64,000 nt of DNA, from contig NZ_MKUD01000045.1 of NCBI RefSeq assembly GCF_001898575.1, positions 11,362-75,361 of the forward strand. The letters run 5' to 3'. Shown one piece after another: positions 1 to 64,000 of this stretch. The position numbers and the translations under genes are program-made. The DNA is from Spirosoma sp. 48-14. GTDB taxonomy: Bacteria; Bacteroidota; Bacteroidia; Cytophagales; Spirosomataceae. How positions within the stretch are numbered: position 1 is the first letter of the stretch; the number at the start of each line of letters is the position of its first letter. A model generated the notes under the pieces. It was not told where the DNA came from, ran no database searches, and saw only the letters and a program-made list of their open reading frames with translations.

Positions 1-830
1 ATGGGCCCGCAGCCTTAACGGGTCTCACAACCTGGGATAACCTGTATGACCTGGCTCTGAAACTCAGCTTACCCGCCGAACGGGACCTTCGGAAGCAGGT
101 GACTAGCTACGCGAAAGAGCATGGTATGCATATTCTGGAAGATATAGCTGGAACCAGCCTGCTCGTTCAACTCATCGATACAGCTAAGCTGGACCCCAAA
201 AAATTGCCCACCGAGATCATGCATGAAGCCAAACACATCCGCGAAACGAAGCCGCTGCTGCTGGTCATGGATTACGCGTTTGGTGAACAGGCCTTCGAAA
301 CGATGGACGAACTCCTGAAACCGTATGAACATAATGAGCTAACGGACCCGCTTAATGTTGCCTCTATCTCCGTAATCGGAAAAGCGGGAATTCTGACCGG
401 TGGAAAAGGAGATCTGATGATCCCAACATCGCACATTTTCGAAGGCACCGCCGACAACTATCCCCTTGATAATGACTTTAGTAAGGAAGATTTTGAAGGC
501 AACGGGATTCCGGTGTATGAAGGGGCTATGATAACCGTTCTGGGCACTTCGCTCCAGAATAAGGATGTACTCAGTTATTTCCGTAATTCGTCCTGGAACG
601 CCATTGGCCTGGAAATGGAAGGCGCTCATTATCAGAAAGCGATTCAGGCTCAGTCGAAAATACGAGGCAGTGTTCCGGCCACGGTGAAGGTGCGGTATGC
701 TTACTATGCCTCCGATAATCCACTTCTGACCGGTGCTACACTGGCTTCGGGAAGCCTGGGAACCCTGGGCGTTAAACCAACGTACCTGATTACAGTTAAA
801 TGCCTGGAAAAGATTTTCAAGGCCATCTAA
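1..830 (+). CDS. 5'-truncated DUF6909-like protein, nucleoside-phosphorylase-like tail
   Basis: The reading frame is open from base 3 to the stop at 828-830, so the true start lies before the window; the GTG at 99 is only an internal codon. About 276 residues are visible. The C-terminal half resembles the nucleoside phosphorylase/nucleosidase fold: a glycine-rich LTGGKGD stretch and a GLEMEGAHY motif, like the EMEG motif that binds ribose in MTA/SAH nucleosidase and AMP nucleosidase. From memory the whole resembles the Bacteroidota family DUF6909; that family name is uncertain. It lies 118 bp upstream of mqo on the same strand. No function can be given beyond a possible nucleotide or nucleoside ligand. 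Confidence 0.6.
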   Translation, partial: GPAALTGLTTWDNLYDLALKLSLPAERDLRKQVTSYAKEHGMHILEDIAGTSLLVQLIDTAKLDPKKLPTEIMHEAKHIRETKPLLLVMDYAFGEQAFETMDELLKPYEHNELTDPLNVASISVIGKAGILTGGKGDLMIPTSHIFEGTADNYPLDNDFSKEDFEGNGIPVYEGAMITVLGTSLQNKDVLSYFRNSSWNAIGLEMEGAHYQKAIQAQSKIRGSVPATVKVRYAYYASDNPLLTGATLASGSLGTLGVKPTYLITVKCLEKIFKAI

Positions 831-948
831 TCAGATTCATTATAATCGACAGATTTAATGGGATTAAATCAGGAAAGATGACCGGCATTGAACAAGCTGT
901 TTCTCAAATTTGTAGCTATAAGGAATACATACCTGCCAATCAATTATC

Positions 949-2481
949 ATGGCGAAGCGTAAAAAATCTACCGAGAAAGGTCCCGATGTTATTCTGATCG
1001 GTGCTGGAATAATGAGTGCCACGCTGGGCGTGCTCCTGAAAGAGTTAGAACCTGACCTGACCATCGACATTTACGAGCGGCTGGATAGTGCAGCCGCCGA
1101 AAGCTCCGATGCCTGGAACAATGCCGGAACGGGTCATTCGGCCTTTTGCGAACTCAACTATACACCCGAAAAGGAAGATGGGTCTATCGACGTAACGAAA
1201 GCTATCAAAATTGCCGAATCCTTTGAACAGTCGAAGCAGTTCTGGGCCTATCTGATTCAGAAGGATTTTCTGCACGATGCCCCCAATTTTATTCGCTCCA
1301 TTCCCCATATGAGTTTTGTGTGGGGGGCTGAAAATGTCGACTATCTGCGCAAACGGTACGATGCGCTCCAGCAGAACTACCTCTTCCACGGCATGCAGTA
1401 TTCCGAAGAGCCAGGCCAACTGGCCGAATGGATACCGCTGGTGATGGAAGATCGTGACCCGGCCCAACCGGTAGCGGCTACCAAAATGGATATTGGCACC
1501 GATGTCAACTTTGGCGCACTTACCCGTGCCATGTTCCGGCGGTTGTACGATATGCCGGGCGTTCGACTCTATTTTGCCCACGATGTGCATGATTTGTGGC
1601 GTTCCAAGAGTCTGGGTGGCTGGAAGCTCCGGGTCGAAAACGTAACGACCCGTCAGGAGCGGGAAGTACAAACCGACTTTTTATTCATTGGAGCCGGTGG
1701 CGGTTCGCTGCGGCTACTCGAAAAATCAGATATTCCCGAAAGTCGGGGTTTTGGCGGGTTCCCGGTTAGTGGACAATGGCTCAAGTGCGTCAATCGGGAA
1801 GTCATTGAACGACACCAGGCCAAGGTGTATGGTAAAGCGTCGGTGGGTGCTCCGCCCATGTCGGTCCCGCACCTCGATACGCGCATGATTGATGGGAAAC
1901 GAGAATTGCTGTTTGGTCCCTATGCTGGTTTTTCAACGAAATTCCTGAAAAGCGGCTCGTACATGGATTTACCTAAATCCATTCAGTTGAGCAACATGGC
2001 GCCCATGCTAATGGCCGGCCTGCACAATATACCATTGACCAAATACCTGATTCAGCAAGTGATGCAATCGCCTGAAGATCGGCTGAATGCGCTGAAGGAA
2101 TACTACCCGGACGCCAAAATGGAAGACTGGGAGCTAGAAATTGCTGGACAACGGGTTCAGGTCATTAAGAAAGACGAAGAAGAAGGCGGGGTATTGGAGT
2201 TTGGCACCGAAGTAGTCAGTGCGGCCGACGGCAGTATTGCCGCTTTGCTGGGTGCATCGCCGGGTGCATCGACTGCCGTATCGATTATGCTCGACTTACT
2301 GAAACGCTGTTTCCCTGAACAGCTCCAATCGGAAGCGTGGCAGCAGAAACTGAAAGAGATGATTCCTTCATATGGTCAGGTTCTGGCTCAAAACCCTGAA
2401 CTTGGCCAGCAACTCCGAAAACATACCAGTGAGGTGTTGGGTCTGGGCATGTTTGAATACACACCTGAAGTGACCCGATAA
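949..2481 (+). CDS. mqo: malate:quinone oxidoreductase
   Basis: The 510-residue protein is full length for Mqo, the FAD-dependent peripheral membrane enzyme that oxidises malate to oxaloacetate and passes electrons to quinone (EC 1.1.5.4) in the TCA cycle. The N-terminal dinucleotide-binding motif IGAGIMSATLG lies at about residues 17-27. It is followed by an acidic strand end and the family stretch SSDAWNNAGTGHSAFCELNY. The C-terminal part has the GASPGAST motif expected near the flavin. The ATG at 949 is the first start before the conserved core. Fumarase (fumC) is encoded 17 kb away, so the two adjacent TCA steps are both in this window but not in one operon. A strong terminator follows. 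Confidence 0.96.
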   Translation: MAKRKKSTEKGPDVILIGAGIMSATLGVLLKELEPDLTIDIYERLDSAAAESSDAWNNAGTGHSAFCELNYTPEKEDGSIDVTKAIKIAESFEQSKQFWAYLIQKDFLHDAPNFIRSIPHMSFVWGAENVDYLRKRYDALQQNYLFHGMQYSEEPGQLAEWIPLVMEDRDPAQPVAATKMDIGTDVNFGALTRAMFRRLYDMPGVRLYFAHDVHDLWRSKSLGGWKLRVENVTTRQEREVQTDFLFIGAGGGSLRLLEKSDIPESRGFGGFPVSGQWLKCVNREVIERHQAKVYGKASVGAPPMSVPHLDTRMIDGKRELLFGPYAGFSTKFLKSGSYMDLPKSIQLSNMAPMLMAGLHNIPLTKYLIQQVMQSPEDRLNALKEYYPDAKMEDWELEIAGQRVQVIKKDEEEGGVLEFGTEVVSAADGSIAALLGASPGASTAVSIMLDLLKRCFPEQLQSEAWQQKLKEMIPSYGQVLAQNPELGQQLRKHTSEVLGLGMFEYTPEVTR

Positions 2482-2495
2482 GCGGATCATTCTGT

Positions 2496-2546
2496 CTTAC
2501 AGTAAAATAGCCTGACACTCACCATGTCAGGCTATTTTACTGTAAG
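2496..2546. terminator. bidirectional terminator, mqo / LytTR gene
   Basis: Perfect inverted repeat with 22-bp arms at 2496-2517 and 2525-2546 around a 7-nt loop. The arms begin CTTACAGTAAAATAG, so an A/T-rich tract flanks the stem on both strands. It lies between the convergent mqo (+) and LytTR (-) genes and can serve both. Confidence 0.85.
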
Positions 2547-2588
2547 ACCCTTTTAGCGGAAAATTGATTACGTAACTTTCTTGCCGGC

Positions 2589-3344
2589 TCAATTCGGCTC
2601 TCCTAATTGCTCGCTTACATAGCGCTTATAGACTCGGCCGATGCGTAGTTCTTTCGAACCAATCCAGAAGGCATCGGACTCTCGCTTGCTGACCCAAATC
2701 ATATGTACAATACTCGACCGACTAATTCGGATAAACTGCCGTTTGGGCAATCGCTCTTCAGCCTCTTTCATCGTTAGCCGGGTCACATACACCTTTCGCC
2801 CCGCATTGATTTTCAGGTAATTTTCCAGACTTTCGATGTACTGAATATCGCGATATGGAATAGCCTGCCGAACCCCATCAACCATACACGAAAAGTATCC
2901 ATACTCATTATCCGGCTCCTCTGACAGGGGAGCCGAGTCAATCGTTTTGTGATTGCTTTGACGCAGAGACCGATACAGCATGAACACTCCCAGACCCGTA
3001 ATGGTATACACCCAGAAATTGACCAGAAAAGGCAGCGAACGGGTAATGTTGAATTCGGTATGTAACACAAAATTCATGTTAAACGAGCACAGGGCCATCA
3101 GCAACAGAAGCCACCCGGTATAAAGCATCTTTTTCCCGCGTAGGAAGAGTCGTTCGAATAAAATCCGATTATGAAAAACGATCCAGCCATAGAGCAATAC
3201 TAAATACAGGTAGGGCGATACCTTCAGGAAACCCTCCCGGTGATCGATCGCATACCAATCGGAGAGGTAATGAGCGACCAATAATGCCCCTAACCCCAAT
3301 CCATTCCGAACGATGGCATGATCCAGCAGGTGTGTGCGTTGCAT
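2589..3344 (-). CDS. membrane-anchored LytTR-family transcriptional regulator
   Basis: The 251-residue protein has about four N-terminal transmembrane segments (residues 10-135) and a C-terminal LytTR DNA-binding domain (about 145-251). The domain is recognisable by IQYIESLENYLKI, then FIRISRSSIVH and the final VYKRYV segment. This is the common Bacteroidota arrangement in which the sensor is a small membrane domain and not a receiver domain. It is divergent from an uncharacterised membrane protein gene, which may be its target or partner; that is inference. The start at 3344 gives a typical length. No histidine kinase gene is next to it. Confidence 0.85.
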   Translation of the reverse strand: MQRTHLLDHAIVRNGLGLGALLVAHYLSDWYAIDHREGFLKVSPYLYLVLLYGWIVFHNRILFERLFLRGKKMLYTGWLLLLMALCSFNMNFVLHTEFNITRSLPFLVNFWVYTITGLGVFMLYRSLRQSNHKTIDSAPLSEEPDNEYGYFSCMVDGVRQAIPYRDIQYIESLENYLKINAGRKVYVTRLTMKEAEERLPKRQFIRISRSSIVHMIWVSKRESDAFWIGSKELRIGRVYKRYVSEQLGEPN

Positions 3345-3502
3345 AGGGCAATTTACCTATTAGAACTCGTTCAATCGCCAATTCCGTGACAAACGGCTTT
3401 CGTCACAAGCCAGTGCACCTCATCACGTTTATCCGGGGTCGCTTATGTTTACCCAGCAATTTTGAAACGACTTCGGTAAACAAACCTACGAAGCCCATTT
3501 TT

Positions 3503-4132
3503 ATGCAAATGCTTCATACACTTAATCTTTTTACACATGTCGGCTTCGGTACACTCGCATTAGGCATCGGTCTGATTACCCTATTCTATCAAAACCAACC
3601 AAAACACCATATTCGGTACGGGCGCTACTTTCTGTATTGTTTGAGTATCGTGGTTGGCACGGCAGCCATTGGTATTGTTTTCTTTCGCTCGAATCCTTTC
3701 TTGCTGATGCTTACCCTACTGGGCGGTTATGTCGGCTATTCAGGCTACAGAGCGGTTCAACTCCGGGAACGCAAACGCACTCTACCCGATAGTCTGCTTA
3801 CAATCGGCGTATTGGTGGCGGGTGGTTTATATGCACGATCTATGCAACTGGCAGGCGGCAACTGGTCGCCAACCGTAGTCTATTCAACCTTATCGGCGCT
3901 TGGTTTAGTCGGCGGCTACGATCTGCTTAAATACGTCTGGTTGCATGAACGATTAAAAACCTGGTGGCTCTACGAGCACATTTACAAAATGCTGTCGGCC
4001 TATAGCGCCATTCTTTCCGCATTTGCCGGTACAGTATTGCCCAATTATAAACCCTACAGCCAGATTCTGCCTTCAGTGCTTTGCGTCAGCGCCATCATTT
4101 ATTTCATCTGGCAACGAGCACGTAACCGCTGA
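3503..4132 (+). CDS. uncharacterised polytopic membrane protein
   Basis: About 209 residues from the ATG at 3503; a GTG at 3386 in the same frame would add 39 residues with no membrane character and is less likely. The sequence shows six to seven hydrophobic segments, starting HTLNLFTHVGFGTLALGIG, with short basic loops such as RLRER-type and HERLKTWWLYEH segments. The topology resembles small DUF2306-like membrane proteins, but I do not recognise a family with confidence. The divergent LytTR regulator gene starts about 160 bp away, so shared control is plausible. Confidence 0.6.
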   Translation: MQMLHTLNLFTHVGFGTLALGIGLITLFYQNQPKHHIRYGRYFLYCLSIVVGTAAIGIVFFRSNPFLLMLTLLGGYVGYSGYRAVQLRERKRTLPDSLLTIGVLVAGGLYARSMQLAGGNWSPTVVYSTLSALGLVGGYDLLKYVWLHERLKTWWLYEHIYKMLSAYSAILSAFAGTVLPNYKPYSQILPSVLCVSAIIYFIWQRARNR

Positions 4133-4148
4133 AGGCTTTCTGACAAGA

Positions 4149-4236
4149 TTATTTTCTGACAGTGATTTACAGAATAAAGCCGAATTTCTATGCCCCAACC
4201 TTCCTGTTTTATCCTATAAATCCTGTCAGAAAATAA
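4149..4236. repeat. imperfect palindrome with 14-bp arms
   Basis: TTATTTTCTGACAG at 4149-4162 pairs with CTGTCAGAAAATAA at 4223-4236. Between them are words such as GATTTACAG and ATCCTATAAATCCTG, which read as degenerate copies of one motif on opposite strands. It sits just after the membrane protein gene. A dispersed intergenic repeat is possible, but only one copy was seen here; the element at 55349-55407 looks similar in style. Confidence 0.5.
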
Positions 4237-4249
4237 CATATTGGTTATC

Positions 4250-4280
4250 TTGTGCCACAGTTCAACAGGCTGTGGCACAA
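4250..4280 (+). terminator. hairpin, probable terminator
   Basis: 11-bp perfect stem: TTGTGCCACAG at 4250-4260 and CTGTGGCACAA at 4270-4280 with a 9-nt loop, followed by CTATTTTTAA. It would end transcription from the upstream membrane protein gene before ggt. The T-run is weak. Confidence 0.5.
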
Positions 4281-4305
4281 CTATTTTTAAACGTCATACA
4301 ACCTC

Positions 4306-6000
4306 ATGAAACACCTCTTCTTTTTTTGTTTCCTACTTCATCTGGTCTCTTCAGTAGTTGCGCAGGATCGGCTTTCAGGTAAGGCTTTTGCGAACCGGTC
4401 GGTCGTGATGGCACAGCACGGCATGGCTTGTACCTCACACCCCTTACCAACGCAGGCGGCCATCGATATCCTTCGATCAGGCGGAAATGCGATCGATGCA
4501 GCCATTGCGGCCAATGCGATGGAAGGATTGGTTGAACCCCATGTCAACGGCATTGGTGGTGACCTGTTTGCGATCGTTTGGGATGCAAAAACAAAAAAAC
4601 TGTATGGGCTGAACGCATCAGGACGGTCACCATACTCCCTCACCTTGGCCGAACTAAAAAAACGGGGCCTTACACATATTCCGTCCGATGGTCCCCTACC
4701 CATTTCGACACCGGGTTGTGTGGATGGCTGGTTCGAACTGCACAAGCGGTTTGGCAAAACGCCTATGCCGAAGATTTTGTCGCATGCGATTCGGTACGCT
4801 CGCGAAGGGTATCCTGTTCACGATGAAGCCGCCTTTTATTGGCCTTCCATGATCGCTCGTTTTAGTAAATACCCCAATGTAAAGGAAACGTATGCTCCGA
4901 ATGGGGTAGCTCCGAAACGAGGTGAAATCTTCAGGAATCCGGCATTGGCGAACACAATGGAAAAGATTGCGAAAGGTGGTCGGGACGCGTTCTACAAAGG
5001 CGAAATTGCCCAGACTATCGATGCCTTCATGAAGCGCGTAGGCGGATTCCTGAGTGCCAAAGATCTGGCTGACCATACCTCCGAATGGGTGGAGCCCGTG
5101 TCGACCAATTACCGGGGCTATGATGTGTGGGAGTTACCGCCCAACAGCCAGGGCATTTGCACCTTACAGATGCTGAATATTCTGGAAGGCTACGATTTCT
5201 CGAAGATTCCCTGGGGTAGTCCTGAGCATGTGCATTTATTCGTAGAAGCGAAAAAGCTGGCTTTCGAAGACCGAGCTAAATACTATGCTGACCCTGCATT
5301 TGCCCAGATACCTGTAAAAGAATTGATCAGTAAAGACTATGCTGCCGAGCGACGTAAACTGATCGACCCAAACCGGGCAGCTAGCCGGGTCGATGCCGGG
5401 AACCCTGCGCTGCGACAGGGCGATACCATCTATCTGACCGTGGCCGATGAAGAAGGGAATATGGTATCATTGATTCAGAGCAACTACCGAGGCTTTGGCT
5501 CGGGGATGGTAGCCGATGGACTGGGGTTCATGTTTCAGGACCGGGGTGAACTGTACAGCCTGATCGAGGGGCAGAATAATACATTTGCGCCCCACAAACG
5601 GCCATTCCAGACAATCATTCCGGCTTTCGTAACCAAAGATGGGCAACCGTTTATGAGCTTCGGGGTGATGGGTGGCAGTTTTCAACCACTCGGACACACC
5701 GAAATCCTGATGAATATGATCGATTACGGCATGAACCCACAGGAAGCGGGCGACGCACCCCGCATCGACCATAGCGGCTCCTCAGAACCTACCGGCGAAA
5801 AAATGGTCGATTCTGGCCTTATCACGCTCGAATCAGGCTATCCTTATGAAACCATCCGCGATCTGATGCGGAAAGGCCATAAGGTTGGCTACGGGTTGGG
5901 TGGTTATGGTGGCTACCAGGCTATTATGTACGATGTCAAAAACAAAGTGTATCACGGCGCAACAGAATCCCGAAAAGACGGACAGGCGGCAGGGTTTTAA
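4306..6000 (+). CDS. ggt: gamma-glutamyltransferase (glutathione hydrolase)
   Basis: The 564-residue precursor has a signal peptide (MKHLFFFCFLLHLVSSVVAQ), so it acts in the periplasm. It cleaves or transfers the gamma-glutamyl group of glutathione and related peptides. The Ntn-hydrolase family makes itself active by cutting before a conserved Thr. Alignment to the E. coli NQTTHYSVVD site places that Thr at about residue 374, in GDTIYLTVADEEG (codon at 5425). Other family marks are GGNAIDAAIA, VEPHVNGIGGD and the small-subunit FGVMGGSFQPLGH. It is preceded by a hairpin and followed by a heptamer-repeat spacer and a DUF819 permease gene on the same strand. Confidence 0.94.
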   Translation: MKHLFFFCFLLHLVSSVVAQDRLSGKAFANRSVVMAQHGMACTSHPLPTQAAIDILRSGGNAIDAAIAANAMEGLVEPHVNGIGGDLFAIVWDAKTKKLYGLNASGRSPYSLTLAELKKRGLTHIPSDGPLPISTPGCVDGWFELHKRFGKTPMPKILSHAIRYAREGYPVHDEAAFYWPSMIARFSKYPNVKETYAPNGVAPKRGEIFRNPALANTMEKIAKGGRDAFYKGEIAQTIDAFMKRVGGFLSAKDLADHTSEWVEPVSTNYRGYDVWELPPNSQGICTLQMLNILEGYDFSKIPWGSPEHVHLFVEAKKLAFEDRAKYYADPAFAQIPVKELISKDYAAERRKLIDPNRAASRVDAGNPALRQGDTIYLTVADEEGNMVSLIQSNYRGFGSGMVADGLGFMFQDRGELYSLIEGQNNTFAPHKRPFQTIIPAFVTKDGQPFMSFGVMGGSFQPLGHTEILMNMIDYGMNPQEAGDAPRIDHSGSSEPTGEKMVDSGLITLESGYPYETIRDLMRKGHKVGYGLGGYGGYQAIMYDVKNKVYHGATESRKDGQAAGF

Positions 6001-6003
6001 AAC

Positions 6004-6105
6004 AATGAATAATGCACAATGGATAATGGATAATGCATTTTAAAGACTAGCTTTTACAACACAATTCATTATCCATTGTACATTATCCGTTGTGCATTAT
6101 TCATT
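6004..6105. repeat. heptamer-word hairpin spacer (AATGNAY type)
   Basis: Left arm 6004-6038 is five 7-mers: AATGAAT, AATGCAC, AATGGAT, AATGGAT, AATGCAT. Right arm 6064-6105 is six 7-mers ending in CATT or CGTT. The outer 25 bases of the arms pair with one mismatch. It fills almost the whole ggt-DUF819 gap and ends 7 bases before the next ATG. Confidence 0.85.
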
Positions 6106-6112
6106 ACCTCCA

Positions 6113-7363
6113 ATGCCCGCACCGCTCATTACCAACGACGCCATTATTCTGGGAATTTTTCTGGTTCTGTTGACCTTTATTTTCCAGACGTCGCAGTCCA
6201 GCCATCCGTTCTGGCAACAGCTCTACACATATGTGCCTGCCCTCCTGCTCTGCTACATTTTCCCGGCAGCCATGAACAGTTTGGACATCATCTCGGGCGA
6301 GCAGTCAAGTTTATATAAAGTCTCGACCAATTACCTACTTCCTGCGGCTTTGGTGTTGCTTACCTCTACGGCCGATCTGCGAGCAATTGCCCGATTAGGC
6401 CAGAAAGCCCTGATCACGTTTCTGTCCGGAACGGTCGGCATTATTGTAGGAGCCCCTATTGCCTTTGCGCTAGTTATGTGGTTGTTACCCGGTTTTCGGG
6501 AACAGGCAATTACGCACGAGTACTGGAAAGGGCTGGTCACTATTTCAGGTAGTTGGATCGGTGGCAGCAGCAGCCAGTTAGCGCTTAAAGAGATCTACGG
6601 ATGCAGCGAAGAACTTTTTGCCATTATCCTCGTCGTCGATGCGGTCGTCTCGACAAGTTGGACGGCCTGTCTGATTTACGGAGCGGCCTACCGCGACAGG
6701 ATCGATGCGTGGCTTCATGCCGATACGAGTTCCCTTGAAGAAGTAAGGCTGCGGATTCTGGCCTATAAAGAAGAGCCAGACCGCCCTGCTAACCTACTAG
6801 ACCTGAGCACTATTCTGGCACTTGGCTTTGGCGGAGGAGCCTTCGCGCATGCGATGGCCTATGTATTCTCAACCTCGTTACAACCCTACAAAAATGAACT
6901 GGCTACCTATGGGCTAGACCCGTTCACATCCAATTTCCTGTGGGTTGTCATTTTATCGACATCGCTGGGTATTGGACTCTCCTTTACCAGATTGCGTAAA
7001 CTCGAAAAACTCGGCACCACCGATCTGGCGACGCTGTTCGTCTATTTTCTGATCATGACCATCGGAATGCGGCTCGACCTGTCGAACCTGGGCGGCAATC
7101 TGGGGCTATTTCTGGTAGCCGTAATCTGGATGCTGATTCATGTCATTTTCATGCTTATTACGGCACGATTGATTCGAGCCCCCTATTTTTTTGTGGCCGT
7201 AGGCAGTCAGGCTAACATTGGTGGGGTTTCAACGGCGCCAGCGGTAGCATCCGTATTTCATCCAGCTCTGGCTCCAGTAGGTGTATTGCTGGCGGTTTTA
7301 AGCCACGTACTGGGTACATACGGTGGATTGATTACCGCCTGGCTTATGCGCCTGATTGACTAA
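6113..7363 (+). CDS. DUF819 family membrane protein
   Basis: About 416 residues from the ATG at 6113; a GTG at 6092 would start inside the repeat spacer. It is a highly hydrophobic protein with ten or more transmembrane segments and the family pattern LVLLTSTADLRAIARLG, then GSWIGGSSSQLALKE and the late VGSQANIGGVSTAPAVAS repeat. DUF819 proteins resemble permeases of the LrgB/sodium-solute type; no substrate is established. Its neighbour ggt releases glutamate and Cys-Gly in the periplasm, so import of a product is an idea only. Its stop overlaps by 4 bases the stop of the convergent gene. Confidence 0.85.
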   Translation: MPAPLITNDAIILGIFLVLLTFIFQTSQSSHPFWQQLYTYVPALLLCYIFPAAMNSLDIISGEQSSLYKVSTNYLLPAALVLLTSTADLRAIARLGQKALITFLSGTVGIIVGAPIAFALVMWLLPGFREQAITHEYWKGLVTISGSWIGGSSSQLALKEIYGCSEELFAIILVVDAVVSTSWTACLIYGAAYRDRIDAWLHADTSSLEEVRLRILAYKEEPDRPANLLDLSTILALGFGGGAFAHAMAYVFSTSLQPYKNELATYGLDPFTSNFLWVVILSTSLGIGLSFTRLRKLEKLGTTDLATLFVYFLIMTIGMRLDLSNLGGNLGLFLVAVIWMLIHVIFMLITARLIRAPYFFVAVGSQANIGGVSTAPAVASVFHPALAPVGVLLAVLSHVLGTYGGLITAWLMRLID

Positions 7364-8463
7364 TATGGATATAGTTTCTGCTCTATTATGGTTTCAATAC
7401 CTGCTTTAATTAACGTCCGACGTACTAAGCGGCCTTTTGCATCGTAATAGCTCGACTCCTGTGTCCCGTCCTTATTGAAATAAAGTCTATACATAGGCTT
7501 ACCCGAATGCTTATTCACCATACCTATTGACTGGATATTTCCATCACTCCCAGGTAATATATCATATTTTAAGGAGGTTATATCTGTTCCAAGAATCATC
7601 TCATAGTTCGGTATTCCATCCCGATGATAGCTTTTCATATACAGGTGTTGCCCGCCAACTCCATAAATATGAAAGCCCATTAGCTGAGGCCGACTATAAA
7701 TCTGCCTGACCGAATCCAAGGGAATATTTCGGAGCAAACTTGTCATTCTCAACCTGGCCGAATCAGTTTCTATTTCATACCAATGCCAGCTCGAATCTAT
7801 TGGAACTCCATTGCTATAGCTATCCTTGCTTTCTAAATTTCCATCGGCATACCACCAGGTAGCGGCCCCGTCTTTTAGTCCATTTTTATAAAACTCGTTC
7901 CCCCATAGTACGCCGTTCGAATGCCAGACAAGTCGTTCCCCTTCTAGCTTTCCATTTTTATAAAATTCTGTATAGCCTTTCTGTCCACTTGGGTAATACT
8001 CTTCAATTAACCCTTCCTTTACTTGAACAGGTTTCCCTGTTAAATGCCGGATGTGATTCAGCAATTCATCCGTACCGTGATACCGAAAGTCTTTGATTCC
8101 CGCATTATCTTTATATCTAGAGGAATAGTCACAGGCGAATACGGTTGCATACCCTTTGAATTCTTTCGTAAAAATGATCCATTCCTGACCCGGTCGAAGT
8201 CCGATATCACAAGAGCTCCGATACCCGTCCAATAGAAATTTATCAGGTAGTTGACCTTTAAATGCTTCAATTACATCGACAGTAAACTGAGCCGCCGTGG
8301 AACCATCCCAATGGATAGGTTCCAGCGACTGTATTTTAACCAAAGCAACGTAGTTATACGTCTGCAATTTCTCCGCATCTAATGGCTTCAGTCGAGCACA
8401 GTAGCAAGCAACTGCCTTTTGGTGGAAGATGAGACTAAAGCAAAGTAGAAGTAACCTTTTCAT
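7360..8463 (-). CDS. exported protein: NTR/TIMP-like N-terminus plus MORN-type repeats
   Basis: 367 residues with a signal peptide (MKRLLLLCFSLIFHQKAVA) directly followed by CYCARL. A Cys-x-Cys at the mature N-terminus and the downstream VALVKIQSLEPI...VIEAFKG pattern resemble the netrin/TIMP-like (NTR) fold. Residues about 150-225 hold YwqK/MORN_2-type repeats, e.g. EYYPSGQKGYTEFYKNGKL, FYKNGLKDGAATWWYADGNL. The C-terminal third has no recognised domain. MORN_2 proteins are often annotated as antitoxins, but the exported NTR form argues against that here. A and T content is higher than in the neighbours. It lies between the DUF819 gene (convergent) and the efflux operon terminator. Confidence 0.7.
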   Translation of the reverse strand: MKRLLLLCFSLIFHQKAVACYCARLKPLDAEKLQTYNYVALVKIQSLEPIHWDGSTAAQFTVDVIEAFKGQLPDKFLLDGYRSSCDIGLRPGQEWIIFTKEFKGYATVFACDYSSRYKDNAGIKDFRYHGTDELLNHIRHLTGKPVQVKEGLIEEYYPSGQKGYTEFYKNGKLEGERLVWHSNGVLWGNEFYKNGLKDGAATWWYADGNLESKDSYSNGVPIDSSWHWYEIETDSARLRMTSLLRNIPLDSVRQIYSRPQLMGFHIYGVGGQHLYMKSYHRDGIPNYEMILGTDITSLKYDILPGSDGNIQSIGMVNKHSGKPMYRLYFNKDGTQESSYYDAKGRLVRRTLIKAGIETIIEQKLYPY

Positions 8464-8473
8464 AGATCAAATA

Positions 8474-8510
8474 TAAAAAAACATCGGACAGTCTAGTGAC
8501 CATCCGATGT
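8474..8510 (-). terminator. terminator of the efflux operon
   Basis: On the minus strand ACATCGGA and TCCGATGT (8481-8488 and 8503-8510) form a stem directly followed by seven T (8474-8480). It lies 36 bases after the emrB-like stop and just before the next minus-strand gene. Confidence 0.85.
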
Positions 8511-8545
8511 CCAAACAACAAATGAACAAAACATAATTTAATTAC

Positions 8546-10102
8546 TTATTCCATCACCATCTCGGTATGAGCTGAAGCCTGGATTTTCTTACCGATGAAG
8601 AGAAGCAGCAACGGTACACAAACCAGGAAAAAAGCCCCAATAATCAGGAAGGAATCGGCATAGGTCATTACCAGTGCCTGTTTCATCACGGTTCCCTGCA
8701 TCATACCATACGCTTTTCCTGTAGCCGTCATCAACGCATCGCCTTTCGATAGAAACAGGTTTGTAAACTGACGGATCCGCTCAGTTGATAAGGGGTTATA
8801 CAACGAGATATTGTCCGATAAGCGAGAAGCATGGAACACGGTGCGCGTTGAGATGTAGGTGGTCATGATGGCCGTTCCAAACGTACCACCCAACTGACGA
8901 ATCATACCCGTCAGAGCTGATCCTTGTGGAATTTCGATGTTCTTCAAATCGGCCAGCGTGATGGTCGTTAGCGGGATAAAGATCATTCCCATGCCAATAC
9001 CCCGGATAATCAATGGCCAGAAGAAGTAATCTGGACCAGCCTCCAGACTGATGGCCGACAAGTCGAAACAGAAACCGAAAAACAGCAGGAACCCAATTGC
9101 CGCATACCAGATAGGCGAGATGTAGTTTTTACTGAGCAATCCGCCCACAACCGGCATCATTAGCCCCGTCATAATCGACCCAGGCATGAGCAATAATCCC
9201 GTTTGACTAGCCGTAAAGCCTAAGATCGTCTGACAGAATACCGGAATAATAAAAACTGATGCAAATAGCCCGAAGCCCAGAATAAAATTAAAGAGCGTAC
9301 CTACTGCAAACCGGCGCTGTCGTAACAAACTCAGGTCCAGAATCGGTAGCTTGACCACCAACTGACGCCAGATAAAGCCGATCAGACCGATACCAGCCGC
9401 GATAGACATAACAACGATAAACTCCGAGGTAAACCAATCTTCTTCCTGGCCTTTTTCCAGAACGATCTGCAAACCACCGATACCCATTGTCAGCAGTATA
9501 AGCGCCAGCCAGTCCATGTTACCCGCCTGCACTTTTTCGGCCGGTTCCTTGATGTAGGCATATGTCAGGAACGTTGCCAGAATACCGAAAGGAATGTTGA
9601 TGTAAAACACCCAGTTCCACGACAGGTTATCGGTAATGTAGCCACCCAGCGTAGGGCCAATCGACGGCCCAATAATAACCCCCATTCCGAAAATGGCGTT
9701 GGCAATACCGAGTTGTTCTTTCGGAAACGTCTGAATCAGAATAGATTGCGCTGTAGTCAACAAGCCACCACCCCCAATTCCCTGGACAACCCGGAAGAAC
9801 ACAAGCTCCCATACGTTGGTCGATAAACCGCAAAAAATAGACGCGATGGTAAAGAGGACGATGGACGCAGCAAAGTAATTCCGACGGCCTAATTTTGCGG
9901 TCAGCCAGCCCGACATGGTAATCATTACGGCACTGGCGGCTGCATATCCCGTTACAACCCAGCTAATATCGCCCAGCGACGCGCCGAGGTTACCCATCAT
10001 CTGGTTCAGGGTTACGTTCACAATCGACGAGTCGATGGTTTGCAGCAAAGCCGCTGTCGTCACCGTCAAAACGACGACCCATTTATCAAATCCTAAATTC
10101 AT
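8546..10102 (-). CDS. DHA2-family drug efflux MFS permease (EmrB/QacA type)
   Basis: 518 residues with about 14 transmembrane segments. It carries the DHA2 marks: TTAALLQTIDSSIVNVTLNQM at the start, the loop 2-3 motif GWLTAKLGRRNYF, RVVQGIGGGGLLTTAQ, and the motif-C-like GVIIGPSIGPTLGGYITDNLSWNWVFYINIPFG region. It is the proton-driven inner-membrane pump of a tripartite exporter whose adaptor and outer-membrane channel are encoded upstream in the same operon (order marR, tolC-like, emrA-like, emrB-like). A heptamer hairpin separates it from the emrA-like gene, and a strong terminator follows. The drug specificity cannot be told. Confidence 0.93.
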   Translation of the reverse strand: MNLGFDKWVVVLTVTTAALLQTIDSSIVNVTLNQMMGNLGASLGDISWVVTGYAAASAVMITMSGWLTAKLGRRNYFAASIVLFTIASIFCGLSTNVWELVFFRVVQGIGGGGLLTTAQSILIQTFPKEQLGIANAIFGMGVIIGPSIGPTLGGYITDNLSWNWVFYINIPFGILATFLTYAYIKEPAEKVQAGNMDWLALILLTMGIGGLQIVLEKGQEEDWFTSEFIVVMSIAAGIGLIGFIWRQLVVKLPILDLSLLRQRRFAVGTLFNFILGFGLFASVFIIPVFCQTILGFTASQTGLLLMPGSIMTGLMMPVVGGLLSKNYISPIWYAAIGFLLFFGFCFDLSAISLEAGPDYFFWPLIIRGIGMGMIFIPLTTITLADLKNIEIPQGSALTGMIRQLGGTFGTAIMTTYISTRTVFHASRLSDNISLYNPLSTERIRQFTNLFLSKGDALMTATGKAYGMMQGTVMKQALVMTYADSFLIIGAFFLVCVPLLLLFIGKKIQASAHTEMVME

Positions 10103-10115
10103 AACAGTAGAGATA

Positions 10116-10209
10116 AATGGATAATGAAGAATGTAAAATGAATAATTCCGGCTACGAACTAAGAATGCCTACGCAAGACCATTATGCATTTTACATTATC
10201 CATTATCCA
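10116..10209. repeat. heptamer-word hairpin spacer (AATGNAN type)
   Basis: Arms 10118-10146 and 10181-10209 pair over 29 bases with three mismatches. The left arm reads AATGGAT, AATGAAG, AATGTAA, AATGAAT; the right arm reads ATTATGC, ATTTTAC, ATTATCC, ATTATCC. It occupies nearly all of the emrA-emrB intercistronic gap. Confidence 0.85.
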
Positions 10210-10220
10210 CTATGAGTCAC

Positions 10221-11330
10221 TTATTTCTGCAGATCGACCGCAACGGTTACGCTCATTCCCGGACGGATTTTGGCGTATAAAGGGCTGTTCTTCTCCAGCT
10301 CGATCCGAACCGGAATCCGCTGTACCACTTTCACATAGTTGCCTGTCGCATTGTCGGGAGGAAGAAGCGAGAATTTGGCGCCCGTAGCTCCGGCAAACGA
10401 ACCCACGTGGCCTACCAGCTTTTCACCACCGAAGGCATCGACATCAATATCGACCGTCTGGCCGGGCTGCATTTGCTTCAACTGTGTTTCTTTGAAATTG
10501 GCCGTTACCCACAGATTTGAGTTGCCCACTACCGAGCAAACGGCTTGTCCAGCCTGCACTAACTGACCGATCTGCACCGACCGCTTCGATACCACACCCG
10601 AAACCGGGGCTTTAATCACGGTATAAGACAGTTGCAGTTTCGCCATTTCCAAATCGGCCTGACGTTGCTTGATAGCCGCCTGAGCCACCGTGATCTGTCC
10701 TTCCGTCGCCCGTCGTTGCGAACTGGTCACCCCTGTTTGCGTACCCGCAGCCGCCACCTGCGACTGAGCTGTTTGTAGCTGAGCCTGAGCCGCCTGCAAT
10801 TGCGCCTGAGCCGCATCACGTTCGGCCTGAACCGCATCAAATTGTTGTTGGGGAACCGTCTTTTCGGCCAGCAATCGGCTATACCGTTCAAAATCCTGAT
10901 TGGCTTTACGAGCCCGTGCCTGTGCTGCGGTTACGTTAGCCTGTGCCGTTGCTACCTGATTGCGTGCCGTTTGGACACTGGCTTCCGAACTCTGGATGGT
11001 GGCCGATGCAACAGCTACCTGCGAACGCGACACTCCGGCAGCTGCCAGGGAACTTTGCAGCGCGGCTTCGGCCTGCTCTAGCCGGATACGATAATCGGCA
11101 TCGTCCAGTACAAACAAGGTATCGCCTTCTTTTACAGGCTGGTTATCCTTAAAGCGAATTTCTTTCACATACCCACTCGCTTTCGGAATAACTGGGTTCA
11201 CATCCCCATCAACCTGAGCATCGTCGGTCGTTTCGTGACGTTGCAGGTAGCGAAACTCGCTGTACCCAAAAAAGAGGGCAATAGCCAGAACGATGACCCC
11301 ACCTACTCGAAATAACGTTTTCTTATCCAT
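10221..11330 (-). CDS. HlyD/EmrA-family membrane fusion protein
   Basis: 369 residues: one N-terminal membrane anchor (about 8-24), a biotinyl-lipoyl-like half-motif (GYVKEIRFKDNQPVKEGDTLFVLD), a long Ala/Gln-rich coiled-coil hairpin (about 80-230; AQAQLQAAQAQLQTAQSQVAAA), the second lipoyl half (LSYTVIKAPVSGVVSKRSVQIGQ) and a beta-barrel domain. It bridges the inner-membrane pump and the TolC-like channel in the periplasm. The TTDDAQVDGDV segment after the anchor is typical of EmrA. It is flanked on both sides by tandem-word spacers. Confidence 0.94.
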   Translation of the reverse strand: MDKKTLFRVGGVIVLAIALFFGYSEFRYLQRHETTDDAQVDGDVNPVIPKASGYVKEIRFKDNQPVKEGDTLFVLDDADYRIRLEQAEAALQSSLAAAGVSRSQVAVASATIQSSEASVQTARNQVATAQANVTAAQARARKANQDFERYSRLLAEKTVPQQQFDAVQAERDAAQAQLQAAQAQLQTAQSQVAAAGTQTGVTSSQRRATEGQITVAQAAIKQRQADLEMAKLQLSYTVIKAPVSGVVSKRSVQIGQLVQAGQAVCSVVGNSNLWVTANFKETQLKQMQPGQTVDIDVDAFGGEKLVGHVGSFAGATGAKFSLLPPDNATGNYVKVVQRIPVRIELEKNSPLYAKIRPGMSVTVAVDLQK

Positions 11331-11358
11331 GATTTTAATTTAAATAGTCAATTTTTGA

Positions 11359-11452
11359 GTCATTTAGTCGTCATTCGGTGGTCATTACTAGTCATTAATT
11401 GTATTCGCGACGAATCACAACTAAATGACAATCAATGACCATTGAATGACTG
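11359..11452. repeat. tandem-word spacer (GTCATT type, 10-11-nt period)
   Basis: Left arm: four units starting GTCATT at 11359, 11370, 11381 and 11391. Right arm (about 11423-11452): three AATGAC units at 10-11-nt spacing. The arms are complementary with small gaps. It ends at the stop codon of the tolC-like gene and begins 28 bases before the emrA-like start (minus strand). Confidence 0.75.
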
Positions 11453-12781
11453 TTAAAGATTTGAGCCCGTCGCTTTCAACAGACGCTGATAAGCCAGTTG
11501 CGCGTCGACGGTGGCATTGATGACGTTGAGTTGAGCCTGTAACAGAAAACTATTGGCCTCCAGGAGGTCGGTCGAGCCAACCAATCCATTACGAAAACGT
11601 GATTCCGTCAGGCGGTAGTTTTCCTGTGCCTGACCAACAGCGGTACGGATCACATTTTGCTGTTCGAGCGCCAGCTGGTAGTTGTTATACGCCGTAACTA
11701 CTTCGGAGCGAATCTGATCGGTTTGTTGTTGGCCCTGCAAACTGGCCTGATCGATAGCCGTTTGGGCACTGTGCAGCTTTCCTTTCATGTTGTAGATCGA
11801 ACCGATGTTGTACGAAATCCCAGCCCCAACATTCCAGGCACTGATAAATGAATTGGCTTCCGGGAAAAGGCGAGCGGTTGGGTTGATGTAGTTGTATCCC
11901 AGGGATACACCCAGATGCGGATACATACTGCTTTTTGTATTCCGTAGCAGTTCCTGATTCGACTGTACACGTAGGGCATTGGCCTGTACTTCGGGGCGCG
12001 TTTGCACAGCCCGATCCAGAAACGAACCAAGTGATTCGGTCACGGCGGCTGGATTGGCCAGTACCGTATCCACAGCAATCTGCTGATTTTCGGGTAAACC
12101 GACTAGCAGGTTGAAATTATACAGGGCAGTCTGACGGGCTTTCTCAACCTGCAAACGACTCAGATTCAGGTTATTTTTCTGAAGCTGAATTTTCAACACT
12201 TCGTTTGCCGTTACAACGCCTTCTTTCTGTAAATTCTGCGCATCGCGCTCTTTCTCTTCAAACTGCCGAATATTTTGTTCAATAACGCCAACTGAACGGG
12301 CCAGTTTGACAATATTATAGTAGGCATCCGTCACCGTGTATACCAATTCGGCTCGGTTACGCTGCGCATCAAGGTGACTGGCTTTCGCTAATAACTCGGC
12401 CGATTTTTCTGCCGACTTTTCGGCAAAACCGCCAAATACTTCTTTACTGATCGTGGCCCCACCCATCGTTGCATTAAAAGCGCCAGCCGGAATACCAAAC
12501 AGCGCTTTGCCATCGTCGCCCTGTCCGAACGAAAATGGTCCGGTCAGACTATAGCGCGAATACGCAAGTGATGCATTGGCCGTTGGCAGGCTACGATCTT
12601 TTGCTTCCTGCAACCGGGCTTCGGCCGCCTGCGTGCGCGAATCAGCCAGTTTTATGCCTTTGTTGTTCTGGAGGGCTAGTTGAACAGCCTGGTTTAGTGG
12701 CATGATGGTCGGTGCTGTCTGCGCCACTGACCAGCCTATACTTGCCAGCAGAACTCCAACACCTATGATGTACTTTTTCAT
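11453..12781 (-). CDS. TolC-family outer-membrane efflux channel
   Basis: 442 residues with a signal peptide (MKKYIIGVGVLLASIGWSVAQ) and two OEP repeats. They are seen in the paired patterns LNQAVQLALQNNKGIKLADSRTQ-type helix near the N-terminus and DRAVQTRPEVQANALRVQ in the middle. The end has the helical AYQRLLKATGSNL tail. It forms the outer-membrane exit duct for the adjacent emrAB-like pump. Its ATG lies one base after the marR stop codon, so it is in the same transcript and probably translationally coupled. Confidence 0.93.
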   Translation of the reverse strand: MKKYIIGVGVLLASIGWSVAQTAPTIMPLNQAVQLALQNNKGIKLADSRTQAAEARLQEAKDRSLPTANASLAYSRYSLTGPFSFGQGDDGKALFGIPAGAFNATMGGATISKEVFGGFAEKSAEKSAELLAKASHLDAQRNRAELVYTVTDAYYNIVKLARSVGVIEQNIRQFEEKERDAQNLQKEGVVTANEVLKIQLQKNNLNLSRLQVEKARQTALYNFNLLVGLPENQQIAVDTVLANPAAVTESLGSFLDRAVQTRPEVQANALRVQSNQELLRNTKSSMYPHLGVSLGYNYINPTARLFPEANSFISAWNVGAGISYNIGSIYNMKGKLHSAQTAIDQASLQGQQQTDQIRSEVVTAYNNYQLALEQQNVIRTAVGQAQENYRLTESRFRNGLVGSTDLLEANSFLLQAQLNVINATVDAQLAYQRLLKATGSNL

Positions 12782-12782
12782 A

Positions 12783-13214
12783 TTATCGATTTCTAATTTT
12801 TTCCAGAAGTTTATTCATAACAGTTACCTCTTCCTCCGTCAGATGGTTGACGATGGATTCAAAATCGCTGAACTCGACAGCTACCTTTTTGACAAACTGA
12901 TCCGACTCAGTGGTTAAGCGGAGATTTACCCGCCGACGGTTCGTTGGATCAACTTCTCGAACGACCAGGTTTTTAGCTACCAGTCGATCAATAAGTCGGG
13001 TCATATCGGAGTTCATATCGGTCATTTTCTCCTTCAACTCCCCTGCTGACAGGCTGTTTGGGAAGACATCCGAAAGCAGGCGAAGAGCCTTGTACTGCTG
13101 CACTGACAAATCGAACGGAGCCAGCTTCTGCTGAAAATGGTTGAAGATGTACCCATCCGTTTTGTGCAGGTTGATGATGAGCCGGTGGTATTCGTTTCGG
13201 AACTGATTTTCCAT
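12783..13214 (-). CDS. MarR-family regulator of the efflux operon
   Basis: 143 residues from the ATG at 13214 (MENQFRNEYHRL). An upstream start at 13280 is excluded because it would put the promoter and operator inside the gene. The winged helix-turn-helix spans about residues 30-105, with the recognition region LSAGELKEKMTDMNSDMTRLIDRL and the wing VREVDPTNRRRVNLRLT. MarR proteins bind DNA as dimers and release it on binding a phenolic or lipophilic ligand. As the first gene of the operon, and with two palindromes at the promoter, it very probably represses its own operon. Confidence 0.9.
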   Translation of the reverse strand: MENQFRNEYHRLIINLHKTDGYIFNHFQQKLAPFDLSVQQYKALRLLSDVFPNSLSAGELKEKMTDMNSDMTRLIDRLVAKNLVVREVDPTNRRRVNLRLTTESDQFVKKVAVEFSDFESIVNHLTEEEVTVMNKLLEKIRNR

Positions 13215-13232
13215 CGTTTTGTAAGAGCGTGA

Positions 13233-13276
13233 CAAATGTATAACCAATATTTGTTTAAACAAATTTCGTTTAAACG
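13233..13276 (-). promoter_or_regulatory. efflux operon promoter with twin MarR-type operators
   Basis: Minus strand: a TTG (-33) at 13260-13262, a 19-base spacer and TACATTTG (-7, consensus TAnnTTTG) at 13233-13240, the Bacteroidota promoter pattern. Overlapping it is a perfect 16-bp palindrome ATTTGTTTAAACAAAT (13249-13264). A second perfect palindrome CGTTTAAACG (13267-13276) lies just upstream. Both share the GTTTAAAC core, with centres 15 bp apart. Bound repressor would cover the -33 element. Confidence 0.8.
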
Positions 13277-13501
13277 TCAATACTTTAACAAATTGCTATC
13301 CTGGAATAATAAACTATAAGAAAGGCTTTGATTAATCCAAATGAGTCATTGTATTAGAATAGTACAAAATAATATTTTAAACAATATTCCCATAAATTAT
13401 AACTTTTCCTATATTTCAATTTGATAGTTTTAATAGAATTTTAATTATCCGATCAACTATTCCAAGCCTATTTCTTACAATGTATTCGTTAAAAGCAGCG
13501 A

Positions 13502-14185
13502 TTAATAAGCAAGGACAAATATGAATACAGCATCTTTTCTGCGTCTAGGGTCAACCACCGTTTTGCTGACAAACCGGAATCCGTTATCCGTCAGCAGTTT
13601 AATGAGCGTATCATCAGTAAACATTGGTTTCCTACAATCCGTATGCTTTCGGTTCGGTTTTGTAGCAATGGCTTCCCAGACAAACAACTGACCATTTGGT
13701 TTCAGATTCTCCCGAATCTGCTGGACCATCTCCGCCTGATAGGTAAACTCATGCAGGCTATTTTCTACAATAATTTTATCGAAGTACTGCTTTGGCAGTT
13801 TTGTCTCTTTTTCTTTTCCCCGCACGGGTACGAAGGTTGCTGAGCAGGCATCACGCGCTGCGCTTTTATAGATAGCTTGAATAAGTATGGTCAACCGATC
13901 GGGTTCAAACCAATAGGGGTCAAGATCTTGTAAGTAAACGGTCAGGCTATCTACCATTAATGAAAAAGCAACCTCTCGTATCCCCTGCCCCGCGCCAATA
14001 CTAGCTACTTTCTCGTTGGGGCGGAAATCATAAATAGGACGATAATGCGCCAATAACCAGTCGATGCCCTCTTTTTTGGTATACCATTTATTGATTCCAA
14101 TCGCCCAGTCTACACGTTGGGCAGTTGCAACATACCCTATTAACCAGCAGAAAAGGCAAAGTAGTAGTTTTTTCACGTATATCAT
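13502..14185 (-). CDS. exported class I methyltransferase-like protein
   Basis: 227 residues. It begins with a hydrophobic signal-like segment (VKKLLLCLFCWLIGYVATAQ) ending in a typical cleavage site. The rest is a Rossmann methyltransferase-like fold: motif I ASIGAGQGIREVAF, an acidic turn YLQDLDPYWF, motif IV-like FDKIIVENSLHEF, and LKPNGQLFVWEA. An S-adenosylmethionine-type domain outside the cytoplasm is unexpected, since the cofactor is cytosolic. It may be a degenerate fold with another role, or the segment may be an uncleaved anchor. It stands alone, with about 220 bp of A/T-rich sequence downstream. Confidence 0.65.
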   Translation of the reverse strand: MIYVKKLLLCLFCWLIGYVATAQRVDWAIGINKWYTKKEGIDWLLAHYRPIYDFRPNEKVASIGAGQGIREVAFSLMVDSLTVYLQDLDPYWFEPDRLTILIQAIYKSAARDACSATFVPVRGKEKETKLPKQYFDKIIVENSLHEFTYQAEMVQQIRENLKPNGQLFVWEAIATKPNRKHTDCRKPMFTDDTLIKLLTDNGFRFVSKTVVDPRRRKDAVFIFVLAY

Positions 14186-14254
14186 TCAACGATGGCCTAT
14201 CACTAATAAGCAAACATACACCCTAAAAATATATACAGAATATAGCTCTGTGAT

Positions 14255-14288
14255 TATAAAAAAAGGCCCCATCACTGAGGCCTTTCTG
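14255..14288 (-). terminator. terminator after the TPR-ATPase gene; copy 1 of a direct repeat
   Basis: Stem AAAGGCC / GGCCTTT with loop CCATCACTGA, followed on the minus strand by a T-run. The 34 bases match 18294-18326 except for one missing G there. The two copies bracket the ATPase pair. Confidence 0.8.
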
Positions 14289-14306
14289 TTTATGGTATAA
14301 GATGGC

Positions 14307-17063
14307 CTACTGAGCCACAGGTGTATTATAGTCCTGCATAAACTTAAATATTTTCAGAGCTACCTCTCTGACCTCAGCCGCCACTTCGGTTTTTAAGTAC
14401 TCCTCTGAATTTAAGGTCAGCGCTTTAATGGCTTCGTAAAATGGCCGGGAAATTTGATCGTGTCCAGTTTCCCGGAAAATATTCTGTAGTTGTTCTCCGT
14501 AACCTAAGCGGATAGCAACGGCAGCAGAGAGGTGAAAAATTTCTCGAGTTGCTTTGTTAGGCTCTTTTTCTAGATTCTGTATAGCAGTGATCCAATAGGC
14601 AGATGCTAGGGACCAAGCGTGATTATATTCCTCAAAAGATGCTTTGTGTAACAACCTTCGCTCCTCGCTCAAATGCTCTTTTATTTTATAAAATAATTGA
14701 TTTCCTCTTAACGACTCGCCCAATTTATCTCTATACAGAATAAGTAATTTTTCCTCAACTTTAATATCGCCTTTACTTAATGAAATAGCCTTCAGATATT
14801 TTTCCTCTGATTCTTTCATTTTATTTAACGATAAATATATATCTCCCATGCCTTCCCAAACCCACCCCAGCGTTTGTCCTAATTTTGTTTGTGTTGCTTT
14901 TATCATCATACTTTCAGCTTCTAGTGGTCGTCCACATTCCATTAGAAACCTACTATAAGCATAAAATATGTGAGGAGGGGGAGTCTTCGCCTTTGTTTTA
15001 GTGAGTGTTTTAAACTGTAATTCGGCATCATGTAATTTACCCTTATGCTGAAGATACCATCCATACCGTATGCGAGGCATATAATCCCAAACATTTTTTG
15101 AGGTCATATCTACACTCTCCTTATACAAAGCCTCAGCCTCTGATTCTCTCGAGAGCCTATACGCCAATAAATCAGCTATCTTAGCTAATATTTCTGCATC
15201 TTTATTAATACTTAAAGATTTGTTATAAGCCCTTTCAGCTTCGGTATACCTTTTTCTTCTCTCTAAGAAATCACCAAGTTCTCTCCAAGACCAAGCCGAT
15301 TTATCAATATTAGTAGCATTTGAAAATGCTTCCTCGGCTTCCGCTAACTCTCCTCTTTCCTCCAATATTTCACCTAAATTGATCCAATCAAAATAATCTG
15401 TAGGATCAATACTAAGAGCTACTTTATACGACTTTTCGGCTTCTGCTTTTCTATTAGATTCTTCTAGTAACCTAGCTAAGCGACTCCAAGCCTTTGAGTT
15501 ATTACTATCCAATTCGATTGCATCTCGAAGTAATCTTTCGGTCTCTTCAACACTAGTTTTATCATCATTAAGCCAAGCGTCTAGATAAATTTGATAACTT
15601 TTGTTAATGTTGTATTTCTTGATAATTTCCTCACTTACCTCATCCATATTTACTCCTACTAGTTCCTCAAGCTTATCTACATCGCCATCAACTAATTGTA
15701 ATAGCCGCTGATAGATTTTTTCTTTTAGTTGCTCCCCGGTTTGGTTAGGCAATGCACGCGCTAATGCTAAGCCATAAGCTAATTCATAAACCTCCTCTCG
15801 CTCATGTACATTGCGCATAAATGCTTTTGCGTGTTTTACTAGTTCAGGACGAGTAAACCAGGCTTGGAGGAAGCGCGTAAGCCAAAGTAAATCTCGTCGT
15901 TGGCGACGGGTAGCCCGGCGCATCAGGTACCAGATATTGAAGAAGCGCTCGCTGATTTCATAGCTGGCAGCTTTACGCTTCCCTAACTTACTGATCCACC
16001 CCGATTTGCCTAAACGATCAAGCTGTATGGATAGCTGATTATTTTCCAGTGACGTTCGTTCACGCAGGGTATCTAACTTGCAGGGGTTCCAGTTCAAGGC
16101 AACTGCATCGACTACTACCTGCGCCTGTGGGGCAAGCTCTTCAAAACGCGACTTATATAAAGGAGTCATCTGGTCGATTAGCGCTTCAAGATCCTGAAAC
16201 ACATCGGCCGAAAATCCCTGTGCCACCAACGAGAACAAAATCACAACCGTTCGAACATTACCACCCGTAAGGGCGTGCAACGTTTCAAGACGGGGCATGT
16301 TTTCGGCAGTCAATTGCGATAAAAGTGTCGTCTGATTGGTAATTTCTGCCAAATGCCGAAGCATGACCAGCGTCTGCTGGAAATCTAATTTATACAGAAA
16401 GTGAACGGCAAAGGCATCGTAAAAAGGGGCATCGTATTGCAAATCCTCGTCAAACGCTTCGGGGCTGGCGCCAATAAAAATAGGTGCCCCTGGCTCCGTT
16501 ATCAATTTACGTAGTTTTGACTGTTCGACTTCACCTAACCGATCAAAGATCAGGTTTAGGTTATCCAGCAAAAAAACCGGCCGACGTCCTAACGACTTCG
16601 TAAGGTTACGCAACGATTCATAGGCTTTCCGACTCAACTCCTGTTCATTACGAATCGTACTTAAAGCGGCAATCTGCTCATCAAGTTGAAAAGCCATTTT
16701 TTCATCTCCTTCCGTTTGCAGCGTATCTGCTAAGGCATCTAGGCTATTGAGCCAGAATTTCGATAATCGATCTATATTATATTGCTCTTCGGGAAACGTG
16801 AATGGCACAAATTTTTTGCTTAAGGGCGCTTTACGAAGTTCTACGTCCAGTCGCTTTAACAACGTCGTTTTTCCCATTCCCCGCTGACCAATAATCAGAT
16901 GGTGTTGAGGTATACTCGTTTCCTTTTCTGTTTTAATTGAATCCAGTAGCGTATGAAAAACGTCCTGCCGCATGATGAATAATCGCTCAATTTCATCGTC
17001 ACGCAACCGTTGTGGCATAAATACACTAATACGCTGTAATTGAAGAGCCTCTGGTTTTTTCAT
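14307..17063 (-). CDS. P-loop ATPase with winged helix and TPR tail
   Basis: 918 residues. The N-terminal AAA/STAND-like ATPase has Walker A GQRGMGKT at 59-66 and Walker B VFLLDN at 163-168, with an arginine-rich lid region. A winged-helix-like segment lies at about 305-375, followed by a basic YLMRRATRRQRRDL stretch. From about 510 to 800 come at least six tetratricopeptide-like repeats (AWSRLARLLEESNRKAEAEK, YFDWINLGEILEERGELAEA and others). The first four bases of the gene overlap the stop of the upstream ATPase gene (ATGA-type overlap), so the two are translationally coupled. The TPR part is notably A/T-rich. A NACHT/STAND-like sensing role is possible; no effector domain is seen. Confidence 0.8.
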   Translation of the reverse strand: MKKPEALQLQRISVFMPQRLRDDEIERLFIMRQDVFHTLLDSIKTEKETSIPQHHLIIGQRGMGKTTLLKRLDVELRKAPLSKKFVPFTFPEEQYNIDRLSKFWLNSLDALADTLQTEGDEKMAFQLDEQIAALSTIRNEQELSRKAYESLRNLTKSLGRRPVFLLDNLNLIFDRLGEVEQSKLRKLITEPGAPIFIGASPEAFDEDLQYDAPFYDAFAVHFLYKLDFQQTLVMLRHLAEITNQTTLLSQLTAENMPRLETLHALTGGNVRTVVILFSLVAQGFSADVFQDLEALIDQMTPLYKSRFEELAPQAQVVVDAVALNWNPCKLDTLRERTSLENNQLSIQLDRLGKSGWISKLGKRKAASYEISERFFNIWYLMRRATRRQRRDLLWLTRFLQAWFTRPELVKHAKAFMRNVHEREEVYELAYGLALARALPNQTGEQLKEKIYQRLLQLVDGDVDKLEELVGVNMDEVSEEIIKKYNINKSYQIYLDAWLNDDKTSVEETERLLRDAIELDSNNSKAWSRLARLLEESNRKAEAEKSYKVALSIDPTDYFDWINLGEILEERGELAEAEEAFSNATNIDKSAWSWRELGDFLERRKRYTEAERAYNKSLSINKDAEILAKIADLLAYRLSRESEAEALYKESVDMTSKNVWDYMPRIRYGWYLQHKGKLHDAELQFKTLTKTKAKTPPPHIFYAYSRFLMECGRPLEAESMMIKATQTKLGQTLGWVWEGMGDIYLSLNKMKESEEKYLKAISLSKGDIKVEEKLLILYRDKLGESLRGNQLFYKIKEHLSEERRLLHKASFEEYNHAWSLASAYWITAIQNLEKEPNKATREIFHLSAAVAIRLGYGEQLQNIFRETGHDQISRPFYEAIKALTLNSEEYLKTEVAAEVREVALKIFKFMQDYNTPVAQ

Positions 17064-18233
17064 TGCAGGCGTGTGTTGAACCAGTATGTACGCAATAAGG
17101 GAGATCGAAATGCATAAACACCACTTTCTGAAAGCAGATAACCATCACGTTCCAGCATTTTGAGTAGTTGTGTTGCTTTGTCTTTTATGAGTTCTGGCGC
17201 GACATGCATACTTCCCAGGTGCTGTTCCAGTAACAGCCGTTTGCGTCCCTTTTCTTGCCGAGAAAGTAAGTCAAGCAGGCTTTTAGCCAGTCGAGCGTCT
17301 TCAACAGTCAATTGCTCGTCCAGCCGTTCCATCCAGGTTCCTAAGTTTGAATGCACAGCAGCCAGTTTAAAAGCGGGTTCTACATCTTCCACTGTAACCA
17401 CTCCCCCTTTAAGTCTGTGCGCAGCTTTCAGTTTTGAGAAAAGAACCTGGAGATAATAAGGCAGCGGCCACCCTGCCCGAACAATGCCTACGAACAGCAG
17501 GAGCCAATGGAAGGCCATTATCCAGCCCCAACTTTTCTAAAAATTGATCAGCAACTTCAGGCGAAAATGCCCCTAAGGGAAAGCCATACAGATCATTGAT
17601 TGTCTTTATAACACCCATTCGTTCCGTAAACGAATCCAGACCGATTGATCCGCAAAATACCCATCGTATTTGTATGCCGGGCAATTGCCGAAACGAGCGT
17701 AACCAGTGTAGGAATGACTCTGCACGCTGTTTACCATTATCAGATTTAGCAATACGATTTAATAGAATTGGCAATTCATCAATAACAATCAACCCATCAT
17801 TCATATCGCGTAACAGATCAAGTAGCTGTGTTTTGAGATCGGCCGTTTTAGCCTGATTCCACTTAACAGTCATACTGCCTATATCTTCCGCTTTGACTTC
17901 AAGTTCAAGTGACTGTAACAAATCGCCTAACTTCTTGAACGTGGTATCTTTCGCCTTTTTAAACCAGTGAGCCTGCTCCTTTAGCCCTTCATCGAACAAG
18001 CGAACAAACCCAATCTCATTTTCCTCTCCCTCTACATTTATAAATAAGGACTTCCAATCAACGCCATGAGCATCTTTAACCAGGCGCCTAACTAATGACG
18101 TTTTCCCAACCCGACGGGGGGCTGAGATCAATAGATGGTTACCACTTTGAAGCAAGTCCCATGCTTCAGCTAGTTCTATCTTTCGATCAAAAAAGTCTTC
18201 ATCCTCAACCGGAGATCCTATTTTATTTGTCAT
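17060..18233 (-). pseudogene. AAA ATPase (archaeal-type ATPase_2-like), interrupted by a frameshift
   Basis: Two overlapping frames together make one protein. The frame from 18233 gives Walker A SAPRRVGKTS (37-46), Walker B LIVIDE (148-153), a sensor-like WVFCGSIGLDS and then GLPLAPAVRR. It then loses sense, while the next frame continues with RAGWPLPYYLQVLFSKL and a winged-helix C-terminus ending at 17060. The crossover is about 17478-17495. The total of 1174 nt is one base more than a whole number of codons, so a single extra base would explain it. It may be a real mutation, a sequencing error or, less likely, programmed frameshifting. The intact protein would be about 390 residues. Its end overlaps the TPR-ATPase start. 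Confidence 0.75.
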
Positions 18234-18260
18234 AATTCAATGAATGGGTTACGATGCAAT

Positions 18261-18298
18261 TTATATACAATTTTGTATATATACAAAATTGTATATAA
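18261..18298. repeat. 38-bp perfect palindrome upstream of the ATPase pair
   Basis: TTATATACAATTTTGTATA is followed at once by its exact reverse complement, with no spacer. It lies 28 bases before the start of the first ATPase gene and runs into the fumC terminator repeat. A dimeric regulator operator or a cruciform site is plausible. Confidence 0.85.
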
Positions 18299-18326
18299 AA
18301 AAAGCCCCATCACTGAGGCCTTTCTG
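18294..18326 (-). terminator. fumC terminator; copy 2 of a direct repeat
   Basis: Near-identical to 14255-14288: A-run, then GCCCC, ATCACTGA, GGCCTTTCTG. Lack of one G bulges the stem. On the minus strand it ends in a T-run 18 bases after the fumC stop. Confidence 0.75.
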
Positions 18327-18343
18327 GTTAAGTAATAGACGAT

Positions 18344-19744
18344 TTATTTAATCTCGCCAACCATATCTTCTGGTTTTACCCATTCGTTGAACTCGTCTTC
18401 GGTCAGGTAGCCGAGTTTCAGCGCGGTTTCTTTCAGCGTAGAGCCGGTTTTATGGGCTGTCTGAGCAATTTCGGCGGCTTTGTAGTAGCCAATTTTGGTA
18501 TTCAGCGCTGTAACCAGCATCAGCGACGAATCGACGTGCTTTTTGATATTTGCTTCAATTGGTTCGATCCCTTCGGCACATTTGTCGTTGAACGATACAC
18601 ATACATCCCCGATGAGACGGGCCGAGTGCAGGAAGTTGTAGATCATAACCGGCTTGAACACGTTCAGTTCGAAGTGGCCCATAGCCCCACCAAAGTTAAT
18701 AGCTACGTCGTTGCCCATGACCTGGGCAGCCACCATCGTCATGGCTTCGCACTGGGTTGGGTTCACCTTACCCGGCATGATGGACGAACCTGGCTCATTG
18801 TCAGGAATGTGCAACTCGCCGATACCCGCCCGAGGTCCCGACGACAGCATCCGAATGTCGTTACCAATTTTCATCAGGCTGGCCGCAACCGTTTTTAAGG
18901 CACCATGCGCTTCTACAATAGCATCGTGAGCAGCCAGGGCTTCAAATTTATTTTCGGCCGTCACAAAGGGTAATCCCGTCAGAGTGGCAATGTGTTTGGC
19001 TACATTTTCCGAATAGTTGGGTGGGGTGTTGATCCCTGTACCGACGGCGGTTCCGCCCAGGGCCAGTTCGCTCAGGTGAGCCAGCGAGTTATTGATGGCC
19101 CGAAGACCGTGATCAAGTTGCGATACATAGCCCGAAAACTCCTGCCCTACCGTCAATGGCGTGGCATCCATGAAGTGCGTGCGGCCAATTTTGACGATGT
19201 TCATAAACTGCTTCGACTTGTCGGCCAGTGTATTACGCAGCTTGGTAATACCAGGAATGGTTACGTCGAGCAGGATTTTATAGGCGGCAATGTGCATGGC
19301 CGTCGGGAAGGTATCGTTCGACGACTGCGATTTATTGACATCATCGTTTGGGTGCAGAAACTTCTTCTCATCGGTAAGCTGACCTCCGTGCAGCACGTGG
19401 GCACGATAGGCAACCACTTCATTGACATTCATGTTCGACTGCGTACCCGAACCCGTTTGCCAGACCACCAGCGGAAACTGATCGTCCAGCTTACCATCCA
19501 GAATTTCGTCGCAAACCTGTCCGATCAGGTCGCTTTTCTCCTGGGGTAGTACACCGGCGTCGAGGTTAGTCAGGGCAGCCGCTTTTTTGAGATACGCAAA
19601 TGCCCGGATAATCTCTTTGGGCATTTTATTAATGTCCTGAGCAATTTTGAAATTTTCAATCGAGCGCTGGGTCTGGGCGCCCCAATAGACATTGGCCGGT
19701 ACCTGTACCTGGCCCATCGTGTCTTTTTCGATGCGGTATTCCAT
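18344..19744 (-). CDS. fumC: class II fumarate hydratase
   Basis: 466 residues, full length for FumC, the oxygen-stable, iron-free enzyme that interconverts fumarate and L-malate (EC 4.2.1.2). The superfamily signature [17 protein letters not shown] is intact, and upstream are [15 protein letters not shown] and the [14 protein letters not shown] helix. It opens with [14 protein letters not shown], the usual start. It has its own terminator and an upstream -7-like element, so it is probably monocistronic. The product malate is the substrate of Mqo, also encoded in this window. Confidence 0.97.
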
Positions 19745-19755
19745 GAAAATAGGCT

Positions 19756-19809
19756 AAAGAGTGAATGAGCGAAAGAGTGCCTGGGATCAGTAGCGTTTTC
19801 GCTCTTTAA
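19756..19809. repeat. octamer-word spacer in the fumC leader
   Basis: Three 8-mers, AAAGAGTG, AATGAGCG, AAAGAGTG (19756-19779), and a short partly complementary arm TTTTCGCTCTTT (19796-19807). It is the same word type as 25302-25386. It lies between the fumC start and its promoter, so it would be in the 5' untranslated RNA. Confidence 0.7.
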
Positions 19810-19818
19810 TTACGGCTG

Positions 19819-19826
19819 CAAAGTTA
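19819..19826 (-). promoter_or_regulatory. -7 element of fumC promoter
   Basis: Minus strand TAACTTTG fits TAnnTTTG. A TTC lies 20 bases upstream where the -33 TTG is expected, so the match is partial. It places the octamer repeat in the leader. Confidence 0.4.
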
Positions 19827-19858
19827 GGTTGCAGGAGAACAGCGTTGAAATGAATTCT

Positions 19859-19866
19859 TATCTTTG
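19859..19866 (+). promoter_or_regulatory. -7 element of the antitoxin-toxin operon
   Basis: TATCTTTG fits TAnnTTTG and lies 48 bases before the antitoxin ATG at 19915. No TTG lies at the usual distance upstream. Confidence 0.4.
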
Positions 19867-19914
19867 TCAGCTTGTTATCATTTAACAGTATTTAATTTGT
19901 CATTTGCCTTAATT

Positions 19915-20355
19915 ATGCAGGTATCCGTCGAACAAATTCTGGCAGGCTTAGGGGGAGAGCGCTTTATTAAGCGTCGCATTCGGCACGAATTCGATCTTAT
20001 CGAGATTGTCCAGGAGGGTTTGCCGATGGAATCGGCCGCTTTTTTACAAACGAATTTTGGGCTTACCAATAAAGAAATGAGCCACATTTTGGCTATTTCA
20101 GAAAGTACGTACCAACGTCGAATTCGAAAAGGGGCTCGATTAACTCAGGACGAAACGGAGAAAGCAATTTCGTTGGCCGAAGTCTACGAAAAAGGCATCG
20201 AAGTATTTGAAAACAAAGCGGATTGGGAGTATTGGCTCAATTCGCCCATCACGGCTCTACAGGAAAAAAAACCTATTGAGCTATTGGGTTCCATGATAGG
20301 CCGCAAGCAGGTATTAAATGTACTGAACGCGCTTCTGCACGGTCTCTTTTCTTAG
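19915..20355 (+). CDS. Xre/MbcA/ParS-family antitoxin
   Basis: 146 residues from the ATG at 19915; an in-frame start at 19864 would overlap the -7 element. The N-terminus is basic, followed by an Xre-like helix-turn-helix (NKEMSHILAISESTYQRRIRKG, about 58-79). The C-terminal DUF2384-type toxin-binding region (about 95-146) includes the family pattern WLNSPITALQEKKPIELL. Antitoxins of this kind bind the RES toxin and repress their operon. The toxin gene starts 89 bases downstream. Confidence 0.9.
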   Translation: MQVSVEQILAGLGGERFIKRRIRHEFDLIEIVQEGLPMESAAFLQTNFGLTNKEMSHILAISESTYQRRIRKGARLTQDETEKAISLAEVYEKGIEVFENKADWEYWLNSPITALQEKKPIELLGSMIGRKQVLNVLNALLHGLFS

Positions 20356-20375
20356 GTTTCAGCCCTAACCAACAT

Positions 20376-20394
20376 GAGTTAGCCACTCTAACTC
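20376..20394 (+). other. small hairpin between antitoxin and toxin genes
   Basis: GAGTTAG and CTAACTC (7-bp perfect stem, loop CCACT). There is no T-run directly after it, but TTTTT follows 16 bases on. It could lower readthrough from the antitoxin into the toxin. Confidence 0.4.
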
Positions 20395-20432
20395 CAATGA
20401 ATTAAGCCTCTTTTTCTATCAAATCAGGTACA

Positions 20433-20440
20433 TATCTTTG
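20433..20440 (+). promoter_or_regulatory. possible leaderless toxin promoter
   Basis: TATCTTTG ends 5 bases before the toxin ATG, and a TTT stands 19 bases upstream of it. With the usual spacing, transcription would begin at or next to the A of the start codon. Confidence 0.45.
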
Positions 20441-20444
20441 CTAC

Positions 20445-20894
20445 ATGAAGCTGTACCGAATTACAAATACAAAGTATGCCCGTGATTTGAATGGAACTGG
20501 AGGGCTTTATGGCCCAGGACGCTGGCATCGGGAAGGTACTCGAATCCTTTATTTAGCCGAACACGTATCCCTGGCGAAGCTTGAAGTGCTCGCTAATTCA
20601 CGAATCATTCCACAGAATCAGTCGCTGGTGACGGTCGAACTGCCCGATGAAGCTTCCATTACCTTTGTAGATGAATCGGATTTGCCAGATGGCTGGCAGA
20701 ACATACCTCATTTGGAGGAACTGGCTGCAATTGCCGAAAAATGGATAAATGAGCAGATGTTTTGGGTGATGCGTGTTCCTTCTGCTCACTCACCTACAGA
20801 ATATAATTATTTGATAAATCCCCTTCATCCTGAACATGACAAGCTAAAACTGCTCAGTATTGAGTCTCATCTCTTCGATTCTCGCTTGAAATAG
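20445..20894 (+). CDS. RES-domain toxin
   Basis: 149 residues, the whole protein being one RES domain. Visible family residues are Arg5 (LYRITN), the GRW motif at 25-27, Tyr36 (RILYLAEH) and Glu47 (SLAKLEVLA). RES toxins such as MbcT degrade NAD+ by phosphorolysis or hydrolysis and stop growth unless neutralised by an Xre-type antitoxin. The cognate antitoxin is the gene directly upstream. The pair is complete and intact and lies next to fumC and the ATPase module. Confidence 0.92.
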   Translation: MKLYRITNTKYARDLNGTGGLYGPGRWHREGTRILYLAEHVSLAKLEVLANSRIIPQNQSLVTVELPDEASITFVDESDLPDGWQNIPHLEELAAIAEKWINEQMFWVMRVPSAHSPTEYNYLINPLHPEHDKLKLLSIESHLFDSRLK

Positions 20895-21027
20895 AAATCT
20901 ATTGAGCCGCTCAGCTAGTCAGTCACAGGATTATTTTTTTATGGAATAAATCAACTTCTCTAACAAATTGAGGCAACCGTAGTTCTACTTACAATTCACC
21001 TAATTTCAACGTTAAGAAACTACAATT

Positions 21028-21195
21028 ATGGGCAATCTTCTGTACACCATAGCCGTCATTCTGATCATTGTATGGCTGCTTGGTTTTTTAGGCGTCTTAG
21101 GCGCTGGTATTGCTGGCAGTAGCCTCATTCACATACTACTAGTAATCGCAGTCATCATGGTTCTGCTTCGTGTCATTCAGGGCCGAAGTATCTGA
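21028..21195 (+). CDS. small membrane protein, lmo0937/DUF5670-like
   Basis: 55 residues (ATG 21028, TGA 21193). It starts MGNLLYTIAVILIIVWLLGF, continues with glycine-rich GVLGAGIAGSSLIH, and then a second hydrophobic segment HILLVIAVIMVLLRV with a short basic tail. This is the compact two-helix pattern of lmo0937-family proteins, often stress-induced. A terminator follows, so it is probably a single-gene unit. Confidence 0.8.
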   Translation: MGNLLYTIAVILIIVWLLGFLGVLGAGIAGSSLIHILLVIAVIMVLLRVIQGRSI

Positions 21196-21257
21196 ACTCC
21201 TTATTGATTCTAGCGTTTGAAGGTAACTATCTTCTCGTAAACGCATATAGATACAAG

Positions 21258-21288
21258 AAAGCCTTTGCTCATAGCAAGGGCTTTTTTT
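21258..21288 (+). terminator. terminator of the DUF5670-like gene
   Basis: AAAGCCTTTGCT / AGCAAGGGCTTT stem with a short CAT loop, one G-T step and a seven-T tail. Confidence 0.85.
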
Positions 21289-21392
21289 GTTACCTAATCG
21301 ACTGTATTTCTAAAAAAATACCGAAGAACATGGGTTACTTTTTTGATTTTAAGGAATAAAAGGGAAATCACTATCTTCAACTTATAGCAAAC

Positions 21393-21587
21393 ATGGCTAA
21401 ATCTGCATTCTTTCTGCTTTCTATGCTGGCATTGGCAACAGCTTGTTCCAGCACAAAAACCGAAACCACTGAATCGACTACAGCGGTTTCCGACTCGACG
21501 TCTATGACCTCTGACTCTACGAGCATGTCTACCGACTCATCATCGACGATGTCAACCGATACCACCAAGAAAGATTCGATCAAGTAA
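21393..21587 (+). CDS. small Ser/Thr-rich lipoprotein
   Basis: 64 residues. A signal peptide with lipobox LATAC places a lipid-modified Cys at residue 18. The mature part is almost only Ser, Thr, Asp, Met and Glu (STSMTSDSTSMSTDSSSTMS), a low-complexity disordered tail ending KKDSIK. No function is known. Similar tiny lipoproteins are common in Bacteroidota and often follow stress genes. A strong hairpin terminator follows. Confidence 0.75.
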   Translation: MAKSAFFLLSMLALATACSSTKTETTESTTAVSDSTSMTSDSTSMSTDSSSTMSTDTTKKDSIK

Positions 21588-21623
21588 TATAAATACTTTT
21601 CGGGCTAGTCCTGACGACTCTCT

Positions 21624-21682
21624 TTACGGCAAAAGGCCCTCGGGGTTAACAGACTGTTAGCTCCGAGGGCCTTTTGCCGTAA
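21624..21682. terminator. bidirectional terminator, lipoprotein / gntP
   Basis: 20-bp perfect arms at 21624-21643 and 21663-21682 (TTACGGCAAAAGGCCCTCGG and its complement), with an inner TAACAG/CTGTTA stem. It lies between convergent genes. Confidence 0.85.
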
Positions 21683-21774
21683 AATCACGTTAGCCGTACG
21701 ATTGAACCTGTTTGATTTAATGTAAACGTTTAACGGTTTTATCTGGCAAATAGATAAACATGTAGGTTAGGACA

Positions 21775-23091
21775 CTAAACCACCAGATTCAGGGCTAACA
21801 CACCTAGCAGGCCAACAATTGATACAATGGTTTCCATCAATGACCAGGTTCGGATGGTTTGCCCGATACTCAGATTGAAGTATTCTTTAAAGAGCCAGAA
21901 CCCTCCGTCGTTGATATGAGAAAACATCAGGCTTCCCGATCCGATGGCCAACACCATCAATTCGGGTTTGATAGGCTGCGATTGCAGTAAGGGTAATATA
22001 ATCCCTACGGTTGTCAGGCCAGCCACGGTGGCCGACCCAACGCATACCCGAATAAACGCAGCGATTCCCCAGGCTAATAACAGAGGTGGAATAGCGGCAT
22101 CAGCCAAGAGGCTACCGATGTATTTGCTGGTACCGCTATCGCTGAAAACCTGCTTCAGAGCGCCTGCACCTGCAATCACCAGCAGAATAGGGGCCACTGC
22201 TTTAACAGCTTCCTCCAGATCTTTGGTGATCGCTTTCATGCTTTGCCCCTGACGAATACCCAGCGCATAAATAGCCGTTAGTACCGAAAGCAACATCCCG
22301 ATGTAAGGTTCGGCCAGGAGTGTCACGATGGTTTTCAGGATCGACTCTCCAGCCATGGCATTTTTTAATGGCCCGAACGTCGTTAACAGAATCACGGGTA
22401 GCAACGCAACCAAAAAGCTGATAAACGTTCCGGGCAAGTTCTGTGTTGGGACTTCTTTCCGATTGAATAAATCGCTGTTGGGCGTTGCCTTGATATGCGT
22501 CAGTGTTTTTCCGAAAATAGGCCCGGCAATAATGATGGCAGGTATCGCTACTATGATACCATACAACAGCGTCTGCCCGATATTGGCATTGAGCTGACCC
22601 GCTACAGCTGAAGGTGATGGGTGAGGAGGCAAATATCCGTGCGCGACAGAAAGGGCTGATAACATCGGTACCGCTACCGACATCAATGGAAGTCGGGAAG
22701 ATGCTGCGATGGTGAAAATCAGCGGAACAACGATGATAAAGCCGGCATTGTAAAACAGCGGAATACCGATAACAAAGCCAGCCAACGCCAATCCCCACCG
22801 AATATTTTTGATCCCAAACCAGCCAATCAGCACATCGGTTATTCGGCGGGCAGCCCCACTTTCGGCCACTAGGCGACCAAGCATAGCGCCAAAGCCAATA
22901 ATTAATACCAGTTCACCCAGAGTTCCTCCAATTCCGGTTTGAATGGATTTTCCGACGGCTACAACCTCCATGCCCGATGCCAGACCAATACCCAGCGCCA
23001 CAAGCACAAATGAAATGAACGTATCCAGCCGAACAAATGCAACTAAAAAAACGAGGGTCAGAATGCCGATTAATGTAAGAATCAGGGGCAT
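21775..23091 (-). CDS. GntP-family gluconate:H+ symporter
   Basis: 438 residues with about 12-14 transmembrane segments. It shows the GntP pattern: GFGAMLGRLVAESGAARRI, the proline-rich loop VAHGYLPPHPSPSAVAGQL, then LLLAWGIAAFIRVCVGSATVAGLTTVG and SHINDGGFWLFKEYF near the end. It imports gluconate or a related sugar acid with protons. The neighbouring minus-strand genes (McrC-like, HpcH aldolase) do not form an obvious gluconate operon, although HpcH-type aldolases act on 2-keto-3-deoxy acids, so a sugar-acid link is possible. It could be a transporter for another hydroxy acid. Confidence 0.9.
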   Translation of the reverse strand: MPLILTLIGILTLVFLVAFVRLDTFISFVLVALGIGLASGMEVVAVGKSIQTGIGGTLGELVLIIGFGAMLGRLVAESGAARRITDVLIGWFGIKNIRWGLALAGFVIGIPLFYNAGFIIVVPLIFTIAASSRLPLMSVAVPMLSALSVAHGYLPPHPSPSAVAGQLNANIGQTLLYGIIVAIPAIIIAGPIFGKTLTHIKATPNSDLFNRKEVPTQNLPGTFISFLVALLPVILLTTFGPLKNAMAGESILKTIVTLLAEPYIGMLLSVLTAIYALGIRQGQSMKAITKDLEEAVKAVAPILLVIAGAGALKQVFSDSGTSKYIGSLLADAAIPPLLLAWGIAAFIRVCVGSATVAGLTTVGIILPLLQSQPIKPELMVLAIGSGSLMFSHINDGGFWLFKEYFNLSIGQTIRTWSLMETIVSIVGLLGVLALNLVV

Positions 23092-23180
23092 AGAGAATGG
23101 AAGGTAGGTTTTGCTTCGTTACGAAGTGGGTTACAATAAGCGCACAAACGACATAAAGCCTTTTATAAAGAGCGCTGTAT

Positions 23181-24470
23181 TTAATGAGAAAAAGCGTAAG
23201 TAGCCAATTTTTCTACTTCATTAGCCAGCGAATTAGTCAGGTCGAACGGCCAGATGTGCAATCGGGTTGTGGCGTCGTAATCGAAAACGGGTAATGGGTG
23301 CTGAAACGTTTCGCTGGCCGGATAGATCAAAAACAGATTATCGGCATTGTATTTTTTCCCATAGGCGTACAGTTGATACAAATCGGCCTGCTCAATACCG
23401 TAATTGCCCATGCGTTGTGATCTGTTCGGTTCAGCCGCATTGATCGATTTCCATTTCATATCCAGAACCAGCGTATGCGTATTATGACGGATAATGACGT
23501 CGGGGCGGAGTTTGAATTTTGGCATACCAATGTGCTCATCGACCAGATGGGCCGAGGACTCCTGGATACGCACTTCGTCGCTCTCAGGCCAGTAGGTTCG
23601 GACGCCATGCGTTACATGATCTTCAAAAACCCGCTCCATCGGAAATAGCAGCGCCAGATTGGGCGTGGCTCCTGTTTTTACGCCATAGCCTCTTCCGTAT
23701 GCTAAGGCTTCGGCCCAGTGTAACGCCGTTTCGTATCGCCGAAACAAGCGTCCCGACCGACGAATAAGCCGGAAATCATCAGCTAACACGTCCGAAATCG
23801 GCACTTCGTCCATTGCCCACACTAATTGACTGATTCGACGCAGTGTACCCGGATTTTTTGTTTCGCCAGCCAGGTAGTTCAGCAAGGTTTTCAGTATTCG
23901 GTTCGCGGCTACATCGGCGGTCAGCGTATCGTGTATGACGGCCAATCGCTCGGCATGCCAGGCATTTTCCCGTTGCTGCCGGGTCGCCTGAAACTTCCCT
24001 TTCCAGTAGCGTTCGTTGCTCTCCTCTAAAACGTAAGCATGCTGGATTCCCTGCCGAACCAGCGGTTCCACCGTATCGAGAAACGTTGCCATAAATACCT
24101 CCCATAAAGGCAATGAAATGGCCTGTGTCTGCGCATCGGGCAAGGTGCGAAAAGGACTATGCCGAAGCTGCCGCAACATGGTAAGCAGTCGCGCCCTAGC
24201 CTGGTCAATCGGGCCGATTTTTGGGAGAATTTCGAGTTGGGTCTGGGGTGTTATGGGTAATAGGCCGACGTACTGACGAACCTGAATCAGTTCACGACCT
24301 TTTTGGATGGAGAACGCCAACAGCCCCTCTGCATCTTCCTGCTCAAACACAAATCGACGCAGTACCTGAAACACGGTATCAGGAACCAGCAGTCCGTTTT
24401 TGGGAGACTCTGTCCACTGCTCCAACGAGCCGATCAGGCTGTTTTCAAGGACCGAAATTGTGGTTGGCAT
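23181..24470 (-). CDS. orphan McrC-family nuclease subunit
   Basis: 429 residues from the ATG at 24470 (MPTTISVLENS); an upstream in-frame ATG at 24536 would start inside the GCGGG hairpin. The N-terminal half is the McrC DUF2357-like region (EILPKIG, LLTMLRQLRHSP). The C-terminal PD-(D/E)xK nuclease has LALLFPMERVFEDHV, then Asp324 (KLRPDVII) and Asp337-x-Lys339 (LVLDMKWK). In McrBC, McrC cuts DNA when driven by the GTPase McrB. No McrB-like gene is next to it: gntP lies downstream and an aldolase gene upstream. It may pair with a distant GTPase or act alone. Confidence 0.88.
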   Translation of the reverse strand: MPTTISVLENSLIGSLEQWTESPKNGLLVPDTVFQVLRRFVFEQEDAEGLLAFSIQKGRELIQVRQYVGLLPITPQTQLEILPKIGPIDQARARLLTMLRQLRHSPFRTLPDAQTQAISLPLWEVFMATFLDTVEPLVRQGIQHAYVLEESNERYWKGKFQATRQQRENAWHAERLAVIHDTLTADVAANRILKTLLNYLAGETKNPGTLRRISQLVWAMDEVPISDVLADDFRLIRRSGRLFRRYETALHWAEALAYGRGYGVKTGATPNLALLFPMERVFEDHVTHGVRTYWPESDEVRIQESSAHLVDEHIGMPKFKLRPDVIIRHNTHTLVLDMKWKSINAAEPNRSQRMGNYGIEQADLYQLYAYGKKYNADNLFLIYPASETFQHPLPVFDYDATTRLHIWPFDLTNSLANEVEKLATYAFSH

Positions 24471-24493
24471 ACTGAACGTAGCGTGGTTGGCGT

Positions 24494-24545
24494 GTAACGC
24501 GGGTGGAAACCCGTTATCAACATCGCGGGTTTCCACCCGCGTTAC
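24494..24545. repeat. GC-rich hairpin (GCGGGTTTCCACCCGC type)
   Basis: 20-bp perfect arms, GTAACGCGGGTGGAAACCCG (24494-24513) and its complement (24526-24545). Each arm also contains an internal GGGTNNAAACCC-like symmetry. The stop codon of the aldolase gene lies inside the right arm. A related hairpin is at 63636-63677. Confidence 0.85.
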
Positions 24546-25300
24546 CTTCCCTTCATAAAATCACTAACTGCCGATTTCAGCAGCCCGGACATTGTGTTCA
24601 GACAGAATAAAACACCCCGATCAATTAACGCTTTAGCCTGATCGCCGGTAGCGGCTGTGGTTCCGGCAATTAGTCCGGCTTTTCGGATTCGATCAACGAC
24701 ACCAGCAATGGTTCGTTTTACTTCATCATGACCGGGTCCATCATGGTACCCCATGCTCATGGCCAGATCGCGTGGCCCAATCACAAATCCGTCAATACCT
24801 TCGACCTGCAACAGTTCATCAAGGTTGTCGATGGCTTCTTTGTCTTCAATTTGAGGCAACACCAGCAGTTGTTCGTTGGCAAAATCGACGTACTCACCCT
24901 GATTCATCGTACCCATCAGGTACTCATTGGCCCGTACAATACCGAATCCCCGCGTTCCTGCAGGTGGATACTTTACCGCTTTTACAAACGCTTCGGCCTC
25001 AGCCGCCGTTCGAACGCCCGGCATCATGATACCCATAACCCCTACATCCAGAAATTGCAGAATCAATTTGGCATCGTTGCTCCGAACACGAGCCAACGGC
25101 GTAATACCACTCACTTCACAAGCCCGCACAATATCCTGCACATGGGCCGTGGTAACGGGGCTGTGTTCGCCATCGATCATATAAAAATCGAGTCCCGAAA
25201 AGCCACAGAGTTCAGCAATGGTTGGATCAGTACTGTTGGCAAGAACACCCAGAACAGGCTGGTTATTTTTAAGGCGGGTTTTGACAATATTTTGCTTCAT
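24542..25300 (-). CDS. HpcH/HpaI-family aldolase
   Basis: 252 residues from the ATG at 25300 (MKQNIVKTRLKNNQPVLGV); a start at 25366 would translate the octamer repeat. It is a class II metal-dependent (beta/alpha)8 aldolase for 2-keto-3-deoxy sugar acids or 2,4-dihydroxyhept-2-ene-dioate. Marks: FYMIDGEHSPV, ARVRSNDAKLILQFLDVGVMGIMMP, the metal-ligand Glu in LPQIEDKEAI, and GFVIGPRDLAMSMGY. The usual product is pyruvate plus an aldehyde. Both ends touch hairpin repeats. It lies between the McrC-like and HDAC-like genes on the same strand. Confidence 0.9.
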   Translation of the reverse strand: MKQNIVKTRLKNNQPVLGVLANSTDPTIAELCGFSGLDFYMIDGEHSPVTTAHVQDIVRACEVSGITPLARVRSNDAKLILQFLDVGVMGIMMPGVRTAAEAEAFVKAVKYPPAGTRGFGIVRANEYLMGTMNQGEYVDFANEQLLVLPQIEDKEAIDNLDELLQVEGIDGFVIGPRDLAMSMGYHDGPGHDEVKRTIAGVVDRIRKAGLIAGTTAATGDQAKALIDRGVLFCLNTMSGLLKSAVSDFMKGR

Positions 25301-25301
25301 A

Positions 25302-25386
25302 GGTAAAGAGTGAAAGAGCGAAAGAGTGAATGAGCGATGAACTTGGCTACCGGAACTTTCGCTCATTCACTCTTTCACTCTTTACC
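25302..25386. repeat. octamer-word hairpin spacer (AGAGTGAA type)
   Basis: Left arm 25302-25337 reads as GGTA plus four 8-mers (AAGAGTGA-type words); right arm 25359-25386 is its exact complement lacking one 8-mer. It begins one base after the aldolase start codon (minus strand) and fills the gap to the HDAC-like gene. Confidence 0.85.
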
Positions 25387-25405
25387 TATGCAAGATACGA
25401 CTGAA

Positions 25406-26308
25406 TCAGAAAAACAAACTCGCTGCCAGCCGAAACGTATTGCAGTGCGCTTCGACAATATCGGCGATGCGGGGAGAATACCCCCCTCCCATCGAAACGG
25501 CAATGGGCAGATTAGCCCGGATAGCCTGTTCAAAAACGAACTGATCGCGCTCCCGACACCCATCCCGGCTCACCCCCAGCTTCCCTAACCGATCCGATGC
25601 CAGAATATCGACGCCCGATACGTAAAACAGAAAATCAGGCTGTTCACGACGAATCAGAGCCGGTAAGGTATCATACAACGTGTTCAGATATAGCTCATCG
25701 GCAGTACCCGTCGGCAGGTCAATATCCAGATCCGATTGTTCTTTTTTGAGCGGATAGTTGTCTTTCCCATGCATGCTAAACGTAAACACACGCGGCTCAT
25801 GCTGAAACATGACGGCCGTACCATTGCCCTGATGCACATCCAGATCGATCACTACGATTTTTCGAGCCTGATTCGTTTCGAGCAGATAGTGAGCTGCTAC
25901 GCCAACATCATTTAGCAAACAAAACCCCTCACCCCGATCGGGATAGGCATGGTGAGTACCACCTGCAATGTTCAGGGCAACCCCATCAGTTTTCGCATAC
26001 TGGGTGCAGTCGATGGTTCCCTGCGTAATGACCCACTCACGCTCAATCAGTTCACGCGTTAACGGAAAACCAATCCGACGCACCATGGCAGGCGAAACGG
26101 TTAAGGTTTGCAGCGCTTTTACATATTCAGGGGTATGAACACCCAGCACCCAACGGTCATCGACAGCAGCCGGAGCCATGAAATTAGCCTCGGTGCAGGT
26201 GCCTTCGTATAGCAGTTGTTCATGAATCAATTCGTACTTCAGCATGGGGAAACGGTGCCCCTCGGGCAACCGCAGCCAATAGACCGGCGAAAAGGCAATA
26301 TGCAGCAT
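25406..26308 (-). CDS. histone deacetylase/AcuC-family deacetylase
   Basis: 300 residues, one arginase-fold deacetylase domain. Zinc-site motifs are intact: GGTHHA (116-121), DLDVHQGNG (155-163) and the later VSGVDILASDRLG and MGGGY. Bacterial members act on acetyl-lysine, acetylpolyamines or acetoin-related substrates; the substrate here is unknown. It shares strand and spacer with the HpcH aldolase and could be co-transcribed with it. The divergent SDR gene starts 154 bases upstream. Confidence 0.92.
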   Translation of the reverse strand: MLHIAFSPVYWLRLPEGHRFPMLKYELIHEQLLYEGTCTEANFMAPAAVDDRWVLGVHTPEYVKALQTLTVSPAMVRRIGFPLTRELIEREWVITQGTIDCTQYAKTDGVALNIAGGTHHAYPDRGEGFCLLNDVGVAAHYLLETNQARKIVVIDLDVHQGNGTAVMFQHEPRVFTFSMHGKDNYPLKKEQSDLDIDLPTGTADELYLNTLYDTLPALIRREQPDFLFYVSGVDILASDRLGKLGVSRDGCRERDQFVFEQAIRANLPIAVSMGGGYSPRIADIVEAHCNTFRLAASLFF

Positions 26309-26461
26309 GAAATCAGGTAAATTCGGGGTTGGTATCCATACGTCGGCCTGTCCCGTTCGATAAGGATACGCACTAAGTTAACCGTTAGCGGCCAGGTTCG
26401 GTTACCAATTTTAGGTGTTTGTTCGTTGGAAAGGTTCATCCAACTACATTAACCGGCTTGT

Positions 26462-27211
26462 ATGAGAACAGCTATCATCACAGGAGGAGGCCAGGGAATT
26501 GGCCGCGTTACAACCCAATATTTACTCACTCACGGTTACCGGGTAGCTATCTGGGAAGCCGATACCGACGCGCTGGCAGAATTACGCGAAGCCTTTAAAG
26601 CCTCATCGGCACAGATCTTATTCATTTCCTGCGACGTTTCGAGCGAAACCAATGTCCGCAAGGCTGCCGAACAAACCATAAATCATTTTGGCCAGATCGA
26701 TGCTCTTATCAACAATGCGGCTATTATGATCGAAAAACCTCTCGACAAATTCATGCTCGACGAATGGAATCGGGTGATCGGGACAAATCTGACCGGGGCT
26801 TTCTTATGTGCCAAACATCTTTCGCCCTACCTGGCCCAACAAAAAGGGAGCATCATTAACATGGCGTCGACCCGCGCTTTCCAGTCAGAACCCGACACAT
26901 TTGCCTACTCCGCCAGTAAGGGGGGCATTCTGGCGCTTACCCACTCGCTGGCCGTTAGCCTGGGTCCCGACATTCGGGTCAACGCCATTAGTCCCGGCTG
27001 GATCGACGTATCGGCTTTAAAGAAAAAAGCGAAGGCCAAATCGGATGATCTTCGGCCGGAAGATCACAGCCAGCATCCGGCAGGTCGGGTAGGTCAGGCC
27101 GACGATATTGCCCGCATGATCCTCTTTTTGATTGCCCCGGAAAATAGTTTTATTACGGGCCAAAACTTTGTGGTTGACGGTGGTATGACCCGTAAGATGA
27201 TTTACGTATAA
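26462..27211 (+). CDS. short-chain dehydrogenase/reductase
   Basis: 249 residues, classical SDR. The cofactor motif TGGGQGIG is at 7-14, NNAA at 84-87 and the catalytic set Ser136, Tyr149 and Lys153 (YSASK). The C-terminus shows the usual PGWIDVSA and FITGQNFVVDGGMT. Specific activity is not predictable; acidic residues after strand 2 (EADTD) favour NAD over NADP. It is divergent from the HDAC-like gene and followed by a strong hairpin. Confidence 0.93.
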   Translation: MRTAIITGGGQGIGRVTTQYLLTHGYRVAIWEADTDALAELREAFKASSAQILFISCDVSSETNVRKAAEQTINHFGQIDALINNAAIMIEKPLDKFMLDEWNRVIGTNLTGAFLCAKHLSPYLAQQKGSIINMASTRAFQSEPDTFAYSASKGGILALTHSLAVSLGPDIRVNAISPGWIDVSALKKKAKAKSDDLRPEDHSQHPAGRVGQADDIARMILFLIAPENSFITGQNFVVDGGMTRKMIYV

Positions 27212-27276
27212 CTACGCTGTACACAATCCGAAAACATCATCACCTTTGCGGAGTTAATAGACTGTTAATAAAAACA

Positions 27277-27311
27277 GCTGAGCGATGCCCGACAAACGGG
27301 CATCGCTCAGC
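27277..27311. other. 15-bp perfect hairpin
   Basis: GCTGAGCGATGCCCG (27277-27291) and its complement (27297-27311), loop ACAAA. No T-run follows on the plus strand; five A precede it, so a T-run follows on the minus strand. It ends 22 bases before the next ATG, so it may lie in that gene's leader. Confidence 0.7.
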
Positions 27312-27333
27312 CATCTGGTAATCTTCATCAACC

Positions 27334-27771
27334 ATGAACATAGAATTCTCTACTTCTTCGGAGCGCTCACCACTGGAAGTTCTCGACGTACAGGTGTCGG
27401 CTCAACGCTCTTCCGGCCCTTCGTTGCTGTCCTTACGTTTTTTGTGCCGTAGTGACCGCTTTACGGATGTCCATGTTCCGACATTGTCGTGGTTCGATGC
27501 CAGTCAGCTAGAACGCTTTTCACAGCAGGTAGCGTCAACAGAATACCCCGATACCTGTCAGGTTGATTTGCTGGATGCAGGTGTACGATTAACCGGTTCG
27601 GTCCGTCGGTTAGCAGGCGTCTGGACTACAGGTCGTACTATTCGGATCGAACCGCTGGAAACCGCTGTCAACCCATTTTCCCCCTTCACGCTCCATGCAT
27701 CGCACCGGGACGTAAAAAAGTATGCGGGTAAGCTCTACCAACGGCTGTGGGAATTATTTACAAAAGGCTAG
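27334..27771 (+). CDS. hypothetical protein, 145 aa
   Basis: Not recognised. It is a soluble, mixed alpha/beta protein with no signal peptide or membrane segment. The middle is strand-rich (SLLSLRFLCRSDRFTDVHVP, CQVDLLDAGVRLTGSVRRL), and the last 25 residues are basic and helical (RDVKKYAGKLYQRLWELF). The ATG at 27334 fits the leader with the hairpin. A small acidic protein gene follows 31 bases later on the same strand, which suggests co-transcription and perhaps a basic/acidic partner pair. Confidence 0.6.
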   Translation: MNIEFSTSSERSPLEVLDVQVSAQRSSGPSLLSLRFLCRSDRFTDVHVPTLSWFDASQLERFSQQVASTEYPDTCQVDLLDAGVRLTGSVRRLAGVWTTGRTIRIEPLETAVNPFSPFTLHASHRDVKKYAGKLYQRLWELFTKG

Positions 27772-27802
27772 CCAAAATTGAACCTTAAAACAAACCGCAC
27801 TC

Positions 27803-28087
27803 ATGGAAAACGTCAATCAGGATGCCATGCTGAAAAAGCAGTCTCAAACCTTTAGCCCGGAGACCGAAGGCCCTGCCCAAACACCCGACGAAAGCATTAT
27901 ACTCAACGAAGACTATAATCCAACGGATTTAATCGGTGAAGTCGATAGTGGTCCCGACGGTAAAGGTAAGCCTTCAGGAAGCCCCAACATGGAAGTGGAT
28001 GAAGATTCGTTTGGCAACGACGATTCGCTGGGTAATAACGATGGCACCGAACCTGACCCCAGCATGACCGACGAACTGCCTTCGTAG
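27803..28087 (+). CDS. hypothetical acidic disordered protein, 94 aa
   Basis: Not recognised. It is rich in Asp, Glu, Gly, Pro, Ser and Asn (VDSGPDGKGKPSGSPNMEV, DDSLGNNDGTEPDPSM), has no hydrophobic segment and is predicted disordered by eye. Such proteins are common as short conserved hypotheticals in Spirosoma-like genomes. It ends the two-gene unit with the preceding 145-residue protein; a T-tailed terminator follows. Confidence 0.55.
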   Translation: MENVNQDAMLKKQSQTFSPETEGPAQTPDESIILNEDYNPTDLIGEVDSGPDGKGKPSGSPNMEVDEDSFGNDDSLGNNDGTEPDPSMTDELPS

Positions 28088-28114
28088 ACGAGTGCCCCAA
28101 ACCAATTTACAAAG

Positions 28115-28148
28115 ACGCAATGGCTACATAGTCATTGCGTTTTCTTTT
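28115..28148 (+). terminator. terminator of the two hypothetical genes
   Basis: ACGCAATG (28115-28122) pairs with CATTGCGT (28133-28140), followed by TTTCTTTT. Confidence 0.8.
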
Positions 28149-28223
28149 AGGGCATTTTGCCTGCTCATCAACTCTACTTATCCTCTCTGCAATCCTCCAG
28201 CGTCGAACGGTATAAATGGGGCT

Positions 28224-28231
28224 TATCTTTG
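28224..28231 (+). promoter_or_regulatory. -7 element upstream of the DUF5916 gene
   Basis: TATCTTTG fits TAnnTTTG; 34 bases separate it from the GTG start at 28266. No -33 TTG was seen. Confidence 0.4.
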
Positions 28232-28265
28232 CTTTTACGTTTAAAGCCTATAAAGCGTCCATTTG

Positions 28266-30473
28266 GTGAAATTCTCCATAATTCTTGCCGTTACCTGCTC
28301 CTTATTCTGTCAAACTATTCTGGCTCAGAAGAAAAACGAAAGCTACCAACTTCATATTAATCGGGCTACGTCGCCCATTACAGTCGATGGCCTAGTTGAA
28401 GAAGCCGCCTGGCAAGCGGCCGAAGTCGCCACTAATTTCTGGATGGTACTCCCAATGGATACCAGTCGTGCCCGCGTTCGTACGGATGTTCGGATGGCCT
28501 ACGATGACCATAACATCTATCTGAGTGCCATTTGCTATCATGGTTACGTAGAAGGCCCATACATGGTTGAATCGCTTCGTCGCGACTGGGCGTTTGTTAA
28601 AAATGACAACTTCATTTTTTTCATGGACACCTTCGACGATCAGACCAATGGGTTTACGTTTGGTACCAATGCCGCCGGAGCCCAATGGGATGGTTTGTTG
28701 TACGAAGGCGGCAAAGCCAATTTAAGCTGGGATAACAAATGGCATTCTGTCGTTAAAAACTACGCTGATCGTTACGTGCTCGAGCTGGCGATTCCGTTCA
28801 AAACCATCCGATACAAAAAAGGGATTACCCGCTGGGGCATCAATTTTAGTCGGCAGGATTTAAAAACCACCGAAAAATCGTCGTGGACCCCCATTCAACG
28901 ACAATTCCCGACGGCTTCGCTAGCGCTAACCGGGGTACTGATCTGGGACCAGCCTCCTCCACAACCCGGCCCTAATATTTCAATTATCCCATATGCGCTT
29001 ACGGGCATCACCCGAGATTATCAGAACAACACCCCCACCAGCAGCCGATTCGATGCGGGTCTGGATGCCAAAGTAGCTGTTACCTCATCACTCAATCTGG
29101 ACCTGACCGTTAATCCCGATTTCTCGCAGGTGGATGTCGATCAGCAGGTAACCAATCTGGATCGCTACGAACTATTCTTCCCCGAAAAACGGCAGTTCTT
29201 TCTGGAAAATGGCGATCAGTTTACCAACTTCGGCTATGCTACCATCCGCCCGTTTTTCAGCCGCCGGATTGGGCTGGGAGGAGTACCGATTCGGTTTGGA
29301 GCCCGGCTTAGTGGCAAGCTCAATAAAGACTGGCGCATGGGTGTCATGGATATGCAAACAGGGAAGGTTGACGACACGGGTTTACCAGCGCAGAACTTCG
29401 CCGTCGTGGCCCTCCAGCGTCGAATCTTTGCCCGTTCGAATATTGGGCTGATGTTTGTCAATAAAGAATCGCTTTCGTACCAGCCCGAAGCCAATAAACC
29501 TCTGTATTCACGTTACAACCGCAACTTCGGCCTCGAATACAATCTGGCATCGGCCAATAATCTCTGGACGGGTAAAGCCTTATATGTTAAATCATTCAGC
29601 CCAGATCAATCGGGCGAGGATGCTGTTTATGCCGGGAATTTACAATACACAAGTCGTCGATGGCTCATTAGCGGTCAGGTGGAGTCGGTTGGTAAGAATT
29701 ATACGGCCGAAGCGGGGTACGTCCCACGTCGAGGCTATCAGCGGGGCATGACCACTCTTGGCTACACCTTTCTGCCAACGGGCAGTAGCGTCCTGAATCA
29801 CGGACCACTGCTTACTTCTACTTATTTTTTCGATCCAGCCTGGAAGCAAAGCGACAATGAAAGTGTATTGAGTTACGCCATTACCTTCCGTAGTCGAAGT
29901 GTTTTCACGGCCTGGGTTGCTACGGATTATGTCCGGCTCCTGCAACCTTTCGACCCAACCAACACGGGCAGAGAAACGCTGGCGACCGGCACCGAACACT
30001 ATTGGACCGCCTGGGGCACCGATTTTGATTCGAAACCCCAAAGTGTATTCACCTATGGATTTTCGAGCCGCTATGGTGGTTATTATGACAACGGCACCCG
30101 GCTGAATCTGACGGCCGATCTGGGGTATCGCATACAGCCCTACGTAAGTCTGGCAGCTAGTTTAAGTTATAATGATATCCGGTTACCACAACCCTGGGGC
30201 CGGACAACGTTCTGGCTGGTCAGCCCCCGCTTCGACCTTACCCTAACGAATACGCTATATCTGACTACGTTTGTCCAGTACAATGAGCAGCAGAAAAACA
30301 TGAATGTGAACGCTCGTATTCAGTGGCGCTACAAGCCTGCATCCGACTTTTTCCTGGTTTATACAGACAATTATTTACCTAATTCAGCACAGATTGGGCA
30401 GGATGTACCGGGCTTCTTTTCCGTAAAAAATCGGGCGCTTGTCCTGAAGTGGACATACTGGTGGAATTTGTAA
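28266..30473 (+). CDS. DUF5916 outer-membrane protein with CBM9-like domain
   Basis: 735 residues from the GTG at 28266 (a TTG just before it is less likely). A signal peptide (KFSIILAVTCSLFCQTILAQ) leads to a carbohydrate-binding family 9-like domain (about 30-210: ITVDGLVEEAAWQAAEVATNF, DVRMAYDDHNIYLSAICY). The DUF5916 region follows (NPDFSQVDVDQQVTNLDRYELFFPEKRQFFLENGD). The last 400 residues are rich in amphipathic strands and aromatic ends, typical of an outer-membrane barrel, ending VLKWTYWWNL. The family is common in Bacteroidota; its function is not established. It stands alone, between a terminator and a small lipoprotein gene. Confidence 0.88.
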   Translation: MKFSIILAVTCSLFCQTILAQKKNESYQLHINRATSPITVDGLVEEAAWQAAEVATNFWMVLPMDTSRARVRTDVRMAYDDHNIYLSAICYHGYVEGPYMVESLRRDWAFVKNDNFIFFMDTFDDQTNGFTFGTNAAGAQWDGLLYEGGKANLSWDNKWHSVVKNYADRYVLELAIPFKTIRYKKGITRWGINFSRQDLKTTEKSSWTPIQRQFPTASLALTGVLIWDQPPPQPGPNISIIPYALTGITRDYQNNTPTSSRFDAGLDAKVAVTSSLNLDLTVNPDFSQVDVDQQVTNLDRYELFFPEKRQFFLENGDQFTNFGYATIRPFFSRRIGLGGVPIRFGARLSGKLNKDWRMGVMDMQTGKVDDTGLPAQNFAVVALQRRIFARSNIGLMFVNKESLSYQPEANKPLYSRYNRNFGLEYNLASANNLWTGKALYVKSFSPDQSGEDAVYAGNLQYTSRRWLISGQVESVGKNYTAEAGYVPRRGYQRGMTTLGYTFLPTGSSVLNHGPLLTSTYFFDPAWKQSDNESVLSYAITFRSRSVFTAWVATDYVRLLQPFDPTNTGRETLATGTEHYWTAWGTDFDSKPQSVFTYGFSSRYGGYYDNGTRLNLTADLGYRIQPYVSLAASLSYNDIRLPQPWGRTTFWLVSPRFDLTLTNTLYLTTFVQYNEQQKNMNVNARIQWRYKPASDFFLVYTDNYLPNSAQIGQDVPGFFSVKNRALVLKWTYWWNL

Positions 30474-30573
30474 CAGGTAAGGTTTTAAACAAACTGAATT
30501 TGTGTTAGTTAATCAGACAATCGTCTAAAAACGAAGCTTAGCTTAAACAACTACACTAAAATTTATAAACGTT

Positions 30574-30762
30574 ATGAAAACCCTGTTGCGCATTTTCCCC
30601 GTAGCCCTGGTGGCCTTGTTTCTGACTTTCTTTCTGACCAGTTGCGAAGCAATTGGCGGTATTTTTAAAGCGGGCGCCTGGACTGGAGCTATTCTGGTTA
30701 TTGCCGGTATCGGTGTGGTTATCTGGTTAGTATCGAAGCTATTTGGTGGCGGAAGTCGATAA
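30574..30762 (+). CDS. small lipoprotein with one membrane helix
   Basis: 62 residues. A signal segment ends in the lipobox LTSC (Cys about residue 24). A glycine-containing linker (EAIGGIFKAGAW) and a single hydrophobic helix (TGAILVIAGIGVVIWLVSKLF) follow, with a short GGGSR tail. Such short proteins are widespread in Bacteroidota and are often mislabelled as phosphatidate cytidylyltransferase; nothing here supports that activity. A very strong terminator follows. Confidence 0.75.
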   Translation: MKTLLRIFPVALVALFLTFFLTSCEAIGGIFKAGAWTGAILVIAGIGVVIWLVSKLFGGGSR

Positions 30763-30778
30763 TCGCTAATTCATGAAT

Positions 30779-30822
30779 AATCAAAAAAGCTCGCCCGAAG
30801 ATTCGGGCGAGCTTTTTTGATT
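30779..30822. terminator. bidirectional terminator, small lipoprotein / dapA
   Basis: 21-bp arms (30779-30799 and 30802-30822) around a GA centre; AAAAAAGCTCGCCCGAA and its complement give T-runs on both strands. Confidence 0.9.
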
Positions 30823-30830
30823 AGTAACAT

Positions 30831-30859
30831 GCCCGTCCGCGATTGTATCGCCGACGGGC
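30831..30859. other. GC-rich hairpin after dapA
   Basis: GCCCGTCCGCGAT and ATCGCCGACGGGC, 13 bp with one mismatch, loop TGT. It has no T-run. It lies between the terminator and the dapA stop. Confidence 0.55.
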
Positions 30860-30872
30860 GCATGTCAGCCTG

Positions 30873-31772
30873 TTACTGAGTCACTAATTCCAGCAATCCA
30901 TCGCGCTGAAGAACGGCACGCTGGCGTTCGCTCAGGTCGTCGGAAGCTTTCATCAATGGTAGTCGAACTTCAGACGAAATCAGCCCCATAATTTCCATAA
31001 GGCTTTTCACCCCTACCGGATTACCTTCTTCATATAATAATGGATCGATGCGCAGGAAATGGCCCAGTTCTTTTTGCGCAAAGGCAAAATCACCCTGCAG
31101 AGCCGCGTCGATCATAGCCGAGAAACGAGCAGGGAACGCGTTGGCAATCACCGACATAACCCCTACTCCACCAATACTGATAATAGGTACACCCTGTACA
31201 TCATCGCCGGAAATGAGCAGGAAATCATCGGGTTTGTCGCGAACGATTTCCATGCACTGCTCAATCACGCAGGACGCTTCTTTCACACCAATGATGTTTG
31301 GATGCTGTGCCAGTTCAACAATCGTCTCAGCCGACATGTTGATACCTGTTCGGAAAGGTATGTTATACAGAATAACGGGTACAGGGCACGCATCGGCAAT
31401 ACGGGTAAAATGCTCGATTACCCCGCGTTTACCAGGTTTATTATAGTAGGGGCAAACCGACAGGATAGCATCGACGCCCTCAAAATCAATATCCTTCATT
31501 CCCGCTACGACATCGGCGGTCACGTTGCCACCAACCCCATACACGATCGGAAGCTTCTTTGGGTTGTTTTCCTTCAGGTATTGCAGCAACTGGGCTTTCT
31601 CTTTCTTCGTCACCGTAGGCGATTCACCGGTGGTGCCCTGAAGGACAACATAACGCACTCCTCCATCGGAGATGTGTCGGATAACGCGGCCAAAACCGTC
31701 GAAATCAATAGAATGGTCGGCATTGAAAGGTGTCACGATAGCAACACCGACCCCATGGAATTTAGTATCCAT
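30873..31772 (-). CDS. dapA: 4-hydroxy-tetrahydrodipicolinate synthase
   Basis: 299 residues, the usual length. It condenses pyruvate with aspartate semialdehyde (EC 4.3.3.7), the first step to diaminopimelate and lysine. The (beta/alpha)8 aldolase marks are GVAIVTPFN at the start, LQGTTGESPTVTKKEK, LYNIPFRTG with the catalytic Tyr, and the Schiff-base Lys in GVKEAS. It is transcribed away from ligA and has its own -7 element and terminator, so it is probably a single-gene unit. The nearby HpcH aldolase is unrelated in sequence. Confidence 0.95.
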   Translation of the reverse strand: MDTKFHGVGVAIVTPFNADHSIDFDGFGRVIRHISDGGVRYVVLQGTTGESPTVTKKEKAQLLQYLKENNPKKLPIVYGVGGNVTADVVAGMKDIDFEGVDAILSVCPYYNKPGKRGVIEHFTRIADACPVPVILYNIPFRTGINMSAETIVELAQHPNIIGVKEASCVIEQCMEIVRDKPDDFLLISGDDVQGVPIISIGGVGVMSVIANAFPARFSAMIDAALQGDFAFAQKELGHFLRIDPLLYEEGNPVGVKSLMEIMGLISSEVRLPLMKASDDLSERQRAVLQRDGLLELVTQ

Positions 31773-31797
31773 TAGCGGAAACGGAATTTTAGAAATG

Positions 31798-31805
31798 CAA
31801 AGTTA
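31798..31805 (-). promoter_or_regulatory. -7 element of dapA promoter
   Basis: Minus strand TAACTTTG, 25 bases before the dapA ATG. A clear -33 TTG was not seen. Confidence 0.45.
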
Positions 31806-32141
31806 CGGGAATTTGCTTGCGAAATATTTCATATTGAATCTGTTTAACCTTTTATTTCTGTAGCTTTTTTGTCAATTACATGTAAAAAGTAATCACGGGT
31901 TCTCCTTATTCTCAATTCAGAAAACCTTGAGATTCCGCCTATATATTTCTCAAAAAGCTCTCTTTCTACAAGCTTGCATCAAGAAACTGTTTAAACGTAT
32001 GTACGTAGTCCATCCATTGGTCAATGTATCAACTCAACAGTAATCCAAATAAGCCGTTTCAAAAAGTCAAAATCAGGTTCACAGATACGTTTCCACAATA
32101 AAGCAATACCACAAATTTTCAACCCACCCATTCAATCGACT
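31806..32141. other. dapA-ligA gap, no gene seen
   Basis: About 336 bp of A/T-rich sequence with no ORF of substance, no hairpin longer than 8 bp and no RNA gene recognised. It holds the dapA upstream region and the ligA downstream region (both minus strand). A short palindrome TTACATGTAA near 31876 is likely chance. Confidence 0.6.
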
Positions 32142-34334
<2,193 letters not shown>

Positions 34335-34552
34335 TCAGTAAGCCATAGTAGCTGATTCATAGGTATTCCTTTTGTATCAACAACTCTTGACCGACAACTA
34401 AAGGCTGACGACTGGCTGGCAATATTGGGTTTGTTTCCTCGTTCAAGCAAAAAAACTTAGTTTTACAGGATAAAAAAATTGAGTAATGGCACAGACCTTT
34501 GCTTAAGCATTTCTTTTTCAACGAATTGATTGTTCAGAACGCACAAACAACC

Positions 34553-35224
34553 ATGAATTCGCCTTCGATTGCCCCTTCGCTACTAGCTGCTGACTTTGCA
34601 AACCTGCAAAAAGAACTGGAGCTGGTTAACCGTAGCGAAGCCGATTACTTACATTTCGATGTCATGGATGGTTTGTTTGTGCCCAATATTTCATTTGGTT
34701 TTCCACTGCTGGAGGTTGCCCGTAAATACTGTCAGAAACCTCTGGATATTCACCTCATGATCACCCAGCCCGAACGCTACCTCGAAGCATTTGCCGAAGG
34801 GGGCGCATCCGTCATCCATGTTCATTACGAAGCCTGTACGCACCTCCATCGTACCCTGACTCGCATTCGGGAGCTTGGCTGTCGGGCTGGCGTCGCGCTG
34901 AACCCACACACCCCCGTCAGCGGTCTGGAAGATGTACTGGAACAGATCGACGTTGTGCTTATCATGTCGGTCAATCCCGGTTTTGGCGGCCAGACTTTCA
35001 TTCCCCATACGCTTCAGAAAGTAGCGAAGTTAAAACAATTACTGACCGCCAATGGCTCAACAGCCCTGATCGAGATCGATGGCGGAGTAGGCGAACACAA
35101 CGCTCGGGCGCTGGTGAAGGCTGGTGCCGATATACTGGTAGCAGGCAATTCCGTATTCCGATCAGCAGACCCGATCGAAGCGATTCGTCAGCTAAAAGCT
35201 AGTAGTTTACCAATGATGGCCTAA
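34553..35224 (+). CDS. rpe: ribulose-phosphate 3-epimerase
   Basis: 223 residues from the ATG at 34553 (MNSPSIAPSLLAADFANL), the usual family start; 18 more residues upstream would be atypical. It interconverts ribulose-5-P and xylulose-5-P (EC 5.1.3.1). The TIM-barrel motifs LHFDVMDGLFVPNISFG (metal and catalytic Asp), IHLMI, VNPGFGGQTF and IEIDGGV are all present. It is divergent from ligA and 57 bases upstream of a GH13 lipoprotein gene. Xylulose-5-P is a transketolase substrate, and a split transketolase lies 6 kb away. Confidence 0.95.
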   Translation: MNSPSIAPSLLAADFANLQKELELVNRSEADYLHFDVMDGLFVPNISFGFPLLEVARKYCQKPLDIHLMITQPERYLEAFAEGGASVIHVHYEACTHLHRTLTRIRELGCRAGVALNPHTPVSGLEDVLEQIDVVLIMSVNPGFGGQTFIPHTLQKVAKLKQLLTANGSTALIEIDGGVGEHNARALVKAGADILVAGNSVFRSADPIEAIRQLKASSLPMMA

Positions 35225-35281
35225 TCCACAATCCCCAAAAACCGTAACGCTTAATTTAATTGACTCTGTAGGCATTCGTCC

Positions 35282-36685
35282 ATGAAGAAAATATACCTGG
35301 CCACTCTGCTCAGCTCGCTGATTTTAACAACGGCCTGTCGCAAATCGAACCAGAACCAAACCGAAAATAACCCTTCCGATACAACATCCATCGGTGCTCC
35401 TCCTTCGCCTGAGTGGGCCAAAAACGCAACGATCTACGAAGTCAATACGCGCCAATTTTCGGCCCAGGGGAACTTCAAAGCCATAGAAGCCCAATTGCCC
35501 CGGCTGAAAGAAATGGGAGTCGATATTATCTGGCTTATGCCGATTTTCCCGATCAGTCAGGAAGGCAAGCAGGGTACGCTTGGCAGTCCCTATGTGATTT
35601 CTGATTACAAAACCGTAAACCCGGCTTATGGCACCATGGCTGACTTTAAATCGCTGGTGAACCGGGCCCATGCCTTTGGACTCCGTGTAATTCTGGACTG
35701 GGTAGCCAGCCATACGGGCCGAGACCATGTATGGGTCAGTCAGCACCCCGATTGGTACATGACTGCCAAGGGCAAAATGACAGCTCCTGTTGACCCAGCA
35801 ACGGGCAAACCCAGCAGCCTGACGGACATAGTAGGTCTGAACTACGATAACCCAGATATGCGGCAGGCCATGATGGAAGCCATGCAATACTGGGTGAAAG
35901 AAGCAGATATTGATGGGTACCGCTGTAACGTTGCTGGGCTGGTACCGAACGATTTCTGGGCCGAACTCCGCCCCAAACTCGACAAAATCAAAACCGTTTT
36001 TATGCTTTCGGAATGGGAAGATGACCCCAATCAGTTTAAAAGCGGCTTTAATATGAACTATAGCTGGAGCCTGCACAATATCATGCGGTCGATAGCCAAA
36101 GGTGAAAGTCGGGCTACTAAAATTGATTCGGTTCGTGAAGCCAATCAGAAGAAGTTCCCAGCCTGGTACTACCAGATGATTTTCACACAAAATCATGACG
36201 AGAACACCAAAAATGGCACTCTGACCGAGTCGTTTGGCCCTGGTGCCGATGCGCTTATTGTCTTGAGCAGTACACTCGAAGGTATGCCTCTGGTATACAA
36301 TGGGATGGAGTCAAATCTGAACAAGCGGCTGGCTTTTACCGAAAAAGATACCATTCCCTGGGGCAATTACGAAAAAAGTGACTTTTATAAAACCCTGCTC
36401 ACACTGAAGCACCGAAACCGGGCCTTGTGGAATGGGCTAGCAGGTGGCAAAGTCGTCAAAATTGAAACGGATCATGACGATAAGGTGTATGCCTTCCATC
36501 GTCAGCGCGACAATGACCGAATTGTGGTTGTAGTGAATTTAAGTGACCAACCCCAAACAGCTCGTCTTATGGGAGACGGGTACACAGGAATGTACACTGA
36601 AGTATTCAGCCATCAGCCTGTTGAGCTAAAGCCGGAGATTCTGGTGACGCTAAAGCCCTGGGAATATCGGGTACTGACCAATTAG
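35282..36685 (+). CDS. GH13 alpha-amylase-family lipoprotein with Asn in place of the nucleophile
   Basis: 467 residues. The signal peptide has lipobox LTTAC (Cys19), so the protein is probably anchored in an envelope membrane. The catalytic barrel is complete: region I ILDWVASHT, general acid in VFMLSEWEDDP, and region IV FTQNHDEN. In region II, where relatives read GFRCDVAGMVP, this protein reads DGYRCNVAGLVP. The nucleophile Asp is therefore Asn216 (codon AAC at 35927-35929). GH13 enzymes need that Asp for retaining hydrolysis of alpha-glucans. The protein may bind glucan without cutting it, or the base may be an error. It follows rpe closely on the same strand. Confidence 0.85.
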   Translation: MKKIYLATLLSSLILTTACRKSNQNQTENNPSDTTSIGAPPSPEWAKNATIYEVNTRQFSAQGNFKAIEAQLPRLKEMGVDIIWLMPIFPISQEGKQGTLGSPYVISDYKTVNPAYGTMADFKSLVNRAHAFGLRVILDWVASHTGRDHVWVSQHPDWYMTAKGKMTAPVDPATGKPSSLTDIVGLNYDNPDMRQAMMEAMQYWVKEADIDGYRCNVAGLVPNDFWAELRPKLDKIKTVFMLSEWEDDPNQFKSGFNMNYSWSLHNIMRSIAKGESRATKIDSVREANQKKFPAWYYQMIFTQNHDENTKNGTLTESFGPGADALIVLSSTLEGMPLVYNGMESNLNKRLAFTEKDTIPWGNYEKSDFYKTLLTLKHRNRALWNGLAGGKVVKIETDHDDKVYAFHRQRDNDRIVVVVNLSDQPQTARLMGDGYTGMYTEVFSHQPVELKPEILVTLKPWEYRVLTN

Positions 36686-36817
36686 ATAGATTTAACAGGC
36701 AACTTTCTGAAGCCTGGTTATACTGTATAGACTTTAAACCGCTCATCCATAATTCGTGCGTGATATGCCGTAAATTATTAATTTGGGCGTTTATACTCTT
36801 CGTTCACGTAGTTAGTT

Positions 36818-38914
36818 ATGCAAGGTTGGAGCATCTTGTCGGGTATATGGGTTGTTGCGGCTATCACAATAGTCAACGGACAGGCGACCGTTTCTCAACA
36901 ACGAACCACACCCCAATCGGTATCTGTGCAATGGGCCAGTCGGGTAGTAGGTGTATCATCAGAAAAAAAAGGAGAACCATATGGAGAGCAATACAAAGCT
37001 TCCCAAGCGCTTGGTCGACCAAGCAAGATTCTCGAAATGGGTGAAAGTCCCTGTGCATGGTCACCCTATTATGCTGATGGCACTGCCGACGAGTGGATTC
37101 AGGTAGGTTTTGAAAAGCCTATGGCGGCCCGGCAGATTATTATAGCCGAAAATGTCAATCCGGGTGCCGTTGTCAAAGTAATTATAATAGACGAAAAAGG
37201 GACTCAACATACTATATATCAAATTGAGACTATACAGGCTCGCCCTGATCCTTTTCTTCGCATCTTCCCCAAAGATTCGGCCTACCTCTGCACTCAGATT
37301 AAGGTCATTATAAACGGATTGACCTTAAAAGGCCCTAATCAGATCGATGCAATTGGCATTACCGAAAGCACTATCCCTGTTTCGGTCAGCATCAATCTAG
37401 CGAAAGACATACCTAAAGAGATTGTCCGGGAAAACCTAGGCCCGAATATCAATACAAAGGAACAGGAAACAGCGCCCGTCATATCACCCGATGGGAGAAC
37501 TCTCTACTTCACCCATGCCACTCTCAAGGCTAAAAACGAACTCGCAGACCAAAATGTCTGGTATTCAACATTAGGTCCAAATGGGATATGGAACAAGGCT
37601 GAAGATATAGGTTCCCCAATCAATAATAACGATCAAAATGCGATCTGTAGTAGTGCCATCAATGGTAAAACGCTTTATCTAGTCAATGTTTATCATCCTT
37701 CTGGTAGTATGAGCCCTGGTTTATCACGCACGATGAAAACCCCCAAAGGATGGTCGTTCCCCACCGAATGTAAAATCAAAAACTATTATAACCTGCCGAA
37801 TGATTATTATCGGACGGATATTCCTGAAAGTAAGAAATTTCCATATGCTGAGTACTTTATCAGTTCCGATGAAAAAGTCGGAATTCTGTCGATTCGCCGA
37901 AAAGATACCATTGGAGATCGTGATTTATATGTAATTTTTCAACAGACCGATCAAACCTGGTCGGAACCATTATCGCTAGGTAAAACGGTTAATACAGCCG
38001 ATACAGAATTCTCTCCTTTTCTAGCAGCAGATGGCAAAACGCTTTACTTCACAACAAGAGGCTATGCTGGCTACGGAAATGCAGACATTTTTCTTTCACA
38101 TCGCTTAGATGATTCCTGGACAAACTGGAGTGAACCCGAAAACCTTGGCCCAGCTATTAATACCCCTAAATGGGATGGCTATTTTACCATTCCTGCTTCG
38201 GGAGATTATGCTTATATGTGTTCAACAGAAAATTCGTTGGGCGAAGACGATATTTTTCGGCTAAAACTGTACCCAGCTATTAAACCCGATCCGGTCGCCA
38301 TTATATCGGGGCAGGTACTGGATGCGCAAAGTAAAAAACCCGTTGCCTCCGAAGTAGCATCCGGTCTTCTTGGTGAAAACAAAGAGGTTGCTAAAGTCGA
38401 TTATAATCCCGAGACGGGTGAGTACAAGATGATTCTGCCTACGCAGAAAGTTTATAATCTGAAAGCGAAAAAAGACGGCTATTTTACAGCCAGTGAAATG
38501 CTTGACCTGAGTAAGGACAAACGCTTCCGAGACATACGACGCAATCTTTATCTGGTCAAAATCGAGGCCGGACAGAAAATCGTCATGCGCGATGTGCTTT
38601 TTCAGCAAAGTCAGTTTGTCCTGTTGCCGGGTGCCGATGCCGAACTGGACCAGGTAGTGGCTATGATGGAAAAATATCCGGCCATGGAGCTTCTGATTGA
38701 AGGACATACAGATAATCAGGGTGATTGGGAGCCTAATATGAAGCTTTCCGAAGACCGAGTTCGGGTCGTTAAAGAGTATCTGACGAGTAAGGGGATAGCG
38801 GAAAATCGGATTCAAACCAAAGCTTGGGGCCCCAGCAAACCCATCGCCAGCAACGAAACCGAAGAGAAGCGTAAACAAAACCGGCGGGTAGAATTCACCA
38901 TTCTTAAACTGTGA
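36818..38914 (+). CDS. OmpA-family protein with PD40 repeats and discoidin-like N-terminus
   Basis: 698 residues. After a signal-like segment (ILSGIWVVAAITIVNGQ) comes an F5/8-type-C-like region (about 45-190: EWIQVGFEKPMAARQIIIAE). Next are WD40/PD40-type propeller repeats (APVISPDGRTLYFTHATL, SPFLAADGKTLYFTTRGY, about 225-480) and a carboxypeptidase-regulatory-like domain (about 495-580). The C-terminal OmpA peptidoglycan-binding domain (LLIEGHTDNQGDWEPNMKLS, QNRRVEFTI) ends the protein. This layout is common in Bacteroidota envelope proteins. It is the first gene of the plus-strand run leading into the glycan genes, and its stop lies 30 bases before the next ATG. Confidence 0.88.
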   Translation: MQGWSILSGIWVVAAITIVNGQATVSQQRTTPQSVSVQWASRVVGVSSEKKGEPYGEQYKASQALGRPSKILEMGESPCAWSPYYADGTADEWIQVGFEKPMAARQIIIAENVNPGAVVKVIIIDEKGTQHTIYQIETIQARPDPFLRIFPKDSAYLCTQIKVIINGLTLKGPNQIDAIGITESTIPVSVSINLAKDIPKEIVRENLGPNINTKEQETAPVISPDGRTLYFTHATLKAKNELADQNVWYSTLGPNGIWNKAEDIGSPINNNDQNAICSSAINGKTLYLVNVYHPSGSMSPGLSRTMKTPKGWSFPTECKIKNYYNLPNDYYRTDIPESKKFPYAEYFISSDEKVGILSIRRKDTIGDRDLYVIFQQTDQTWSEPLSLGKTVNTADTEFSPFLAADGKTLYFTTRGYAGYGNADIFLSHRLDDSWTNWSEPENLGPAINTPKWDGYFTIPASGDYAYMCSTENSLGEDDIFRLKLYPAIKPDPVAIISGQVLDAQSKKPVASEVASGLLGENKEVAKVDYNPETGEYKMILPTQKVYNLKAKKDGYFTASEMLDLSKDKRFRDIRRNLYLVKIEAGQKIVMRDVLFQQSQFVLLPGADAELDQVVAMMEKYPAMELLIEGHTDNQGDWEPNMKLSEDRVRVVKEYLTSKGIAENRIQTKAWGPSKPIASNETEEKRKQNRRVEFTILKL

Positions 38915-38931
38915 GAACCCGCAATTTCTCG

Positions 38932-38939
38932 TAGTTTTG
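38932..38939 (+). promoter_or_regulatory. possible leaderless promoter of the GT39-like gene
   Basis: TAGTTTTG (TAnnTTTG) ends 5 bases before the ATG at 38945. No clear -33 element was seen. Confidence 0.3.
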
Positions 38940-38944
38940 CCCAA

Positions 38945-40795
38945 ATGTCTGCTCAATTACCCCGCAATTACCTGATTTTGCTAGGTGCCTTACTGGTGCT
39001 AGCCTTATGTCTTCGCCTGTATCGAGTTGGTACCTATGGCATTTATTTCGACGAAAAATCAACCCTACTCATCAGTCAGGGGGTATGCCTCGAAGGGGCT
39101 AACCAGAAAGATGTATTTAGTAAACCATACTTTACACCAGCCGAATTCTGGAAGCCGAAAACCTATTCCGATTTTGTAGAGGCAAACATCCGGGGAGATA
39201 TTGGTAACAGCCCCTCCTACTACGGTTTTTTAATGGTTTGGCTCAGCATTTTTGGCCTGAGCGACACGGCACTCCGTATGCCGTCGGTGATCTTCAGCAC
39301 ACTGATTGTCTGGCTGTTATTTGTTTTTGTTCGACGGCACTTCCGACCAGAAGATGCCTCACGCCCAGGAGCGTCCGGCTCCCTCAGGTCGAATACTGTT
39401 GATACGCTTGCCCTAACCAGTGCCGCCATTGCAACCATTGAGCCGTTTTTTGTCTCGTATAGCCACATTGCCCGCAATTATTCAATGTCGTTTTTTCTGA
39501 CATTGCTGGCTACCCATCTTTTTCTGCTCATTCTGGAACGCACCCAACAGGCTCCTGGCCGATTCGCCCGGTCCAGAAAGCGTCCGGTCGTTTGGCTGTA
39601 TCTGGCCTATGGCCTAACGTTTGTAACGGCGCTCCTCTCGCATTATCTGACCATCACCGTATTTTTGTGCCACGGCCTTTATGCGTTACTCTATCTTCGG
39701 AACGGACGGGCCTGGGTGCAGTTTGCTGTGACAGCTCTGGTTGGACTGGGATTGGTGTCGTTATGGTTTCGGTATGGCGGAGGTACATACACCTTTTATA
39801 TTCTCGAGGAACAGAAAAACTTTTACCGCAACCTGGCTCTTACCAATCCACTCCATAATGGATTCGGCATCATTCTACCCGCAACAATCCCTAATATTCT
39901 GACACGGGCCGTTCCGGTTTTTTCTGATCTGTTCATCATCACCAATGGTTTGTCGGCTGTATTGGGCGGTATTCGTAACTCACTGCTGGCTTTGGGGCTG
40001 GGTACTGTAGCTACGCTGGTCATGCATCGGTATTTTCTGGTACCTAAGCCTCCGATCTGGGTTTATGTAGCCGTTCCATTGCTGCTGCTGGCGGGTTTAC
40101 CTTTTTATACGGTCCTGCCGATTCGCCTACTGGTACTGTCTATTGCCGTTCCGTTTATCTATTTGATCGGGCGGTACGTCATTTATCAGACTGACACTCA
40201 ACAGAAACGTTTGGTTTTCCTATTGCTTATGCTGGCCCTGATTCCTACGTTCTTCTTGTTGTTTATGGCGTGGCGGTCGGGACATACGTATGGCATCACA
40301 CAACGGTATTCCGGGTTTTCGTTTCCCTATGTCTGTATTCTGGTTGCCTTTGGATTCCTCCAATTGGTACATACGCGCTGGTGGTTCAGTGTCCCCATAA
40401 CTCTTGTTTTGCTGATTCAGGCTGGATTTATTGGCCAACTCCTGGTAGGTATTTATGAGGATACGGCCGCTAAATACACCCTGTTTGGTGAGCCACGTAT
40501 TGCTAACCCTTACTGGTCATCTGCCCAACAGTTGAAACGACTTTACGCACCAGGCGATACCATTCTTTACCCTAATAAGCAGCGGGTTATTCGCTCTAAG
40601 AAAAACGATATTACCTTCTCACCCGTTTCACTCTACGATGCTCAACTGGTCAACCTGTATCTGCCCAAAGATGCTCAGTATATCCAGCGTGTTGATCCGA
40701 ACGAACGCGACCGAATTGTACTGGTGAAAGGGGGTTCCGACAAAAAAATTACTATTTTTGACTTTCAGGGCAACAAATACCGCTACGGCGATTAG
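38945..40795 (+). CDS. GT39/ArnT-like membrane glycosyltransferase
   Basis: 616 residues with about 11-12 transmembrane segments. After the first helix comes the acidic pair in GIYFDEKSTLL, the position of the catalytic Asp-Glu in GT-C enzymes of family 39. Later features are NSPSYYGFLMVWLSIFGLSDTALRMPSV, as in protein mannosyl- and ArnT-type transferases, and a soluble C-terminal domain. Such enzymes move a sugar from a polyprenyl phosphate to a target on the outer face of the inner membrane. The neighbours (epimerase::GT2 fusion, split transketolase) could make the lipid-linked donor. The acceptor is unknown. Confidence 0.8.
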   Translation: MSAQLPRNYLILLGALLVLALCLRLYRVGTYGIYFDEKSTLLISQGVCLEGANQKDVFSKPYFTPAEFWKPKTYSDFVEANIRGDIGNSPSYYGFLMVWLSIFGLSDTALRMPSVIFSTLIVWLLFVFVRRHFRPEDASRPGASGSLRSNTVDTLALTSAAIATIEPFFVSYSHIARNYSMSFFLTLLATHLFLLILERTQQAPGRFARSRKRPVVWLYLAYGLTFVTALLSHYLTITVFLCHGLYALLYLRNGRAWVQFAVTALVGLGLVSLWFRYGGGTYTFYILEEQKNFYRNLALTNPLHNGFGIILPATIPNILTRAVPVFSDLFIITNGLSAVLGGIRNSLLALGLGTVATLVMHRYFLVPKPPIWVYVAVPLLLLAGLPFYTVLPIRLLVLSIAVPFIYLIGRYVIYQTDTQQKRLVFLLLMLALIPTFFLLFMAWRSGHTYGITQRYSGFSFPYVCILVAFGFLQLVHTRWWFSVPITLVLLIQAGFIGQLLVGIYEDTAAKYTLFGEPRIANPYWSSAQQLKRLYAPGDTILYPNKQRVIRSKKNDITFSPVSLYDAQLVNLYLPKDAQYIQRVDPNERDRIVLVKGGSDKKITIFDFQGNKYRYGD

Positions 40796-40805
40796 GACTC
40801 TATTT

Positions 40806-40917
40806 AATGAATAATGTAAAATGAACCAATGAAAAATGGGGGAAGTGACATGAAGGATAAACGACGAGTTGCCAACCGTTAGCTGCCGATTCATTCCACA
40901 TTATTCATTTATTTCAT
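40806..40917. repeat. heptamer-word hairpin spacer (AATGNAN type)
   Basis: Arms 40806-40825 and 40890-40909 pair over 20 bases with two mismatches. Left words: AATGAAT, AATGTAA, AATGAAC. Right words: ATTCATT, CCACATT, ATTCATT. It fills the gap before the transketolase N-terminal gene; the ATG is at 40923. Confidence 0.8.
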
Positions 40918-40922
40918 CAATC

Positions 40923-41753
40923 ATGACGTCAACAACTGAATCAACCGATTTGCAAACGCTTCAGGGCCAGCTTCGTCTCAAAATATTGAGCTTATACAAT
41001 CAGGCACACGCCGGTCATATCGGTTGCTCGCTGAGTTGCATCGATCTGATGATTGCTACACTCGTATTGCGAAAACGCGAACAGGATACATTTCTTCTGT
41101 CGAAGGGTCATGCCGCAGCCGCCCTATATACCTGCCTCAATCACCTGGGTGAAATTTCGGACGACGTGCTGGCTACCTATTATCACAATGGGACTACTCT
41201 CCCTGCTCACCCGGCCCCAAATCAGCATAAAGGAATCCCCTTTGCAACGGGTTCGCTAGGGCATGGTTTGCCCATTGGTACGGGGGTTGCCCAGGCAGGC
41301 AAACTACTCGGCGACGATTCCCGCGTGTTTGTACTAATGTCAGATGGCGAAACCAACGAAGGAACAACCTGGGAGGCCGCTCACTTTGCCATTCAGCATC
41401 AGTTGGATAACCTCATCGTACTGGTCGATAAAAATGGCTTGCAGGGCTTTGGCTATACAGCTGATGTGATGGGCGATACGGCCGATGTACGAACCTGGAA
41501 TGCCATCGGTTTTGAGACAGTCGTGGTCGATGGGCATTCAATCAACGAGGTAACGGCCGCCATCGACCAGCTCACGGCTACGCCGAATGGAAAGCCGAAA
41601 CTGGTTATCGCCCAAACGGTAAAAGGGAAAGGAGTTTCGTACATGGAAAATCGGCTTGAATGGCATTACCTGCCTATGTCGGAGGCTCAATACGAACAAG
41701 CAAAATCGGATGTTCATGAGCGTTACCTAGCCTCTCAGGTAGCTCAGGTTTGA
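40923..41753 (+). CDS. transketolase N-terminal subunit (split enzyme)
   Basis: 276 residues from the ATG at 40923; an upstream start at 40869 would read through the hairpin. It is the thiamine-diphosphate-binding half of transketolase: HAGHIGCSLSCIDLM, LSKGHAAAALY, GSLGHGLPIGTGVA, the ThDP motif SDGETNEG followed by DKNG, and KGKGVSYME at the end. Transketolase moves a two-carbon ketol unit between sugar phosphates. The other half is encoded 2.2 kb downstream, with a sugar-epimerase/glycosyltransferase gene between them. That interleaving points to a role in the glycan pathway in place of, or besides, central metabolism. Confidence 0.92.
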   Translation: MTSTTESTDLQTLQGQLRLKILSLYNQAHAGHIGCSLSCIDLMIATLVLRKREQDTFLLSKGHAAAALYTCLNHLGEISDDVLATYYHNGTTLPAHPAPNQHKGIPFATGSLGHGLPIGTGVAQAGKLLGDDSRVFVLMSDGETNEGTTWEAAHFAIQHQLDNLIVLVDKNGLQGFGYTADVMGDTADVRTWNAIGFETVVVDGHSINEVTAAIDQLTATPNGKPKLVIAQTVKGKGVSYMENRLEWHYLPMSEAQYEQAKSDVHERYLASQVAQV

Positions 41754-41833
41754 CCGTTCGCTCATTACCATTTCCTATAAAACTGTATATGGGCCTAGGC
41801 AAATCCATCTTTTGCCGTAATATTGCGGCCTAA

Positions 41834-43834
41834 ATGAATTCGTCTGTCCCCGATTTGTTACCTACCAGCATAAAGCAGCTCAATGGACCGATTGTCGTTT
41901 TTGGAGCTAGTGGCTTCATTGGCGCCAACCTGTTTGAGCAACTCTTCCGCGTCCGCAAGGATGTGTACGCGCTGACCCACGATGCCACCAAAGCCTGGCG
42001 GCTGAAACTTCTGGATGTCCCTGCCGAAAACATCGTTCACTGCGATATTCTCTCTAATACGTCGGTACAGGATGTGTTTGGTCGAATAAAGCCAAAAACG
42101 GTTTTCAACCTCGCGGCCTATGGTGCTTACAGTAAACAGAAAAATGTTGGCCTGACCTACGAAACGAACGTACTGGGGACTGTCAATATTCTGGAAAACT
42201 GCACACCCGACATGGTGTATATCCATGCGGGCAGCAGTTCGGAATATGGTTTCAACTGCACCGCTCCTAAAGAAACCGACCGGGTTGAACCCAACAGCCA
42301 CTATGCGGTTTCGAAAGTATCGGCCGCGTATACGCTCGAATACTACGCCCGTATTGCTCAGCTCAACACACTAAACCTGCGGCTTTATTCCATCTACGGT
42401 GGCTGGGAAGAGCCCGATCGGCTTATTCCCCGGTTGGTAGAAGAAAACCGGAAAGGGCAGTTACCTCCGCTGGTATCGCCCGATATTAGTCGTGACTTTG
42501 TGTATATTGATGATTGCGTGGATGCGTTTGTCCAGGCAGCTTTGCGCGTAAATCCGGCCATTCGGGGCCGTTCTTACAACATCGCCACCGGAAAAAAAAC
42601 CACCATGCGCGAACTGGTCGATGTAGCCCGGCAAACGTTTGGGCTAACCCAGGAGCCGGTGTGGGGCAGTATGAACAATCGGAACTGGGATTTGGCCGAT
42701 TGGTATGGCGATCCATCGGCGGCTGAAGCTGATCTGGGCTGGAAAGCCACTACCCAGCTTACCGACGGCCTGCGGCAAACCGCCGAATGGCAGGTAAATC
42801 ATCAGTACGAAAGTCGCGTTATACCAGCTTTCCAGACGCCAACGCTCAATCCGGTTATTTCGCCCATCATTGCGTGCTATAAGGATGCACAGGCGATTCC
42901 TTACATGTATGAACGGCTGGTTAAAACCTTCAATGAAATGAAGGTGCGCTACGAAATCATTTTCGTTAACGACAACTCGCCCGATAATACCGATGAGGTT
43001 CTGGCCGACATCTGCGCCAAAGACCCGAACGTGATTGCCATAAAACACTCGCGCAACTTTGGCTCACAATCGGCGTTTTTGAGTGGAATGGAAATCTCAT
43101 CCGGCGACGCTGTTGTGCTGATGGATGGTGATTTACAGGACCCTCCAGAAATCATTCCTAAGTTTTATGAGAAATGGCAGCAGGGGTTCGACGTCACTTA
43201 TGGCGTTCGGATTCAGCGCGAAATGCCTGCTCACGTCCACTTTTTCTACAAGCAGTTTTACCGGCTCTTTAAACGAACGGCCTATATCAATATCCCGGTC
43301 GATGCCGGTGATTTTTCGATGATCGACCGGAAGGTAGTACGAGAACTGGTCAATCTGCCCGAAACCGAACAGTTCCTGCGTGGCTTACGCGCCTGGGTGG
43401 GCTTCAAACAGACGGGCGTCGATTACGTTCGCCCGGAACGCATGTTTGGTGTCTCGACCAACAACTGGACGAAGAATATCTGGTGGGCGAAGAAAGCCAT
43501 TTTCTCATTCAGCTTTGCTCCGCTGGAGTGGATGACCTACGCAGGCTTTGTGCTGACGGGACTTTCGATGCTGGGTATTGTCTGGCAGATACTATCGCGG
43601 CTACTTAATTTCGACCCCAATACGCCATATGGCTTATCGACCGTTATTGTATTGGTGATGTTTTTTGGGGGGATTAATTTGCTGGGCATTTCGTTTCTGG
43701 GCGAGTACATCAGCAAGATTTTTGAAGAGACCAAAAAACGTCCGAAATTTATCCGCACTCTGGTCCGTAAAGGTGATCGTATTTATAACACTCCGGATAA
43801 AATTTCGGCTTTAATTACAGAACGGAAACGATAG
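41834..43834 (+). CDS. NAD-dependent epimerase/dehydratase fused to GT2 glycosyltransferase
   Basis: 666 residues, one unbroken frame. Residues 15-330 are an extended SDR: GASGFIG (24-30), SSSEYG, and the catalytic Tyr157/Lys161 (HYAVSK), with a late SYNIATGKKTTM nucleotide-sugar segment. Residues about 345-640 are a GT2 transferase of the GtrB/DPM type: FVNDNSPDNTDEVL, DGDLQDPPEI and a QFLRGLRAWVGF helix. Two transmembrane helices follow near the end (about 553-577 and 596-618). The fusion would couple making an NDP-sugar to its transfer onto polyprenyl phosphate. It lies between the two transketolase half-genes. The two domains are usually separate proteins. Confidence 0.9.
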   Translation: MNSSVPDLLPTSIKQLNGPIVVFGASGFIGANLFEQLFRVRKDVYALTHDATKAWRLKLLDVPAENIVHCDILSNTSVQDVFGRIKPKTVFNLAAYGAYSKQKNVGLTYETNVLGTVNILENCTPDMVYIHAGSSSEYGFNCTAPKETDRVEPNSHYAVSKVSAAYTLEYYARIAQLNTLNLRLYSIYGGWEEPDRLIPRLVEENRKGQLPPLVSPDISRDFVYIDDCVDAFVQAALRVNPAIRGRSYNIATGKKTTMRELVDVARQTFGLTQEPVWGSMNNRNWDLADWYGDPSAAEADLGWKATTQLTDGLRQTAEWQVNHQYESRVIPAFQTPTLNPVISPIIACYKDAQAIPYMYERLVKTFNEMKVRYEIIFVNDNSPDNTDEVLADICAKDPNVIAIKHSRNFGSQSAFLSGMEISSGDAVVLMDGDLQDPPEIIPKFYEKWQQGFDVTYGVRIQREMPAHVHFFYKQFYRLFKRTAYINIPVDAGDFSMIDRKVVRELVNLPETEQFLRGLRAWVGFKQTGVDYVRPERMFGVSTNNWTKNIWWAKKAIFSFSFAPLEWMTYAGFVLTGLSMLGIVWQILSRLLNFDPNTPYGLSTVIVLVMFFGGINLLGISFLGEYISKIFEETKKRPKFIRTLVRKGDRIYNTPDKISALITERKR

Positions 43835-43943
43835 ATTCTTTAGTTGTCATTGCCATTCTGTACGAAATAAATCCAGGTAAATACTGAGCGCCAATTGTGA
43901 AGCATTTTTCAACGCAGTTCAGTCTGGCTGCCCGTAAACGTTC

Positions 43944-44852
43944 ATGAGAAAAGAATTTTCAGCCGCCGTCGAACGAATTGCTCGGGAAGACGATAAGATC
44001 ATATTCATCACTGGCGATTTAGGCTATAGTGCCCTTGAAAACGTAGCCGATGTGCTGGGGCCCCGTTTCATCAATGCAGGTGTAGCCGAACAGAACATGG
44101 TTGGCGTAGCAGCCGGTATGGCCTATAAAGGCTATAAGGTGTTTTGCTACAGCATTGCCCCTTTCGTGGTCTATCGATGTCTGGAGCAGTTTCGAAACGA
44201 TATTTGTCTGCACCGGATGCCCGTGTTTCTGGTTGGCAACGGGGGTGGGTATGGCTATGGCATTATGGGCAGTACGCACCACGCCATCGAAGATCTGGCC
44301 TGCCTGAGTAGTCTGCAAAACGTGAATACGTACATACCGGCGTTTGCCGATGAAGTGTCGCCAATGCTGGATCAGATCGTGGCCGAAGGTCGTCCTACGT
44401 ATCTGCGCCTGGGGGCAGGGCCCAATACGCCCGATGGTGCTCAGACCTATGGCTCATTCAGGCATGTGGTTCGGAGCCAGTCTCCCATTGGAACGGTGGT
44501 GGCTCTTGGACCCGTTACCGCCAATGTATTGACAGCCTTACAGGATAAATTGCTGACTGATCAATTCGATGTGTTTACGGCTACGAATCTTCCCCTCGAT
44601 TTACCGGCTGACTTAGCGCACAAATGGGCTGGAAAACCCATGCTCGTTGTAGAAGAACATGTATCGGTTGGTGGTCTGGCGCAACAATTATCTGTTAAAC
44701 TTCTGGCCGATGGGGCTGCACCAAGCCATTTCGTTAGTCTGTCGGCACAAGGGTATCCGAACGGTCTCTACGGCGATCAGAAATATCACCAGCAATTATC
44801 GGGACTCGATCCGGTCAACATTGCCCGGCAGTTAGCGTCCTTTACAAACTAG
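43944..44852 (+). CDS. transketolase C-terminal subunit (split enzyme)
   Basis: 302 residues. It holds the pyrimidine-binding domain (RFINAGVAEQNMVGVAAGMA, with the ThDP-activating Glu in AEQ, and HRMPVFLVGNGGGYGYGIMGSTHH) and the C-terminal domain (VEEHVSVGGLAQQL). It completes the transketolase begun at 40923. Together the halves are about 580 residues, shorter than the one-chain enzyme of about 660, as is normal for split forms. It starts 109 bases after the fusion gene, and the next gene follows within 12 bases. Confidence 0.92.
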   Translation: MRKEFSAAVERIAREDDKIIFITGDLGYSALENVADVLGPRFINAGVAEQNMVGVAAGMAYKGYKVFCYSIAPFVVYRCLEQFRNDICLHRMPVFLVGNGGGYGYGIMGSTHHAIEDLACLSSLQNVNTYIPAFADEVSPMLDQIVAEGRPTYLRLGAGPNTPDGAQTYGSFRHVVRSQSPIGTVVALGPVTANVLTALQDKLLTDQFDVFTATNLPLDLPADLAHKWAGKPMLVVEEHVSVGGLAQQLSVKLLADGAAPSHFVSLSAQGYPNGLYGDQKYHQQLSGLDPVNIARQLASFTN

Positions 44853-44864
44853 TATCCTGATCCC

Positions 44865-46610
44865 TTGGTAACCTTATCCAATACCTCACAGACACAACGG
44901 AAAGGCTACGGACTCGTTGCCGGTTTCGTAGCTGCGGGGCTTATCCTGATTCCGGTCGTACTCTTCTGGTATGTCTGGTCTACCTATGCGGTCAGCATAC
45001 CCAAGTGGGATGATCATGTTCTGAGAGCCTTCCTGCTGAATTTCGATAAAGAAGCCTCACTTTCCGGAAAACTCTACGAATTTTATCGTCAACACAACGA
45101 GCACCGGATTGTCTACGATCGGATAATAACCTGGCTGGACTTCAACCTATTTGGTAAGTTCAGTTACCGCCATCTAATGCTTGTTGGTAACCTGAGTCTG
45201 CTGGGTTTGATCGCTATTTTTGGTCTGGTATTGGGTCGATCGACGGTTTTGCAAGGAAAAAATGCTCAGGCTCAGGTATCACCCAGCCTAACGGATTATC
45301 TGGTCTATCTTCCTCCTGTTGCTTTTCTGCTTCTCAACCTGTCGCAGTGGGAGAATATGTTCTGGGGCATGGCCGCCCTGCAGAACTTTACTGTACTCCT
45401 CTGGGTGTTCTGGACGATTTATCAACTGGCTTTTTCAAACCGCCTATGGCCTGCTTTGGTGCTGGCTACAGCTGCTACACTAACGAGTGGTAATGGGTTG
45501 CTAGTCTGGCCTGTCGGTTTTGCCATACTGGTGCTGCAACAGTTGCTTGAGAAACGACCCAATCGAAAAGCCATACTCATCTGGTCTATTAGTGCTGTTG
45601 TACTGATTGGCCTTTATTTTCTAAATTACCAGAAGCCCCCAGGCAATCCCCCTGCTCGCGGCTCCTTCTTCGACCTCATTAAAGGCTGGCTCGCCTTCAG
45701 TGGGGCAGCCGCCGAGGCATTCCCTGTTGGCCCCGCCTTTGCCAAATGCCTGCTTGTTGGCAGTATCGCCACTGTGCTTGCGCTGGGTAGTTGGGTGTAC
45801 CTACTGGAAAAAGGGTTCGTAAAAAAGCAGTTTCCAGCCTTCAGCTATTTCTTTTTCGGTACCACCGCTTTTCTCTTGGGAACAGCCGCAACGGTAGCCT
45901 GGTCGCGGGTAGGCTTTGGCCTGCATTTACTGATCACCAGTCGCTATAAAATCTATTCCCTACTTCTACTGGCACTGGTCTACTGTTTCATTATTGTGCA
46001 ACAGCGAAAGACAGGTAGGCTCTGGGTACTAGTTTTGGGACTAGTTTTCAGTGCTGGTCTAATGGCTGGTTCGTATCTTACCTATCTGAGCGATACCTTA
46101 TACTGGCGGCACTGGCTGACCACACACCAGTTTAACTGGACTCATAACGCCAACAATGCGACCATCAGTATCGACTCAGCGTCCAGCCACTACACCGACT
46201 TAGCGCCCGCTTTTTACGATACTACGTTACCGACTATTTTTGGGCAACCCACTCAGGCAGCCGTGCCTGTCCAGCTACAAAAAGATTCCGGTGGATACCT
46301 GATCCAAAATAGTACGCTACCAGCACAGGGAATCGGAGATGAAGGGCCTTACCTGCTGGCCCGCTCCGATGTACGATCGTATCTGTTTCCCGTTCGACAA
46401 AATCAACAATCCGTGCAAGCGGCCCGTTTTCTGCCTGCCAACTTGTTTACAAACGGCTTTACAGCCAATGTGCCAACGGAAGAGATGATTGCAGGTTCGT
46501 ACCAGTTATTTATTTTGACAATTCCCGACGGTAGAGCCAGTCTACATCCCACAAACCAAACGATTGAATCAGCCGGGCCGCCCGCGGCAACCCTGAAAAA
46601 AAACTGGTAA
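44865..46610 (+). CDS. polytopic membrane protein, GT-C-like
   Basis: 581 residues starting at a TTG at 44865 (no nearby ATG or GTG; a start slightly downstream cannot be excluded). About ten to twelve transmembrane helices are seen. The first extracytoplasmic loop carries acidic residues (SIPKWDDHVLRAF), as in GT-C transferases, and the C-terminal 150 residues are soluble and probably periplasmic. No family is recognised firmly. It lies 12 bases after the transketolase C-terminal gene, so it is in the same transcript. A second lipid-sugar-dependent transferase is plausible. Confidence 0.65.
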   Translation: MVTLSNTSQTQRKGYGLVAGFVAAGLILIPVVLFWYVWSTYAVSIPKWDDHVLRAFLLNFDKEASLSGKLYEFYRQHNEHRIVYDRIITWLDFNLFGKFSYRHLMLVGNLSLLGLIAIFGLVLGRSTVLQGKNAQAQVSPSLTDYLVYLPPVAFLLLNLSQWENMFWGMAALQNFTVLLWVFWTIYQLAFSNRLWPALVLATAATLTSGNGLLVWPVGFAILVLQQLLEKRPNRKAILIWSISAVVLIGLYFLNYQKPPGNPPARGSFFDLIKGWLAFSGAAAEAFPVGPAFAKCLLVGSIATVLALGSWVYLLEKGFVKKQFPAFSYFFFGTTAFLLGTAATVAWSRVGFGLHLLITSRYKIYSLLLLALVYCFIIVQQRKTGRLWVLVLGLVFSAGLMAGSYLTYLSDTLYWRHWLTTHQFNWTHNANNATISIDSASSHYTDLAPAFYDTTLPTIFGQPTQAAVPVQLQKDSGGYLIQNSTLPAQGIGDEGPYLLARSDVRSYLFPVRQNQQSVQAARFLPANLFTNGFTANVPTEEMIAGSYQLFILTIPDGRASLHPTNQTIESAGPPAATLKKNW

Positions 46611-46677
46611 TCGTCAGTAACTAGTCGGTATTATGAGATTAACATCGAACTAGAATCGCCAACCGAACACGCTTTTT

Positions 46678-47841
46678 ATGCAACCAAACGCGCCACTCAC
46701 TACACAGCCTACACGCCCTGCTCTGAATCACCTGCTACAATTGGATGGGGTTCGGTTTATTGCTGTTGCTTTGGTGTTGTTCGACCACTGGACGATGGAG
46801 CATATCGAATTGCCGGTCGGTGCACTTGGTGCCTTAGGTGTAACGATTTTTTTTGTGCTGAGCGGCTTTCTGATCACCCGTATTTTGCTATCTAGTAAAG
46901 ATAAACTCAGCCATCAGCCCAACGGCGGCCTGGGTAAGTATCTTAAAACGTTCTACATCCGCCGAACGATCCGAATTTTTCCGGTCTATTACCTGACGCT
47001 GCTTGTTCTGGCCCTGATCAATGAACCACCCGTTCGACAAAAATTTGCCTGGTTAGCGCTGTATGCTACGAATATCTATATAGCTCTGTACCATACTTGG
47101 ATGGGCACTGTTGACCATCTATGGTCATTAGCCGTTGAAGAACAAGTCTATCTTTTTCTGCCTCTGCTTCTGTTCTTTATTCCCCGCCGATATGTACCCA
47201 TTACAGCCCTTTGCATGATCGTTGGCAGTGTTGGGCTTCGGTATGTCCTTCATCGGGCCAATCTACCCTGGTTTATCGGGTATGTGTCAACGCCAACCTG
47301 TCTCGACTCGTTTGGCCTGGGTGCCATTATGGCCTACGGTTGGCTATACCGCCGTGACCTGTTCAACAAGGTCTTTCAATCGTCGATCTGGGTCTGGCTC
47401 GGCCTGGCTGGCTTCATTGGCGTGGGGTTATTAAATCAATGGATAGCCGTAGACTCCCCACGTGGCTACCATAACATCATGTCGGATGTATGGGAGCGGC
47501 TGGCAGCCTCAATTTTCGGTTTCTTCCTTATCGGACGGGCCGTGCTTGGATTCGGGGGCGTCATGAAATGGGTACTGGAAAATCGGGTTAGCCAATACCT
47601 GGGCCGCATCAGTTATGGTTTATATCTGTACCACAACTTTGTTTTCAACGTTTATCACACTCAACCAACTCATTTTACCGTCCGCTCCTGGCGTCGGATT
47701 ACGGACCTGCTTCCTGTATTGAACAGTTCTTATTTTTTTCAATTCTCCTATTTCGTTTTTCTAACCGTATTGCTGGCAACGGTTTCGTGGTACCTGATCG
47801 AAAAGCCGATCAATGGTTTAAAAGATAAATTTTCCTATTAA
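46678..47841 (+). CDS. acyltransferase family 3 (OafA/YrhL-like)
   Basis: 387 residues with about ten transmembrane segments. The family start LDGVRFIAVALVLFDHW has the conserved His-containing LFDHW, followed by GVTIFFVLSGFLIT, FYIRRTIRIFPVYYL and HLWSLAVEEQVYLFLPLL, the classic Acyltransferase_3 landmarks. Such proteins pass acyl groups, most often acetyl, across the membrane onto surface sugars. The SGNH/AlgX-like protein encoded 5 kb downstream could be the periplasmic partner. It is in the middle of the glycan run. Confidence 0.93.
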   Translation: MQPNAPLTTQPTRPALNHLLQLDGVRFIAVALVLFDHWTMEHIELPVGALGALGVTIFFVLSGFLITRILLSSKDKLSHQPNGGLGKYLKTFYIRRTIRIFPVYYLTLLVLALINEPPVRQKFAWLALYATNIYIALYHTWMGTVDHLWSLAVEEQVYLFLPLLLFFIPRRYVPITALCMIVGSVGLRYVLHRANLPWFIGYVSTPTCLDSFGLGAIMAYGWLYRRDLFNKVFQSSIWVWLGLAGFIGVGLLNQWIAVDSPRGYHNIMSDVWERLAASIFGFFLIGRAVLGFGGVMKWVLENRVSQYLGRISYGLYLYHNFVFNVYHTQPTHFTVRSWRRITDLLPVLNSSYFFQFSYFVFLTVLLATVSWYLIEKPINGLKDKFSY

Positions 47842-47909
47842 TTCGCCCGAATGCTCTTTACAGAAGCTAACCGTTAGCTAACTCCCTACGTTTAGCCACT
47901 AACTATTTC

Positions 47910-47917
47910 TATATTTG
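47910..47917 (+). promoter_or_regulatory. -7 element upstream of the GT2 gene
   Basis: TATATTTG fits TAnnTTTG; it would give a leader of about 105 bases before the ATG at 48026. The -33 position is not clear. Confidence 0.4.
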
Positions 47918-48025
47918 CAGTATTGATAGGGATGAACTATCGGGTTGGCAATGTCTGTTGGTCCAACTTATTTTAAACCTGTTGGCAAACGACAGACGTA
48001 CCGCCAACGCCCTAAAGTACACTGA

Positions 48026-48787
48026 ATGAGCCTCCTGCTGTCTATTGTAATGCCGGCTTACAACGAAGAAGAAGTCATCGAAACGGTTGTAAAGCTGTGG
48101 ACCGATCTGTTGACCGAACAATTTCCTACCGAAAACACTCGCCTGATCGTTATCAATGACGGGTCGCGCGATAAGACCGGCGCTATTCTAGACCAAATAA
48201 AAAGTCGCTATCCAAAGTTGATGGTTGTTCACCAGCCAAACGGCGGGCACGGTAATGCTGTAGTGAATGGGTATCGGCAGGCCGTCGCGCTCGATTCAGA
48301 ATATGTTTTCCAAACCGACAGCGACGACCAGTTTGTACCCGAAGATTTTGCTAAGTTGTGGGCTAAACGGCACGAATCACCCTTTATCCTGGGCTACCGG
48401 GAAGAACGGTTCGATGCTCCGGCTCGTCTGTTTATCACGAAAATTCTTCGCTGGAGTATCGCGTTTATTTACGGAACATACATCAAGGATAGCAACATTC
48501 CATTTCGGCTTATCCGGGGTTCATTTCTGCGTAAGTTGTTAGCCCAACTGCCTAACCCAACCCCCTTTGCGCCAAATATTTTTCTGGCCGTAATGGCGAA
48601 AAAGGCCGGCTACAATACCTTCGATATTCCAATTACTCACAAAGAACGGCTGACGGGTACAGTTTCTATTTTGAAATGGAAACTTCTGAAAGTGTGTATT
48701 CAGAGCTTTAAAGAATTAGCTCAGTTCCGATTCGAACTGGGTAGCAAAGTCAAAGAACTCAAAAAACCCGAGCCGGTAACGGCGTAA
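48026..48787 (+). CDS. GT2 glycosyltransferase
   Basis: 253 residues, a single GT-A domain: LSIVMPAYNEEEVIETVV at the start, VINDGSRDKTGAIL, the donor metal motif in FQTDSDDQF, and HKERLTGTVS near the end. No transmembrane helix is seen, unlike the GT2 part of the fusion protein upstream. It resembles dolichol-phosphate-mannose-synthase-like enzymes. It has its own -7 element, then leads into the flavoprotein gene through a heptamer spacer. Confidence 0.9.
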   Translation: MSLLLSIVMPAYNEEEVIETVVKLWTDLLTEQFPTENTRLIVINDGSRDKTGAILDQIKSRYPKLMVVHQPNGGHGNAVVNGYRQAVALDSEYVFQTDSDDQFVPEDFAKLWAKRHESPFILGYREERFDAPARLFITKILRWSIAFIYGTYIKDSNIPFRLIRGSFLRKLLAQLPNPTPFAPNIFLAVMAKKAGYNTFDIPITHKERLTGTVSILKWKLLKVCIQSFKELAQFRFELGSKVKELKKPEPVTA

Positions 48788-48792
48788 TTAGT

Positions 48793-48848
48793 GCTATAGG
48801 ATATAGGAGGTTTTGCTGTAAACGTAATTTATCATATATCCTATATCT
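48793..48848. repeat. heptamer-word hairpin spacer (ATATAGG type)
   Basis: TATAGGATATA (48795-48805) pairs with TATATCCTATA (48835-48845). Left words CTATAGG, ATATAGG; right words ATATATC, CTATATC. It lies between the GT2 gene and the flavoprotein gene. Confidence 0.65.
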
Positions 48849-48862
48849 GCTCCAACTTAATC

Positions 48863-50254
48863 ATGAAGTATAAGTATGTTATCATAGGCTCTGGCCCTAC
48901 GGGCCTTGGAGCTGCTTACCGCCTTAAAGAACTAGGAATTACTGATTTCGTTGTCCTCGAAAAAGAAGCGCGAATTGGTGGCTTGTCCAAAAGTTTTGTG
49001 GATGAAAAAGGCTTCACCTGGGATGTAGGAGGCCATGTGCAGTTCTCTCACTACAAGTACTTCGATGACCTGATGCACAAAGCATTGGGTGCAGAAGGCT
49101 GGCTCAGTCACCAGCGCGAATCGTGGGTCTGGATTGAAGGTCGATTTGTCCCCTATCCATTCCAGAACAACATCAAGTACCTTACGCCCGAAACGATGTG
49201 GAAGTGCCTGGAAGGCATCATTCACAACTACAAATTTCCTAATAATAAGAAGCCCGCTAACTTCCGGGAATGGATTCTGGCCACCTTCGGGCCTGGTCTG
49301 GCCGAAACGTTCATGTTCCCCTACAATTTTAAAGTATGGGCGTATCCACCAGAGGATATGAATGCCGTTTGGGTGGGCGAACGGGTAGCCATCACTGACC
49401 TACAGCGGGTCACAAAAAACATCATATTCAATCAGGACGATTTTTCGTGGGGGCCCAATAGTACGTTCCAATTCCCGAAACAGGGTGGTACGGGCGGTAT
49501 TTGGGAAGCCGTTGGGGATCTGATTGGCCGGGACTATATTAAACTCAATATCGCCGTCGAGCAAGTAATCGGGCCGGAGAAAAAACTCATCCTGTCGACT
49601 GGTGAAGAGATTCACTACGATTACCTGATGAGTACCATGCCGCTCGATCTGTTTACGCAACGTGTAGAAGGCCTTGAGCCCGAAACGGTACAAACAGCGC
49701 AGGGACTCAAGCATTCGTCAACCAATGTTGTAGGAGTTGGCCTGAAAGGGAAGCCTAAAGAGAGCCTCAAAACCATGTGCTGGATGTATTTCCCGGAATA
49801 CAACAGCCCTTACTACCGGGTTACGGTGTTCTCGAACTACAGCCCCAATAACGTTCCCGACATTAATCAGCATTGGTCACTAATGACCGAAACGAGTGAA
49901 TCGTCGGCCAAGCCCGTTAATCGCGAAACCTTGATCGACGACACTATCCGGGCTCTGATTGAAGACCAGTTGATTGAATCGGCCGACGATGTGATTTCTA
50001 CGTTCCATATGGCCTTCGATTATGGTTACCCCACCCCATCGGTAGAACGGGATGGTATTTTAAAAGCTGTTTTGCCTAAACTGGAATCGTTCGATATTTA
50101 TTCACGAGGTCGATTTGGTGCCTGGAAATATGAGGTAAGTAATCAGGATCATTCGCTGATGCAGGGTGTAGAATGGGCCAATAGAGTGGCGGCTAATATT
50201 CCTGAATTGACACTGCCTTTCCCCGAAACCGCCAACGCGATGTGGGGTAAATAG
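48863..50254 (+). CDS. FAD-dependent amine-oxidase/UDP-galactopyranose-mutase-like protein
   Basis: 463 residues. The N-terminal FAD motif is VIIGSGPTGLGAAYRLKE, with the second flavin strand EKEARIGGLSKSF, then DVGGHVQFSHYKYFDDLM, as in protoporphyrinogen-oxidase-like and UDP-galactopyranose-mutase-like proteins of polysaccharide loci. The C-terminus has the flavin-closing segment around YSRGRFGAWKYEVSNQDHSLMQG. Ring-contraction or sugar-oxidation chemistry on a nucleotide or lipid sugar is plausible from context; the reaction is not proven. It has heptamer spacers on both sides. Confidence 0.82.
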   Translation: MKYKYVIIGSGPTGLGAAYRLKELGITDFVVLEKEARIGGLSKSFVDEKGFTWDVGGHVQFSHYKYFDDLMHKALGAEGWLSHQRESWVWIEGRFVPYPFQNNIKYLTPETMWKCLEGIIHNYKFPNNKKPANFREWILATFGPGLAETFMFPYNFKVWAYPPEDMNAVWVGERVAITDLQRVTKNIIFNQDDFSWGPNSTFQFPKQGGTGGIWEAVGDLIGRDYIKLNIAVEQVIGPEKKLILSTGEEIHYDYLMSTMPLDLFTQRVEGLEPETVQTAQGLKHSSTNVVGVGLKGKPKESLKTMCWMYFPEYNSPYYRVTVFSNYSPNNVPDINQHWSLMTETSESSAKPVNRETLIDDTIRALIEDQLIESADDVISTFHMAFDYGYPTPSVERDGILKAVLPKLESFDIYSRGRFGAWKYEVSNQDHSLMQGVEWANRVAANIPELTLPFPETANAMWGK

Positions 50255-50260
50255 ATAATT

Positions 50261-50331
50261 TAGTCGATAATCTTCTGTCGATAGTCAATAGTAAGTCATT
50301 GTTTATACTTACTATTGACTATCGATTATTT
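50261..50331. repeat. heptamer-word hairpin spacer (TAGTCGA type)
   Basis: 19-bp perfect arms at 50278-50296 and 50307-50325. Left words from 50261: TAGTCGA, TAATCTT, CTGTCGA, TAGTCAA, TAGTAAG. It ends 14 bases before the next ATG (50339). Confidence 0.85.
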
Positions 50332-50338
50332 TTAATTT

Positions 50339-53056
50339 ATGAAACGAAACATCTGGATCGGTGCCGGAGCAATAGTGGTGCTACTGATAGGCTGGTGGGT
50401 CTATCGGCAGTTCGTACCGGCATCCCGTACAGTTGGTTCGTTGATCCCTCCGGGTTCGCTGATGATTCTGACCAGCGACCGCCTGCAGGATACGATTTCA
50501 GCCCGTGTCCTTCGGACAGAGATGTCGCTCCGGCAGATACCTGTTTTTGACGAAGCCCGTCGGCGACTTGATCGCTTTCTTTACGCTACTGCCGACTCCG
50601 CCACGGTTATTAAATTCATATCTGGTCGGCAGGTACGCTACTCGCTTCATTCCCTCTCAAAAACAACACTCGATTTCATCTTTTATATTCCAATTACGGA
50701 TAAAGATGAGTCATTTCTACACCGACTTACCACCCCTGACCCTCGCCAGTACAGGGTACTCAGTCACACATTTTCGGGGGAGAAAATCCTGGATTTAGTT
50801 TCCCGCATGAATGAACCGATTGGCTCATTTATTCTGACGGACGGTTTCCTGGTAGGCAGTGTATCGGGGATTCTAATTGAGAATGTGGCGAAACGAATGC
50901 ACCAGTCCCTCAAGTTCTCTCAGGCTGAACCGGACTTTCGGGTCGATGCCGACCACCTGGCTGGTGTATCGGTTCGGCCAGAAGTACTTCAGGCGTTATT
51001 CAGCAATGCAGGCTCACTGGTTCGTTTGTTTCTGCCCGAGGAACTCAACTTACAGTTTCGTCAATCGGCTTCGCGTTCACACCTGATCGGCTACGCAGTT
51101 GACCAGATTGGCAATCGACGTGACGTGGCCGACTTATTTGCCGACCAGACACCCCAGCGAATTCAACACGCAAACCTGATTCCACAAACGACAGCTACCC
51201 TCTATCACATAGCTATCAGTGATGCCGAGCATTTTGGTAGTTCACTTAGCCGTTTACTTGGATCAGCGTCCAGCGATTTTCTGCGCGATCGGTTCGACCA
51301 AATTAAACCAGCAGCCCAAACACTCTACAAATCGTTGGGTAGCGACCTACTGCTAGCCCGTCTGGAATCGCCAACGGGCGCCCTCCGACAGGTACTTATT
51401 CTAACAGGTAAAGACGGCAAAAAACTGGCTAACTTATATCAACTGGCCGCTTTTCAGGCAGGTGCTAAATCACCAGCCTCTCCTAAAGACTATCTTGGTC
51501 ATAAACTTTTACAGTTACCTGTTCCAGAACTGCCAGCGTCCTTATTTAGTAGCCTTTTTGCAGGCTTTTCACAGAGCTGGGTCACTTTGCATAACAATGC
51601 GGTAATTGTGGCAAATAATGAAGAAGCGATGCAGGACTATCTCCAGCAGGTACAGCGTGGAACTGTCTGGACAGCGGATACACGTCAGGCTGAGCTACTC
51701 AACACAACGCTTCGTCCCGCCAATTTCACTGCCCTGGTTCGGTTAAATCGGGCACAAACGACCGTGCCTCCAACCTGGCCGTTAGCCTGGCAAAATCTGC
51801 TGGATCAGGTCGACCCCGCTACAGGCAGTACAACGCTGTCTAATCTGGAAAACATGGCCTACCAGGCCAGTTACGGCAACGAAAACATTCAATCGACTGT
51901 TATTTTGGGACGTACGACCCGACGGGCCAGTCGAGCGGTTCTTAATAAGTTGCTGCTGCGAAAGAAGGTTGAATTTGAAGCCCCACTCATTGCTGCTCCC
52001 ATCGTAGCGGGAAATTTGAGTGATAGTTCGGCTCAGTTCTACGCACAAAATGAGGCCGGTGAGTTTGTACTGGTAACGCCGAAGGGAGAAAAAATTGTTC
52101 AGAGCCGCACCGACGGCCCTATCCGCAGTAACGCGCTGGCAGTCGATTTCCTGAACAATGGACGACTCCAATACCTGTTCATGACCGATCGAACGCTCTA
52201 CGTAGCCGATCCGATCCGTACCCGTAATGAAGTTACGTTGCAGGCGATTCCGCTACCTCAGGGTCTCGATCCGTCTTACCTGGCTCGTCCACGGGGAAGC
52301 CAGCAACGCAATCTGGTAGCGCTGGCGGCTCACCAGGATGGCCATATTTATGCCCTTGATCGGCAGCGTAAGGCATTCATCCGGATTATGACAGCCCCAC
52401 GAAAAGGACAGTTGCAGTTACCTTTTCAAGTCATGGCCACTTCGTCGGGCATGAATGTGCTGGGTATTCAGGCCGACGGCACGCTGAACTACTGGCGTGA
52501 AAATGGTAGTGAATTCCCTCATTTCCCGGCCCGTATCGAACGAAAAAATGAAGACGAGTCAGAAATCCGATTTGTAGGTCCAGCCCTGATTCCTACGGGT
52601 CAAACGTTGATTCAGACCATTGCCGATGAAGGCCAGTTGTTTTCGATCAACACCAACGGGCTTATTGCCAAACGGACTCAGCTATACCGCCCGGTTCGGC
52701 GTGGCTCGTTCCGGCTATTTCCCGATGAAGAACAAACGAACTGGCTGCTTATTCGGGCGGCCGATACCGAAGTAACCATCCTGAACCAACAGGGCCAGCG
52801 GATGTTCGACGTTCGTGCTTTGCAATCTGAGCGTAACAACGTGCGTTACCATCGGCTTGGTGCAGGTATCGAACTCATCAGTGTGCAATCGGGAGGGTTT
52901 ACCACGTTGTATGACCTAAACGGTCGAATTATCGGGGAACGCCCCATTCCGAGTGATTTTCCAGTAGTTTTGCAGTTCGACGAACGATCAAACGAATTAT
53001 CTATTTTGAGCGGAATCAAGCAGGCCGTTCAGTTATTCAGCATTAGATTGAGGTAA
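50339..53056 (+). CDS. large membrane-anchored hypothetical protein
   Basis: 905 residues, not recognised. One N-terminal transmembrane anchor (about 5-25) precedes a periplasmic region of two parts. Residues about 35-560 are mixed alpha/beta with repeated HLAGVSVRPEVLQAL-like helices. Residues about 580-905 look like propeller or beta-repeat segments (NEAGEFVLVTPKGEKIVQSR, DGHIYALDRQRKAFIRIM, LNQQGQRMFDVRAL). It starts just after a heptamer hairpin and is followed closely by the SGNH gene, so it belongs to the glycan run. A structural or scaffolding role at the envelope is only a guess. Confidence 0.6.
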   Translation: MKRNIWIGAGAIVVLLIGWWVYRQFVPASRTVGSLIPPGSLMILTSDRLQDTISARVLRTEMSLRQIPVFDEARRRLDRFLYATADSATVIKFISGRQVRYSLHSLSKTTLDFIFYIPITDKDESFLHRLTTPDPRQYRVLSHTFSGEKILDLVSRMNEPIGSFILTDGFLVGSVSGILIENVAKRMHQSLKFSQAEPDFRVDADHLAGVSVRPEVLQALFSNAGSLVRLFLPEELNLQFRQSASRSHLIGYAVDQIGNRRDVADLFADQTPQRIQHANLIPQTTATLYHIAISDAEHFGSSLSRLLGSASSDFLRDRFDQIKPAAQTLYKSLGSDLLLARLESPTGALRQVLILTGKDGKKLANLYQLAAFQAGAKSPASPKDYLGHKLLQLPVPELPASLFSSLFAGFSQSWVTLHNNAVIVANNEEAMQDYLQQVQRGTVWTADTRQAELLNTTLRPANFTALVRLNRAQTTVPPTWPLAWQNLLDQVDPATGSTTLSNLENMAYQASYGNENIQSTVILGRTTRRASRAVLNKLLLRKKVEFEAPLIAAPIVAGNLSDSSAQFYAQNEAGEFVLVTPKGEKIVQSRTDGPIRSNALAVDFLNNGRLQYLFMTDRTLYVADPIRTRNEVTLQAIPLPQGLDPSYLARPRGSQQRNLVALAAHQDGHIYALDRQRKAFIRIMTAPRKGQLQLPFQVMATSSGMNVLGIQADGTLNYWRENGSEFPHFPARIERKNEDESEIRFVGPALIPTGQTLIQTIADEGQLFSINTNGLIAKRTQLYRPVRRGSFRLFPDEEQTNWLLIRAADTEVTILNQQGQRMFDVRALQSERNNVRYHRLGAGIELISVQSGGFTTLYDLNGRIIGERPIPSDFPVVLQFDERSNELSILSGIKQAVQLFSIRLR

Positions 53057-53106
53057 AGCAGCCAAGTGTAGGGTTACCTACATCAACACTTTACCACTCC
53101 ATACAT

Positions 53107-54108
53107 ATGCGTGTACTACGTTACCTTATTTTAGTGATCGCTATTCTGCTCTGGGGAGGTGGCCTTTCGACTACGCTATCACGGTGGTTATACAGTATTG
53201 GCGTTATTGTTGACGACTATCGATTTGGCGATTTATATCGTTTGTCGGCTCTCCCGCAGTTTAAAGTACCTCAGCCTCAATGTCCTCCCTCAAACCGATC
53301 TAGTGACACAGCCTCAGCACAGTTATATTTGATTGGCGATAGCTTTTCAGAGCCTCAAAGGCTGAGCCAGTCCGATTTTCAGGTGAGTCATTACCAGCGA
53401 GTGGGTTGGGACAATCAGCAACGCATACAGCTCGATCCATCAAAGCGTAATCTCTTACTGATTGAATCTGTAGAACGGCACGTTCGGGAGCATTTCGCCA
53501 AACACATTACCGAATATTGTGTTGTACAGGACACAACGAAGAATCCGACGCCAAAGCCAACGCTGGCCCAGCGGATCAGTTCTGAACTTCACCGGACCGA
53601 TGTAGAGGAACGGCTCGAATCGGCCTTGTTCAGTGGCAACTGGGCATTCTGGTTTAAAGAGTTGAAAGCTACCCTCACCCTGAACTGGTTCGACCGACCC
53701 AATGCCAGCGTTAGCCTGTCCCGAAACCACCAGCATATTTTTTTGCATAGCGATACCGATTCAGCCAATGTTCTAAACTCCTCTTTTTCAACCTTATCGG
53801 ATCGGGAAGTCAATACGCTGGTGGACAGCATCAATTCGGTGGCAAAGCGATACCAGCAATTGGGCTTCGATGCTGTTTACCTGTCGCTTATTCCCAATAA
53901 AGCGACTATTCTGGAACGGGAACGCACTGACTACAACCATCTGATTGAGCGAATTCAAAACAACCCCAGGTTAACAGTACCGACGATCAACACGTATACT
54001 CATTTTCTTGAAGCTCCCCAATCGCCTTATCTAAAAAGCGATACGCACTGGAATTGCGAAGGTCGGGCTATCTGGCTGGACCTGGTAAGGCAGAGGTTAC
54101 AGTTATAA
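53107..54108 (+). CDS. AlgX/AlgJ-like SGNH-fold protein
   Basis: 333 residues with an N-terminal membrane or signal segment (about 5-20). The SGNH Ser lies in YLIGDSFSEP (Asp78, Ser79), and the Asp-x-His pair is in KSDTHWNCEGRAIWLD (Asp312, His314), the alginate O-acetyltransferase AlgJ/AlgX arrangement. Such proteins place acetyl groups on exported polysaccharides in the periplasm. The acyltransferase-3 gene upstream could supply the acyl donor. The middle of the protein is divergent, so activity is inferred from these motifs only. Confidence 0.72.
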   Translation: MRVLRYLILVIAILLWGGGLSTTLSRWLYSIGVIVDDYRFGDLYRLSALPQFKVPQPQCPPSNRSSDTASAQLYLIGDSFSEPQRLSQSDFQVSHYQRVGWDNQQRIQLDPSKRNLLLIESVERHVREHFAKHITEYCVVQDTTKNPTPKPTLAQRISSELHRTDVEERLESALFSGNWAFWFKELKATLTLNWFDRPNASVSLSRNHQHIFLHSDTDSANVLNSSFSTLSDREVNTLVDSINSVAKRYQQLGFDAVYLSLIPNKATILERERTDYNHLIERIQNNPRLTVPTINTYTHFLEAPQSPYLKSDTHWNCEGRAIWLDLVRQRLQL

Positions 54109-54271
54109 AGTACTTAATGATAGTGCCCGGTCGATTTCTTCATTTGTTTGAGATAACGAGCGTTAGTTGCAGTAATTCGCGAAGAAGCCCCTTCAACTTC
54201 CCATAGTTCGTCGGCAATAAGCTTCTTCCAAACTACATTTGTCAGTCAGATTTTGAGATACGAATAAAACG

Positions 54272-54886
54272 TTGGACGATCCTAAACGCATTGTACGGCA
54301 AGGGTATGACCGTCTGGGCAGCTCGTACCGGACTTTCTTTGAGAAGACGGATTCAAAACGATATGTGAACTGGCTAACCGATTTTGTCCAGCGTCTTCCT
54401 ATCGGGAGTAGTGTACTTGAACTGGGCTGTGCCGATGGGATTCCAACCGCCCAATACCTGAGCCAGTTTACCGATTATCTGGGCATCGATCTCTCTCCCA
54501 TACAAGTCGAATTGGCCCGCCAGAACGTCCCTCAGACTCGCTTTGAAGTTGCTGATATGTCGGCCCTCTCCTTTCCTGCCGAATCATTCAATGGCGTTGT
54601 TGCCTTATATTCCATCATCCACCTTCCGCTGGTTGAGCAGCCAACTTTATTTAAAGCTGTTTACCAATGGCTCAAACCGGGTGGTTACTTTTTATGCATA
54701 ACAGGAGCTGGCGAATGGACAGGTAGCGAATCTAACTGGATTGAGCCTGACACTGAGATGTACTGGAGCCACGCCGATGCCAATACGTACCGAAACTGGT
54801 TCAGCGAAACAGGTTTTATCCTAGTAGATAGTTTCTTCGTACCCGAAGGTAGCGGAGGCCACACGTACTTCTTACTGGCAAAGTAG
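54272..54886 (+). CDS. class I SAM-dependent methyltransferase
   Basis: 204 residues from a TTG at 54272; no ATG or GTG fits the start. It has the SAM-binding motif I LELGCADGIPTAQYL (about 54-68), the acidic end of strand 2 (LGIDLSP), FEVADMSALSFP and LKPGGYFLC. The fold resembles ubiquinone/sugar methyltransferases (Methyltransf_11/25). It is cytosolic. It follows the SGNH gene after a 163-bp gap and is the last plus-strand gene of the glycan run; O-methylation of a sugar is possible. Confidence 0.8.
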   Translation: MDDPKRIVRQGYDRLGSSYRTFFEKTDSKRYVNWLTDFVQRLPIGSSVLELGCADGIPTAQYLSQFTDYLGIDLSPIQVELARQNVPQTRFEVADMSALSFPAESFNGVVALYSIIHLPLVEQPTLFKAVYQWLKPGGYFLCITGAGEWTGSESNWIEPDTEMYWSHADANTYRNWFSETGFILVDSFFVPEGSGGHTYFLLAK

Positions 54887-54953
54887 TATAAAGCCTATCG
54901 CTCAGCAGACGTTACAAGTCTACAATTATCTGTACTACAGCTGATTCGTGAAT

Positions 54954-55238
54954 TTAATCGACCAGGTATGGTAAGTATGGCTCCAGTTTATCGGTCCCCC
55001 GAAAGGCTGAGACCTGATTCAATTGATTGTTGTAGGCATCGTAGCGAAGTTCGACGTAGAAATCGCGAAGATTATAGAGCAGAAAAATATTGTCGCCCTC
55101 GTAGCGGTTGGCCAGAATGTCACCGGCAAAATACAGCGTGTCGAGTTGCTGCTCGGCGGGGAGTTTGGTAAAATCGGTGGGTTGCATAAACGAACGGGGT
55201 TGACAGGCGAAATAAGCAAAAGTCAGGCTCCCCACCAA
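54954..55238 (-). CDS. hypothetical protein, 94 aa
   Basis: Not recognised. A short hydrophobic start (MVGSLTFAYFAC) could be a truncated lipoprotein signal. The remainder is soluble: LPAEQQLDTLYFAGDILANR, then NIFLLYNLRDFYVELRYDAY, a pattern seen in small Bacteroidota hypothetical proteins. It is the only minus-strand gene in this stretch. The start is uncertain. Confidence 0.5.
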   Translation of the reverse strand: MVGSLTFAYFACQPRSFMQPTDFTKLPAEQQLDTLYFAGDILANRYEGDNIFLLYNLRDFYVELRYDAYNNQLNQVSAFRGTDKLEPYLPYLVD

Positions 55239-55348
55239 ATGCGCCAGCCGACTTTATATAATACAACTAAAACACTAAAGCCTATATATAAAACATACAC
55301 CTAGCTAAATAAGCTTATTTCAGGCAGTTCCATAAAACAACAGGAACA

Positions 55349-55407
55349 CGGATTATTATGATTTTCAGGATTAGATCAACGGTAATTCTAAAAATCATAA
55401 CAATCCG
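55349..55407. repeat. imperfect palindrome in a 289-bp gap
   Basis: CGGATTATTATGATTTT (55349-55365) pairs with AAAATCATAACAATCCG (55391-55407), 17 bp with one mismatch. The inner part again pairs loosely (GGATTAGA / TAATTCTA). The rest of the gap 55239-55527 shows nothing else. Confidence 0.55.
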
Positions 55408-55527
55408 TATTCTAAGTGTAGTATACCAAGCTCCAACTGATTCTAATCAAGTCGGCTACTGTGTCAAATCATGGGTTATCGATGCGAATCCAGCTTGTTT
55501 TGTCCTGACTAACAAGCTCTTTGCTCC

Positions 55528-56355
55528 ATGAAAACTATTCTGGTCCCCACCGACCTAAGCCCTATCACAATCTATGCCCTCGATGTAGCGGCTGATATAG
55601 CCCGCACCTACGATTCTGAAATCATTCTTCTCCATACCGTATTGTATGGCGTTCCGTCTTTAGGAATAGCCGATAGCGTTACGGGCCTTTCTCTGGATAT
55701 GGGGCCTCTCTATGCAGATGCCTGGAAAGAAGCCGAAAAAGCCCTTCATGAATTGGTAGCTAACCCGGCCTATGCCGATGTGACCATCAAACCCGTACTA
55801 GGCAGCAACATAGAAGGGCTCATCAACGCCATTAATGCGCAACAGGCCGATCTGATTGTGCTGGCATCGAAAGGGGCATCTGGTTTACTGGAATGGATTG
55901 AAGGTTCGCATGCTGAATTCATTACCCGTTTCGCTACCTGTCCGGTACTGGTTGTTAAGGAGCCTGTAGGCCGGTTCAATCCTCAGGAGATTGTGTTTGG
56001 CATCGATCTGGATGAGGAATTAAAAAAGCCACATTTATTCCCGTTTCGGCTCGATGATCAGTTTTGCCGACAATATGTGTATGTAGTTACCCCTACCGAC
56101 AATCGCCAGCCTGAAGGGATTCGGGAGTGGGTAGCCGACTTCACCGCAGCAAACGACATTGACCACTACAACCTCAAAATTGTCCACGACCACACCGTAC
56201 CCGATGGCATTCTGGAGTATGCCCATTCCATTCATGCCGATCTTATTGTGTTGTATACCCGTGGGTATACAGGCCTTCGACACTGGATACAGGGTAGCGT
56301 GGCCGAAGATGTTTTAAATCATGCCGACATGCCAGTCCTGATTATGCGGGCTTAA
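55528..56355 (+). CDS. tandem universal stress protein
   Basis: 275 residues made of two USP domains (about 1-145 and 150-275). The first starts KTILVPTDLSPITIYALD and ends with VLASKGASGLLEWIEGSHAEFITRFATCPVLVV, the ATP-binding G-2x-G-9x-G(S/T) region. The second ends LIVLYTRGYTGLRHWIQGSVAEDVLNHADMPVLIM. Tandem USPs are common in Bacteroidota and bind ATP or respond to stress. It is a single gene, convergent with the oxidoreductase gene 10 bases away. Confidence 0.92.
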   Translation: MKTILVPTDLSPITIYALDVAADIARTYDSEIILLHTVLYGVPSLGIADSVTGLSLDMGPLYADAWKEAEKALHELVANPAYADVTIKPVLGSNIEGLINAINAQQADLIVLASKGASGLLEWIEGSHAEFITRFATCPVLVVKEPVGRFNPQEIVFGIDLDEELKKPHLFPFRLDDQFCRQYVYVVTPTDNRQPEGIREWVADFTAANDIDHYNLKIVHDHTVPDGILEYAHSIHADLIVLYTRGYTGLRHWIQGSVAEDVLNHADMPVLIMRA

Positions 56356-56365
56356 ACTTGAGCAA

Positions 56366-57463
56366 TTAACCCAGTTTTACTTCTTTCCCTGACTTCGCTG
56401 CGGCATAGATCGCTTCAACAACCCGTATATCACGAAGCCCCTCTTCGCCCGGAACCAGCAGCGGCTTTTTTGCCAGGATGGCGGCCGCATCGTCGTCCAT
56501 TTGCATGGCCTGTTGCATAGGTACTTCGTAGGGGTGTTCTATGCGACCTCCATTGCTCCAGACACCTTTCTGGCCATTATAACCCGAATACGGTTCCATA
56601 TAGAGTGTTCCTTTCGATCCCGTCACATGCAGGTAATTCATATTCATGCCGTAACTGGTTTGTAGAGCAGCTCGTGCGCCACTCGGGAAAACGAGCTGGA
56701 CCATTGAGGTTTCGTCCAGACCATTCTTGTAGACGTTTGGCCGGGAAGTATACTGCTGGGCTGTTACCGCTATCGGTTCTTCGCCCGTAGCCAGTCGAGC
56801 GCCCTGCACTACGTATACACCCATGTCGTACATAACCCCACCGCCCATTTCTTTTTTCTGCTTCCAGTGATCAGTACGCGCGTCATAGTAAGCAGCTGAG
56901 CAACTAACCATCAGCACATTACCAATTTTTCCTCCACGCAGCGCCTTCGTCCACTCCTGCGTGTTGGGTTCATGATGCAATCGGTAACCAATGGCCAGCG
57001 AAACCTTACTTTTTGCACAGGCGTCGATCATGTTCTGACACTCTTTTGCCGTCACAGCCATTGGTTTTTCGCACCATACATGCTTACCCGCTTTGGCAGC
57101 CCGAACCACATACTCCTCATGCATCGACGGGGGCAACACGACATACACGACATCGATGTCAGGATTGTTGACAATCTGATCGAAGGTCTGGTACGAATAA
57201 ATGTTCTTATCTGGAATGTTGTACTGCTTCTTCCACTTCTCCGCCTTTTCGGGCGTACCTGTCACGATACCAGCCAGGTAGCAGTTCTTTGTTTTCTGGA
57301 GGGCCGGGGCCAGCAGGTCGGTGCTGTAGTACCCTAAGCCAACCAGAGCAACCCCCAACTTATCTTTGGCAGATCGGGTAGCCGTCCAAAGAGCATTAGG
57401 TGCGAGCGTGGTAGCCAGGCCGGTAACGCCAGCGGTATGAAGAAACGTTCTACGTGATGTCAT
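56366..57463 (-). CDS. Tat-exported Gfo/Idh/MocA-family oxidoreductase
   Basis: 365 residues. The start MTSRRTFLHTAGVTGLA is a twin-arginine signal, so the folded, cofactor-loaded enzyme is exported. The Rossmann domain begins VALVGLGYYSTDLLAPAL, and the EKP motif (CEKPMAVTAKECQNMIDACA) is intact. The glucose-fructose-oxidoreductase-like C-terminal domain follows. It acts on a sugar or cyclitol with tightly bound NAD(P). The substrate is unknown. It is divergent from the AguB-type gene, with a one-armed heptamer repeat in the gap. Confidence 0.92.
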   Translation of the reverse strand: MTSRRTFLHTAGVTGLATTLAPNALWTATRSAKDKLGVALVGLGYYSTDLLAPALQKTKNCYLAGIVTGTPEKAEKWKKQYNIPDKNIYSYQTFDQIVNNPDIDVVYVVLPPSMHEEYVVRAAKAGKHVWCEKPMAVTAKECQNMIDACAKSKVSLAIGYRLHHEPNTQEWTKALRGGKIGNVLMVSCSAAYYDARTDHWKQKKEMGGGVMYDMGVYVVQGARLATGEEPIAVTAQQYTSRPNVYKNGLDETSMVQLVFPSGARAALQTSYGMNMNYLHVTGSKGTLYMEPYSGYNGQKGVWSNGGRIEHPYEVPMQQAMQMDDDAAAILAKKPLLVPGEEGLRDIRVVEAIYAAAKSGKEVKLG

Positions 57464-57468
57464 AGTTA

Positions 57469-57496
57469 TTTCAGGTTTGCGATTTGAGGTTTCAGG
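57469..57496. repeat. single-armed 7-mer repeat (TTTCAGG type)
   Basis: Four 7-mers in tandem: TTTCAGG, TTTGCGA, TTTGAGG, TTTCAGG, directly upstream of the oxidoreductase start. A weak partner, CTGAAAC, lies near 57539. It is the same word style as the hairpin spacers without a full second arm. Confidence 0.6.
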
Positions 57497-57591
57497 TCGT
57501 CAGGTGTAGGCCATTCGTATGGCAGCTACCAGGAAAACTGAAACTTTAGTAGACAAACTCAAAAAGTTTTCTGTTCTAACTATGTACCTCC

Positions 57592-57599
57592 TAATTTTG
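57592..57599 (+). promoter_or_regulatory. possible leaderless promoter of the AguB-type gene
   Basis: TAATTTTG (TAnnTTTG) ends 4 bases before the ATG at 57604. A TTT lies 21 bases upstream in place of the -33 TTG. Confidence 0.35.
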
Positions 57600-57603
57600 T
57601 CGC

Positions 57604-58473
57604 ATGTCTAAAAAAGTCAATATCGGTTTGGTGCAGATGAGTTGCTCGGCGGATGTCGAAGCCAATATTCAGAAAGCCATCGACCACATTCGGGAAGCCG
57701 CTCAAAAAGGGGCCCAGATCGTTTGCTTACAGGAATTATTCACCTCGCTTTACTTCTGCGACGTCGAAGATCACCATAATTTCAGTCTGGCCGAAGCCAT
57801 TCCCGGCCCCACCACTGAGCGGCTGGGCAAAGTAGCTGGCGAATTGGGTGTGGTCATTATTGCTTCGCTGTTCGAAAAGCGGGCGCAGGGCCTATATCAC
57901 AACACAACGGCCGTACTGGATGCCGATGGGGCTTATCTGGGTAAATACCGAAAGATGCACATTCCTGATGATCCGGGCTACTACGAAAAATTCTACTTCA
58001 CGCCCGGCGATCTGGGGTATAAAGTATTCGATACTAAATTTGCCCGCATCGGCGTATTGATCTGCTGGGATCAGTGGTATCCTGAAGCAGCCCGTATTAC
58101 CTCGCTGATGGGCGCCGAAATTTTGTTCTATCCAACGGCTATTGGCTGGGATACGAACGAACCGGACCCCAAACAGAACGAAGAGCAATATAACGCCTGG
58201 CAAACGATCCAGCGTAGCCACGCTATTGCCAATGGGGTCCATGTCGTGTCGGTGAACCGCGTAGGTCGTGAAGCCGATCAGCAATTCTGGGGCGGGTCGT
58301 TCGTTGCCAATCCATTCGGTTCGTTATTGTATCTGGCCCCACACGATCAGGAGCTCGTTCATGTACAAACGGTCGACCTCGAATTGTCCGAAAAATACCG
58401 CACTACCTGGCCTTACTTCCGCGACCGACGCATCGACTCCTACCAACCCATCACAAAACGATACATTGATTAA
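57604..58473 (+). CDS. aguB: carbon-nitrogen hydrolase, N-carbamoylputrescine amidase type
   Basis: 289 residues, the usual length. The nitrilase-superfamily triad is Glu44 (CLQELFTSLYF), Lys117 (KYRKMHIPD) and Cys154 (VLICWDQWYPEAAR). The ICWDQWYPE signature is typical of AguB, which hydrolyses N-carbamoylputrescine to putrescine, CO2 and ammonia (EC 3.5.1.53). The usual partner, agmatine deiminase (aguA), is not adjacent; a ROK kinase gene follows instead. If aguA is absent from the genome, a beta-ureidopropionase-like role would be an alternative. Confidence 0.88.
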   Translation: MSKKVNIGLVQMSCSADVEANIQKAIDHIREAAQKGAQIVCLQELFTSLYFCDVEDHHNFSLAEAIPGPTTERLGKVAGELGVVIIASLFEKRAQGLYHNTTAVLDADGAYLGKYRKMHIPDDPGYYEKFYFTPGDLGYKVFDTKFARIGVLICWDQWYPEAARITSLMGAEILFYPTAIGWDTNEPDPKQNEEQYNAWQTIQRSHAIANGVHVVSVNRVGREADQQFWGGSFVANPFGSLLYLAPHDQELVHVQTVDLELSEKYRTTWPYFRDRRIDSYQPITKRYID

Positions 58474-58547
58474 TGTATGAAGTATGATATAGGATGTATG
58501 AAAGGCCACTACATCATATATCTTATATCATACTTCATACATCACAC
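58473..58547. repeat. heptamer-word hairpin spacer (ATGTATG type)
   Basis: Left words from 58473: ATGTATG, AAGTATG, ATATAGG, ATGTATG. Right words from 58513: ATCATAT, ATCTTAT, ATCATAC, TTCATAC, ATCACAC. Arms 58473-58491 and 58524-58542 pair perfectly over 19 bp. It starts on the last base of the aguB-type stop codon and ends 7 bases before the ROK ATG. Confidence 0.88.
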
Positions 58548-58554
58548 CTTCACT

Positions 58555-59493
58555 ATGAGACTTGGTATTGAAATAGGCGGAACAAAATTGCAGTTGTTTA
58601 CAAGCGATGAGCCTGGCCAGATAACGCAACGCTTCCGATTAGCCATCGATCCTGCTAAAGGGGCCGAAGGGATTCTGGCACAAATTGCCTCAACGATCAA
58701 CCAGATCACTACACCGATACAATCGATTGGGGTTGGCTTCGGTGGCCCGGTCGACTGGCAAACGGGTCGAATTGCGACTTCGCATCAGATTGGCGGCTGG
58801 TCGGGCTTCAACCTGGGCGAATGGCTCCAGCAGCAGGTTCCCGGCGCTCAGGTACGGGTCGAGAACGATGCCAATGTAGCCGCCCTGGGCGAAGCGCTTC
58901 GTGGCGTAGCTACCGGATTTCGGAACGTCTTTTATGTGACCCTGGGCAGTGGTGTCGGTGGAGGCATGGTCGTTGATCGACAATTGTATCATGGAGCTCT
59001 GCCCGGCGAAGCTGAAATCGGTCATTTATGGCTTGTACCGCCCAGTGAGTCGAGCGACGGACAAACCATTGAACAAACCGTTTCGGGTTGGGCAGTCGAT
59101 CAACAGATTCGGTCGTTACTCCCGCAGCTACCCGATGATTCCTATTTAAAGCAGGCCGTACAACAGGCACATGCGGGTGGAACGACTGGCAAAGAAGCCC
59201 GGTTTTTACATCCTGCCTACGAGGCCAGTGACCCGGTAGCCAAAATGCTGATCGAACAGATTGGCTCGGTACTGGCGCTTGGCCTATCGCATGTTACCCA
59301 TTTGTTTCATCCCGATGCCATCGTACTAGGCGGAGGCCTTTCACTCATTGGTGAACCGTTGCGGGCGGCTGTTCGGCAGGCTTTACCCCGCTTTGTGATG
59401 AAAGCCTTCCATCCTGCCCCCATCGTTTTACTCGCTAAACTCGGTGAAGATGCCGTACCCATTGGTGCTTTAGAATTAATGGGTGAAGAGTAA
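58555..59493 (+). CDS. ROK-family sugar kinase
   Basis: 312 residues from the ATG at 58555; an in-frame ATG at 58477 lies inside the hairpin and is rejected. It has the N-terminal ATP-phosphate motif LGIEIGGTKLQLF, the central GFGGPVDWQTGR and VRVENDANVAALGEA (catalytic Asp in ENDAN), YVTLGSGVGGG, and the AIVLGGGLSLIGEPL C-terminal motif. The full Cys-rich zinc motif of many ROK proteins is absent. It phosphorylates a hexose or aminosugar. The SIS isomerase gene lies about 100 bases downstream and may act on its product. Confidence 0.9.
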   Translation: MRLGIEIGGTKLQLFTSDEPGQITQRFRLAIDPAKGAEGILAQIASTINQITTPIQSIGVGFGGPVDWQTGRIATSHQIGGWSGFNLGEWLQQQVPGAQVRVENDANVAALGEALRGVATGFRNVFYVTLGSGVGGGMVVDRQLYHGALPGEAEIGHLWLVPPSESSDGQTIEQTVSGWAVDQQIRSLLPQLPDDSYLKQAVQQAHAGGTTGKEARFLHPAYEASDPVAKMLIEQIGSVLALGLSHVTHLFHPDAIVLGGGLSLIGEPLRAAVRQALPRFVMKAFHPAPIVLLAKLGEDAVPIGALELMGEE

Positions 59494-59587
59494 TGGATAA
59501 TGTAGAATGAATAATTTTTTGGTCCTTCTTCATTATCCTTTATCCATTACTCATTATCCATTACCCATTGTTCATTATTAATTACCC
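59491..59587. repeat. heptamer-word hairpin spacer (ATTATCC type)
   Basis: The right side is eight consecutive 7-mers, 59532-59587: ATTATCC, TTTATCC, ATTACTC, ATTATCC, ATTACCC, ATTGTTC, ATTATTA, ATTACCC. The left side reads TAATGGA, TAATGTA, GAATGAA from 59491, where its first bases are the ROK stop codon. TAATGGATAATG pairs perfectly with the right side. Confidence 0.88.
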
Positions 59588-59594
59588 CTTTTCC

Positions 59595-60152
59595 ATGAAC
59601 CAGACGTATTTTAAAAATTACCTTGATCGGCAAAAAGCCGCTTACGATGCTATCCCCATCGACCGAGTCGAACACTTTATTAATCTGATCAAAACATGCT
59701 GGGAAGATGACCGGCAGTTATTTGCATTCGGCAATGGTGGAAGCGCATCCAACGTGTCGCATTTTATCACGGATCTCGGCAAAAGTGCTTCCGACCGGAT
59801 GGGGAAGCGATTCCGGTGCATGTCGCTCAACGAGAGCATTTCCTGGATAACCGCCCTCGGCAACGATTATGCGTATGAGGATGTATACATGCGCCAGTTA
59901 GAGAATTACGCCCGTCCAGGCGATTTGGTTCTGACCTTAAGCGTTAGCGGTAATTCACCCAACGTAGTCAAAGCGGTAGAATGGGCCAATGCACATGGGC
60001 TGACTACGATGGCCCTGGTGGGCGGTAAAGGTGGCAAACTGGCTGAACTGGCCCACGAATCGATCACCGTTCAGGATAGTCACTATGGCCGGGTCGAAGA
60101 TGCCCAAATGACGATCTGCCATATGCTTTGCTATGGATTCATCGATAGCTAA
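59595..60152 (+). CDS. SIS-domain sugar isomerase, GmhA-like
   Basis: 185 residues from the ATG at 59595; an ATG at 59568 lies inside the repeat. It is a single SIS domain of the GmhA type: FAFGNGGSASNVSHFITDLGKSA (phosphosugar binding), ALGNDYAYEDVYMRQLENYA, LSVSGNSPNVVKAVEWA and EDAQMTICHMLCYGF, with the C-terminal His of the active site. GmhA converts sedoheptulose-7-P to D-glycero-manno-heptose-7-P. Together with the upstream ROK kinase it may form a heptose or other phosphosugar unit. Transketolase and Rpe, which feed sedoheptulose-7-P, are also encoded in this window. Confidence 0.85.
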   Translation: MNQTYFKNYLDRQKAAYDAIPIDRVEHFINLIKTCWEDDRQLFAFGNGGSASNVSHFITDLGKSASDRMGKRFRCMSLNESISWITALGNDYAYEDVYMRQLENYARPGDLVLTLSVSGNSPNVVKAVEWANAHGLTTMALVGGKGGKLAELAHESITVQDSHYGRVEDAQMTICHMLCYGFIDS

Positions 60153-60161
60153 GCAGCCCGT

Positions 60162-61292
60162 TTAAAACGCTTCGGAAATATTTACGTAAAAGCCGTGGGT
60201 GTGATTGCCCACGGCGGCATCGAACCGAACGTTGACGTGTTCTTTCCGGCTGATCATAAAACGCAAACCAGCTCCTCCTGTCGGTTTCAGGTCACTGATG
60301 GCAAATTCGTTTGGTTTATGCGCCACATCGCCAACGGATGCAAACACAACCCCACCGAACCGTCCAATGAGACGCTGGCGTAACTCGGCCTGAAAAATGA
60401 GGGCATTATTGTCCCGGTAACGACCATTGTAATAGCCCCGCAGCAACGACGATCCGCCAAGGGTAGCGGCCTGTTTGAAGGGCACTTCGCCTACGTTCAG
60501 ATTCAAATAAAACTGCCCCGCCAGCACCGTTTTGGGCGACAGTGAATGATAGTGTCGGATGTCGAACAGGTAGTTGGTGAAATCAAACTCGGTACCCATC
60601 CATTTTTCATAGTCCATAAACGACACATCGGCGTACCAACCCCGAATGGGCGAGTAAATATTGTCGCGGGTATCCACAATACTCGCCACGCCTACCCCAT
60701 TTACCACACTACCCAACCCGCCTATGAGCGTTTGAGCGGGTACTTGCCGATCTGACGACCGACTGACATCGAACGTTTTAAAATACTGCTGCTGAACACC
60801 CACAAACCAGCCGGGTTTTACTTTCCGCAGGAATCGGTTATAGGCCCGTAAACTTTTGTAGGAAATCAATTCTTCCTGATTGTCGGTCGTTCCCGGTCCT
60901 ATGCCGTAATACAACTCGGGGAAGTCAGCATACAGAAAAAAGCCCCTGATCAGGTATTTTTCATGACGGGTAAAAATCGTATACGTCGGCTCAACAACGG
61001 TCTGCGCGTTCTGCGTGTGAATAACCGCAAAATCCAGATTCGAGGTACGAGCTGTGCTATCAGTCCGAAAGAGGAAAACGCCCAATGCTCCGTACGCGAC
61101 GTGCGTTTCGGGCGTATAGAATACAACAGGGAGTGGAATAAAATGAAATCGATGGGTTTCTTTGGCTGTATCAGCCACCGTTATGGATTGGCGGGTTTGG
61201 CTCTGACCATGAAGAAGCACCCCAGAATGGCCAGGACGAGCCAGCACAAAAAACAGCAGGCACATCCAGTAAAAATAGCTACGCATCGACAC
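60162..61292 (-). CDS. Omp85/surface-antigen-type outer-membrane barrel
   Basis: 376 residues. The N-terminal signal (about 4-24) is followed by a short linker and a bacterial surface antigen (D15-like) barrel domain with no POTRA domains. Landmarks are GVASIVDTRDNIYSPIRGWYADV, LAGQFYLNLNVGEVPFKQAATLGGSSLLRGYYNGRYRDNN, GRFGGVVFASVGDVA and a C-terminus ending in an aromatic (FYVNISEAF). The RGYYNGRYRDNN part is the conserved L6-type loop. Short Omp85 proteins of this kind occur in Bacteroidota as outer-membrane pores or patatin-like partners; a specific role is unknown. Confidence 0.85.
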   Translation of the reverse strand: MSMRSYFYWMCLLFFVLARPGHSGVLLHGQSQTRQSITVADTAKETHRFHFIPLPVVFYTPETHVAYGALGVFLFRTDSTARTSNLDFAVIHTQNAQTVVEPTYTIFTRHEKYLIRGFFLYADFPELYYGIGPGTTDNQEELISYKSLRAYNRFLRKVKPGWFVGVQQQYFKTFDVSRSSDRQVPAQTLIGGLGSVVNGVGVASIVDTRDNIYSPIRGWYADVSFMDYEKWMGTEFDFTNYLFDIRHYHSLSPKTVLAGQFYLNLNVGEVPFKQAATLGGSSLLRGYYNGRYRDNNALIFQAELRQRLIGRFGGVVFASVGDVAHKPNEFAISDLKPTGGAGLRFMISRKEHVNVRFDAAVGNHTHGFYVNISEAF

Positions 61293-61488
61293 GCAAAACG
61301 CTCAGGGTTATTGACTGTACTTCTAAACGATTCGTCTGCAACGACTCTGCTGTTGGCATCGAACAAGGCTTTAGACTACATGAAATTTACAAATAAATAA
61401 TGGTAGCGATACCCGATTAATCAGATTTTAACTTATACCCCTCAATACTTGTTTACGCTATCATCATCCGTAATCATCTTCTTATTCG

Positions 61489-61496
61489 TACCTTTG
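61489..61496 (+). promoter_or_regulatory. -7 element upstream of the PAP2_C gene
   Basis: TACCTTTG fits TAnnTTTG, 19 bases before the ATG at 61516, so the leader would be about 12-15 bases. No TTG lies at the usual -33 distance. Confidence 0.45.
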
Positions 61497-61515
61497 CGGC
61501 CATTTTATAGTACCT

Positions 61516-62196
61516 ATGTCCATTTTCACACCGAATCCAGTTGACGATATCGCTTGGTCAATCGCCTGGAAATCATCCGCTTTTCGCCGAAAGTTTGTGA
61601 TTGGCGTCGTTAGCTTACTCGCCTTATTAGCTACGTTTCCCTACTTCTTTGCAACGATCGAACAACATAGTGGTCCTGTTCTGAACGACTGGTTACTGAG
61701 TCGTATTCCTCCGGTCGATGTATCGCTTATTATTTTTCTGGTAATATGGGCAACTGCCTTGTTATTGCTGATCCGTGTCCGACGCAGCCCGGCTCTGTTC
61801 ATGATGTTCGTGTACAGTTACGTCATCGTCAGTTTATCCCGCATGATCAGCATCAATGTGATGCCACTCAATCCGCCGATTGGCCTGATTCCCATGGTCG
61901 ATCCGATCACCAATGCGTTTTACGGGAAAGTCTATATTACCAAAGACCTTTTTTATTCCGGCCATACGTCGACCATCTTTCTGATGTTTCTGTGTTTCCG
62001 TCGGCGAGGGGATCGGGTTATTGCCCTGGTTGGTTCGTTGATTGTTGGGGCCTTATTGCTGGTACAACACGTTCATTACACCATCGATGTCTTGTGCGCG
62101 TTTGCCTTTACATATCCGCTGTATCGACTGGGAACATGGCTGGCCTTAAGCGGCTGGAATGATGCAGGTAAATCAGTGGCGAACACCGGGAACTGA
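61516..62196 (+). CDS. sphingomyelin-synthase-like (PAP2_C) lipid enzyme
   Basis: 226 residues with about six transmembrane helices. The sphingomyelin-synthase-type triad is visible: His150 in DLFYSGHTS, and His187 and Asp191 in HVHYTIDVL. In eukaryotes this family moves a phosphocholine or phosphoethanolamine head group onto ceramide. Many Bacteroidota make sphingolipids with phosphoethanolamine or phosphoglycerol heads, so head-group transfer to a sphingolipid is a fair inference. It could instead be a phosphatase. The C-terminus overlaps the end of the convergent adenosine-deaminase-like gene by 24 bases. Confidence 0.85.
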   Translation: MSIFTPNPVDDIAWSIAWKSSAFRRKFVIGVVSLLALLATFPYFFATIEQHSGPVLNDWLLSRIPPVDVSLIIFLVIWATALLLLIRVRRSPALFMMFVYSYVIVSLSRMISINVMPLNPPIGLIPMVDPITNAFYGKVYITKDLFYSGHTSTIFLMFLCFRRRGDRVIALVGSLIVGALLLVQHVHYTIDVLCAFAFTYPLYRLGTWLALSGWNDAGKSVANTGN

Positions 62197-63603
62197 CCGT
62201 TCAAATTTTACAAATCGCTGCTTCAGATCATTCAGCAGCGATTTTTTTACGGCCTCTTCTTCAATAAAACTGTAGTTGATGCTATTTAATACGTATTGTT
62301 TTATATCCTGATACGAGATTTGTTTGTAGCGTTTTGCCAATAGTACATATTGATCCGTCAGATTCGTTCGCAGGACACCCGCATCATCCGACGAAATAAC
62401 AATTGGTACATTAAACGTTTGGTACAGAGTGATCGGATGTTTATCATCTTTCACTTTCAGGATAAATTCATTGCTGAATAGATTGATTTCGACGGCTATT
62501 TTTTTCCGGCTCATGTCCCTTAATAGCTCATAGCAATCGGTTTCATAGGGTATATCGACGCCATGTCCGATTCGATTGGCTCCAGCTAAGTAAACGGCCG
62601 ACCGAATATGCCAGGTCAGGTCTTCGGGTTTAACCATACCCAGAGCTAGTTCGCCCGCATGTAAGGTGTATTTAACGGCAGGATATTTTGCGTGGCAGTA
62701 CCTGAACATCAGCATGTGGAGCCAGTAATCGCTCATGGCCACTTCGTTATCTTCGGGAGCAGCAATATTGACGCCCACCACCAACGGACTACTGACGGCG
62801 GCATCAAAGGCCACGATCATATTTTTGAACAATTCGACCGGCTCTACCGTGCGGACTACATAGCTTTGGTAGCGCATCGTAAATTGCTCATCGTCGATCT
62901 TCAGGCTGGTATGCAGGCGGTTAAGCGTCTCATCGATAAACGTAGTGGCGCATTCCCGCACATTTTTTGCCTGGATGGCTGCATACAGCGAATCCAGTAA
63001 TTGTAGGCAGGCAACTGTATCTTTTTTCGTCTGTCCAACTCTCAGTTTTTTTGTAAAATCGGCTAATTCAGTTAATTCTTTTGGGCAAGGCGCATTGACA
63101 AACAACGTCTCGATATAGCTGACATTTTCTTTTTTAGCCCGGTTTTTAATTTCCAGCAATCCTTTGTCCAGCTCCGCCCGGCTGGCAACGCCAAAACCAG
63201 CGAACGTCTCAAAAAATAATTTATCGGATGGATAGTCGACGTGGTTGTAATCTTTAACCGACCACTTTTGGAAAAGCTTCTGTTTATATTCCGAAAATGC
63301 CCCCTCCTGTTTCAATGTTGCGAAGTCGACCCAATCATCGCCCTGTGGTTTTTTCTCCGAGACTTTCAGTGTTTTTCGATTGATGAAATAATTGTTATCA
63401 ACCACATAATCGATGTAGGTTTCGGTATAAATAGAACCACTATAATGGTGATGTAAATCACCGCCTTTAGGCATCTGGGCAAAAAAAGCCGTCAGCAGCG
63501 CATCGTTACTCCGAATTTTCTCAAAATAATCGCTTACCGACTGACCAAAAGAGGATAGTGATAGAAAAAAGCCAACTAAACAAAAGCGTATTCGTGCGAT
63601 CAT
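62173..63603 (-). CDS. exported adenosine-deaminase-like metallohydrolase
   Basis: 476 residues. The signal peptide (RFCLVGFFLSLSSFGQ) makes it periplasmic or secreted. The metal-binding start is MPKGGDLHHHYSGSIY (His51-53). Later come YTLHAGELALG with the catalytic-type His and Glu, RIGHGVDIPY, and SSDDAGVLRTNL with the metal Asp. The order fits the ADA/ADGF superfamily, which removes ammonia from adenosine. Exported ADA would supply inosine from external adenosine. Its 3' end overlaps the PAP2_C gene by 24 bases, an unusual convergent overlap. Confidence 0.88.
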   Translation of the reverse strand: MIARIRFCLVGFFLSLSSFGQSVSDYFEKIRSNDALLTAFFAQMPKGGDLHHHYSGSIYTETYIDYVVDNNYFINRKTLKVSEKKPQGDDWVDFATLKQEGAFSEYKQKLFQKWSVKDYNHVDYPSDKLFFETFAGFGVASRAELDKGLLEIKNRAKKENVSYIETLFVNAPCPKELTELADFTKKLRVGQTKKDTVACLQLLDSLYAAIQAKNVRECATTFIDETLNRLHTSLKIDDEQFTMRYQSYVVRTVEPVELFKNMIVAFDAAVSSPLVVGVNIAAPEDNEVAMSDYWLHMLMFRYCHAKYPAVKYTLHAGELALGMVKPEDLTWHIRSAVYLAGANRIGHGVDIPYETDCYELLRDMSRKKIAVEINLFSNEFILKVKDDKHPITLYQTFNVPIVISSDDAGVLRTNLTDQYVLLAKRYKQISYQDIKQYVLNSINYSFIEEEAVKKSLLNDLKQRFVKFERSVPGVRH

Positions 63604-63635
63604 CGATCGATGGTTTCTGTACTAAATAGTTTTCT

Positions 63636-63677
63636 GTAACGCGGGTTTCCACTGCAACAGCGGACCGCCCGCATTAC
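63636..63677. repeat. GC-rich hairpin (GCGGG type), second copy
   Basis: GTAACGCGGGTTTCCACTG with a CAA loop and a largely complementary right side ending CCCGCATTAC. It shares GTAACGCGGGTTTCCA words with the hairpin at 24494-24545. It ends on the base before the stop codon of the small membrane protein gene. Confidence 0.65.
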
Positions 63678-63794
63678 TTAAGGAAATAATACGGTCAGTG
63701 TTCCGACCAGTAACGCCAAACCGAAAATAATGAGTAGCCCGATTAGTACAGTTTTTAACAGGCTGCCGGGCCGCTCTGGAGTTGATTTTGCCAT
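63678..63794 (-). CDS. small single-helix membrane protein, 38 aa
   Basis: MAKSTPERPGSLLKTVLIGL starts it, followed by the hydrophobic helix LIIFGLALLVGTLTVLF and a final Pro (ATG complement at 63792-63794, TAA at 63678-63680). The N-terminal 14 residues are basic and Pro-rich. It lies 40 bases after the carboxyltransferase gene on the same strand. It could be a small carboxylase- or membrane-associated subunit, as sometimes found in sodium-pumping decarboxylase operons; that is speculation. Confidence 0.6.
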   Translation of the reverse strand: MAKSTPERPGSLLKTVLIGLLIIFGLALLVGTLTVLFP

Positions 63795-63834
63795 ACAATT
63801 AACTATTACTAAAGCATGTCCGTCCATACACCGT

Positions 63835-64000
63835 TTACAACGGAATATTTCCGTGTTTTTTCTTGGGCATACTCGCCACTTTATTTTCCAGCATCTGGAA
63901 GGCCCGGATTAGTTTCTGACGGGTCTGGTCGGGCATAATGACCTCGTCGATATAGCCCCGGTGAGCCGCCCGGTACGGATTCGCAAATTTCTCGGTATAA
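63835..64000 (-). CDS. 3' end of a biotin-dependent carboxyltransferase beta gene
   Basis: Only the last 54 residues are in the window: YTEKFANPYRAAHRGYIDEV, then a MPDQTRQKLIRAF helix, LENKVASMPKKKHGNIPL and the stop at 63835-63837. This C-terminus is characteristic of propionyl-CoA carboxylase beta and methylmalonyl-CoA decarboxylase alpha (PccB/MmdA) proteins, where ...KKHGNIPL is nearly invariant. The gene continues past the right edge. Confidence 0.88.
   Translation of the reverse strand, partial: YTEKFANPYRAAHRGYIDEVIMPDQTRQKLIRAFQMLENKVASMPKKKHGNIPL

Follow-up and report, generated by a model that had tools for sequence, protein, structure and literature searches.

Word-built hairpins behind stop codons in Spirosoma and its relatives as candidate 3'-end RNA structures

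Here we report that the gaps between genes of Spirosoma sp. 48-14 are rich in long hairpins. At the level of sequence, long stems are enriched in gaps, start right after stop codons and mostly go without a U-tract, and in a subclass with periodic arms the 5' arm is poor in C; between genomes, stems stay paired although their sequence differs, some loops are inverted, and some changes of length are whole words. We consider it somewhat probable (roughly 55%) that in Spirosoma and its relatives the stems are RNA hairpins of 3' ends, mostly between cistrons, in which pairing would be kept by selection and by copying from arm to arm, and words would arise by slippage.

A sequence-only reading of the window (the whole 64,000-nt stretch analysed) had described hairpins built of heptamer words in its spacers, and this description is largely borne out. 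Each of the 11 spacers listed was tested for stem and periodicity against 500 dinucleotide shuffles (Table 1). The stem was beyond chance in nine: those at 6004, 10116, 40806, 50261, 58473, 59491, 25302 and 11359 were equalled by none of the 500 shuffles and that at 48793, with 11 pairs, gave p 0.014, while the stems at 57469 (p 0.24) and 19756 (p 0.07) lay within chance. Periodicity alone reached p<=0.01 in six spacers (6004, 10116, 48793, 57469, 19756 and 25302) and was weaker in five (40806, 0.16; 50261, 0.038; 58473, 0.078; 59491, 0.090; 11359, 0.034). Rfam families gave no match to the window at gathering score, and a terminator pattern scan of positions 47000-64000 found 21 sites with 18.7 expected.

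Table 1. Hairpins and word-bearing spacers of the window.
Feature	Position	Arms	Context	Result
AATGNAN 7-mer hairpin	6004-6105	6004-6035 / 6074-6105	codirectional gap 6001-6112	stem 26, equalled by 0/500 shuffles
AATGNAN 7-mer hairpin	10118-10209	10118-10146 / 10181-10209	codirectional (minus)	shuffle test
GTCATT-word hairpin (lag 11)	11363-11457	11363-11396 / 11424-11457	codirectional (minus)	shuffle test
8-mer words AAAGAGTG with short partner	19755-19808		divergent gap	stem p 0.07, within chance
AAAGAGNG 8-mer hairpin	25298-25390	25298-25330 / 25358-25390		loop inverted relative to G149; shuffle test and relatives
AATGNAN hairpin, loop 64	40806-40909	40806-40825 / 40890-40909		shuffle test
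TATAGGATATA hairpin, 11 pairs	48795-48845			p 0.014
TCGATAGTCAATAG 7-mer hairpin	50278-50325			stem in spacer in 23/25 relatives, with different words
TTTCAGG words, weak partner arm	57485-57548		divergent gap	stem p 0.24, within chance
ATGTATGA-type hairpin	58473-58542	58473-58501 / 58514-58542	overlaps stop codon	shuffle test
AATGNAN hairpin, more words up to 59587	59488-59552	59488-59511 / 59529-59552	overlaps stop codon	shuffle test
Hairpin absent from earlier list	4149-4236		codirectional gap	stem 19.5
Hairpin absent from earlier list	55344-55412		divergent gap	stem 19.5
Further stems absent from earlier list	2494-2548, 18260-18299, 30778-30823			
Weaker stem absent from earlier list	28112-28143			

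Across 850 kb, about one tenth of the genome, stems of at least 14 occur in 122 of 467 gaps, compared with 0 of 467 shuffles and 1 of 2014 coding windows. Arms are periodic in 47 of the 122 stems (2 when the arms are jointly shuffled), the best lag being 7 or 14 in 21 of these and 8 in 20. A strict tandem-run threshold caught few degenerate words and was replaced by counting in windows and by a search for stems. Over the 242 gaps of <=500 nt in 464 kb, at least 21 of 28 self-matches were found in 7 gaps at lag 7 and in 11 at lag 8 (mean of 10 shuffles, 0); lags 14, 16 and 21 were also raised, lag 4 gave 1, and lags 5, 6, 9, 10 and 11 gave 0. The genome scan suggested earlier for an excess of periods 7 and 8 is thus positive in 464-850 kb, the whole 8.68-Mb genome being searched for single words only: AATGNATAATGNATAATG, with 2 mismatches, occurs 366+377 times vs 2+2 for the reversed pattern.

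Genes were called by our own script, so that start codons are approximate and stops exact. By gap type, stems of at least 14 lie in 37 of 73 convergent, 75 of 309 codirectional and 10 of 85 divergent gaps (850 kb). The 75 codirectional stems have a median distance of 5 nt from the stop codon; 55 are within 15 nt, vs 45% if evenly placed, and 63 are closer to the stop and 12 to the start. Among the 47 periodic hairpins 37 are codirectional, 6 convergent and 4 divergent, and 30 of the 37 begin within 10 nt of the stop (median 3 nt after it), which agrees with the earlier description of codirectional spacers in contact with stop codons except at 57469 and 19756, which are divergent. A U-tract (at least 5 T within the next 8 nt) follows only 4 of the 37 periodic codirectional stems and is missing in 33.

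The 5' arm has more G than C in 46 of the 47 periodic stems (6:0 in convergent and 4:0 in divergent gaps) and more A than T in 35; the 3' arm of polar stems is C-rich and G-poor. Non-periodic stems gave 45:27 (3 equal), an E. coli K-12 control 5:7 among 13 stems, and the hairpin at 11363-11457 has no G/C polarity (12 vs 11). An origin of the polarity in start codons was ruled out because all six convergent periodic stems also have G>C. The tip GCTGACG, considered as the shared core of an element, is present in only 6 of the 122 hairpins.

As had been claimed, more than one word is in use, but the vocabularies are not strictly specific to each locus: AATGNAN words are found in four of the 11 spacers listed and in 11 of the 47 periodic hairpins (850 kb), and a small number of dialects turn up at locus after locus, vary by species and are patchy among genomes. 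Within the family, AATGNAN has a match in 147 of 150 genomes, yet many counts equal the reversed control, and G137 (98+56), like some other family genomes, is rich in the reversed pattern instead. Among 118 genomes from other families of the phylum, most have counts close to background or no higher than it, the outliers being G199 (37+76), G203 (24+30) and G234 (28+53), with a control of 0. Counts of AAAGAGNG were accompanied by a high reversed control (327+331 vs 77+91 in G000).

Maintenance of pairing was followed between G000 and G149, two species with a flank identity of 93%. Both bases of a pair had changed in 48 cases, vs 8-19 with partners slid by 1-4, and for 26 of the 44 Watson-Crick doubles there is no route through G-U; substitution rates were 0.080 in arms, 0.171 in loops and 0.122 in flanks. 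Because 38 of the 44 lie in stems without a significant period, the case for arm copying is strongest in the hairpins at large, and joint changes are not typical of periodic stems (18 periodic stems, 6 doubles vs 22 singles). Loops aligned directly in 32 of 52 pairs, inverted in 5 (one weak, p 0.012) and neither way in 15, which gives 5 inversions among the 37 loops that can be aligned. Loop inversion could also arise by recombination between arms.

In periodic hairpins arm-to-arm pairing is 92%, vs 74% matching between adjacent words of one arm; together with the paired changes and inverted loops, this supports the earlier suggestion that words are copied and inverted. Some length changes are whole words, as in the hairpin at 6004-6105, whose 5' arm is shorter in G149 by 14 nt (two words). 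Indels that do not correspond to whole words are also frequent in periodic gaps. The hairpin at 10118-10209 is the same in G149, and G157 has unrelated sequence there; at 48795-48845 the stem is longer in G149 (by marked alignment) and in G157, and at 58473-58542 both genomes have similar words with both arms altered.

Stem conservation was compared in 12 gaps family-wide and in 341 gaps of one close pair. At 50255-50338 a stem is kept in 23 of 25 relatives, a test of this one spacer in which gaps too short for a stem were scored as having none, and the similarity of its arms among relatives barely exceeds that of shuffled arms; other gaps of that stretch have a stem in 0-30% of relatives. This spacer and the position of stems just behind stops favor selection for an intercistronic hairpin, the other mechanism proposed in the sequence-only reading. 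At related loci stems were found in 34 of 149 gaps of Spirosoma, 17/86 of the Fibrisoma/Fibrella group, 4/11 of SUN052, 12/42 of Siphonobacter, 13/52 of the Flectobacillus group, 2/11 of Cytophagales MAGs, 8/71 of Chitinophagaceae and similar, 4/55 of other phyla and 0/21 of Aquirufa (shuffles 0 in each). Relatives at 76-78% identity provided 13-27 comparable gaps per genome, and 2 of 4 tests gave p<0.05. The evidence does not support a missing SbcCD, the hairpin nuclease, behind the many long stems: SbcD is above cut-off, and adjoining it is an SbcC relative with a full-length match, below a curated cut-off that only 1 of 14 control genomes passed.

We suggest that selection retains a stem behind certain genes, where pairing and a C-poor 5' arm would count and words would not, and that the stem may shield upstream mRNA from 3' exonucleases or be a weak attenuator between cistrons. 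At the DNA level, arms would be copied into each other via template switching in replication (quasipalindrome correction), re-pairing them in one step and sometimes flipping the loop; the loop inversions and paired changes can be read as its footprints. Copying between the two halves is probably what lets a hairpin persist as its words are replaced. Slippage in steps of 7 or 8 nt would extend arms and create words, and lineages would drift to different dialects. The RNA-DNA hybrid of a C-rich RNA arm is weaker than that of a G-rich arm. Selection may therefore favor a C-poor 5' arm on two grounds: it allows no G-C self-pairing, and the weaker hybrid of the 3' arm would let the stem close more easily once the polymerase has passed. 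Template switching products include arm homogenisation and spacer inversion, as outlined in PMC8604942. The template-switch model of PMC8794818 expects an excess of G-C and of U-A; because A exceeds T in most periodic 5' arms, it does not explain the polarity.

Template switching and slippage might also act alone, building and keeping functionless hairpins that merely survive behind stop codons, where they do no harm. Neither the joint changes nor the loop inversions require selection, most periods are 7 or 8, and of the 92 gap pairs with a stem as many as 25 have it on one side only. Blind copying would not, however, predict a polarity of 46:1, arms change less than flanks, and the spacer at 50255-50338 has kept its stem when other gaps of its stretch mostly have not, which leaves a purely mutational origin rather improbable.

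Dedicated terminators of the lineage, in which a polar stem with no U-tract stops transcription by itself or together with Rho, would fit the placement behind stops and the convergent excess of stems as a whole. Rho prefers C-rich, G-poor RNA, as in the 3' arm, and a rho gene is present; yet Rho cannot see a C-rich arm buried in a stem, the U-tract is mostly missing, and the periodic hairpins lie chiefly in codirectional gaps, in which complete termination would in many cases cut an operon in two. We regard such terminators as unlikely. Copying of REP- or MITE-like hairpins into new gaps, followed by divergence, is very unlikely: the few patchy dialects, the different hairpins held by some orthologous gaps and a word order of AATGNAN arms slightly more alike between loci than shuffled (0.706 vs 0.631; 9 hairpins, 36 pairs) would agree with it, but many unrelated words have one common layout and loops of different loci are unlike (6 of 4851 pairs at score >=10, also 6 in shuffles).

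Less probable than the reading preferred here, of 3'-end hairpins kept by selection and copying, is a distinct class of genetic element inherited as form and not as sequence. Its 5' arm, made of words of 7 or 8 nt, would be C-poor and so use nearly three letters only, and the other arm would be a copied complement; the hairpin would stay at fixed gene ends over family-scale time as the vocabulary is replaced, and its polarity would make it a U-tract-less transcription or mRNA-decay boundary. Should the polar stems have a role at the ends of mRNAs, they would be a boundary signal that sequence searches miss, because form is kept and not sequence. How stems keep pairing as sequence changes is an old question for which these genomes give many bacterial replicates, with loop inversions as visible footprints, and word-built stems connect tandem heptamers with RNA structure.

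REP- and MITE-like palindromic repeats are intergenic palindromes present many times per genome as copies of one sequence; the hairpins described here are likewise numerous and intergenic, but their loops differ between loci. STRR are heptamer direct repeats of cyanobacteria. TAACTGA repeats are heptamer direct repeats of Beggiatoaceae, cyanobacteria and five Bacteroidetes, and PMC4679880 describes features shared with our spacers: seven-base tandem words in gaps, sometimes with other heptamers mixed in, strain differences mostly in 7-nt steps and a patchy presence among genomes. There, one named word forms direct repeats, which in BOGUAY mostly lie immediately before start codons, a single indirect repeat apart, whereas the present hairpins have two complementary arms, several dialects including 8-mers, a position behind stops, and polarity. 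Arm homogenisation, joint changes and spacer inversion recall template-switch (quasipalindrome) inverted repeats, which PMC8604942 and PMC8794818 treat in yeast coding repeats and RNA genes, as against bacterial intergenic hairpins of tandem words with a C-poor 5' arm. With bacterial post-stop stem-loops and intrinsic terminators, as portrayed in PMC1590033 and PMC13155455, the stems share the site behind stops and, taken as a whole, the convergent excess; they differ in the missing U-tract, longer stems, periodic arms, strong polarity and a periodic class that is mainly codirectional.

Hairpins built from tandem words, mostly of 7 or 8 nt, are a real feature of Spirosoma sp. 48-14 and extend past the window. 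The sequence-only reading had listed 11 such spacers, of which 9 carry a stem beyond 500 dinucleotide shuffles and two do not (see the table). In 464 kb scanned at a strict threshold, lag 7, lag 8 and multiples of either were prominent, and lags 5, 6, 9, 10 and 11 gave zero. We sampled 850 kb, ~10% of the genome (G000; 8.68 Mb, 89 contigs), comprising contig C1 1-400000 and all of contig C45, on which the window spans 11362-75361. Stems of score at least 14 were found in 122 of 467 intergenic gaps of 25-500 nt, against 0 of 467 shuffled gaps, and in 1 of 2014 coding windows. Of the 122 stems, 47 had arms with a significant period, a number that fell to 2 after joint shuffling of arm columns; the best lag was 8 in 20, 7 in 16, 14 in 5, 9 in 3, and 6, 10 and 11 in one stem each.

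Stems occupy 37/73 convergent, 75/309 codirectional and 10/85 divergent gaps in this sample. Codirectional stems start a median of 5 nt from the stop codon, and 63 of the 75 lie closer to the stop than to the start (12 the reverse). Passages of PMC1590033 and PMC13155455 describe stem-loops in bacteria generally as clustering after stop codons and in convergent gaps. Periodic stems (37 codirectional, 6 convergent, 4 divergent) are distributed differently from non-periodic ones (38, 31 and 6; codirectional against convergent, p 0.0008). When codirectional, they start a median of 3 nt past the stop and end a median of 18 nt ahead of the called start, and they lack a U-tract, since the next 8 nt hold a mean of 2.8 T, with at least 5 T in only 4/37.

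The arms of periodic stems are strongly polar. The 5' arm (A 40%, G 28%, T 25%, C 7%) has G>C in 46 of 47 and G<C in one, whereas the non-periodic stems divide 45 to 27, with 3 equal. A start-codon effect is ruled out as the source, because convergent (6/6) and divergent (4/4) periodic stems share the bias. Among 42 stems from related loci, not independent because 23 come from one spacer, 39 have G>C and 1 has G<C; a small control of Escherichia coli K-12 stems (score at least 10) showed no polarity (5 vs 7 of 13). The template-switch model of PMC8794818 predicts an excess of G-C and U-A. Here the 5' arm is richer in G than in C, but it also has A>T (35/47), unlike that expectation, and the polarity therefore needs another cause; we propose that selection acting on nascent RNA could supply it. 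An RNA role of the stems is putative and the least tested step.

Pairing between arms was followed in matching stretches of the closest genome, G149 (median flank identity 92.7%), and the changes bear signs of arm-to-arm copying. Across 312 measurable gap pairs, stems occur in 81 (G000) and 78 (G149), and in both in 67. Alignment classes 48 of the 67 as the same hairpin, leaving 19 outside that class; at another 25 gaps a stem of at least 14 is present in one genome only. The 48 hairpins differ by 8.0% in arms, 12.2% in flanks and 17.1% in loops. With 32 gapped pairs put aside, 1010 of 1118 aligned base pairs are identical, 44 have both bases substituted and form a different Watson-Crick pair, 62 have a one-sided change (41 broken, 21 wobble) and 2 are broken by two-sided change. 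All kinds of two-sided change taken together total 48, whereas sliding the partners by 1-4 gives 8-19. Of the 44 Watson-Crick doubles, 26 are out of reach via G-U. By class, 38 of the 44 fall in the 30 hairpins that lack a significant period; the 18 periodic hairpins have 6 doubles, none via G-U, along with 22 singles.

According to PMC8604942, template switching yields arm homogenisation and spacer inversion, and PMC8794818 proposes it as maker and keeper of RNA hairpins. Of 52 loop pairs, 32 are direct, 5 inverted (four clear, null p 0 to 0.002; one weak, 0.012) and 15 neither. The two arms pair at 92%, and words next to each other in an arm match at 74%. Among the indel lengths seen in periodic gaps are 7, 8, 14 and 21 nt, which fit slippage in whole-word steps, along with other lengths. 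The genome encodes SbcD, an SbcC relative and Rho.

Stem sharing with G149 (45/53 own-stem gaps vs 8/158 other gaps) and with matching stretches of S. panaciterrae, G157 (9/16 vs 3/47), is in good part plain shared ancestry. Four more distant relatives (76-78% identity, 100 kb each) gave the same direction on small numbers (p 0.083, 0.038, 0.072 and 0.038). A family-wide test compared 26 loci at 12 window gaps. Spacer 50255-50338 had a stem of at least 12 in 23 of 25 comparable loci (at least 14 in 20), while its arms were scarcely more alike than shuffled ones (median 0.23 vs 0.22; likeness exceeded 0.7 in 3% of 276 pairs, and in 0 after shuffling). The eleven other gaps gave 0/7, 0/7, 0/7, 1/8, 1/14, 2/15, 1/15, 0/22, 2/23, 7/26 and 5/25, where gaps too short for a stem, scored as none, make up 12/15, 10/22 and 12/25 in three of them.

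The words fall into dialects, assigned by first match to a crude dictionary: among the 47 periodic stems, AATGNAN 11, AAAGAGNG 10, TTGAATGA-type 9, ATGTATGA-type 4, AGGAGNN 3, GGTTTANGG 1 and other 9. AATGNAN is abundant in G000 (366+377), G149 (231+252), G131 (269+254), G121 (222+210) and G039 (102+99), and near background in other genomes of the genus. AAGTTNTA words abound in G154, G156, G055, G121, G158 and G161, and in G000 they stay near background (1+2); AAAGAGNG is spread more widely, but its reversed control is high too. Loops compared between loci were no more alike than shuffled loops. From locus to locus, AATGNAN arms resemble each other in word order slightly more than shuffled arms do (0.706 vs 0.631; 9 hairpins), so some copying between loci may have occurred. 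Several hairpins with differing outer words have in common an inner stem that resembles GGCTGACGC...GCGTCAGCC, present in only 6/122 G000 hairpins.

Features by position (in the window unless a contig or compared locus, L, is named)
Position	Setting	Observation
18260-18299	codirectional gap	nearly perfect, AT-rich palindrome with arms of 19 bp and a loop of 2 nt; possible regulator site
19756-19809	listed spacer	no stem beyond shuffles
25302-25386	listed spacer	loop inverted between G000 and G149
30778-30823	between convergent genes	terminator-like stem, A-run and T-run within arms; kept in G149 and G157
48788-48862	spacer	the 7/26 gap of the family-wide test
48863-50254	protein	best matches Spirosoma; S. 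panaciterrae 97%
50255-50338	spacer	orthologues: very long CAGGATT-like hairpin in Fibrella aquatilis (L030); GGCTGACGC...GCGTCAGCC inner stem in L015, L016, L018, L023, L028
55344-55412		CAGGATT-like word hairpin
57469-57496	listed spacer	no stem beyond shuffles
C1 93470-93640 (L074:13470-13640)		CAGGATT-like word hairpin
C45 255244-255387	gap	AATGNAN hairpin in G000; CATTTCGACGCAGGAGAAATCTC/GTCATCCCGACGGCAGGAGGGATCTTCGG-type hairpin in G149 orthologue
L117:10720-10893	gap	hairpin of a second class, whose sequence recurs: CATTTCGACGCAGGAGAAATCTC or GTCATCCCGACGGCAGGAGGGATCTTCGG type
L119:9671-9838		GGCTGACGC...GCGTCAGCC inner stem
L121:15720-15826		GGCTGACGC...GCGTCAGCC inner stem

No paper on word hairpins with paired arms in Spirosoma or other Bacteroidota was found among the literature matches listed, which is weak evidence of novelty because most subscription journals lay outside the search; the text of PMC10434271, a survey of bacterial inverted repeats, names neither Spirosoma nor Cytophaga-like groups. 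In most genomes rich in repeats, heptanucleotides outnumber the other classes (Mrazek et al. 2007, as reported in PMC4679880), and the sections of PMC4679880 (MacGregor) on TAACTGA repeats place these also in five Bacteroidetes, some inside larger heptamer mixes. The feature is a variant that joins 3'-end stem-loops, inverted repeats maintained by template switching and heptamer slippage, known ingredients combined here in one polar, word-built form.
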